This document shows positions 1 through 37,394 of a stretch of DNA of 37,394 bases, piece by piece. This DNA is from Spraguea lophii. Lineage: Eukaryota; Microsporidia; Spragueidae. Under the pieces are notes generated by a model that ran no database searches, was not told where the DNA came from, and saw nothing but the letters and a program-made list of their open reading frames with translations. Position 1 is the first letter of the stretch; each line of letters begins with the position of its first letter. The stretch lies in the NCBI GenBank assembly GCA_001887945.1, contig LDOQ01000022.1, positions 1 through 37,394 of the forward strand, written 5' to 3'. Made by a program: the position numbers and the translations under genes.

Positions 1-195
1 AATACGTCTTTATTACTATTCAAAAAAATAATAGGATATGAAAATATATTTAAAAAACTAATATTAGAATATTTGAAAATAATATTCAATATAGAAACTA
101 TATTCAAACGAGGATTAGCAACATTTGCAAATTTTTTCTATAATGGAAAGAATATCAGAGAATATATAAAACGAGTAATTGAAGAAAACGAATAA
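1..195 (+). CDS. 3' end of an unrecognised gene, cut by the window edge
   Basis: Frame 1 is open from the first base for 64 codons and stops with TAA at 193-195. The visible part is rich in Lys, Ile, Phe and Asn and ends RVIEENE. I do not recognise the family; the composition suggests a helical protein. The same gene end lies in the mirror arm (37200-37394, minus strand) with a handful of substitutions, for example the C-terminus HVIEEKE there. Conservation of the frame and stop in both arms supports it as coding. It precedes the 650-codon gene by 89 bases on the same strand. Confidence 0.6.
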   Translation, partial: NTSLLLFKKIIGYENIFKKLILEYLKIIFNIETIFKRGLATFANFFYNGKNIREYIKRVIEENE

Positions 196-284
196 AATAT
201 TTTATAATAAATAATAATACCTAGTAAATACAAATCGAATTAATTCAATAAATATATTTTTATTTATAGTACTCATTCTGACCC

Positions 285-2237
285 ATGTTAACAGATTTTG
301 ATATTTTAAAAAAATTTAAAAAAGAACAAAATCTTCTTTTCATAATAAATTTTTATAGAAATAAAAACATTCCATCTAACATAGTACCATTTTATTTATT
401 TTATTCACTTAAGAATATAGATGAATATCATTTAGAATTTCTTATGATTATAAAAATATATTTAAAAGAATATCTTCCAGGAATATTTTCAGAATATTTT
501 AAAGTCCTTCAAACCAATTCTAAAGAGGAAATAATATATGAATCCATTATATACATTATAAATAATTGTATATTAGATGAAATTACATTAAAAAATATTT
601 TTATATTTTTCAAAAATTATAAAAAGAATGAGATTCTTACACAATTTGAACGTAAAAACAATCTTAGAAACATAATATTTAAAATAACAGATATAAATAA
701 TAATGAAATAAAATTGTATAAGAACCTTATAATTCATTATAAAGGTTCTGATAGATTTATATTTTTATTAAAACTTATATATTTTTTAAATAATGAAGAG
801 TATCAAGAACTAAATACTTTTATAAATTTAAAATTAACACATGATGATGAAATTCATATTTATTTTTTTGTTATCATAGAAATATTAATAGATCTGGACA
901 AATATGAATATACACAAATTATAGAAGATGTAATGGAAAAAATATATAACAAATATAAAATACAATATTATAATGAAAATAAAAATACTGATAAATATTT
1001 TGTAGAAAAATTTAAATATATTCTAAGAATAATGGAAAAGATACAAATGAGATATAAATATTCTATCATCAACAAAAAATATTTGAATGAGATATTTACT
1101 GGTAATATAGAAGATATAGAAATATATTTACTTTTAAAGCCATCTCTAAAACATATAAATATACAACAATTAATTCTTAAATATTTAAGAGAATTTGATT
1201 ATAACAAAAATATTCTACAATCTAATCTATCTTCTATCTTTGATATTAAAGCTTTGGTAGAAAATAATTATAATAAACTTTTAGAAATATTTTATAATGA
1301 AAATAATTATAAATCTTTATTAAATATTTTAAAGATAAAAAAATCTGTTATAATAAAAGATATTATTTATAACGGAATAGAATTTTATAAGAAACAACAA
1401 ATAGAATTTAAAAAATATAAATATTCTAATAATGAAATAGATTTTATATGCTTTTTAGAATTTTCTATAACAAATAAATTGTGTGATAGAGCAACACTCA
1501 AATATATTTTTGAAGAAAGTATAAATTTGAATGGAAATATTTATATTCTTTCTAAGTTCTATAATTTTTATGATATTTTATTACATGAATATAAGTCTTT
1601 GGATAACATAATAGATTCTACAGAGGATTTGAAAAGAAATACAAAAATAACGAGCGTATTAACAATAAAAAATGAAATAATAATAAATTCTAAAATATCT
1701 GAGGATTTGTACATAGATGAAAGTATAAAAGATTGTGATACGGATAAAGATAATGTATATGTATTTATAGCAATATTATTCAATAAATTATATCAACAGC
1801 TAGAACAAAAATATTCTAAAAAATACATAGAAGATAGCAACGCAAAAATAGAAAATACCTTAACATATCAATCATCAGAGATTATACAACAAACTGGAGA
1901 TTATAACTGTCAATATATAAAATCTATTATAAATTTATTTTATACTATGATTAATCTATCAGATAAATTTTTAGAACGTAGAATCTTAGATAGTAAATTT
2001 ATAGAAATAATATTACATTTTAAGACAGATAATAAAATTTTAAATCTTATAATAGAAAAATTTAGATTAAGATATAGTAACTTTAAAATAATCTTAGAAT
2101 ATACAGAAGATACGATATTACTAAAAAAGCTTTACAACAATAATAAATATTATTTTTTATTTATAGGCAAGTATGAAGAAATAACAACAAATAATAAAAG
2201 AAAGATAATCAATTTCATAAAGAAATATTACATGTGA
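285..2237 (+). CDS. 650-aa protein of unknown function, copy 1
   Basis: An intact 650-codon ORF begins MLTDFDILKKFKKEQ and ends with TGA. A CCC triplet (282-284) sits directly before the ATG, the usual microsporidian start signal, which supports this start. I see no signal peptide, membrane segment or recognisable motif. The protein is almost entirely charged and hydrophobic Lys/Ile/Asn/Tyr/Glu-rich helical sequence, and an alpha-solenoid is a guess. A paralogue at 35158-37110 on the other strand is the same length with no net indel and differs at roughly 50-55 of 650 residues by eye. In the first ~165 codons I count about nine replacement and six silent differences, so constraint looks weak although both frames are open. 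It probably belongs to a lineage-specific, perhaps subtelomeric, gene family. Confidence 0.85.
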   Translation: MLTDFDILKKFKKEQNLLFIINFYRNKNIPSNIVPFYLFYSLKNIDEYHLEFLMIIKIYLKEYLPGIFSEYFKVLQTNSKEEIIYESIIYIINNCILDEITLKNIFIFFKNYKKNEILTQFERKNNLRNIIFKITDINNNEIKLYKNLIIHYKGSDRFIFLLKLIYFLNNEEYQELNTFINLKLTHDDEIHIYFFVIIEILIDLDKYEYTQIIEDVMEKIYNKYKIQYYNENKNTDKYFVEKFKYILRIMEKIQMRYKYSIINKKYLNEIFTGNIEDIEIYLLLKPSLKHINIQQLILKYLREFDYNKNILQSNLSSIFDIKALVENNYNKLLEIFYNENNYKSLLNILKIKKSVIIKDIIYNGIEFYKKQQIEFKKYKYSNNEIDFICFLEFSITNKLCDRATLKYIFEESINLNGNIYILSKFYNFYDILLHEYKSLDNIIDSTEDLKRNTKITSVLTIKNEIIINSKISEDLYIDESIKDCDTDKDNVYVFIAILFNKLYQQLEQKYSKKYIEDSNAKIENTLTYQSSEIIQQTGDYNCQYIKSIINLFYTMINLSDKFLERRILDSKFIEIILHFKTDNKILNLIIEKFRLRYSNFKIILEYTEDTILLKKLYNNNKYYFLFIGKYEEITTNNKRKIINFIKKYYM

Positions 2238-2429
2238 ATAAATAATCATAGTAGAAAATTACAAAGACTTTAATTCAACTTTTTTTTGATAAAATTAATA
2301 ATAAAATAATATTGAAAATAGAAGCTTCAACCATGAATGATATAATATATTGCATATAACCAATAAAAAATATTATTTTTTTCTCTATCAGACAAAGATA
2401 TCTTTATATAGAAATCAGAATATTAAAAA

Positions 2430-3070
2430 TCTATGAAACCATGTGATAGGAATGATGTAAATAAATTGTTTTTGAGATGTAATCGTTACAAATGTAAGAA
2501 AAGAAAAGATTTTATTTACAAAAAGTCATATTTCTATGACTTAAAATCCATATTAAATGATACAATGTAATATACCAACAGTCCATTAATTGTTTGATAA
2601 AAACAATAAAAAAGCAAGTAGATGCAGTTACACACGACAAATTATGTAATATTCCTTATAAAACAAAAATTATCAAGGTAACGATAAAAATAATTTGAAA
2701 ATAAAATTTAATCATAATCAGTACATTAAAAACTTATGTTATGTTGGAGGAATTAATAAAATCATCAAAAATAAATAACTGTATGTTTTAATAATAATAA
2801 TGTATCTTAAATAAATTTTCTTATGTTAACAAAAATATATTTTTTTGAATTACAGAAATATAGTACTATAAATAAATGTTAGAAAAGTTATTAAAAAAAA
2901 TAATATAAGAGAATATAATTTCTAATGATGAATGTAAAAAGGATTATAAAAAGTAATTTTTACAGTAATTTGACAGTTAAACATAAAAATATTTTAGTGA
3001 TCTAGATACCCTAATTATGCGTATAAAAATAATATAATCGATATGTAAATAATTAAAATGATATTTTAAA
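2430..3070 (+). pseudogene. relic of a Merlin/IS1016-like transposase
   Basis: No intact ORF, but ordered fragments in several frames resemble a Merlin (IS1595/ISXO2-type DDE) transposase. Near 2433-2560 there is a zinc-binding-like start with CDRND, then LRCNRYKCKKRKDF, which fits the 'RWRC..C+K+.S...GTFF' pattern. Near 2743 there is YVGGINKII (the 'WVfGGi+r' block), near 2925 SNDECKKDY (the 'htDew.aY' block), and near 2970 NLTVKHK (the 'tVNHs' block). The first catalytic block was not found, and stops and frameshifts are frequent. The assignment is pattern-based and moderate. The rest of 2309-3117 shows nothing else. Confidence 0.45.
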
Positions 3071-3117
3071 TTCTACTTCACCACCATTTGAAAAAACATA
3101 AAATCATTTATGACGGA

Positions 3118-3134
3118 GCTTCCATGGCGTAATA

Positions 3135-3167
<33 letters not shown>

Positions 3168-3191
3168 CCGGTTCGAGTCCGGCTGGAAGCG
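3118..3191 (+). tRNA. tRNA-Asn (anticodon GTT), copy 1
   Basis: A complete cloverleaf. The acceptor stem is GCTTCCA/TGGAAGC, the anticodon stem is TTCGG/CCGAA around the loop CTGTTAA, giving GTT, and the T arm is GCCGG-TTCGAGT-CCGGC. The internal A and B boxes are intact. A T6 run at 3195-3200 is a Pol III terminator. The 74 bases are identical to the copy at 22313-22386 on the other strand. No intron. Confidence 0.96.
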
Positions 3192-3194
3192 TCG

Positions 3195-3200
3195 TTTTTT
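3195..3200 (+). terminator. oligo-T Pol III terminator of tRNA-Asn
   Basis: Six T residues four bases after the tRNA body are the standard RNA polymerase III stop signal. The SINE head begins four bases later. Confidence 0.7.
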
Positions 3201-3302
3201 AGTCCTGCTTGGCCCAGTGATCGTGGGGTGGTAACCAAACCCCAAACCTAGAGGGTTCGAATCCCTCATCCAGAAGAATTTTCAAAATAAAAAAATAATA
3301 TA

Positions 3303-3400
3303 GGGTTTCCCGTTTTTTTTAACAATTTTCCATTTATTTTAATAAAATAAGAAAATTAACTTTTTGATATGAAAATTTCCCGTTCATTTTAATAAATAAT
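3303..3400 (+). repeat. left terminal inverted repeat of the mariner-like element
   Basis: Matches the reverse complement of 4516-4610. It contains two copies of a TTTCCCGTT...ATTTTAATAAA unit (from about 3307 and about 3376), possibly tandem transposase-binding sites. Confidence 0.85.
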
Positions 3401-3489
3401 ATTTTTATTTTCTAAAGACTTCAAAAAACTTTTTAAAAATGTAAAAAAGATATACATTATAAAGTAAAATATATAAACATAAGACTTTA

Positions 3490-4453
3490 TTATACAATGA
3501 GTGTATTCAAAATGAAACACAAAATCCTATTATTCCAAATAATTCGATTAACAGAAAAAATAAAATTATTCCAAATGAACTTAAAAAGAGTGTTATTTCT
3601 ATGAAAAATCAAGGATATTCGGGAAAAGCTATTAGGAGGGCATTAGGCATAAAAACGCCCACCATATATAGTATTTTAAGAATATATAAAAGTGAAAAAA
3701 ATAATTGAAAAGAAAATAGCTGGTGGTTGTAAACCTACAAATTAGATGAAAATCAAAAAGAAAGTTTAATATCAAGAGTAAGAGAATCTGTAACAATTAC
3801 ATTGAAAGAACTTCTTAGATATATGAGTGACACCCATAATATTAGTGTTGGAAAGTCCATTATAGATCGTACTCTAGAATCATTTTGTTTTACTTTAAAA
3901 AGAGTTTTTATAATACCGGAAAGAAGAAATAATGAAACTACAATTATTAAAAGGGAGGAATTTGCAAGAAATTACTTTAATAAAATATTAGAAATTGATG
4001 ATAAAAACTTTATTTTTATAGATGAGGTATGCTTTAGTGTATCAATGAGGAATAAACATGGTAGATTCCCCGAGGGTATACCTGCTAATATTGCAACATC
4101 GAATATAAGAACGAAAAACATATCAGTAATAGCTTCGGTGAATAGATACCAAAAAATAGACTTTCACGTTAATCATGACCCAGTAAATGGTATTAATTTC
4201 AAAGAATATATTTTAAGATTTATAAGAAAATATTGTGAAATTAAAATTATTATTCGAGAAACAAAATATAGAAACTTGATATCTTCCACCATATTCTCCA
4301 CAATTAAATATTATTAAAAATTGTTTTAGTAAATTGAAGAATTATGTTGCACGACAAGAACCAAACAATGAAATTGAACTAAATACCTATATTGAAATGG
4401 GATTTTGTGAAATTACAGAAGAAGACTTAGGTAACTATTACGGAAGTTTTTAA
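3490..4453 (+). pseudogene. broken IS630/Tc1-mariner DDE transposase
   Basis: The frames must be pieced together. About 3500-3706 encodes a helix-turn-helix start (SMKNQGYSGKAIRRALGI) and ends at a TGA. The longest open piece is 3802-4317, with the first catalytic block FIDEVCFSVSMRNKHGR. A frame change near 4285 leads to LPPYSPQLN and NCFSKLKNYVARQEP, ending with TAA at 4453. The second catalytic Asp block ('DNa..H') is missing, consistent with an internal deletion. The final acidic residue expected in 'LNPIE' is replaced (LNIIK). The enzyme is therefore inactive. Confidence 0.8.
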
Positions 4454-4515
4454 GAGTATTGATATGTGCCAACAAAAAATACCTTTAATAAATTAAATTT
4501 TATTTTAAAATATTT

Positions 4516-4610
4516 TTTTATTAAAATGAATGAGAAATTCTCATATCAAAAAGTTAATTTTCTTATTTTATTAAAATAAATGGAAAATTGTTAAAAAAAA
4601 CGGGAAACCC
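4516..4610 (-). repeat. right terminal inverted repeat of the mariner-like element
   Basis: Reverse complement of the left repeat at 3303-3400. The outer ~68 bases match exactly by eye; the inner part has a few changes, such as GAGAATTTCTC against GAAAATTTCCC. Confidence 0.85.
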
Positions 4611-5007
4611 TATAATAATAAAAGACAGAGAGAAGAAAAAAGTTATTGAGTGGGTGAGGGTTCGATGGCGCTGCATTAGCCGTGCCTTGTATAACAGTCC
4701 CATTACTAGATTAAAGTAGTGTTTAGCTGATGTAGTTGTAATCCCTGTATTGATTTGTGACTCGGCCAATATTATGTAATGAAAAGGCTGGGAATTTCTT
4801 AAGAGTTGGAAGGGGGCGGTGACGTGCATCAGACGCAAAATCCTAGCACTCTGGAGCATAAGGTAAGATGAGATTAATGCATATCTGTAGCGAAACCAGT
4901 TAGTACAAACTTAGATATGCTTGAGTAACCGAAGGTCACAGACAATGGCAAGCCGCAACTGACTAGGGAACTTTGATAAATAAAAGTTTCATTAATAATA
5001 AAAAATA

Positions 5008-5092
5008 ACAGTTATTGATGAATGTAAATTTAAAAGGAATGGAAAAATGTTATTGGTAGTATTTGTACGAAAAGCTAAAAAATATAATTAAA
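5008..5092 (+). pseudogene. possible Merlin transposase fragment
   Basis: A short open stretch reads VIDECKFKRNGKM, then RKAKK, resembling the first catalytic block of Merlin-type transposases ('VeIDEs.FgKRKYnrG'). It is only ~28 codons long and directly follows SINE copy A. Chance resemblance is possible. Confidence 0.25.
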
Positions 5093-5203
5093 TTTTATTT
5101 ATTTTCTTCATGTTGTTTTATATTATTTTATAGGAGTCTTATATATAGCTTTTAGTAAAATTAATTTTTAATTAACAAATAAAACACTGTTAAAAAGATT
5201 TAA

Positions 5204-5806
5204 TTATCCATTTAAGGTACTTCTTTCTTGAATTCTCCTATCAGAGTTTTTAAGAGCATCTACTAACCATTCAAATGCAGGTACTAATCTTTCTAATGGG
5301 TCAGGACTTTGTGGTGTATCGACAGCTGCAACATGGAATACTTTCCATGTAATCCTATATTTTTCTATATCTAATTCTCTTACCATGTTTTCTATATCAG
5401 ATTCTAAATTTTCATCATTAGGATCATCTGCTTTATTTGCAAGTATCAATACAACCTTATTATCACAACCTTTTATAATATTTTCTAATTCTTTTCCAGC
5501 TATTCCCCATCTTTCTCTATCTTTTATGTCTACAACATAAATTAATCCAGCAGCAGAATCTACATAATTCTTCCACAATGGTCTTATATTTTCTTGTCCA
5601 CCTATGTCCCACACATTGAATGTTATTCCTCCCATTTGGAATTGTTCTACATTGAATCCTATTGTAGGTATTGTCGAGACTGTATTGTTACACTTAATCT
5701 GGTACAAAATGGTGGTTTTTCCGGCAGCATCTAATCCTAACATAGACACCTCATACTGCCTATTTGTTGCAAATAACTTTTGTAATCTTGATATCAGTGC
5801 ACCCAT
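5204..5806 (-). CDS. ARF: ARF-family small GTPase
   Basis: A 200-aa ADP-ribosylation factor, a regulator of vesicle budding on Golgi or endosomal membranes. Visible motifs are Gly2 for N-myristoylation, P-loop GLDAAGKT (24-31), switch I TIPTIGFN with Thr48, switch II WDIGGQ (66-71), and NKAD (124-127) in place of the usual NKQD. The 'IRPLW' sequence after switch II is typical of ARF rather than ARL proteins. It is about 20 residues longer than typical ARFs (~181), mostly from an insertion after the G5 region (AAVDTPQSPDP) and a polar tail. The start is supported by a GGGG run at 5813-5816 on the coding strand, seven bases before the ATG. Confidence 0.95.
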   Translation of the reverse strand: MGALISRLQKLFATNRQYEVSMLGLDAAGKTTILYQIKCNNTVSTIPTIGFNVEQFQMGGITFNVWDIGGQENIRPLWKNYVDSAAGLIYVVDIKDRERWGIAGKELENIIKGCDNKVVLILANKADDPNDENLESDIENMVRELDIEKYRITWKVFHVAAVDTPQSPDPLERLVPAFEWLVDALKNSDRRIQERSTLNG

Positions 5807-5812
5807 ACTTAA

Positions 5813-5816
5813 CCCC
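5813..5816 (-). promoter_or_regulatory. GGG-type start-proximal motif of the ARF gene
   Basis: On the coding strand this reads GGGG within GGTTAGGGGTTAAGT-ATG. CCC/GGG motifs just upstream of start codons are a known feature of microsporidian genes. Confidence 0.55.
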
Positions 5817-5991
5817 TAACCAATATTTTAATTTAAATATTTTTGTATATAAAATTTTGTTTTGATAATTTTGTAACAAAAAATTATTTCAAGCCAATTT
5901 TTAGCAAATAAAAATTTATTTATATTTTAAATTCACCTCGATAAAATTATTTATAAGTTTTAAGAAAATATTTGTTTTAGAATTTTACATT

Positions 5992-6741
5992 TTAAAAGTT
6001 AATTTTTCTTCGTTTTCTTTTTCTTTCTGGTTCTTTGGATTTTTCCACAGCTTCTTCCATTTCACCACTATCACTAGTTTCTACTTCAATATATTCTATT
6101 TTGGTTGGTGGATTCTCTTCAGTTGTTATCCACGGAGGAAGTTCATTAGGAAGTAAGCCAAGTGCTTCCTTTAATTGTTGAGATATTTCACCTTTTTTTA
6201 TTTTTTGTCGTATATCGAAAGTATAATTAACTACAAGCTTCTCTTTAAAAACATTAATTAAATCTTCATTTTTTATTTTTTGTTCCATTTTAGGATAAAG
6301 TTTTTCTTTAACTTTCTTTTTAATGTCTTTTTCTCTAATTTCTTCTCGTAATTTATACAATTGTAATTTTTTAATATTTTCTAGTAAAACAAAAGATGGT
6401 TTTTGATATTTTCTTCCTTTTAAATATTTTTTAGAAGATTCCCAGTGATCAGGAACAGAAACGGTTCCCATTCCCTTTAAAGTATTGTAAATAATAGGAT
6501 ATTTACAAGAAACATCTTCATGTTTCAATAATTCAGGATGTGGTACAACTTTTTTTAATTCAAAAAACTGTTGTAATTTTTTTTGTTGTTTTCTTTCTTT
6601 TTTATTCTTTCCTTCAATATTTTTTTCTATTTGTAGATATTCTTTAAACTTATCGAGATCTTCTATATGTTCTAGAATCTCACTTTCCCGGTTTTTATTA
6701 GCTGTAGAATAAAAACTATCTTTTTCAATTTTTTTTGTCAT
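5992..6741 (-). CDS. SF3B2: splicing factor 3b subunit 2 (SF3B2/Cus1), reduced
   Basis: A 249-aa version of the U2 snRNP protein SF3B2 (SAP145, yeast Cus1), which helps the SF3b complex hold the branch-point duplex. The DUF382-type region lies at about 55-165: FFELKKVVPHPELLKHEDV, then VPDHWESSKKYLKGRK (family 'VPRHWCFKRKYLQGKRG') and KPSFVLLENI. A PSP-like segment around 190-210 reads LKEALGLLPNELPPWI (family 'LGMP....PPPWL'). The C-terminus is acidic and then basic (KRKRRKINF). It lacks the long N-terminal extensions of animal homologues. CCC touches the ATG (6742-6744). Its presence fits the intron found in the MCM gene. Confidence 0.92.
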   Translation of the reverse strand: MTKKIEKDSFYSTANKNRESEILEHIEDLDKFKEYLQIEKNIEGKNKKERKQQKKLQQFFELKKVVPHPELLKHEDVSCKYPIIYNTLKGMGTVSVPDHWESSKKYLKGRKYQKPSFVLLENIKKLQLYKLREEIREKDIKKKVKEKLYPKMEQKIKNEDLINVFKEKLVVNYTFDIRQKIKKGEISQQLKEALGLLPNELPPWITTEENPPTKIEYIEVETSDSGEMEEAVEKSKEPERKRKRRKINF

Positions 6742-7052
6742 GGGATTAGAGTTTTATCATACAAATAATTTTAAAAAAATAATTAATAAATTCAGAATAT
6801 CATAACACATTCATTATTAAACTATATTCTAAAACCAATAAAATTATTTATCCATCATACTACTCTATTTAAACAATGTAAATATATATTTAGTTTTTAC
6901 CTACCATAGGAATATCGTAGATAATTTTTATAGACCAACAGTAAATATTTTTGTTTAAAATCTATAAATTATTTTTTGAGGAAGAGTTGTTATGAAAAAA
7001 ACAAAGAATAATAGAATATTTACTAATTTTATCTGTTATAAAATGAGTTTTT
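6742..7052. other. intergenic, divergent promoter region
   Basis: AT-rich spacer between the SF3B2 start and the plus-strand ORF at 7053. The only signal I see is the CCC beside the SF3B2 start. Confidence 0.5.
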
Positions 7053-7535
7053 ATGAGTTTAAAAAATTTTCTCATAACAATATATGGTAGGAATCTTTGT
7101 ATTTATTATTGCGGTGGTATTGTATTAACTATTATAATAACGGGCGGTGTTATGATGAGTCGAAAATCATCTAATGATAAAACCATGCCAAATAATAAAA
7201 TTATACATAAAATGCCTATAAATACTCCTAATAATAATGAAAGAAATTTAAATATGCCAGACGGCAGAAAACCCAATTAGGAAAGACTACAAACCAAAAA
7301 CCAGTCTCCTAAAGTAGATTCTCGTGGAGAATTGAACTCCAGACCCGTCGGATTAGATAAAGAAACAATTAAAATGGTCGAGGAAAAAATCCCTAAAGGA
7401 AATCCCAAACCCAAAAGTAAGAGTAATAATATAGAAAATAAAGAAAACACAGACAAAACAAAGCACAACCATGGTAAACATAGATCAAAAGATAAGGAAA
7501 AGGATGATGAAATAAACCATAAGGAAGAGCAATAA
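7053..7535 (+). pseudogene. small membrane-anchored low-complexity protein, one in-frame TAG
   Basis: One reading frame runs from ATG at 7053 to TAA at 7535 and is interrupted only by TAG at 7278-7280. The first part (75 codons) has a hydrophobic segment at about residues 16-34 (IYYCGGIVLTIIITGGVMM), then Asn/Pro-rich sequence. After the TAG the same frame stays open for another 84 codons of Lys/Asn/Glu/His-rich sequence ending NHKEEQ. Continuity of frame and composition suggests one ~160-codon gene with a nonsense mutation, a sequencing error, or readthrough. Alternatively the 75-aa product is complete. I do not recognise the family, and no start-proximal CCC/GGG is present. Confidence 0.4.
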
Positions 7536-7696
7536 GAATAGAATTATTTAATAAACCAAGGAAAACATAAATTCTGCAAAAAACAAAAAAGTAAACGAGG
7601 TAATGGAAAACTTAAGAAAAAAAAGAAAGGTCTTGCGCTGGGAAGAGAATGATTCATAACAAACGGTAACATTAAAATATTTATTTAAAGCCATTT

Positions 7697-9295
7697 TTAA
7701 ACAATATCACTTAAATACACATACTCAATGTTTTCATTGTCCGATGTTTTACCATCTACAAATTCACTTGGGATAGCTTCTGTTAACCCATTCAATTCAT
7801 CTTCTTTAATATTTTTTTCGACATTTAAAGCCTTTAAAAATCTATCATAAAAATCGATTTCTTGATTCTTCTTTACTTGCGTTTTATTCAATCCCTTGTA
7901 TTTATTCTTCGAAATTTCATCTGCTAATTTTTGCTGCAAAAATGTTTTCGCGAGTAATTTTAATATTTTGTTTTTTTGATCACTGACATCTGATGTTGGC
8001 GTAGCAAAAGGTATATCGAAACATTCATCTATAACTTTGTTGTTGATCTCAGGCTCAGTTGAATAAATATTTTTAAATATATATTTGTTGATGTCTTTAG
8101 GTTCATCTTCCTCGGGTAACCTTACATTGAGAGTTGGCTCTATCTGTTCATTTAATACTGGAGATTTTTGTTTCGAAGGTTGTGTTCCAATAGAAAAAAC
8201 TGGGATATGTGATGAAATGTCTATAGATTTGTCGTTATTTGTATTATCGATTGTAGAAGGTATGAATATTATGTTTGGCGTATAGATATATGTTGTATGC
8301 CCATTTATGCTTGTGCTGTTTAACTGATTTCCAATAGCATTAAATATTATTTCAACATTCCTTTTTAAATCTTCCGACTTTCCCTGTGGAATTATATTTG
8401 AATCCATTTTAACTTTTCTTGAACATGAAATAGTAGAGTTTGCAGGTTCGGTAATAGTTTTTGATACCGTTATAGTTTTCATTATACTGGAAAAGTTGGG
8501 TGGTTTTGGTGTAGACTTTATGTTGTCCGTCTCACTTTGATTAATATATTTAGATAAATTACTTTTTTTTGATTTGGGATTATCATCATTTGAAGGATAA
8601 TACATATATGGATATTGCTGATTAAAAGAAAAATAGGGACTAAATGGCTGCGCATTGTAATAATTTTGAAAATAAGGGTTAGAATACGGTGTAAAGTTCG
8701 GAATATATGGACTATTATACATATATGGGTGGTGACTGGGACTTTTGTTGTCGAATTTAGTATACTGATTAATTATAGGATTTTTAGAAGATTGCCTCGG
8801 TTGCGTATTGGATTTTCTGCCCAGGTTTGCAAGAACTACATTATCAGGTTTTATCTTTTTTTGTAAAATATCATATATTTTACCTATTTCATCTTTCAAT
8901 GTATCATAAGAGCTATCTGCACCAAAATATTGTGTATTTGTTAAATGAATAGGTTTTACAAATTCTACTGTAGGTTTTTTATTGTTATTATTGTTTTTAG
9001 GCATCATCATAGAATTTACAGGAATAGTTGAAGGTGGGATCTTTATCTTATTCATTTGAGGTGCTTCTGTATTATTATAATTTTTTGGTTTTACTTGAAC
9101 TACATTGTTTTTATCCATATTTATATTTTTTTGTATTACATATTTTGTTCCTGGTTTCTCATTTGCATTATCATACGTTATTGGTAGATATTTTTTTAAT
9201 TGTAATTTTCTTTGACATTCCAGATCACAGTAAGGCAGCTGAACTATATGTCCACCCAAAGTACCAACCAAATAAAAATAGATGGGCCAATTCAT
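7697..9295 (-). CDS. predicted secreted Asn/Pro/Tyr-rich protein
   Basis: A 532-aa ORF with no family I recognise. The N-terminus (MNWPIYFYLVGTLGGHIV) is short, hydrophobic and signal-peptide-like, followed by a Cys pair (PYCDLEC). Residues ~100-106 are an Asn run. Residues ~189-233 are very rich in Tyr, Pro, Phe and Asn (for example YMYNSPYIPNFTPYSNPYF). The C-terminal third is mixed charged and probably folded, ending YLSDIV. This is compatible with a spore-wall, polar-tube or host-exposed protein, but that is inference. Base composition is less AT-extreme than its neighbours, as expected for real coding sequence. It converges with the ORF at 7053-7535. Confidence 0.75.
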   Translation of the reverse strand: MNWPIYFYLVGTLGGHIVQLPYCDLECQRKLQLKKYLPITYDNANEKPGTKYVIQKNINMDKNNVVQVKPKNYNNTEAPQMNKIKIPPSTIPVNSMMMPKNNNNNKKPTVEFVKPIHLTNTQYFGADSSYDTLKDEIGKIYDILQKKIKPDNVVLANLGRKSNTQPRQSSKNPIINQYTKFDNKSPSHHPYMYNSPYIPNFTPYSNPYFQNYYNAQPFSPYFSFNQQYPYMYYPSNDDNPKSKKSNLSKYINQSETDNIKSTPKPPNFSSIMKTITVSKTITEPANSTISCSRKVKMDSNIIPQGKSEDLKRNVEIIFNAIGNQLNSTSINGHTTYIYTPNIIFIPSTIDNTNNDKSIDISSHIPVFSIGTQPSKQKSPVLNEQIEPTLNVRLPEEDEPKDINKYIFKNIYSTEPEINNKVIDECFDIPFATPTSDVSDQKNKILKLLAKTFLQQKLADEISKNKYKGLNKTQVKKNQEIDFYDRFLKALNVEKNIKEDELNGLTEAIPSEFVDGKTSDNENIEYVYLSDIV

Positions 9296-9499
9296 TTAAT
9301 TGTCGAGGTGATCTTTCATAAAAACCAAAGTTTCAAAAAAATCAAAACACAAAAATATCTTTGTGGCATCTAAAGTGGTTTCAAAAGAAATAATTTATTA
9401 AGATTTAAAAAAACAACTTTAACTTTAGCCGATTATCTTGTTTGAATACGATTAACAATTATCACTCTTCCAAACAAAAAAAAATTTACATTCCTAAGA

Positions 9500-9934
9500 T
9501 TAATCACTAACATCAAACCAAGATTTTAAAATTGCAAATTTTTTTCTGTTAGGTGGATTATACCATATTTTCTTAACAACAGGTGATATTTCTTTTATTT
9601 TTTTTGTTGTATTTTCTAAACTTGATTTAGAAATTATAAATTTATATTCAAATAATTTATTATTATCCAATTTCTGTTTCTTTGTAATATCTATCAAAAG
9701 CTTAACACTGTAGATTCTACCACAGACTGCCTCTTTTTCTTCAATTGTATGTTTCTTACAAAGAATGCTATGAATACACTTTTTATCGTTGTCCATTACG
9801 CCACAATACTCATCTATACTTCTGGATTTTAATTTTTTTTTATTTTCTTGAATTAAATTTACATAACAATCATGCTTTTTCCTATTTTTATGACTCAAAA
9901 TAATATTACAAAATTTGCACTTTAAGATTTTCAT
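9500..9934 (-). CDS. Sgf73/ataxin-7-like SCA7 zinc-finger protein
   Basis: A 144-aa protein. The start at 9934 (MKILKCKFC) is chosen over an upstream ATG at 9952 because the GGCCC motif (9940-9944) lies between the two, just before this start. Residues ~6-23 form a small zinc-finger-like start (C-x2-C...H-x-C). Residues ~42-65 (YCGVMDNDKKCIHSILCKKH) match the SCA7 domain pattern 'CGV....+.C.RsL.CK.H' with Cys44, Cys53, Cys59 and His62. In yeast and animals this domain belongs to Sgf73/ataxin-7, which anchors the SAGA deubiquitinase module. At this length it is a minimal version. It lies 45 bases downstream of the V-ATPase D gene on the same strand. Confidence 0.7.
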   Translation of the reverse strand: MKILKCKFCNIILSHKNRKKHDCYVNLIQENKKKLKSRSIDEYCGVMDNDKKCIHSILCKKHTIEEKEAVCGRIYSVKLLIDITKKQKLDNNKLFEYKFIISKSSLENTTKKIKEISPVVKKIWYNPPNRKKFAILKSWFDVSD

Positions 9935-9979
9935 ATAAAGGGCCAGTAACATACAAAAAAAAATTAATAAAACTAAACT

Positions 9980-10612
9980 TTAATCCTTTTTCTTATTCAT
10001 TCCCTGCACCTTTTTCAGTCTGAAAAAATCTTCTCTGTCTGCTTCATCAAGCTCGGAATTTATATACGTAACAGTATTATTTAGTTTTGGGATCAAAAAA
10101 CAATTGAGCGCATTTACTCTTCTATTCGTCATTTTCATAATTTCTTCCACCAACAAAAATGAATTTTCTAAAGAAGAAATAACTAACAACCTACGCAAAA
10201 CCTCATTAAACATATTTCTACATCTTTGTAGAATTACACCACTTCTATCTAATGATAATGGTTGCTTGGTATTATTATCAACTAATTTAAATGTAGGCAT
10301 TTTTATTCCAGATAGCTGTTCCACAGAGGCATTTATTTTGATTGGAAAATTCCTACATTCCGCAGCAAACTTTTTCAGATTTGCACCTAAAAATTCTGCT
10401 TCAGTTAATGAGAAATACGCTTTGCTTATATAATCAGCAATACCTTCCTTCTCTTTTGCTAGTTGTGCTGCTATTTCCCTATGTTTCTGCATAAGTGCAT
10501 CTCCTTTTCTTTTTAGAAGTGTGTATCCTTTCTCTGCTGCATAAAGTCTTTGTTTTGTTAAATTTAAATTCATTCGTGTAGGAAAGACATTAAATTTTTG
10601 GTTGTCACCCAT
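9980..10612 (-). CDS. VMA8: V-type ATPase subunit D (V1 central stalk)
   Basis: A 210-aa subunit D, the rotor shaft that couples ATP hydrolysis in V1 to proton pumping through V0 in vacuolar and other acidic membranes. The N-terminus (VFPTRMNLNLTKQRLYAAEKGYTLLKRKGDAL) is the classic family signature. The C-terminal NRRVNALNCFLIPKLNNTVTYI is the second conserved block, followed by a long helix (LDEADREDFFRLKKVQ). Length is slightly under the usual ~215-260. All conserved blocks are present, so it should be functional. Confidence 0.97.
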   Translation of the reverse strand: MGDNQKFNVFPTRMNLNLTKQRLYAAEKGYTLLKRKGDALMQKHREIAAQLAKEKEGIADYISKAYFSLTEAEFLGANLKKFAAECRNFPIKINASVEQLSGIKMPTFKLVDNNTKQPLSLDRSGVILQRCRNMFNEVLRRLLVISSLENSFLLVEEIMKMTNRRVNALNCFLIPKLNNTVTYINSELDEADREDFFRLKKVQGMNKKKD

Positions 10613-11196
10613 GAGTTTTAAAAATTTTTTTAAAATAAAAACACAATTTTTGATATATGTTTTTTATTTGTAACAAAAATTTTTCTATTGCAATATACTC
10701 TTGAATTTTGAAAATTATTAAATAAAACATTATTTATTTTTTTCTAAGATTTTATTTTGATTTTTATTTGTGTTATGAATATTTTGTATCAAGACATAAT
10801 TTATATGAACTTGGAACAAGGGGGATTGGGATTTAAAGGTATAAAAATAATTCATTTATTTGAATCATCATTAATAACAAAATATTAAATTTTAATTCTT
10901 ATAGATGAAAGAGAAAAGAAAAAAAATATGTAGATTAAATATTTCCAAACATTTCATTACTATGTTATAACAATGTTTACCTGGATAGATGAAATGGCTT
11001 TCTATTAAATATAATTTAGCCAATGTATAACACGAAATATATTAAAATCATATATAAGTAGAGCAAGTTACAAATTCACCACTTAAAACTTTTATTAACA
11101 TTGAATGTAAGATAGGATGGGTTAATACAAATATCATAATATACATAAAATATAAATCAAACCATTAAAATAAACTTACTGCCTCAGACAAGAAAG
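10613..11196. other. intergenic, no gene seen
   Basis: AT-rich sequence between the V-ATPase D start and SINE copy B. I see no ORF, tRNA or clear repeat. Confidence 0.5.
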
Positions 11197-11652
11197 CCCG
11201 ATTAGTCCAATAGTCGTAAGATGGTAACCAGATTTTAAGCCACCTGGTTCGAATTCTCTATCTAGAGTAATTTTCAAAAAAAATAATAAATAACAAAAGA
11301 AAAAATTATTGAGGGGATGGGGTGCAACAGTGCAACATTGGTTATACTTTGTATGATGCCATTATTAGACCAAAATAGTGTTGGCTTGTATAACTGCAAT
11401 TCTTGTCTTGATTTGTAATTCTGCCAATATTATATTAAAAAAAGAGGTGAAGATTTTCATTAGGGATGACAAAATGATGATTATACCATACGCAAAATCT
11501 TAAAACTTTAGAGCATAAGGAAAGATGAGATTAATGCATATCTACAGCAAAAAGGTGATACAAGTTTAAACATACTTTAAGAACCAAAGGTCATAGATCG
11601 CAATCGGCCGTAGCTACCAGGAACCTTATATATATATAAATTTTATTTTTAA
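11197..11652 (+). mobile_element. tRNA-derived SINE, copy B (degenerate, near full length)
   Basis: The head GCCCGATTAGTCCAATAGTC with the B-box-like GGTTCGAATTC at about 11247 is followed by the same body order as copy A: GGTTATACTTTGTATGA, CTGCCAATATTAT, GAGCATAAGGAAAGATGAG and GATTAATGCATATCTACAG. The A box has decayed and many C-to-T type changes have accumulated, so this is an older copy. It ends in ATATATAAATTTTATTTT. Confidence 0.75.
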
Positions 11653-11670
11653 AAACAATATTTTTTTTTA

Positions 11671-12150
11671 CGAATGAAACTTTTATTTATCAAAGCTTCC
11701 TGGCCGGTTGCGGCCTACCATGGTCTGTGACCTTCGGGTCCTCGAGCGAATCTAGGCTTGTACTAACTGGTTTCGCTACAGATATGCATTAATCTCATCT
11801 TACCTTATGCTCCAGAGTGTTAGGATTTTGCGTATGGTGCGCGTCGCCGCCCCCACTTCCAGCTCTTAAGGAATTCCCAGCCTCTTTCGTTGCATAGTAT
11901 TGGCCGAGTCACTAATCAATACAGGGATTGCAACTACATCAGCTAAACACTACTTTAATCTAGTAGCGGGGCCGTCATACAAGGCACAGTTATGCTGCGC
12001 TATCGAAACCTCACCCACTCAAGAACCTTTTTCTTCTCTTCTCCGTTTATTATTATTCTTTTTTTGTTTTGAAATTTTTTCTGGATGAAGGATTCGAACC
12101 CGCCAGGCTTGGGGTTTGGTTACCACCCCACGACCACTGGGCCAGGCGGG
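11671..12150 (-). mobile_element. tRNA-derived SINE, copy C (full length, best preserved)
   Basis: About 480 bases. On the minus strand it starts CCCGCCTGGCCCAGTGGTCG (A box), has the B box GGGTTCGAATCC about 50 bases on, then an A-rich linker, a ~330-base body and the tail ATAAATAAAAGTTTCATT. It is close to copy A throughout. It is tail to tail with copy B, 18 bases apart. ORFs of 62 and 76 codons overlapping it on the plus strand are repeat sequence, not genes. Its GC content is above its surroundings. Confidence 0.85.
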
Positions 12151-12604
12151 ATTTTTAAAAACATATTTTTAACAAAATATTTCCCCAAAATAAATCATAT
12201 AGGAAACGTGTTTAATGTTTCGAAGAGTAAACTGATTAATAAATCAAAGTCTGAAAATATACAGATTCGAAAAAATACATTCTTTCAGTTATTGAAGAGT
12301 TTAATAAGGATTTAAATACTTTTTCAAAAATTTAATAGTGTATGAAGTAGATTAATATAGTGGAATATTGAATCAAAGTTATTAAAATAATTTATCTGAT
12401 TTTTTTATCACTACTTACCAATTTTTTTATTTTTTAAATTTATATTTAAATTTATGTGAATACTCCAATAAAAAAATAAAAGCTTCCTAAATGTTTTATT
12501 TTAAGTCAAAATTCAATAGATCTATATTTAATTTTATATCAAAGTAAAACATTATCACTTTTGTTTGATAAATTGTTTTGAAAATATTTCAGCTATAAAT
12601 TTTT
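12151..12604. other. intergenic, upstream of aminopeptidase P
   Basis: AT-rich spacer between SINE C and the aminopeptidase gene. No ORF or repeat that I can support. Confidence 0.5.
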
Positions 12605-14389
12605 ATGAATTTGTTACCCTTAATGAATCTTTATAAGCACGGTTTGGATGGTTATATAGTTTTTAATTCGGACGAGCATTTGAGTGAATTTGTAGGTGAT
12701 GCAGATAAGCGAGTAGAATTTTTGAGTGGGTTTACAGGTAGTAATGGAACAATCACATACCTAAAAGAAAATAAATTTTTTTATACAGATTCAAGATACA
12801 CTCTGATGGCTAAAAAACAATTGAAAATAGGGTTTAAAGTGAGAGAAAATATTGTTAATGATATAAATCAATTGGAAAAGGGTAAGATAGGATTGAATAA
12901 AAAATTAATTTCATATCAGAGATATAAAAGTTTGAGGAATAGTATAAAAGAAGAAATAGAATTTGTGGATGTAGAGTTAATAGATAGTTTATGGAAAGAT
13001 AAACTTAAAAAGATTTCTAAAGAACTTTTTACATGCGTGGAAGAAAGTATTTTTTATAAAAAATTAATTCAAAAACCAACAGTAAAAAAATATTTAGATG
13101 AGATTGATCGTTTGGTAAAGCAGGATGATATTGATCCATTAGAAGCAGTAAAAGGATATTTGAAAGGTGATGAAGCATATTTATTAACAGAACTTGGTGA
13201 TATTGCGTGGTTATTAAATTTAAGAGGGGCGGATATTCAATATGTCCCAGAATTCTATTCATATGCGTATGTAAAGAAAGATAAAATTTATGTATTTTTA
13301 GGAGATTTAAATGGAAAAGTTGATAAAAATCCATATACATTCGAGACTGTTAATAAAGATTGGATACTAGAAAAATATAAAGATCATAATATCGAAATTC
13401 TAGATTATAATAATTTCTATGAATTTTTAGATAAAATTAAAGAGGAGAAGATTTATGCATCTGAAAATATAAATCAGTATATTTATGAAAAGTTAGAACA
13501 AAAAATTCATATTTCATCATTTGTGGCCGAAACAAAATCTATTAAAAGTAGAAGACAATTAAAGAACGTTTTTATAGCAAATATATTTGATGGGGTTGCT
13601 CTTGTTAATTTATTCGGATATTTAGAATACCAAAGACCTGATATTACAGAAATCGAAGTCGCAGAAAAACTTAAAGATTTAAAGAAGAGAAATGAGTTAT
13701 TTCTTATGGAAAGTTTTAGATCCATTGTAGGTTCTGGTGACAACGGGGCAATAATACATCATGATTCATCAGATAAAAAGATTGATTATGAAAACACGCT
13801 ATTATTGATAGATGCTGGTTCTCAATATTCTATTGGAACTACAGATATTTCAAGAACATTAGGCTTTGGAAAACCTACAGTTGATCAGATAAAAAATTAT
13901 ACATTAGTTCTCAAGGGTCAACTAGAAGCATCAATGGTTATGGCACCTCAGAGATATTTTTCTTCGGCGGTAGATATTGCAGCAAGAAAATATTTATGGG
14001 AAAGCCAAAAAGATTATGGTCATGGAACAGGACATGGAGTAGGATATGTGTTAGATGTTCACGAAATGCCACCTAATGTTTCAATTAGAGGAGAAGTAAA
14101 ACCTCACCAACTGTATTCTATTGAACCAGGTTTTTATGCTGAAGGTAAATATGGTATAAGATTAGAAAATTTAGCATTTTCCTATTCAAAAAATAATTTC
14201 CTCAGGAGCTTTATTTTAACCCCGGTACCAATACAAATTACTTTGGTTGATAAAAGTTTATTAACTGGTAATTTATATGAATGCTTAGACAAATATAACA
14301 AAATGGTCAAGGAGTTGTTGTTAGATTATTTGGATGAAGATGGTAGAAATTGGTTGATGAACAATGCAAGAATGATTAATATTCATTAA
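12605..14389 (+). CDS. Xaa-Pro aminopeptidase (aminopeptidase P, M24B)
   Basis: A 594-aa metallopeptidase that removes the N-terminal residue before proline, probably cytosolic since no signal peptide is seen. The N-terminal creatinase-like half includes RVEFLSGFTGSNGT and YTDSRYTLMAKKQL. The C-terminal pita-bread domain keeps all five metal ligands: Asp403 and Asp414 (LLLIDAGSQY...TTDISRT), His477 in HGTGHGVGYVLDVHEMPP, Glu507 (YSIEPGFY) and Glu521 (GIRLENLA). Length matches eukaryotic three-domain aminopeptidase P (~600-620). No CCC/GGG is close to the start. Confidence 0.96.
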   Translation: MNLLPLMNLYKHGLDGYIVFNSDEHLSEFVGDADKRVEFLSGFTGSNGTITYLKENKFFYTDSRYTLMAKKQLKIGFKVRENIVNDINQLEKGKIGLNKKLISYQRYKSLRNSIKEEIEFVDVELIDSLWKDKLKKISKELFTCVEESIFYKKLIQKPTVKKYLDEIDRLVKQDDIDPLEAVKGYLKGDEAYLLTELGDIAWLLNLRGADIQYVPEFYSYAYVKKDKIYVFLGDLNGKVDKNPYTFETVNKDWILEKYKDHNIEILDYNNFYEFLDKIKEEKIYASENINQYIYEKLEQKIHISSFVAETKSIKSRRQLKNVFIANIFDGVALVNLFGYLEYQRPDITEIEVAEKLKDLKKRNELFLMESFRSIVGSGDNGAIIHHDSSDKKIDYENTLLLIDAGSQYSIGTTDISRTLGFGKPTVDQIKNYTLVLKGQLEASMVMAPQRYFSSAVDIAARKYLWESQKDYGHGTGHGVGYVLDVHEMPPNVSIRGEVKPHQLYSIEPGFYAEGKYGIRLENLAFSYSKNNFLRSFILTPVPIQITLVDKSLLTGNLYECLDKYNKMVKELLLDYLDEDGRNWLMNNARMINIH

Positions 14390-15248
14390 AAATTTAAAAA
14401 AAATGTATTATATTATTTAAAAATAAATGTTTATTAACTTCCTAAAATATCATTTTTATCTTTTAAATGATGATCCCATTCAAATAATTTCATTTAAATG
14501 ATAGAATTACAAATATTTAAAAATATTTTCGAACAATAAATTGTACTGTATTATTAAAAAAGTATTTATTACAATCCAAGAGTTCTATAATGGTGTATAA
14601 TAGTAAGTTAAAGTAAGTTTATAATGCAATAAACATTTTTTATTTATTGCAAATATTATGGTTAATATTTTTGTAACATTTATTTATGGTTGATATATAA
14701 TATCGCATTTTTTATTAATTTATTGATTTTTAAGTAATATTAAACTGAAAATAATGAAGATTTGGTTGAAACTAGAATGGATAAATATTGTTTTATATTT
14801 TTGAATAAAACTTTTATTTTGTTTCATATTTATATTTGGAATAAAACATAACATTGTATTTATTAAATTTTTATTCAGTCTATAACATAGAACCATGTAT
14901 CAACAAATATATTTTACATTACGTTTTAAATGTTTCTATTTTGAAAGATTAATTATGAAGATTTTAAAATAGGTAAATATCTTACAAATATTATATATTA
15001 GAAATATAATTTATATTTAATATTTTTGTATTCAAATGAATATGACTAAATTTATGTTAAAAATAAAAAAAAATTTTTTTCATAGAAAATTTTATTTAGG
15101 AATATACATTATAAAAATCTCCTTAAAATATACAATTAAATTTTGAATGTCTCCTTTATCATATCAATATCACCATTTTGTTTCATTTTTATTATAACCT
15201 ATAAATAGCAAATTGTTATTGTTTTTAAGAAATATCATTTTGTTATTT
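14390..15248. other. intergenic, no gene seen
   Basis: About 860 bases of very AT-rich sequence between aminopeptidase P and the first SulP gene. No ORF, RNA gene or SINE match found on either strand. Confidence 0.5.
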
Positions 15249-16841
15249 ATGTCTAACCAAACAACTTTTAGTGGTATGATATCCAGTTGTTTTTTAGGAA
15301 TGATCTTAACATTATTAGATGTGTTATCTTACGGCCGTAATATTTATGGAAACACCGGGAATCCAGAGTTAGAAAATATGGGTATAGCTATTTTTATTTA
15401 CACAACTATTATTGCTCAAATATCCTATAATATTTTTACTTCAATAGAATCTGGTGTTGTTGCAGGATTTATTTGTGAAAATACTACATTATTGTCCAGT
15501 TTATTTTTATATTGTTCTTCTTTTTCTGATGATATAGAAGTTATTCATACAAATTTTTATATCTGTAGAATATTAAGTGTGCTTTTGTTTTCCATGATTT
15601 CTATATCTTTAAAGGCATTTAAAGTTGAATCAATAATAATGAATATTCCAGAGCCAGCTATTTCTGGGTGTTTAGCATATATTGGAATCTCACAAATAAA
15701 AATGGGATATTCAGAGGTCGATTATGACAATTACAAGTCTATATATTTAATTATAATAGCATTAACACTGGCTTTGGCCATGTATGTATTGACAGAGATT
15801 GCAATTAATAGTAATTATACTTTACCTATGTCTTGCTTAGTTTTTGTGGTATTTTTTTATATAATTGCTTATTTGAAATATAAAAAAGATACATTGGATA
15901 TTTTACGAGAACTTGAATGGATAGGAAAATTAGATAAAACAAAAGTATACCCAACTCAGTTGTTTAAGCATTTTAATATTTCCAAAATTTCAAAAAATAT
16001 AATTTTTAAATGCTTACCTAAATCAATATCCATATCTTTATTTTCGATAATTCACATAGCGATAAATTTACCAGCATTTTTCGCTAAAACAAAAACTTCC
16101 TATATTTTTTCAAATGAATTAAAAAACCAATCAATCTCAAATTTACTGACCTCATTTATGGGAGGCCACAACTATTTTATAGCTTCTTATTCCATTTTAT
16201 TTAATAAGAGTGGTGGTACAAAAACTTCTGGTATAATATTAGGTTTCTGTCTATTAATAATTCCAATATTTGGACCAGTTCTAAAAGGCTTTATTCCTAA
16301 AGCATTATTATCTGCACTTCCAATGCTTATGGGTCTATATTTTATTGTACCTACAGTTTTATCGTATCATGAATGTTTCATATTCGAATATTGTATTATT
16401 TATATTACAGTTCTTTTATCAGAATTTACCGAAATTCCCATTATTGGATTAGCAGGTGGTTATTTATCCTGTTTAATATTACATTTTATACATAAAATGA
16501 GCAATAAACCTTCAATAATTATTGATGTTGATGCCCCTGTTATAAGAATAACACATTCATTGACGTTTTGGAATATAAATAAATTAGTAGAAGATATGGC
16601 GAGGAATAAAAACAACGAAATTATTATTTTGGATTTATACCAATGTATATATATAGATTGGAATGCTAGAATTAAGCTTTCTGAAATTTTTTCTCATCCA
16701 ACTCCTTATGTAATACTAATTGTAAAAGATAAAATTTTAATTAATTCTTCAGATGTTAATAGTGAAAAATTATATAAGGTCAATAATCACGATAAAGCAA
16801 TAGAATTATATTACAACCTGGTTTCTAAACTAAAAATATAA
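15249..16841 (+). CDS. SulP/SLC26-family transporter, paralogue 1
   Basis: A 530-aa polytopic membrane protein. The ATG at 15249 (MSNQTTFSGMISSCFLG) is preferred over 15213 because it aligns residue for residue with the supported start of paralogue 2. The first membrane block LTLLDVLSYGRN resembles fungal Vsb1/YGR125W-type SulP proteins. Around ten or more hydrophobic segments follow, with conserved MNIPEPAISGCLAYIG and FNKSGGTKTSGIILG. The C-terminus (~430-530) is a short STAS-like domain (INKLVEDMA..., IIILDLYQCIYIDWNAR). Substrate is unknown: sulfate, other anions or basic amino acids are known for relatives. SINE copy D begins ten bases after its stop. Confidence 0.88.
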   Translation: MSNQTTFSGMISSCFLGMILTLLDVLSYGRNIYGNTGNPELENMGIAIFIYTTIIAQISYNIFTSIESGVVAGFICENTTLLSSLFLYCSSFSDDIEVIHTNFYICRILSVLLFSMISISLKAFKVESIIMNIPEPAISGCLAYIGISQIKMGYSEVDYDNYKSIYLIIIALTLALAMYVLTEIAINSNYTLPMSCLVFVVFFYIIAYLKYKKDTLDILRELEWIGKLDKTKVYPTQLFKHFNISKISKNIIFKCLPKSISISLFSIIHIAINLPAFFAKTKTSYIFSNELKNQSISNLLTSFMGGHNYFIASYSILFNKSGGTKTSGIILGFCLLIIPIFGPVLKGFIPKALLSALPMLMGLYFIVPTVLSYHECFIFEYCIIYITVLLSEFTEIPIIGLAGGYLSCLILHFIHKMSNKPSIIIDVDAPVIRITHSLTFWNINKLVEDMARNKNNEIIILDLYQCIYIDWNARIKLSEIFSHPTPYVILIVKDKILINSSDVNSEKLYKVNNHDKAIELYYNLVSKLKI

Positions 16842-16850
16842 TGATGATTA

Positions 16851-17313
16851 TAAATAAAATTTTTATTTATAGAAGTTTCCTGATTAGTCGGCGATTACCA
16901 TGGCCTATGGTCTTTGTCTCCTAAAACGCATCTAAACCTGTATTAACTGGTTTGCTACATATATGCTTTAATCCCCTTTCATTTTATGCTCAAATGCGTT
17001 GGGGTTTTGTGTATAATCACGTAACTGCTTTTTCAGTTTTTTAAAGATTCCCAATTTCTTCCATAGCATAATATGGCGGAGTCACAAATCAACACAGGGA
17101 TTGCAATTGTACCATTTAAATACTATTCTAATCTAGTAGTAAGTTTGTCGTATAAAACACGGCTAATGCTACGCTATCGATCCTTCAGTCGCTCAACTAC
17201 ATTTCTCTTTTGTTTTTATTATTTATTTATTTTTTGAAAAATTTTACGGGATGAGGGATTCGAACCCGGGCCTGGGATCTGGTTACCACTTCACGACCAC
17301 TGGACCAAGCGGG
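16851..17313 (-). mobile_element. tRNA-derived SINE, copy D, between the SulP paralogues
   Basis: On the minus strand the head reads ACCCGCTTGGTCCAGTGGTC (A box) and CGGGTTCGAATCCCTC (B box with an intact T stem). The body keeps the family order (CACAAATCAACACAGGGATTG on the plus strand) and the tail lies at about 16851-16875. It is moderately diverged from copies A and C. It lies between the two tandem transporter genes, so the insertion is probably younger than the duplication or was tolerated in the spacer. Confidence 0.82.
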
Positions 17314-17592
17314 TTATTTTGGATTGATATTAATCTTTTTTTCTCACGGGTGTTGTAAGTTAACACATATTTTTATAACACTTTTATTTAATTTTTCTCA
17401 AATTTTGTCTTTGTTTTTACTCTTTATTCTTGTCATAGATAACACGGAGTATAAAGTGATCCAAATATATAAATCAATTAGATTAATTTCTATTTCCTTT
17501 TTGAAATTATGTTCTCGAATAATCGAATTTATATCTTTTCTTATGAAATCTAAAAATAGAATAAAAGATTTAAATTTTTTTACAAAATTTTA

Positions 17593-17596
17593 CCCC
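17593..17596 (+). promoter_or_regulatory. CCC-type motif fixing the start of SulP paralogue 2
   Basis: CCCC abuts the ATG at 17597. It argues against the longer frame beginning at 17324. Confidence 0.6.
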
Positions 17597-19177
17597 ATGT
17601 CTAAATTTACAAAAGTATCTAATATTTTATCAAGTTGCTGTCTTGGTTTAGTGTTAACACTCTTAGATGTGTTATCTTATGGTAGAAATATACTTGGTAA
17701 AGAAGGTGGAGGTGAATTAGAAAATATCAGTATTGCAATATACAGTTATACAACAGCACTCTCGCAAATATTTTTTAATATCTTTACAGGAATAAAATCG
17801 GGAGTGATGGCAGGATTTATATGTGAAAATGCACCTTTGTGTAGTAGGTTATTTCAAGATTGTGTTAAACTGAGTAATGGTGATCATGAAGTAGCACATA
17901 CTAATTTTCTAGTCTGTAGGATTCTAAGTGTTCTTCTCTTTGCGGCATTATCTTTATTTCTTGATTTCTTCAAAATAGGATCATATATCCAAAATATCCC
18001 AGAGCCTGCTATTGCTGGTTGTTTAGGACTTATTGGTGTTTCACAAGTATTAGTAGGATATAGCGAGGTAAATTACAGTGTCCATAAATCTATTATTTTT
18101 ATCGTGCTATCGGTCCTATTGGCCATTAGCTTATATATGATAACAGAAAAATTATTACAAAGTAGCTTTTCTCTGCCACTCTCATGTGCTCTTTTTACAA
18201 TAGCTTTTTATTTGATAGCTGTTTGTGTTCATGGAAAATCTGTAATAAACAACTTAAGAGATAAATCATGGATAGGTGGATACGATAACACTATTATATT
18301 TCCCAACCAATTATATAAATTTGTAAACATTCGTAAAATTTCCATGAAAATTATTTTAAAATGTTCACTTAAAATAATATCATTAGCAACGTTTTCCATG
18401 ATTCACATCACTATAAATTTGCCTTCATTCTCCAGCAAAACAAAAGTTCCATACGATTTTTCTAGGGAATTAAAGACCCAATCATATTCAAATGTGATAT
18501 CATCAATATTTGGAGGGTATGGTTATTTCATTGCATCATATTCTGTCTTGTTTACTAAAAGTGGTGGAACTAAATTATCTGGGGTGATTCTTGGTATTTG
18601 TCTTCCAATTATACCTATATGTGGACCTATGTTAAAAGGTTTTGTCCCTATCATAGTATTAAGTGCTCTTCCTACATTAATGGGTATTTATTTTTTAATA
18701 CCAATTTTATATTCATTTTTTGAATGTACAATTTTTGAATATTCTATAATTGTTATTACATTAGCTGCTTCATTTTTTACAGATCTCCCATTGGTAGGAC
18801 TTTTATCAGGAACCTTTTGTTGTTTCTTCTTACATTTTCTCTTTAGCATGAAAAAACCAAAAAATGTTAAATTAGATATTAATGCACCTGTTTTCCGTTT
18901 CAACACGAGTTTGACATTTTTAAACATTAATAGTCTAATAGATTCTATTAAAAATAATACACAAGATATTATTGTCATTGATTTATTACATTGTTCATAT
19001 ATTGATTGGAATGCTAGAAATAAGATTGTTTCTATTATTAATGATTCGGAAACAAATATAATTCTTATTGGAAGACCAAGAAGCTTTTTAAATTATAATG
19101 AATTACAAAATAAAAAATTATACAAAGCTAAGGATTATGAAGATGCAAAAAAACATTTTGCATCAATAAGAGTATAA
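17597..19177 (+). CDS. SulP/SLC26-family transporter, paralogue 2
   Basis: A 526-aa transporter, tandem paralogue of the gene at 15249. The frame is open from 17324, but the ATG at 17597 has CCCC directly before it (17593-17596), and MSKFTKVSNILSSCCLG aligns with the start of paralogue 1. The upstream 91 codons are spacer. It shares LTLLDVLSYGRN, GFICENAPL, QNIPEPAIAGCLGLIG, FTKSGGTKLSGVILGICLP and a C-terminal STAS-like domain (IIVIDLLHCSYIDWNAR). The two differ widely in loops, so the duplication is not recent and functional divergence is possible. Expected to sit in the plasma or an internal membrane. Confidence 0.9.
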   Translation: MSKFTKVSNILSSCCLGLVLTLLDVLSYGRNILGKEGGGELENISIAIYSYTTALSQIFFNIFTGIKSGVMAGFICENAPLCSRLFQDCVKLSNGDHEVAHTNFLVCRILSVLLFAALSLFLDFFKIGSYIQNIPEPAIAGCLGLIGVSQVLVGYSEVNYSVHKSIIFIVLSVLLAISLYMITEKLLQSSFSLPLSCALFTIAFYLIAVCVHGKSVINNLRDKSWIGGYDNTIIFPNQLYKFVNIRKISMKIILKCSLKIISLATFSMIHITINLPSFSSKTKVPYDFSRELKTQSYSNVISSIFGGYGYFIASYSVLFTKSGGTKLSGVILGICLPIIPICGPMLKGFVPIIVLSALPTLMGIYFLIPILYSFFECTIFEYSIIVITLAASFFTDLPLVGLLSGTFCCFFLHFLFSMKKPKNVKLDINAPVFRFNTSLTFLNINSLIDSIKNNTQDIIVIDLLHCSYIDWNARNKIVSIINDSETNIILIGRPRSFLNYNELQNKKLYKAKDYEDAKKHFASIRV

Positions 19178-19210
19178 AATAAATATTATTTTATTCGTTT
19201 ATTTATGCAT

Positions 19211-20116
19211 TTAATATAATTTTGAAAGACTGTAAGTAACAATAAAAAATACTGCAAGAAATAATTCTTTTTGGAAAATACTATATATCATCCACAAAAA
19301 CAATACATTATGCGCAGCAGAAATATATGGTATCTTAAATTCGACATCAAAGAGTGCATATATTCTAGGATCTATATTATTATGCCTACAAATAAAAGCA
19401 TGTTTTACCCAATCTGCCAAAAGTTTAAATAATAGAATCAAAAGAGGCTTTATGAAATCATTGACATTATTGGGCTCGAAATATATATGGAAAAATGATA
19501 ATGTTACGTATAAGAAAAGATTAAATCTTTTTAAAAGATCTTGATGAAGAACCTCAAAAACCATTTTTCTGTCTCCTCTCTTAAACACAGAACTCTTAAG
19601 TTCTAAGAAGAGATTTGAAATAAGAAGAGCGTAGAGTGTATTTGAACAGGCGTGTATAGATTGTAAAATAACAATATATTGCATAGAAAGAATAACGGTT
19701 TCAATTATTGTGGATATGGAATAGAAAAATGTTGATATATAATATTTTTTATAATTCTTTTTTATAGCGATGTCAAATGATTTTATAAAACTTAAAAGAT
19801 CAGAAGACAAAGTTCCAATAAGTTTTTCTGATAGTTCCAGAACATTAAATAACACATACATCTTCATAAGACTTTGTGTACGTATTACATGGTACATATA
19901 AGATACATCAATATTTTTAACAATAAAGAATGACAGAACAATAGCTATAGACTGTGAGATTTGTAAAAAATCGTGTTTCTTATAAATAATGGCTATAAAG
20001 TTATAGAATATATTGTTATAATTATTTAGGAATATTTTAAAACGTTTTTTTGTTTCTTGAAATAAAGTAATTTCTAAATTTTCTGGTATAAGAGAATAAA
20101 TGCTAAGAGGATCCAT
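19211..20116 (-). CDS. TAPT1: TAPT1/Emp65-family membrane protein
   Basis: A 301-aa polytopic protein of the TAPT1 (DUF747, yeast Emp65) family, ER-membrane proteins linked to protein quality control and, in animals, to ciliary and Golgi phenotypes. Signature blocks are YHVIRTQSLMKMYVLFNVLE (family 'Y..RGQS.iKLYVlFN.lEv.dkL'), LYALLISNLFLELKSSVFK (family 'LLISNnFvEiKSsVFKkf') and LADWVKHAFICRHNNI (family 'lvDWlKHaFI.KFN.i'). It is shorter than animal members (~560 aa). CCC abuts the ATG (20117-20119). It lies downstream of uL23 on the same strand. Confidence 0.92.
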   Translation of the reverse strand: MDPLSIYSLIPENLEITLFQETKKRFKIFLNNYNNIFYNFIAIIYKKHDFLQISQSIAIVLSFFIVKNIDVSYMYHVIRTQSLMKMYVLFNVLELSEKLIGTLSSDLLSFIKSFDIAIKKNYKKYYISTFFYSISTIIETVILSMQYIVILQSIHACSNTLYALLISNLFLELKSSVFKRGDRKMVFEVLHQDLLKRFNLFLYVTLSFFHIYFEPNNVNDFIKPLLILLFKLLADWVKHAFICRHNNIDPRIYALFDVEFKIPYISAAHNVLFLWMIYSIFQKELFLAVFFIVTYSLSKLY

Positions 20117-20182
20117 GGGTTATAAAAAAATAAAATTTATAAAACATAATAAATTAGAAATGTATCCAATAAAAACTCTTTA

Positions 20183-20524
20183 TTATAGAATTCCTGCTTT
20201 AGTTGCTACCACTGCAGCATTTCCCAATTCAACTAATCTTATATAAGCCTTTTTTACTCCTTTCATAGTATTATTGATATTAACCTTTTTTACTTTTTCT
20301 CCGTATATTTCTTCAAAAGCTTTTTTCACATTGATTTTATCTGCTCTTTGATCAACAACAAAAGTAAGTGTACCTGCTTCTTCTATTAGTTTTGCTGCAC
20401 CCTCGTGTCCTATTCCATATTTGATGATATCAAGGCTGGAAAATCCTAGTGGTTTTTCAATAAGCTTCTTTTGTTTGATCTTTTTGTCCAATCTGCTAGC
20501 TTTGTGTCTATTGAGTTTAGGCAT
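20183..20524 (-). CDS. RPL23A: 60S ribosomal protein uL23 (L23a/L25)
   Basis: A 113-aa large-subunit protein that binds 28S rRNA near the exit tunnel and offers the docking site for SRP and nascent-chain factors. TLTFVVDQRADKINVKKAFEEIYG matches the family 'TLVFIVDvkAnKhqIKqAvkklY', followed by KVKKVNINNTMKGVKKAYIRL and the usual C-terminal 'A...GII' (AGIL here). The basic N-terminal extension is short. CCC (20527-20529) lies just before the ATG. There is no intron, although ribosomal protein genes are the usual intron carriers in microsporidia. Confidence 0.95.
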   Translation of the reverse strand: MPKLNRHKASRLDKKIKQKKLIEKPLGFSSLDIIKYGIGHEGAAKLIEEAGTLTFVVDQRADKINVKKAFEEIYGEKVKKVNINNTMKGVKKAYIRLVELGNAAVVATKAGIL

Positions 20525-20596
20525 ATGGGTAAAAAAAAGAAATAAAAAATATTTTTAAAAAATAAATTTTATTATAAAAAATTTTAATAGAAGTTT

Positions 20597-22250
20597 TTAA
20601 TTATTTGGTTCCAAAATTTTAAAAAGTTCTTCTTCTTTCTTTTTGTAATATTTTTCTTCTAAAAATATTTTTTTGTTGCAAAAATCTACTATATTTATTT
20701 GATATTCTGTAGTTTCCATTAAAAATATTATTGTGGCCGCACCGGATTTATCAACCATTTCTTTAGAGAAAAGTTTACCATATGCTTCAGTTAATCTATG
20801 TAAAGATTCTAAGAATCTATATGTGATTCTGAATTTTTTGCACACTTTTTTATAATATTTTTCTAAGAGAAATATTGCCTGTTCATCTATTTTAGATTCT
20901 AATGGTAAGTCGTTTATAAGATATTTAAATACATAAAGGGTCCATTTGTCTTTCCTTTCATCATGTTTTAAAGGCCTATCTAAAACGGTTTTAATATAAT
21001 TTTCAGTATTTTGAATATAAAAAATTAGATCAAAACGACTTATGAGTGGTGTTGAAATTTTGAGATTTTTTTCAATTGGTTTGATAGGATCATATTTATA
21101 TTTTGTGTTGTATGCTGCAAAAATAGAACATCTTGCATTCAGAGTGGTTATAAGTCCTGCTTTTGCTATAGAAAGTGTTTGCTGTTCCATAACTTCTAAT
21201 AGACCACCTTTTTCAGAAACCCTTAAAGATTCAAATCCATCAATACAACATACTCCACCATTTGACAAAACAAGAGCACCTCCCTCCAGAGCCCATTCTT
21301 TCCCTTGACGAACAGCACATGTGGTCAGACCAGCTTCACTGGTTCCAATCCCATTAATAAAAACAGACGGTGTTAATACTTTCGTTACAGACTTTAAAAT
21401 GTGAGTTTTACCTGTACTTGGATCCCCAGCCAACAAAATATGACACTTGCTTCTTCTTTCGGTATTAGTACGATTTCCTCCTATAAGTCCAAGTAATATA
21501 CCAAATTTAATATGTACGAGACCAGACAATTCTTTCATAAATGTTTGTAAAATAAACGATTGCCTATCAAATAAATTATATTGCAGATAATCAAATATCA
21601 AAAGTTCCGAATCGTTTTTATCGACTTTATATTCAATTTTTTCAATTGTATGTGCTGATAAAACTATCAATGGGAAAATACATTCCCCAACCCTAAGCGT
21701 AGGCCATTTTAATTTTACCATACCTAATACATTGATTTTATCTCCAGGCAAAAATTTACCTGTATCATCTCCTACGATTTCTATTTCAAGAGTATCGGTC
21801 ATAGAATTGGAATTACCAATATCTTGAATACGAATTATTTGACATTTTACTGCTTCATCAAACAGATGTTTCTGCGAAACTTCACTGGAGTTACAGTTTA
21901 AACATGTGTAATCTTTTGTTTTTTTAATACTTATAACTTTTTTTGTATGATGGCATTTATAACATGTAATTTCATATTTAACATTCTTAATAAGCACGGG
22001 TTCTGATTTTATAACTGTTCCATTAACAACCACAAGTTGATTTAAATATGAACTTCTAGGAAATTCGGATAAGATTATTGAATTTGGATAATTAATTATT
22101 TTTTTATTTTTTATATTTTCAAAAAATACATTTATATTTTTTATAAAGTTGTTGGCAAATACAGGATCTGAGTTACAGAGTTCAAGTAAACTAATTAAAA
22201 AAATAAACTTACTCTATTTCATTCGTTAAAAAATTTGTTTGGATATCCAT
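20597..22250 (-). CDS. MCM9: MCM9-like AAA+ helicase, intron-containing, altered Walker B
   Basis: Two exons, 22250-22213 and 22190-20597, give 543 aa starting MDIQTNFLTNEI; CCC lies at 22254-22256, just before the ATG. Without splicing, the long frame has no ATG at its 5' end. The N-domain has a zinc site (Cys89, Cys92, Cys109, Cys112). The AAA+ core has Walker A GDPSTGKT (268-275), GIGTSEAGLT, LEGGALVLSNGGVCCID and arginine finger SRFD (397-400). Details such as W-x-LE-x-GALVL...CCID-x-F-x-SL, the KYDP segment and the C-terminal FLESLHRLTEAYGKL block fit MCM9 better than MCM2-7 or MCM8. The Walker B glutamate is replaced by glycine (Gly331, codon 21236-21238), which should impair ATP hydrolysis. 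MCM9 works with MCM8 in recombination repair. Assignment to MCM is sure; MCM9 is probable. Confidence 0.88.
22191..22212 (-). other. 22-nt spliceosomal intron in the MCM9-like gene
   Basis: On the minus strand it reads GTAAGT, then a T-rich stretch, then TTAATTAG, 22 bases in all. It begins after 38 coding bases and interrupts an Asp codon (GA|T). Removing it joins a CCC-marked ATG to the MCM frame, giving NEI-D-LLELCNSDPVFANNF, whose second half resembles MCM N-domain sequence. Splice sites are canonical GT/AG. The branch-like TAAT lies next to the 3' site, as in very short microsporidian introns. Confidence 0.82.
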
Positions 22251-22305
22251 AATGGGCAAGTGTAAAATTTTATTGTTATTAATCACTCGTATATATACGA
22301 GATAC

Positions 22306-22312
22306 AAAAAAA
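22306..22312 (-). terminator. oligo-T Pol III terminator of tRNA-Asn copy 2
   Basis: Seven T residues on the transcribed strand immediately after the tRNA discriminator base. Confidence 0.7.
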
Positions 22313-22336
22313 CGCTTCCAGCCGGACTCGAACCGG

Positions 22337-22369
<33 letters not shown>

Positions 22370-22386
22370 TATTACGCCATGGAAGC
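22313..22386 (-). tRNA. tRNA-Asn (anticodon GTT), copy 2
   Basis: All 74 bases are identical to the tRNA at 3118-3191, in the opposite orientation. On its own strand it is followed by a run of T (22306-22312 read as A on the plus strand), the Pol III stop. It lies between the divergent MCM9-like and CDK genes. Flanks are unrelated to those of copy 1. Confidence 0.96.
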
Positions 22387-22518
22387 TTGTTTTTCAGATA
22401 ATGTTGAAATATATTTTATTCTGTATTTTTTTGTTGAAATTTGATTCATTCTATGATGTATATTTATGTTTTTTGTTGTAATAAATATTTTTAAAGTTAA
22501 TAAAATTTTCAAGGGTAT

Positions 22519-23421
22519 ATGTTCATAGATACGTTTTATAAAATAGAAAAAATAGGTGAAGGTACATATGGCGTTGTATACAGAGCTTATGAAAAGGGGA
22601 CTGATAATGTTGTAGCATTGAAAAAAATAAAAATAGATGAAGAGACTAAGAAAGAAGGAATTACACCCACAACATTGAGAGAAATAACTATTCTAAGAGA
22701 TTTAGATCATCCATCGATTCTAAAACTTAACGATGTATTTTTTTACACAGAAAAATTATTTCTTGTCTTTGAATATATACCCAATGATTTAAGATCTTTC
22801 CTGGATGAATGTTTAAAAAGAGGAAAAAATATTCAAAAACAATTTTTAAAAAGAATGGCATACCAAATTATTTCTGGTGTTGATTATTGTCACAAAAGAG
22901 GTATTTTACACAGAGACATCAAACCACAAAACATACTTATGGATAGAAGTGGAAACATGAAATTAGCAGATTTCGGCCTGGCCAGAGTAATAAGTGTTCC
23001 TCTAAGAACATATACACACGATATTATAACTCTTTGGTACAGACCACCAGAATTGTTATTAGGTTCCAGGCATTACTCTTATTCTGTTGATATCTGGAGT
23101 ATTGGATGTATTGTAGCAGAACTACGTATTCTCAGACCTCTCTTTCCTGGAGATTCTGAAATTGATCAGATTTTTAGGATTTTCAAAATAATGGGAACAC
23201 CTACAGAAGATACATGGCCTGGTGTTACAAAACTTCCTAATTTCGTTGCTAAATTTAAACCTTTTGATCCTATAGACCTTAGAGGAGTAATGCGTACAGA
23301 TACTCAATTTCATAACTTTCTTACATCAATGATAACCTTGAATCCTAAAGAGCGTAAAACTGCATCTGAATTATTAGATTCTGATTTTTTAAAAGATTTA
23401 AATAAAGAAAACAAATATTAA
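22519..23421 (+). CDS. CDK1: cyclin-dependent kinase, CDK1/CDC28-like
   Basis: A 300-aa Ser/Thr kinase of the cell-cycle CDK class. Glycine loop GEGTYG (13-18) includes the Thr16/Tyr17 inhibitory pair. Catalytic Lys35, HRDIKPQN (131-138), DFG (151-153) and the activation-loop threonine in TYTHDIITLWYR (Thr166) are all present. VPLRTYTH and YSVDIWSIGCIVAEL are close to CDC28. The cyclin-binding helix reads TPTTLRE (49-55) where CDK1 has PSTAIRE, so cyclin recognition may differ. Length equals that of a bare catalytic CDK. GGG at 22513-22515 precedes the ATG by three bases. CDK1 is most likely; another mitotic CDK is possible. Confidence 0.93.
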   Translation: MFIDTFYKIEKIGEGTYGVVYRAYEKGTDNVVALKKIKIDEETKKEGITPTTLREITILRDLDHPSILKLNDVFFYTEKLFLVFEYIPNDLRSFLDECLKRGKNIQKQFLKRMAYQIISGVDYCHKRGILHRDIKPQNILMDRSGNMKLADFGLARVISVPLRTYTHDIITLWYRPPELLLGSRHYSYSVDIWSIGCIVAELRILRPLFPGDSEIDQIFRIFKIMGTPTEDTWPGVTKLPNFVAKFKPFDPIDLRGVMRTDTQFHNFLTSMITLNPKERKTASELLDSDFLKDLNKENKY

Positions 23422-25922
23422 TTTACATTTTTATTCTACCCCTTAACAGAAAGTCAAGAGTAATATATTATATGAAGCTCAGTTACATCTGTTCTACAAA
23501 CATCTGGAAACTTTTCTAGAACATTTTCTCATAAATAAAAATTTATTATTTAAAATATTCTCTCTTTCTTTCAACTCTTTTTAAAAAATTATTTATATCA
23601 TAAATATAAAATATTATTTTATAACATTAAATACACAGTTATTCTTTTAATATGATATAACTATTTTTGTTTCAAGATAAACCTCTGTTAATGTATAAAA
23701 ATAATTATGTATTCGAAAAATTTTTTATTTCTAATGAGAATGAAAAAAAAAATATTTTTATTTTTTATTAAATAAATCTGAAAACTATTTTTTTGAGTAA
23801 TTTTTTAATGAAATAGAACTTAAATAGTTGTTTCAGTTTTTGTTTTGATTTATATTATTTATAAAAAAAAATATGTTACAATTAGCCACAAATGATAACA
23901 TCTGAATTATATTTTGATAATTAATAAAACCCGTGGATGCTTTATTTTCATCTTTCGATACGTTTATTTATATATTATTATAACATCGTTAAGAATATAT
24001 ATGAAAGATACTTTTTAAAGATATTTTCATTTTTTTGTTTTTAAAAGTATTTTTCTATTGAATTTTTTAATACCTGGTTATAAGAAATTTATTATTAATA
24101 TAAATTTCCTCTTGTCACATTTAAACCCATTTGATTCGTCATTATATTTTTATAATTAAATATCTTATATTATTGTATCAAATCCAATATATATTTTTTA
24201 TTGTAGTTATATTTATTTCCATTATTTTATATCAAATTTTCTTGAATATATTGAATTATAATATAAAATTTAGGTTATCAATAATAACATGTTATTTTAT
24301 ATCAAAAATATTATTTTTATGTTATAAAAATATAACATGTATTTATTTGAACGTATCTTGATTAATGTGTTATATTTTGATATAATCTTAATAGACATTA
24401 CTGTTCTTTTAATTTAATATCGTCAATTCGTTAAAATTTATTCACATTTTTAATTATAAAACTAAATTATAATCAAAATTTTTGATTGATCCATCTCACA
24501 TGATCTGATAATACTTTAAAATTATAATTTTTAAAGTACTTTTATCTGTACAAATTTATTGGCAAGTTCAGCCTACCATAATTTATAATATTTAATTAGG
24601 TCAGGCTAGGTCAAGACTTGTTAAATGTTATATAATATGTATTAACACAATAACAATTTCTGATTTAGAGTTTCATGATGCATATCACTACCGCCTTTCT
24701 ATTGATGTCTGATCCTTAACCTAATTCGTTGTATAATATTAGTTTAATCAATACAAAACCCGTTGACAGAGTCGAATAAGAAGTTACCTATTTTATAATG
24801 AGGTTACATAGAAATACTTAATATTAGGCCATTGTCATCTTATTAATTTTGTTTTCAAAAGAATTAGAAATTACAATTTCAAGATATTTTTCAAATCGGA
24901 CGATTATTGAATTACGAATTCCTTCTAAATATATATATATGTTTATATAGTATAGTTCAATTACTTATGTACATTATTTTCATCATAGTTTATATTCTAA
25001 AGAATTTGTTATTTACTAAAATTCACACCATTGCTATTTTATAAATTTTACTGGAATATAATTTCATTCGTGATATAATGGTTACCAATTTGCATGGAAA
25101 TGAAAGGATTGTAATACAAAAGATAATGAGTATTTATTATAAAACGGCATATCATATAATACAAAACTATTTACTTATAAAATCTCCATTCAGCCATTTT
25201 TTATTTTTGTTTTTTTTCCTAGAAATTTAAACACATATTCTATGAATTTTCCATAAATCCATACACTTATCTATGTCGTATTGAACTGTAAATTAAAAAC
25301 TTTATCTATTTTTTATTAAAAATTAAAGGAATAAAAAGATCTTTTAAATAACTGATAGAAAATATTAGAATGTTTAAAAAAATAGATGAATTTTAAAGGT
25401 ATTTTCCAAAAAAAATATGTTTGAAATATTGAATATTACAGAATGTTTAATTAATAATAGTTAATTTAATAAAATAATATGTATTAAATATATATGGTAT
25501 ATTGTTAAAATAAGAAATATATAATTACATAAACTATAAAAGGCTTATTAACCATAAACTAAAAAATATTTTTTATTTTATTTAATTAATATCTCAAGAA
25601 AAAGAAAAATATTTTTTTTACAATATAAAATATTTTTTAAACCTATGATTCTAATATTTATTTTACAAAAATTATTTTTAATATGTTATTTATATGATTT
25701 TTTGATATTAAAGTCAATAAAAATCTCATCGTTTAAAAATTATCACTATTTTTGTCACCTATTCCTTAAGTAGAAGAATTATAAAATTATTATTTTATTT
25801 TAAAAAATAAGGTTAATATTCTATATTTCATTTAAATGTATCACGTTTGTATTACATCTATTGATCAATTTTTGTTTTATGATAAAAACTAAAACGATGA
25901 TCAAGCCCTAAATAGTTAATAA
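23422..25922. other. 2.5 kb gene-poor, very AT-rich region
   Basis: I find no supported gene here. A 76-codon ORF (24131-24361) is Ile/Tyr/Phe-rich, as random AT-rich sequence would give, and lacks a start motif. The only recognisable content is a decayed SINE at about 24533-24760. Confidence 0.5.
24533..24760 (-). mobile_element. tRNA-derived SINE, copy H (old relic)
   Basis: Weak but ordered similarity to the minus-strand copies: an ACTTTTATCTG tail, TTGGCAAGTTCAGCCTACCAT (family GGCCGGTTGCGGCCTACCAT), ATGATGCATATCACTACCGCC and TTCGTTGTATAATATTAG...AATCAATACAAAA. The head is lost. About a third or more of positions look changed, so it is the oldest copy seen. Confidence 0.45.
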
Positions 25923-26354
25923 ATGAAGGAAAAGAAAATATTCAATGGAAAGATTAAATTCTTCAGTTATTCACGTGGTTATGGCTTTATAATCCCTGAT
26001 AATGATGAAATAGGGGAGGATGTATTCTTTCATTTTTCATCAATAATTACACCCAAAGGTTATGTGGTATATCTTATACCGGGCCAGGATGTGAATTTTG
26101 AAGTGGTTAAAGGTCCAAAGGGATTTTTAGCAAAGAATGTATCTTCGAATTCAAAAACACCAGAATGTCAGCTACCAGATGATATAGATGAAAAAATGAA
26201 AGATAATATGAGCATATTTTATCATTATTTATATTCCTTTAGAAAAGTTATGGATGGCGTACTCAATGATGAAATAAGCAGAGTACAAAAAAGTGCATCG
26301 CTTGAGGAAAAAACAACACCTACAACAAAAGATGAGGAACAGGATGATGAATAA
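25923..26354 (+). CDS. cold-shock-domain (Y-box-like) nucleic-acid-binding protein
   Basis: A 143-aa protein. Residues ~6-76 form a single cold-shock domain, an OB fold that binds single-stranded RNA or DNA. RNP1 reads RGYGFI (family KGYGFI), RNP2 reads DVFFHFS (family DVFVHFS), and the first strand is FNGKIKFFSYSRG. The C-terminal half is acidic and unstructured (EEKTTPTTKDEEQDDE). A role in mRNA packaging or translation control is inferred. CCC at 25906-25908 lies about 15 bases before the ATG. It stands alone between two gene-poor stretches. Confidence 0.88.
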   Translation: MKEKKIFNGKIKFFSYSRGYGFIIPDNDEIGEDVFFHFSSIITPKGYVVYLIPGQDVNFEVVKGPKGFLAKNVSSNSKTPECQLPDDIDEKMKDNMSIFYHYLYSFRKVMDGVLNDEISRVQKSASLEEKTTPTTKDEEQDDE

Positions 26355-27715
26355 TAAACTTTTCTTTATACACAAAAATTCAAATAAATAAAAGATGTCA
26401 ATTTTAGCTTATTTTACATTTTTCAAACATTATTTTAATAATCTATTTTTGAAAAATTAGAAATGATTATTATTCGTTTGCAATAATAATAGTTTATAAA
26501 ATTGTATTTATAAAATAATTTTTAATTTGATATTGCTTAAGTAAAAAAAAGATGTCATAAATTTTAATTTCTTAAATTTTCAAGATAAAATAATCTTGTT
26601 ATATAATTTATAATATTTATTCTAAAAATTATTAGTTAACAACTTTTCTGAATTTTTTACAATAGAAAAGTTAAAATATGGAATAAAAGAATGAACCTTG
26701 TAAAATATTTATTTTTTTAAACTTTAACAATAAAAGAAAAAAACAACACATTAAGGTCAAAAAATTTACTAATCAAAAGAAATAAAAATACAAAAAATAT
26801 TCCTAAATCCATGTTTTTAGTTAATTAAACCGGTTAACTATATACGAAATTATTGAATTCTAGATTTTAATTCTGATAGATTGCTTTTCAGGATCATCAA
26901 AAAAATATAGGTAAAAAAAGAATGAGAAAAAGACAATAAAAAGAGTATTATTTGAGGTGTTTTTATAGAAGACAAAGTTTTAACATAGAAATTAGTTATA
27001 CATTATTACATTATCGGAAATGGTAGTATATTACATTCAACTTTTCAAAAATTAGTATTTACTTCGACTTTTGCAAGAAAAAGAACAGGGCGATTCTCCG
27101 TAGGTCTAGGTTAGAATAGCAAGAATGTGTAACCAATTATTACTTGATTTTACCTAGATTTGCTCACAAGATATTGTTTTTTCTCGGGAAAAATAATATA
27201 ATCTGTATATAAGCGAAATTTATGATTTTAATCTAGTAAACATGATGCCATCACATATTCAGACCTGGTTAGAGGATAAAATATTTTATTTTATATGATA
27301 TTTTCTCCTACTGAAATATTGTATTATATAATATATGATGTAACTTATAATACAGAAAGATATTGTACTTTTGGGAACGAAGTGCATAGAGAAATATACT
27401 AAATGGTAATGTTATTTTAATTATAAATAATGTGAAATTTCATGCTACTCGAATTATAATGTATTTTTGAGAGAAAAATATTGAAACATTATTTTTTCAC
27501 ATTATACACGGACTTTGATTTGATTAAAACTATATTGGGTATAGCAACATAAATCGAATAATAGGATACCAAGCCAAATATTAGAACAGAGTTAATATAA
27601 CATTTGGTAATATTTTAAGAAAATATAATGCAATATTTTAGGTGATTTAATTCAAGCATATATACAAAATAAATGTGAAGGTTTTCAATTAGATCTGTAT
27701 GACCTAATGTATGAG
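26355..27715. other. intergenic, no gene seen
   Basis: About 1.36 kb of AT-rich sequence after the cold-shock gene. No ORF, RNA gene or repeat similarity that I can support. Confidence 0.5.
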
Positions 27716-27903
27716 ATGCTTAACTGAGTGATCGTGGGATGGCAACCAAATACCAAGTCTGGGGTTCGAATTCCTTTTCAATAAGAATTAAAAAAAGAAA
27801 GAAAGATAGACCTAAAGAAAAAAAGGATGTTGAGGGAAGGAGGATTCGATAACGTACCATTGGCTATGCCGTGTACGACTGCCCTCCTATTATATTAATG
27901 GAT
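27716..27903 (+). mobile_element. tRNA-derived SINE, copy G (5' part only)
   Basis: The head TGCTTAACTGAGTGATCGTGG and the B-box-like GGTTCGAATTCC are followed by the linker and AGGATTCGATAACGTACC...GCTATGCCGTGTACGAC. Similarity stops at about 27900, about 185 bases in, where the Merlin-like region begins. The rest of the SINE is missing. It may have been cut by the Merlin insertion, but I could not recognise the other half downstream with confidence. Confidence 0.65.
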
Positions 27904-27949
27904 AAAAGATCGTTTTAACTTTCAAAAAAAGTATATAAAAGAGACCATT

Positions 27950-28720
27950 ATGATAAAAACGAATGTTATCGACAGGTTAGAATTAATCTCGTTGATGAGA
28001 AACTCACAAGAATTTTTTGACTATTTGGTGGATCTCGATATTTTAAAAAATTTTGAAAAATGTTCTAAATGTAAAAAAGTATTGAAATTGATGATCAATG
28101 AAGACATATACAAATGGTTATGGAAGTGTCCTAATTCAGATGCACAAATACTCATCTTCTATTAGAAAAAAATTCTCTTGATAATTTACGATATTTCAAA
28201 AAAAAATTTAAGAGAGAACGGAATTTTTAATATTAGCTGCGTAGATATTAGGAATATATTATGGAATAAAATAAAATATCTATCCGAAAAAAAGAATAGG
28301 AAGAAAAAAATCAACAGTTGAGGTAGATGAAACTTACCTTACAAAAAGGAAGTGTAATAGGGGTAAAATAACAAAAAAAACAATGGCATGTCGGAGGAAT
28401 AGGTAGAAAGGGATAAAAGAATGTTTTTTTGAAATAACTATTAAAAGGAATGCATGAAAACTTAAAAAAATTGTATTTTATGATACAAGAAAAGGGGACA
28501 ACCATCACAACGGAAATCATTCCAGCAAGTTTGTGGATTCAAATAATTCTGCAATCCACACACAAAACATAGAGAATAAGTGGAAATATGTGATGAGTTT
28601 TTAAAAACAAAAAGATCTAATAGGAGTAAAAATATAAAAAATTATATAAGAGAATATTTTTATTTATATGATAAAGAGTCCTCATTTTCTGCATTATTGG
28701 ACTTATTAAAGATTATTTGA
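27950..28720 (+). pseudogene. dead Merlin/IS1016-like DDE transposase
   Basis: An intact 71-codon start (27950-28165) has FEKCSKCKKVLKLM and YKWLWKCPN, the N-terminal zinc-ribbon type of Merlin transposases. Decayed blocks follow in order in shifted frames: SIRKK near 28160, STVEVDETYLTKRKCNRGK near 28310 (first catalytic Asp, 'VEvDEtyf.KRKynrG'), WHVGGIGRKG near 28384, TTI near 28499, AIHTQNIENKWKYVM near 28555 ('hT..iE..W') and SALLDLLKII near 28690. Several stops and frameshifts make it inactive. Terminal repeats could not be defined with confidence. Confidence 0.72.
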
Positions 28721-29487
28721 TGGCTTTATTTTCTTTTAAAACCACTCTTTTATCTACCTGAGAGTTAAATAGATTTTTTACCGAAAAATCTAGCTAACTT
28801 CGTTTCAAAATAATATCTTGATTGGAAAATTACAACGGCCTAACAACAAAACATTTTATTTGGAGTGTTGGATCTTAAGAATAGGATTCCACCAAAAATT
28901 AAATTTAAAAATATTCTGTTCTCTAAACAAATTATATATTACCTGCTGAATCATTAATCTATATAATATCTCTTTATTGTGTCGGCCAAACGTTATTCTT
29001 ATTAAACAACAAAATTATATACAACCACATAATATTACGTCTTTTATATTGAAAAAAATAAACTAATACTTTCAAATCTACTGATTATTAAAGTTTAATT
29101 CCAACCCTGTTTTGTAGACTATCAAGTATCTGTTTTTAAAACAATATACCTGGTGTTATTATCATATATTTAAATATTTTATATTCTAAATTGGCCATAA
29201 TCTTTTTAGAGATTCTCAATTAATATATCTTTATAAAATTTTCCAAAACATTGTATTATTTTTTGAATAATTTACATAATAGCAATTTTGTGTTGTTTTC
29301 ACAAATATATTTTAAAAATATTATATGTTTATTTTCAATAAATAAAGATTAAAAAAAGTTTCAAATCAAAATAATATAGAAATAGTAAATAAAATATATA
29401 TATTATTTCAATAATATTTAATCATCTTGTATATTTTGTATGAAATTTTTTAAATTAATTTTTATAAACAAATCTATTTTCAGGGGT
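28721..29487. other. intergenic, upstream of RPN10
   Basis: AT-rich sequence with no supported gene. The frame at 29440-29487 is open into RPN10 but lies upstream of the start motif and is taken as leader. Confidence 0.5.
29483..29486 (+). promoter_or_regulatory. GGG-type motif fixing the RPN10 start
   Basis: GGGG one base before the ATG at 29488; it selects this start over the ATG at 29440. Confidence 0.55.
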
Positions 29488-30129
29488 ATGCCAGAAGTAA
29501 TAGTTATAATCTTAGATAATTCCATTTCTATGTGTAATCAGGATTATTTTCCAAATCGATATGTTTTACAAATAGAGACACTTAGAAAACTTATAGATAA
29601 TAAGTATTCAAGTTCTCAACTGAATGAAATTAGTATTATACCATTAGCTCAACCAACACCACATTTCATTGCTACCCCGACTAAAAATCTATCATTTTTA
29701 GAATATTTCATATCCAAAATTCCGTTGAATAGAAATTTAGATTTAAAGAGTACTTTTTTCCTTGCTTCAAAAGCTTTGGATAGCAAAGAAAACAAATATG
29801 GCACATTAGTCTTTTGTATGGGAACGCTATTACCGCCAGATATGGTTGATGAACAAATCATGTCAGCAGTAGAGCGTATTAAAACCATGCTAGATAAAGA
29901 AGTGCTTGTAAAAATTATATTCTTAGCGGAGGCTAAGGAATATAAGGAATTATTCGATGTTCAATTAGAACATCCTAATTATTCCTCTGTTTATATCTCA
30001 CCTGAAGATGATTTTGGAGCAATTGTGGCAGATATTACTGAACAAGATGATTGGGAGGAAAACGATCCAGAATTAGCCATGGCTATAAAATTATCATTGG
30101 AAGAAACAAATAAGAAACAGGACAATTAA
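29488..30129 (+). CDS. RPN10: 26S proteasome ubiquitin receptor RPN10 (PSMD4)
   Basis: A 213-aa RPN10. The ATG at 29488 is chosen because GGGG (29483-29486) lies one base before it and MPEVIVIILDNS aligns with the family N-terminus ('MV.E.t.vcvDNSe.M'); the ATG at 29440 would add 16 residues with no counterpart. The VWA domain fills ~1-180, with DNSIS (10-14) at the metal-site position, and docks on the proteasome regulatory particle. One ubiquitin-interacting motif near the end (DPELAMAIKLSLEE, ~193-206) has the acidic-Ala-x3-Ser pattern. It converges with the TCP10-like gene; the stops are 24 bases apart. Confidence 0.93.
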   Translation: MPEVIVIILDNSISMCNQDYFPNRYVLQIETLRKLIDNKYSSSQLNEISIIPLAQPTPHFIATPTKNLSFLEYFISKIPLNRNLDLKSTFFLASKALDSKENKYGTLVFCMGTLLPPDMVDEQIMSAVERIKTMLDKEVLVKIIFLAEAKEYKELFDVQLEHPNYSSVYISPEDDFGAIVADITEQDDWEENDPELAMAIKLSLEETNKKQDN

Positions 30130-30153
30130 AATCTTTTAAATGTTTTTTAATTT

Positions 30154-30555
30154 TTATTTAAGATATTCATATTCTTTATTCCCAGTTCTTACTCCTATTG
30201 TTCCATCTGGATATCTTATTTCTTTGATACCCACTGGATAACTTTTTTCTACTTGCCCATTAGGAAATTCATATGTAATTATTTTTGTTTTTACATCGTA
30301 AAGATATCTGTATTTATTATTCCTATCAACTACGTATGTAGAACCATCGGCTAAATGATATCTTGTTTTTGACGTTCTTTTTTCTGTATGAACGATACTC
30401 TTTCCATCTATTAATTCTTTATATTCTTTGTTGAGCTTTTTTAGTTTAGTTATTTCTTCTTTAAGAATATCTATTAAACTAACGCCAGGTTTGTTTTCCA
30501 TCTGCATAAAAAGAGAATTTATTAAATCTATCTTTTCATTGATGTTACGTTCCAT
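30154..30555 (-). CDS. small TCP10/SAS-4 (CPAP) C-terminal G-box-like protein
   Basis: A 133-aa protein. The start at 30555 (MERNINEKIDLINSLF) is preferred because CCC (30557-30559) lies one base before it; an ATG nine codons upstream is outside the motif. The first ~60 residues form a probable coiled coil (ILKEEITKLKKLNKEYKELI). The second half has repeated short beta strands of the form 'pdGs...': YHLADGSTYVVDRNN, YEFPNGQVEKSYP, IRYPDGTIGVRTG. This is the pattern of the TCP10 C-terminal domain (G-box) of SAS-4/CPAP, which binds STIL/Ana2 in centriole assembly. Microsporidia have spindle plaques and no centrioles, so a spindle-pole role is speculation. Upstream it faces CCT3 across a 173-base divergent promoter. 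Confidence 0.72.
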   Translation of the reverse strand: MERNINEKIDLINSLFMQMENKPGVSLIDILKEEITKLKKLNKEYKELIDGKSIVHTEKRTSKTRYHLADGSTYVVDRNNKYRYLYDVKTKIITYEFPNGQVEKSYPVGIKEIRYPDGTIGVRTGNKEYEYLK

Positions 30556-30556
30556 A

Positions 30557-30559
30557 GGG
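30557..30559 (-). promoter_or_regulatory. CCC-type motif at the TCP10-like gene start
   Basis: Reads CCC on the minus strand, one base before the ATG at 30555. It argues for this start over the longer frame from 30582. Confidence 0.5.
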
Positions 30560-30728
30560 TCAAAATAATAAAATATAATCAATGCAAAATTTTATCATCC
30601 AATACAATATTAAAAACAAATATAAATGAGATTGACAATTATTGGTAAGGTACATTGGATTTATCATCATTTTTTTAGAAAAGCAAAGAAATAAGATATA
30701 ATTTTTTTAAAATTTTAAATTTCACCCC

Positions 30729-32297
30729 ATGTCTTCACAACAACAACCAATGAGTTATATAATTTTAGTGAAAGATCAGGCTTTACGGATACAACAAGAA
30801 AATGTTGAAGCTCTTAATATGATATCTTCTATTATAAGTTCATGTTTAGGTCCTTTGTCTCTTCAGAAACTAGTTCTTACAAAAATCGGTTCCTTGGAAA
30901 TTACAAACGATGGTCATTCAATATTAAGGGAATTAGATGTAACACACCCTGCTGCAAAAAGCATAGTAGAGCTTGCTCGAACACAAGATGATGAAGTAGG
31001 AGATGGTACTACATCTGTAATAATTCTGGCTGCAGCAATTATGCGTAGAATGAGTAAATTGCTTTTAAAAAAATATCATCCTATAAAAATTTGTTCTGTT
31101 TTGAGTAGAGCTCTAAAATACGCTGTTAAATGTATGAATGATAATGGTGTAGAAATTAAAAATGAGGAGTTTATACACAGAATAGTTGCAGGAAGTGTTT
31201 CTACTAAAATTTGTAGTATTTTAGGAATAGATATAGCATCATTGGCTATAAAAGCAGTTGATATAGTTTATGATGACTTACTTGTAAAGAAAGTTGATAT
31301 TAAAAGCTTAGCTAAGGTTGAAAAGATTTTTACACCAGGATATTCAGGATCTGAAGTATTAAATGGGGTTATTATAAATAAAACATTAATACATCCTCAA
31401 ATGAGAAAAAGAATAGAAAATCCAAGAATATTAATAATAGATACTCCATTAGAATACAAGAAAGGAGAAAGTCAAACAAATTATGAATTCCACAACGAAA
31501 AAGATTTTACAAGAGCATTAAAAATCGAAGAAGAACAAATAGAAGAAATGTGTAAGAAAATTATAGAAATGAAACCTGATATGGTTGTCACTGAAAAAGG
31601 AATTTGTGATTATGCTATCTCTTTATTCTATCAGAATAATATTACTGCATTAAGACGATTTAAAAAGACCGAAACTCTTAGACTTAGTAAGTGTACTGGT
31701 GGATTGATAGGAAGTAGAACAGAGGATCTTACCGAAAGGAATATTGGGACTGAGTGTTCCTTATTCGAATATGAAAAAATCGGCGATGAATACTATTGCA
31801 AATTTATTTCAAAATCACCCAAAGCATGTTCTGTTTTACTCAAAGGACCATCAAGAGATATCATCAACGAATTAGAAAGAAATTTCTACGATGCAGTTAA
31901 GGTAGCAAAAAATATAAAACTTTCACCAAAAATGTGTGTGGGTGGTGGTGCAACAGAAATGTATGTTGCAAACGAATTAAAAAAAAGTAACGAATTTATT
32001 TCTTCATTTGAAAAAGAAGTTGTATTTGAAATTGCAGAAGCTATAAAAATAATACCCTCAACATTGGCAAAAAATAGTGGTGTCTTTGATCCATTAGCTT
32101 TGATGGCAGAATTGGAGGATAAACATATGTCCGATAGTTTTTATGGAATTGATGGAGTAAAAGGTGTAGTAGCCGATATGAGAGAAATTATTGTAGAACC
32201 AATTGCTATAAAAATACAGTGTTTGAAAAGTGCAATAGAAGCAGTTATTTTATTATTAAGAGTTGATGGTATCATTCAAAGTAGAAAGAATAAATAA
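30729..32297 (+). CDS. CCT3: chaperonin CCT/TRiC subunit gamma
   Basis: A 522-aa group II chaperonin subunit, part of the eight-membered ring that folds actin, tubulin and other cytosolic proteins. The ATP site GDGTTS (91-96) follows RTQDDEV, and TNDGHSILRELDVTHPAAKS is present. The gamma identity is shown by LEYKKGESQTNYEF, DFTRALKIEEEQIEEMC, DMVVTEKGICDYA and KIGDEYYCKF, which match CCT3 and not other subunits. The C-terminal part has GGGATEMYVA, VIDMRE-like VVADMREIIVEP and a final 'LRVDGIIQS'. CCCC (30725-30728) abuts the ATG. Length is close to the usual ~545. Confidence 0.97.
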   Translation: MSSQQQPMSYIILVKDQALRIQQENVEALNMISSIISSCLGPLSLQKLVLTKIGSLEITNDGHSILRELDVTHPAAKSIVELARTQDDEVGDGTTSVIILAAAIMRRMSKLLLKKYHPIKICSVLSRALKYAVKCMNDNGVEIKNEEFIHRIVAGSVSTKICSILGIDIASLAIKAVDIVYDDLLVKKVDIKSLAKVEKIFTPGYSGSEVLNGVIINKTLIHPQMRKRIENPRILIIDTPLEYKKGESQTNYEFHNEKDFTRALKIEEEQIEEMCKKIIEMKPDMVVTEKGICDYAISLFYQNNITALRRFKKTETLRLSKCTGGLIGSRTEDLTERNIGTECSLFEYEKIGDEYYCKFISKSPKACSVLLKGPSRDIINELERNFYDAVKVAKNIKLSPKMCVGGGATEMYVANELKKSNEFISSFEKEVVFEIAEAIKIIPSTLAKNSGVFDPLALMAELEDKHMSDSFYGIDGVKGVVADMREIIVEPIAIKIQCLKSAIEAVILLLRVDGIIQSRKNK

Positions 32298-32930
32298 ACT
32301 TTATTTTATTATTGAATTTAAAATTAATATTTTTTCTCATTCATTAGGTTTTTAACGAAACTTTTATTTATAGAAATTTCCTAATTGGTTGCGACTTATC
32401 ATGGTCTATGACTTTGGTTTCTAAAACACATTTAAACTTGTACTAACTGTTTTTGTTACAGATATGCATTAATCTCATTTTACTTTATGTTTCAGAACAT
32501 TAGGATTTCGCGTATGATGCAAGAGAAAATAAGGACAGTGTGATTATTAACATAATGTTGTTGTTTTTTTATTTTTATAAATGATGTTGTTTAAAAATGG
32601 AAATGTATTGGTTTATTTACACCCATTTTTAGTAAATTTCTATGATTTTTAACGCAAAGATTTTATATTTATATATCTGCAAATAATATTGACACTTCAA
32701 TGACATTTATGATATGATTGTTATTAATGTGGAATTTTAACTAATTTGGAATATATGAAGTTTTTATTTTATGTTTATACTTAGTGTATTATATATACTA
32801 TTATTTTTTTAAAAAAAAGGAACATCGTTTAAAAAGAAGAAAATATTATGTTTAACTTTTTTGAGAAATATTAACTTAAACGTCAAAACTTATATAAAAA
32901 CTATATATATATACATTAATATTATTCCTT
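32298..32930. other. intergenic with a SINE fragment
   Basis: Apart from the 3' SINE piece at 32352-32521, AT-rich spacer with nothing I can name. Confidence 0.5.
32352..32521 (-). mobile_element. tRNA-derived SINE, copy E (3' end only)
   Basis: From the tail (AACGAAACTTTTATTTATAG on the plus strand) through TTGGTTGCGACTTATCATGGTC and GATATGCATTAATCTCATTT to CGCGTATGATGC. It covers only the last ~170 bases of the element and stops abruptly, like a 5'-truncated retroposition product. Confidence 0.78.
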
Positions 32931-34166
32931 ATGGATTTATTCATTAATAATAATACAAAACTTTTTAAACATTCAACCGTAAGTAAACATATGCTTTTAA
33001 ATACAAAGAAAAATATCAAATATATTTTAAAAGCATCGTTCTTATCGACAATAATGTTATTATGCTTGAAGTTGTTAAATTATACATTCATTCCAACTCC
33101 ATATGCCAAATGTATTTTTACAGATAAACAAAGAATAGAAGATTTATACAATAATCATGATTCCTCAATTACAAATTTAAATTTTAGTAGAGACGATGAA
33201 ATATATTTGGGTTATCTAGGTTTTAATTTACATGTTGACTATATGTTACCAGATTCTTTAAACAGACCAGAACTATTAGAATTGTTTAAGGAATATTGCG
33301 AAATTGTTAAATATCCAGCCGATGAACTTTCCCAGTATGAAAATGCTATAAATGAATCTGTTATTATAGAAAAATTATTGGAAAATCTTATAAATTATTT
33401 TGCCAAATATCATGAAATTTTATCTTCGAAAATAAAGTATATATATAATATAATTAAAGAGTATCACGGAGGGCATGATAGGATCGGAGATCCAAACAGA
33501 ATAACAATAGAAGATTTTTATTATCCAGCGACACCAACCTGTCGTTTTATATTTGAAAAGTTTTGTGAAGAGCTGGATAAATACATTGTACCAATATCTA
33601 TTTTACTTCAGAAAATAGAAACTACAAAAATATATACACAAATATTAGGATACGAACTTATAAAAGTTAAAGCATATTCAAACATAGGAAGTGTTCCACA
33701 TCTACATAATAGTCTAGAAATGAGTATCAAAAATACGTTAATAAAAGTAACACAAATATTAACAAAGATTGCAGCTCTTTCGCTCGATATGCAATCTAAA
33801 CACTTCGGATTCCGACCGTTTCAAAATTATTTCTCACTTTTGAACGTTCATTTTTCTATATTACGCGTAAAAGATGTCCTTCTTTGTTTTTATTTGAATA
33901 ATGGAGCTCCTAAATTCGAACCAATGTTAAGAAATTATAAGTTTTCTAACCTAAACTCATTTCTTGAATATAATATATACGACATGTATGAAAGTATAAA
34001 AAATATTTTTAGTTTATCTGATAAGATTGACGACGAATTTAAGAAGAGAATCATTAACAAAATAGTAAAAATATTTTCAAAAACATCTGTTAATACAATA
34101 AATATGTATTCGTTAGATGATATAAAATCAATAGTTAATATATTTGTGGATGTAGATGATTTGTAG
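32931..34166 (+). CDS. hypothetical protein with an N-terminal membrane anchor
   Basis: A 411-aa ORF with no family I recognise. After a basic, polar start (to ~residue 33), a hydrophobic stretch at ~34-53 (ASFLSTIMLLCLKLLNYTF) suggests a signal anchor, so most of the protein would be lumenal or extracellular. The rest is mainly helical with a central FYYPATPTCRFIFEKFCEEL and a conserved-looking HFGFRPFQNYFSLLNVHF. A C-terminal DDIKSIVNIFVDVDD is acidic. It could be a secreted or type II membrane protein peculiar to the lineage. No CCC/GGG is close to the start. Confidence 0.72.
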   Translation: MDLFINNNTKLFKHSTVSKHMLLNTKKNIKYILKASFLSTIMLLCLKLLNYTFIPTPYAKCIFTDKQRIEDLYNNHDSSITNLNFSRDDEIYLGYLGFNLHVDYMLPDSLNRPELLELFKEYCEIVKYPADELSQYENAINESVIIEKLLENLINYFAKYHEILSSKIKYIYNIIKEYHGGHDRIGDPNRITIEDFYYPATPTCRFIFEKFCEELDKYIVPISILLQKIETTKIYTQILGYELIKVKAYSNIGSVPHLHNSLEMSIKNTLIKVTQILTKIAALSLDMQSKHFGFRPFQNYFSLLNVHFSILRVKDVLLCFYLNNGAPKFEPMLRNYKFSNLNSFLEYNIYDMYESIKNIFSLSDKIDDEFKKRIINKIVKIFSKTSVNTINMYSLDDIKSIVNIFVDVDDL

Positions 34167-35051
34167 TTGGTGATGTAAAAAGAAAGAACAACGTTTTTAT
34201 ATTTAATTCCTGAATGTTAAATACATAAAAAATGTTAACTTTCTATTTTTTAAGTGGAATTTTATTTATTAAAATTCTTTTTAATTAACCACAATACAAG
34301 ATATTATGAGATTATTAAATTTTATAACAAAATTAATAATATATTAATTTGTTTAACGTGAAAATTATAGGATTTTTTTATTAATGAAACTTTTATTTAT
34401 AGAAGTTTTATATCCGATTGCGACCCATCATGCCCCATGTCCTTCGGTTCCTAAAACACATTTAAACCTGTATTAACTGATTTCACTACAGATATGTATT
34501 AATTTCATCTCATCCCATGCTCCAGGGTGTTATCCTTTTGTGTGTGATGCACGTCACCGTCTTTATAGTCTTTTAAAGGTTTTCAACTTCTTTTTTGATA
34601 TAATATCGACCAAATCAGTATTCAATATATGAATCGTAACTATGTCAACTAAATACTATCTTGATTTGATAGACAAAGAAATAGAATAAGATATGGTTGA
34701 GTTTCAATGTTTAAATATTTTCGATCATTCCATATTTTATACGATAACACTTTGCTTTGAAAATTATTCCAAATAAGTAATTCAAGCTCTGGAATTTTAG
34801 TATTGGATTATTATCTCAAAAAATTTAATTAAACGTCATAATTAAAAGAATATGGATAATACCTAATCCGTAAGAAAAAAATAGAAAATAGAATAAGAAT
34901 GTTTTTATTTTCATACAATATTAGAAATATATAAATATACATATTAAAGAAAACAGATGGTAAATTGTAAAGAAGAGGAAAGATTTGGTGATGATAATAT
35001 GAATTTTAAGTAGATATATATCTAGACAACAAAAATAAACATAACGTCCTC
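34167..35051. other. intergenic between the hypothetical gene and the right repeat arm
   Basis: Holds a partial SINE (34382-34672). The remaining AT-rich sequence shows no gene. Confidence 0.5.
34382..34672 (-). mobile_element. tRNA-derived SINE, copy F (3' part)
   Basis: Tail TAATGAAACTTTTATTTATAG, then GATTGCGACCCATCATGCCC, CCTTCGGTTCC, GATATGTATTAATTTCATC, GATGCACGTCACCGTC and a diverged CAACTAAATACTATCTTGAT. It covers about the last 290 bases; the head with the Pol III promoter is missing. Confidence 0.78.
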
Positions 35052-35157
35052 ATTTTATTATTAATTTTATTAAAAAAAGATTAAACTAAAGTTTTTGTAA
35101 ATTTCTAAACTAATTATTTATTCTTTTAGGATAATTTAACAATTAATGATTATTTAT

Positions 35158-37110
35158 TCACATATAATATTTCTTTATGAAATTGATTATCTTTCTTTTA
35201 TTTTTTGTTGTTATTTCTTCATACTTTCCTATAAATAAAAAATAATATTTATTATTGTTGTAAAGCTTTTTTAGTAATATCGTATCTTCTGTATATTCTA
35301 AGATTATTTTAAAAGTATTATATCTTAATCTAAATCTTTCTATTATAAGATTTAAAATCTTATTATCTGTCTTAAAATATAATATTATTTCTATAAATTT
35401 ACTATGTAAGATTCTACGTTCTAAAAATCTATCTGATAAATTAATCATAGTATAAAATAAATTTATAATAGATTTTATATATTGACTGTTATAATCCCCA
35501 GTCTGTTGTATAATCTCTGCTGAGTGGCATGTTAAGACATTTTTTATTTTTGCATTGCTATTTTCTATGTATCCCTTAGAATATTTTTGTTCTAATTGTT
35601 GATATAATTTATTGAATAACATTGCGATAAATACATATACATTATCTTTATCCGTATCACAATCTTTTATATTTTCATCTATGTACAAATCCTCGGATAT
35701 TTTAGAATTTAATATTATTTCATTTTTAGTTGTTAGTACGCTTGTTATTTTTGTATTTCTTTTCAAATCCTTTGTAGAATCTATTATGTTATCCAAAGAC
35801 TTATATTCATGTAATAAAATATCATAAAGATTATAGAATTTAGAAAAAATATAAATATTTCCATTCAAATTTATACTTTCTTCAAAGATATATTTGAGTG
35901 TTGCTCTATCACACAATCTATTTGTTATAGAAAATTCTAAAAAACATATAAAATCTATTTCATTGTTAGAATATTTATATTTTCTAAATTCTATTTGTTG
36001 CTTCTTATAGAATTCGATTCCGTTATAAATAATATCTTTTATTATAACAGATTTTTTTATTTTTAAAATATTTAATAAAGATTTATAATTATTTTCATTA
36101 TAAAATATTTCTACGAGTTTATTATAATTATTTTCTACCAAAACTTTGATATCAAAGATAGAAGATAAATTAGATTGTAGAATATCTTTATTATAATCAA
36201 ATTCTCTCAAATATTTAAGAATTAATTGTTGTATATTTATATGTGTTAGAGATGGCTTTAAAAGTAAATATATTTCTATATCTTTTATATTATCAGTAAA
36301 TATCATATTCGAGTATTTTTTGTTGATGATAGAATATTTATATTTCATTTGTATCTTTTCCATTATTCTTAGAATATATTTAAATTCTTCTACAAAATAT
36401 TTATCAGTATTTTTATTTTCATTATAATATTTTATTTTATATTTGTTATATATTCTTTTTAATACATCTTCTATATTCTTTATATATTCATATTTGCCCA
36501 GATCTATTAATATTTCTATGATAACAAAAAAATAAATATGAATTTCATCATCATGTGTTAATTTTAAATTTATAAAAGTATTTAGTTCTTGATATTCTTC
36601 ATCGTTTAAAAAATATATAAGTTTTAATAAAAATATAAATCTGACAGAACCTTTATAATGATTTATAAGATTTTTATATAATTTTATTTCATTATTATTT
36701 ATATCTGGTGTTTTAAATATTATGTTTCTAAGATTGTTTTTACGTTCAAATTGTGTAAGAATCTCATTCTTTTTATAATTTTTGAAAAATATAAAAATAT
36801 TTTTTAATGTAATTTCATCTAATATACAATTATTTATAATGTATATAATGGATTCATATATTATTTCCTCTTTAGAATTGGTTTGAAGACTTTTAAAATA
36901 TTCTGAAAATATTCCTGGAAGATATTCTTTTAAATATATTTTTATAATAATAAGAAATTCTAAATGATATTCATGTATATTCTTAAGAGAATAAAATAAA
37001 TAAAATGGTATTATGTTAGATGGAATATTTTTATTTCTATAAAAATTTATTATGAAAAGAAGATTTTGTTCTTTTTTAAATTTTTTTAAAATATCGAAAT
37101 CTGTTAACAT
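35158..37110 (-). CDS. 650-aa protein of unknown function, copy 2
   Basis: Paralogue of the gene at 285-2237, the same 650 codons with the CCC motif beside the ATG and no internal stop. Differences cluster in places, for example LNEIFTGNIED against SNMIFTDNIKD (residues ~270), and IENTLTYQSSE against IKNVLTCHSAE near residue 530. The first ~30 residues and the C-terminus are nearly unchanged. I see no known domain. Two intact, diverged copies mean both are probably expressed or only recently relaxed. Function unknown. Confidence 0.85.
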   Translation of the reverse strand: MLTDFDILKKFKKEQNLLFIINFYRNKNIPSNIIPFYLFYSLKNIHEYHLEFLIIIKIYLKEYLPGIFSEYFKSLQTNSKEEIIYESIIYIINNCILDEITLKNIFIFFKNYKKNEILTQFERKNNLRNIIFKTPDINNNEIKLYKNLINHYKGSVRFIFLLKLIYFLNDEEYQELNTFINLKLTHDDEIHIYFFVIIEILIDLGKYEYIKNIEDVLKRIYNKYKIKYYNENKNTDKYFVEEFKYILRIMEKIQMKYKYSIINKKYSNMIFTDNIKDIEIYLLLKPSLTHINIQQLILKYLREFDYNKDILQSNLSSIFDIKVLVENNYNKLVEIFYNENNYKSLLNILKIKKSVIIKDIIYNGIEFYKKQQIEFRKYKYSNNEIDFICFLEFSITNRLCDRATLKYIFEESINLNGNIYIFSKFYNLYDILLHEYKSLDNIIDSTKDLKRNTKITSVLTTKNEIILNSKISEDLYIDENIKDCDTDKDNVYVFIAMLFNKLYQQLEQKYSKGYIENSNAKIKNVLTCHSAEIIQQTGDYNSQYIKSIINLFYTMINLSDRFLERRILHSKFIEIILYFKTDNKILNLIIERFRLRYNTFKIILEYTEDTILLKKLYNNNKYYFLFIGKYEEITTKNKRKIINFIKKYYM

Positions 37111-37199
37111 GGGTCAGAATGAGTAATATAAATAAAAATATATTTATTGAATTAATTTGATTTGTACTTACTAGGTATTATTGTTTATTATAAAATATT

Positions 37200-37394
37200 T
37201 TATTCTTTTTCTTCTATTACATGTTTTATATATTCTTTGATATGCTTTCCATTATAGAAAAAATTTTCAAATGTTGCTAATCCTCGTTTGAATATAGTTT
37301 CTATATTGAATATTATTTTCAAATATTCTAATATTAGTTTTTTAAATATATTTTCATATCCTATTATTTTTTTGAATAGTAATAAAGACGTATT
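37200..37394 (-). CDS. 3' end of an unrecognised gene, right-arm copy
   Basis: Mirror of the partial ORF at 1-195: 64 open codons from the window edge, then TAA. The end reads HVIEEKE in place of RVIEENE. Incomplete; family not recognised. Confidence 0.6.
   Translation of the reverse strand, partial: NTSLLLFKKIIGYENIFKKLILEYLKIIFNIETIFKRGLATFENFFYNGKHIKEYIKHVIEEKE

Follow-up and report, generated by a model that had tools for sequence, protein, structure and literature searches.

Copies of the element in the window

The stretch of DNA analysed here (the window, 37,394 nt) carries eight copies or relics of one element of ~480 bp, listed in Table 1 together with a DNA transposon that interrupts one of them. 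Used as the query, copy C detects A (as two pieces), B, D, E, F and G where an earlier note on this sequence had placed them, with E-values from 2e-17 (G) to 2e-88 (second piece of A); the top match in ten dinucleotide shuffles of the window reached 29 bits (E 0.21 in this larger set). Copy H is weak against C alone (58%, E 0.003, 32 bits), and was recovered within the E 0.001 limit by a profile built from 30 copies with H left out. The eight copies of a single family described in the earlier note are thus borne out.

Table 1. Coordinates of the element copies and associated features in the window
Feature	Position	Strand	Description
Copy A, 5' part	3202..3300	+	tRNA-like head with A and B boxes, then linker; profile match from 3207
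Tc1/mariner-like element within copy A	3301..4612	+	inverted repeats of ~111 bp at 94.6%; TA on each side
Copy A, remainder	4613..4995	+	rest of linker, body, 3' end
Copy B	11197..11649	+	full length, old; 66-67% to C; no target-site duplication found
Target-site duplication of copy C, 3' side	11645..11657		
Copy C	11658..12150	-	young and full length; ends in an A tail
Target-site duplication of copy C, 5' side	12151..12163		
Copy D	16851..17313	-	full length, old; 71% to C; no target-site duplication found
Relic H	24538..24754	-	profile positions 222-463; 16 bits
Relic G	27716..27903	+	head and body start (model 3-191); 3' part lost
Relic E	32355..32521	-	3' third only (model 301-468); no target-site duplication found
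Copy F	34384..34818	-	near full length, degenerate head; model positions 19-468

Several details of the earlier description change. Copy A is split, as had been noticed, and its extent is corrected to the two pieces on either side of the Tc1/mariner-like element, which has a DDE_3 domain in a 164-aa frame (3823-4317). E and F had both been called headless: E is indeed short at its 5' end, but F retains a head. Neither is a 5'-truncated copy inside detectable duplications, of the kind that exists elsewhere in the assembly (see below), and G is the opposite of this type, since its head is kept and its 3' part is absent. In young copies the 3' end continues past the motif given there with CG, T and an A tail, and in older copies this part is variable. 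Copy C was inserted at the tail of B.

Abundance, age and insertion signatures

The whole assembly (5.27 Mb, 73 contigs) was searched for further copies, a lack of which the earlier note had named as evidence against its reading. They are abundant: a 30-base core occurs at 212 places with three or fewer mismatches (reversed control, 0), an exact 20-base tail of young copies 95 times (control, 0) and an exact 18-base tail of older copies 64 times (control, 1). Over the initial 200 kb of contig C1, the profile search reports 30 copies or fragments that cover 10,515 bp (5.3%), from which we extrapolate to ~790 copies or fragments genome-wide. An exact 33-mer of the core has no match in viral contigs or in prokaryote genome contigs, in neither of which are microsporidia expected.

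The copies span a wide range of ages. Each of the 12 youngest full-length copies has 2-13 differences from their own majority sequence over 486-488 sites, and some copies are less than 1% apart; 23 of the 30 C1 pieces are old relics (K2P 0.21-0.46). The decay of old copies runs towards AT, other elements have also hit copies, and adjacent copy pairs occur. Among the 12 young copies, groups defined by shared substitutions were recognized by eye, which suggests several sources. Young copies lie at the start or end of seven of the 73 contigs, which break off at nearly one element position. The GC content of young copies (46.5%) and of the LINE locus described below (43.3%), compared with that of C1 (23.0%), may hint at horizontal transfer from an animal host; the old relics speak for long residence. 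As a side observation on the organism itself, a TCP1-gamma tree groups it with Vavraia, Pseudoloma and Dictyocoela (99/98), the best identity being 57%.

Target-site duplications, which the earlier note had proposed to look for, are present in 11 of the 12 youngest full-length copies (12-15 bp, with an A tail). Across the 26 copies with both ends (a 27th, at the edge of its stretch, was left out), 14 have duplications scoring at least 11, where 650 mismatched flank pairs give a 99% point of 10 and a maximum of 13; 11 of the 12 copies that have no significant duplication are older ones. Insertion leaves duplications of 11-17 bp, and the A tail also varies in length.

Target-primed reverse transcription predicts 5'-truncated copies inside such duplications, and an early stop of synthesis leaves copies of this type down to 28 nt. 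A piece on C4 consists of the last 28 nt only, inside 16-bp duplications, and one on C9 of the last 54 nt only (three mismatches), inside 12-bp duplications, each with an A tail; the profile search reports the former and misses the latter. Two longer candidates with duplications have p 0.08 each.

For the twelfth youngest copy, 15 bases of the 5' flank recur in the 3' flank of a neighbouring copy, and 14 bases of this neighbour's 5' flank recur in the 3' flank of the twelfth copy. In 2000 random pairs of flanks, nine reach 11 and none reaches 14. Given a correct assembly, this swap of duplications shows that recombination between the two SINE copies has inverted the intervening DNA.

Head, body and candidate helper

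SINEs are non-coding elements of about 80-700 bp with many dispersed copies and unrelated flanks; the present family is short (~480 bp), non-coding and dispersed in many copies with unrelated flanks. The A and B boxes that had been read in the head are both exact matches, located internally at element positions 9 and 53, a spacing that is tRNA-like at the sequence level. With the pattern used, the box pair occurs ten times in 237 kb: eight times in SINEs and twice in the two tRNA-Asn genes. The derivation from a tRNA asserted in the earlier note finds some support in the exact boxes and in similarity to the tRNAs of the organism. Compared with 23 of the 57 tRNA genes of the organism, the best score is 52.6 for the young head and 58.6 for the older head, above the maxima of 200 shuffles (48.6 and 47.8, respectively); the median score between tRNAs is 58.0, so that the young head lies below it and the older head is about equal. 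However, neither ARAGORN nor Rfam calls the head a tRNA, and no parent was found among these 23 genes.

TTTT, a possible Pol III terminator, is present in ten of the 12 youngest copies and, within the linker, in their majority sequence. Since 796 of 1000 dinucleotide shuffles also carry TTTT, T runs are not clearly avoided, and a comparison of the 12 copies with these shuffles yields no Pol III signature of this type.

The body matches no known RNA above threshold in Rfam. Two sub-threshold candidates were discarded: a tmRNA match under permissive limits (10 bits) covers the B box only, and another match (E 8.7) has nine bases in common with one copy, at its end. A 3' hairpin has 81% of cells paired in the helix over 21 copies. 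Compared with shuffled partners, helices named by hand show a modest excess, and none in the number of pair types (reached by 309 of 500 shuffles). In stability the RNA does not exceed its shuffles (z -1.07), and RNAalifold gives no common fold.

The helper is probably a rare LINE, judging from the endonuclease and reverse transcriptase (RT) to which a 479-aa open frame (C72:3-1439) has weak matches. The earlier note had proposed a search for a partner LINE that shares the 3' tail: a LINE is present, but none with this tail was found among the 95 young tails in the genome; the contig ends within the longest LINE frame, whose 3' end is absent from the assembly. Two of these tails were considered as possible LINE tails, having neither an exact core nor near-exact upstream sequence among the matches listed (about 100 of the 212 core places and about 100 of the 120 upstream places); on reading, they are truncated SINEs.

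Interpretation and significance

The SINE interpretation of the earlier note is supported, and we have little doubt that this is a tRNA-like SINE family that has been active recently, since its youngest copies differ at so few sites, and that is probably active still. Pol III would transcribe an RNA of ~480 nt from the internal boxes, with a putative start at GTCCCGCC. The endonuclease and RT of a LINE would then nick an AT-rich site, and cDNA synthesis would be primed at the RNA 3' end, which comprises the hairpin, CATTCGT and the A tail.

Three other readings were weighed. It is very improbable that the family is a non-autonomous DNA transposon (MITE) with box-like motifs arising by chance. 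The insert in copy A indicates past activity of a DNA transposon in this genome; the hallmarks of such elements are terminal inverted repeats and duplications of fixed length, whereas in this family the lengths of both duplication and A tail vary, no terminal inverted repeats are found (within a young copy, the longest inverted match measures 11 bp and is internal, with E 4.1), and the one-sided, 5' truncation of copies that have duplications contradicts this reading. Equally improbable is that the copies belong to a larger LINE or LTR element, as its ends or as internal segments, a possibility that the earlier note had itself raised in the form of a protein-coding transposon. Ty3-like LTR elements and the LINE are present, but the individual duplications and A tails of young copies with both ends contradict it. 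Moreover, the 54 flanks compared share only spacers common to neighbouring copies, further SINE copies, or matches of at most 131 bp, and the SINE has no convincing match to the LINE and LTR loci (E 0.14 or worse) except for one full copy inserted in a LINE locus on C48.

Slightly less remote, although still unlikely, is a multi-copy family of genes for a non-coding RNA that is occasionally reverse transcribed; the copies would then be retropseudogenes of a single functional gene and not a self-propagating SINE. In favour of this, some helices are conserved although both arms have changed, and the high GC content of young copies in a genome of 23% GC could reflect function. Against this, the boxes are internal, so that the copies carry their own promoter, the shared substitutions suggest several sources, and the Rfam and stability results above speak against it.

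The SINE family invites comparison with two known systems. Among the tRNA-related SINEs of fungi, AfuSINE2 of Aspergillus fumigatus is reported to be of low copy number; the elements described there are 140-493 bp long with target-site duplications of 4-14 bp, and one family is similar to a LINE-like sequence in its own genome (PMC5063351). The present family is like these in its tRNA-related head, Pol III promoter features, extended tRNA-unrelated region and target-site duplications, and unlike AfuSINE2 in its hundreds of copies, 11-17-bp duplications and A tail, and in that no related LINE sequence was found. TRE3 of Dictyostelium is described as an autonomous LINE that is always near tRNA genes and inserts about 100 bp downstream of them (PMC5006619). 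The likeness lies in a compact genome, a LINE with an APE-type endonuclease and insertion downstream of tRNA genes. Copy A begins, as judged by eye, 10 bp past the 3' end of a tRNA-Asn gene (3118-3191), and three of the 23 tRNAs examined are followed on their own strand by a SINE no more than 30 bp away. In contrast to TRE3, most SINE copies listed here are far from tRNAs, four of 180 places being within 250 bp. The association is a weak statistical lead, and it is doubtful, though conceivable, that the SINE, through its LINE helper, inserts preferentially 3' of Pol III genes, within a tRNA terminator or immediately past it, and with the orientation of the tRNA.

Retroelements including LINE and LTR types have been reported in several microsporidia (PMC4202319, PMC13174016, PMC12449221), and the word SINE is absent from the main text of these papers. 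We found no report of a microsporidian SINE in the open-access literature, which agrees with the earlier remark that they are rarely described; such elements seem to have been undescribed in this group until now.

Microsporidia serve as the textbook example of genome reduction. In this parasite, with an assembly of ~5 Mb, a non-autonomous retroelement makes up about 5% of a 200-kb sample, and the copies less than 1% apart imply recent reverse transcription by a LINE. The family speaks for a functioning Pol III-LINE economy in microsporidia. Its copies supply dated insertion markers and a clear case of SINE-SINE inversion, and the young ones are a reason for assembly breaks, as at the contig ends noted above. 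Insertion near tRNA genes in compact genomes becomes directly testable in a new lineage; if the preference is true, the compact genome of this parasite would contain a SINE system that targets tRNA genes, in convergence with TRE3.

Copies in the window and anatomy of the element

All eight copies (A to H) of the ~480-bp family listed in the earlier note are present in the window, which corresponds to the complete contig C40; the assembly comprises 73 contigs and 5,273,041 bases. Seven are strong matches to a query made from copy C. Copy H is weak with this query (32 bits; dinucleotide shuffling of the window, ten times, gives 29 at best) and is found by a profile built from 30 copies that exclude H. 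Copy A, described as split, is indeed interrupted in its linker, and the cause is a Tc1/mariner-like insert whose inverted repeats are 94.6% identical. Copy F had been described as lacking the head; it has a degenerate one (profile positions 19-468) and is thus not a headless truncation. The 5' end of copy E is short, as proposed for a 5'-truncated reverse transcript, but a target-site duplication is not detected. Copy G keeps its head and is without its 3' part, and copy C sits at the tail of copy B, flanked by a duplication. The contig itself probably breaks in a multi-copy locus; its two ends are inverted copies, and a Pfam scan of the open frame in the first end found no family.

The majority sequence of the 12 youngest among the copies read (the "young" sequence below) comprises 488 bases, start of the tail included. 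Each of these copies differs from it at 2 to 13 sites, the closest pair at 4. Its GC content is 46.5%, against 23.0% in 200 kb of contig C1. The pattern used for an A box and a B box spaced as in tRNAs matches ten times in 237 kb, namely in eight SINE copies and the two tRNA-Asn genes. When compared with 23 of 57 tRNA genes, the young head reaches a best score of 52.6 (maximum of 200 shuffles, 48.6) and the older head, composed by eye from the majority base of each column, 58.6 (47.8); the tRNA-tRNA median in the same comparison is 58.0. Neither ARAGORN nor Rfam calls a tRNA in the head, and no parent was identified among the 23 genes. Since the boxes are exact and the scores exceed those of all the shuffles, though no tRNA is called, the head can on sequence grounds be taken as demonstrably tRNA-like, and the derivation from a tRNA claimed earlier is likely.

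No Rfam family is above threshold in the body. The free energy of the RNA is unexceptional (z -1.07), and RNAalifold found no common fold. In six hairpins named from the young sequence, 72% of cells are paired over 21 copies (81% in the 3' hairpin), against 32-48% with slid partners. Shuffled partners give a mean of 70.5% and attain the 72% in 6 of 500 trials, and the count of pair types does not stand out from the shuffles (309 of 500 reach it). These values hint only faintly at conserved pairing in the modelled hairpins, because the structure was derived from one of the sequences compared.

Features of the SINE family and its surroundings (numbers without a contig name refer to the window)
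Feature	Location	Strand	Remarks
SINE parts	A box at 9; B box at 53		majority sequence of 12 youngest copies; then A-rich linker, ~340-base body, 3' end GAAGCTTTGATAAATAAAAGTTTCATTCGT, A tail
Tc1/mariner-like element in copy A	3301-4612		1.3 kb; ~111-bp inverted repeats, TA on both sides, DDE_3 domain
Target-site duplication of copy C	11645-11657 and 12151-12163		13 bp
tRNA-Asn(GTT)	3118-3191	+	equal score to the next; SINE directly behind this gene only, of the two
tRNA-Asn(GTT)	22313-22386	-	match to the preceding extends over 84 bp at 98%
Inverted contig ends	1-2249 and 35146-37394		95% over 2249 bp, reaching both ends; 650-aa open frame in each
Young SINE copy	C1:142818-143297	-	without its own duplication
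Neighbour SINE copy	C1:143894-144261	+	5'-short
Degenerate tRNA-like stretch on C29	L044:1103-1173		20 bits to RF00005; resembles tRNA-Lys by eye; junction like tRNA-Lys/SINE on C47
LINE open frame	C72:3-1439		479 aa; locus C72:1-1646 has 43% GC (genome 23%)
Ty3/gypsy-like polyprotein frames	C73:40003, C48:16630, C44:27834		loci 29-30% GC, partly open

Copy number, age and insertion

Further copies, for which the earlier note had proposed a search, are abundant. A 30-base core has 212 matches in the assembly with at most three mismatches (reversed control, 0), and exact young and older tails occur 95 and 64 times (controls, 0 and 1). In the first 200 kb of C1, a sample picked by contig order, 30 copies or fragments account for 10,515 bp (5.3%); extrapolation to the whole assembly gives ~790 (about 530-1130 from the Poisson range of a count of 30). 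In C15, C25, C54, C56, C58 and C60 a young tail ends at position 116 or 117, and in C9 one lies 96 bases short of the contig end; thus, 7 of the 73 contigs break inside young, near-identical copies at nearly the same position in the element. The true number is therefore probably higher than ~790.

K2P distances to the young sequence form two humps among the 30 pieces on C1: 5 at 0.05 or less, 2 at ~0.14, and 23 at 0.21-0.46, the larger values partly reflecting subfamily difference. Changes per site from GC to AT exceed the reverse about fivefold (0.325 versus 0.062), a rough figure because they are counted from the young sequence, from which the old copies do not descend. This excess agrees with a decay that brings copies closer to the genomic base composition.

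Target-site duplications, another check suggested earlier, were sought in 26 copies that have both ends; one further copy, at the edge of its stretch, was left out. Against 650 mismatched flank pairs (99% point 10, maximum 13), 14 of the 26, including 11 of the 12 youngest, score 11 or more; the other 12 are 11 older copies and the young one on C1 listed in the table. The 5' flank of this copy shares 15 bases with the 3' flank of its neighbour, and the neighbour's 5' flank shares 14 with the 3' flank of the young copy, the last of which possibly belong to the element. The own flank pairs of both have 5-6 bases in common, and among 2000 random pairs 9 reach 11 bases and none 14. Given a correct assembly, reciprocal recombination between the two inverted copies, flipping the 594 bases between them, explains all four flanks.

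Among the 5'-short copies, 11 were tested, a twelfth being left out at an edge; none individually reaches p 0.05, and the best two score 9 (p 0.08). Two additional candidates were picked as tails without an exact core or near-exact upstream sequence among the matches listed. A piece on C4 retains 28 nt of the element (no mismatch, one extra base) within a 16-bp duplication, and one on C9 retains 54 nt (three mismatches, four extra bases) within a 12-bp duplication, both with an A tail; a profile search at E 1 reports the former and misses the latter. Judged by sequence, such extreme 5' truncations inside duplications are a mark of target-primed reverse transcription.

Position relative to tRNA genes

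The 23 tRNA genes comprise the 20 best-scoring outside the window, two in the window and one in C1:1-200000; for those outside the window, about 1 kb was covered on each side (one stretch is shorter). A SINE lies within 30 bp of 3 of 46 tRNA ends and 2 of 232 open-frame ends (p 0.033), within 100 bp of 5 and 6 (p 0.021), within 250 bp of 8 and 16 (Fisher p 0.038), and within 500 bp of 9 and 32 (p 0.36). Random intergenic sides have one within 250 bp in 8.2% of cases, and random placement gives 1.2% per side within 30 bp in either orientation. The three closest are all downstream and on the same strand, with profile matches 8, 15 and 23 bp from tRNA-Ala, -Asn and -Lys; by eye the element starts somewhat nearer. 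A possible fourth on C43, deduced from its tail position, lies at about 27 bp, and on C29 a degenerate tRNA-like stretch is followed by a SINE at ~12 bp. Targeting of insertion towards tRNA genes is treated as a lead and seems rather unlikely: the adjacent copies are all older, distance and orientation were chosen after inspecting the data, and 4 of the 180 distinct places listed are within 250 bp of a tRNA, where uniform placement ignoring genes would give 1.9.

Candidate helper and occurrence in microsporidia

A search of the assembly with RVT_1 finds nine places, including Ty3-like LTR elements, LINE pieces, decayed pieces and a 1239-aa frame that we take to be telomerase. The best LINE frame, on C72, has matches to Exo_endo_phos_2 and the start of RVT_1 (E 0.002 each, both scoring below the Pfam curated cut-offs); it runs off the contig end, and an apparent upstream endonuclease part is in a different frame. 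Related pieces are decayed on C48 and C1 and short on C21. At E 0.001 the protein has 20 relatives. Most are unnamed; those with a name include a protein of a nematode (28%) and, from Smittium culicis, a LINE protein (36%). The earlier note had suggested a partner LINE sharing the SINE tail; none was found among the matches listed from the assembly, and the 3' end of the C72 LINE lies beyond the contig end. We infer that this LINE is the helper because it has the longest open LINE frame.

The source of the window is a microsporidium. Its TCP1-gamma best matches that of Astathelohania contejeani (57% identity) and, in a tree of 31 rows (30 selected from 120 listed relatives), groups with Vavraia, Pseudoloma and Dictyocoela (99/98). 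As the earlier note had remarked, SINEs seem rarely described in this phylum: no report appears in the titles or opening lines of abstracts among the open-access papers listed. As whole words, "SINE" and "short interspersed" are absent from the main text, as far as covered, of PMC4202319, PMC7313128, PMC13174016, PMC12449221 and PMC10542269, which concern microsporidian transposons or genomes; repeat annotations in papers of this kind include unclassified repeats. In the parts covered, the SINE named in PMC10790688 is a mosquito element given as a target for PCR, and PMC8232201 has microsporidia in its reference list only. Since fungal tRNA-related SINEs of similar build are described in the portion covered of PMC5063351, the family is of a kind already known in other fungi and is apparently new for the phylum.
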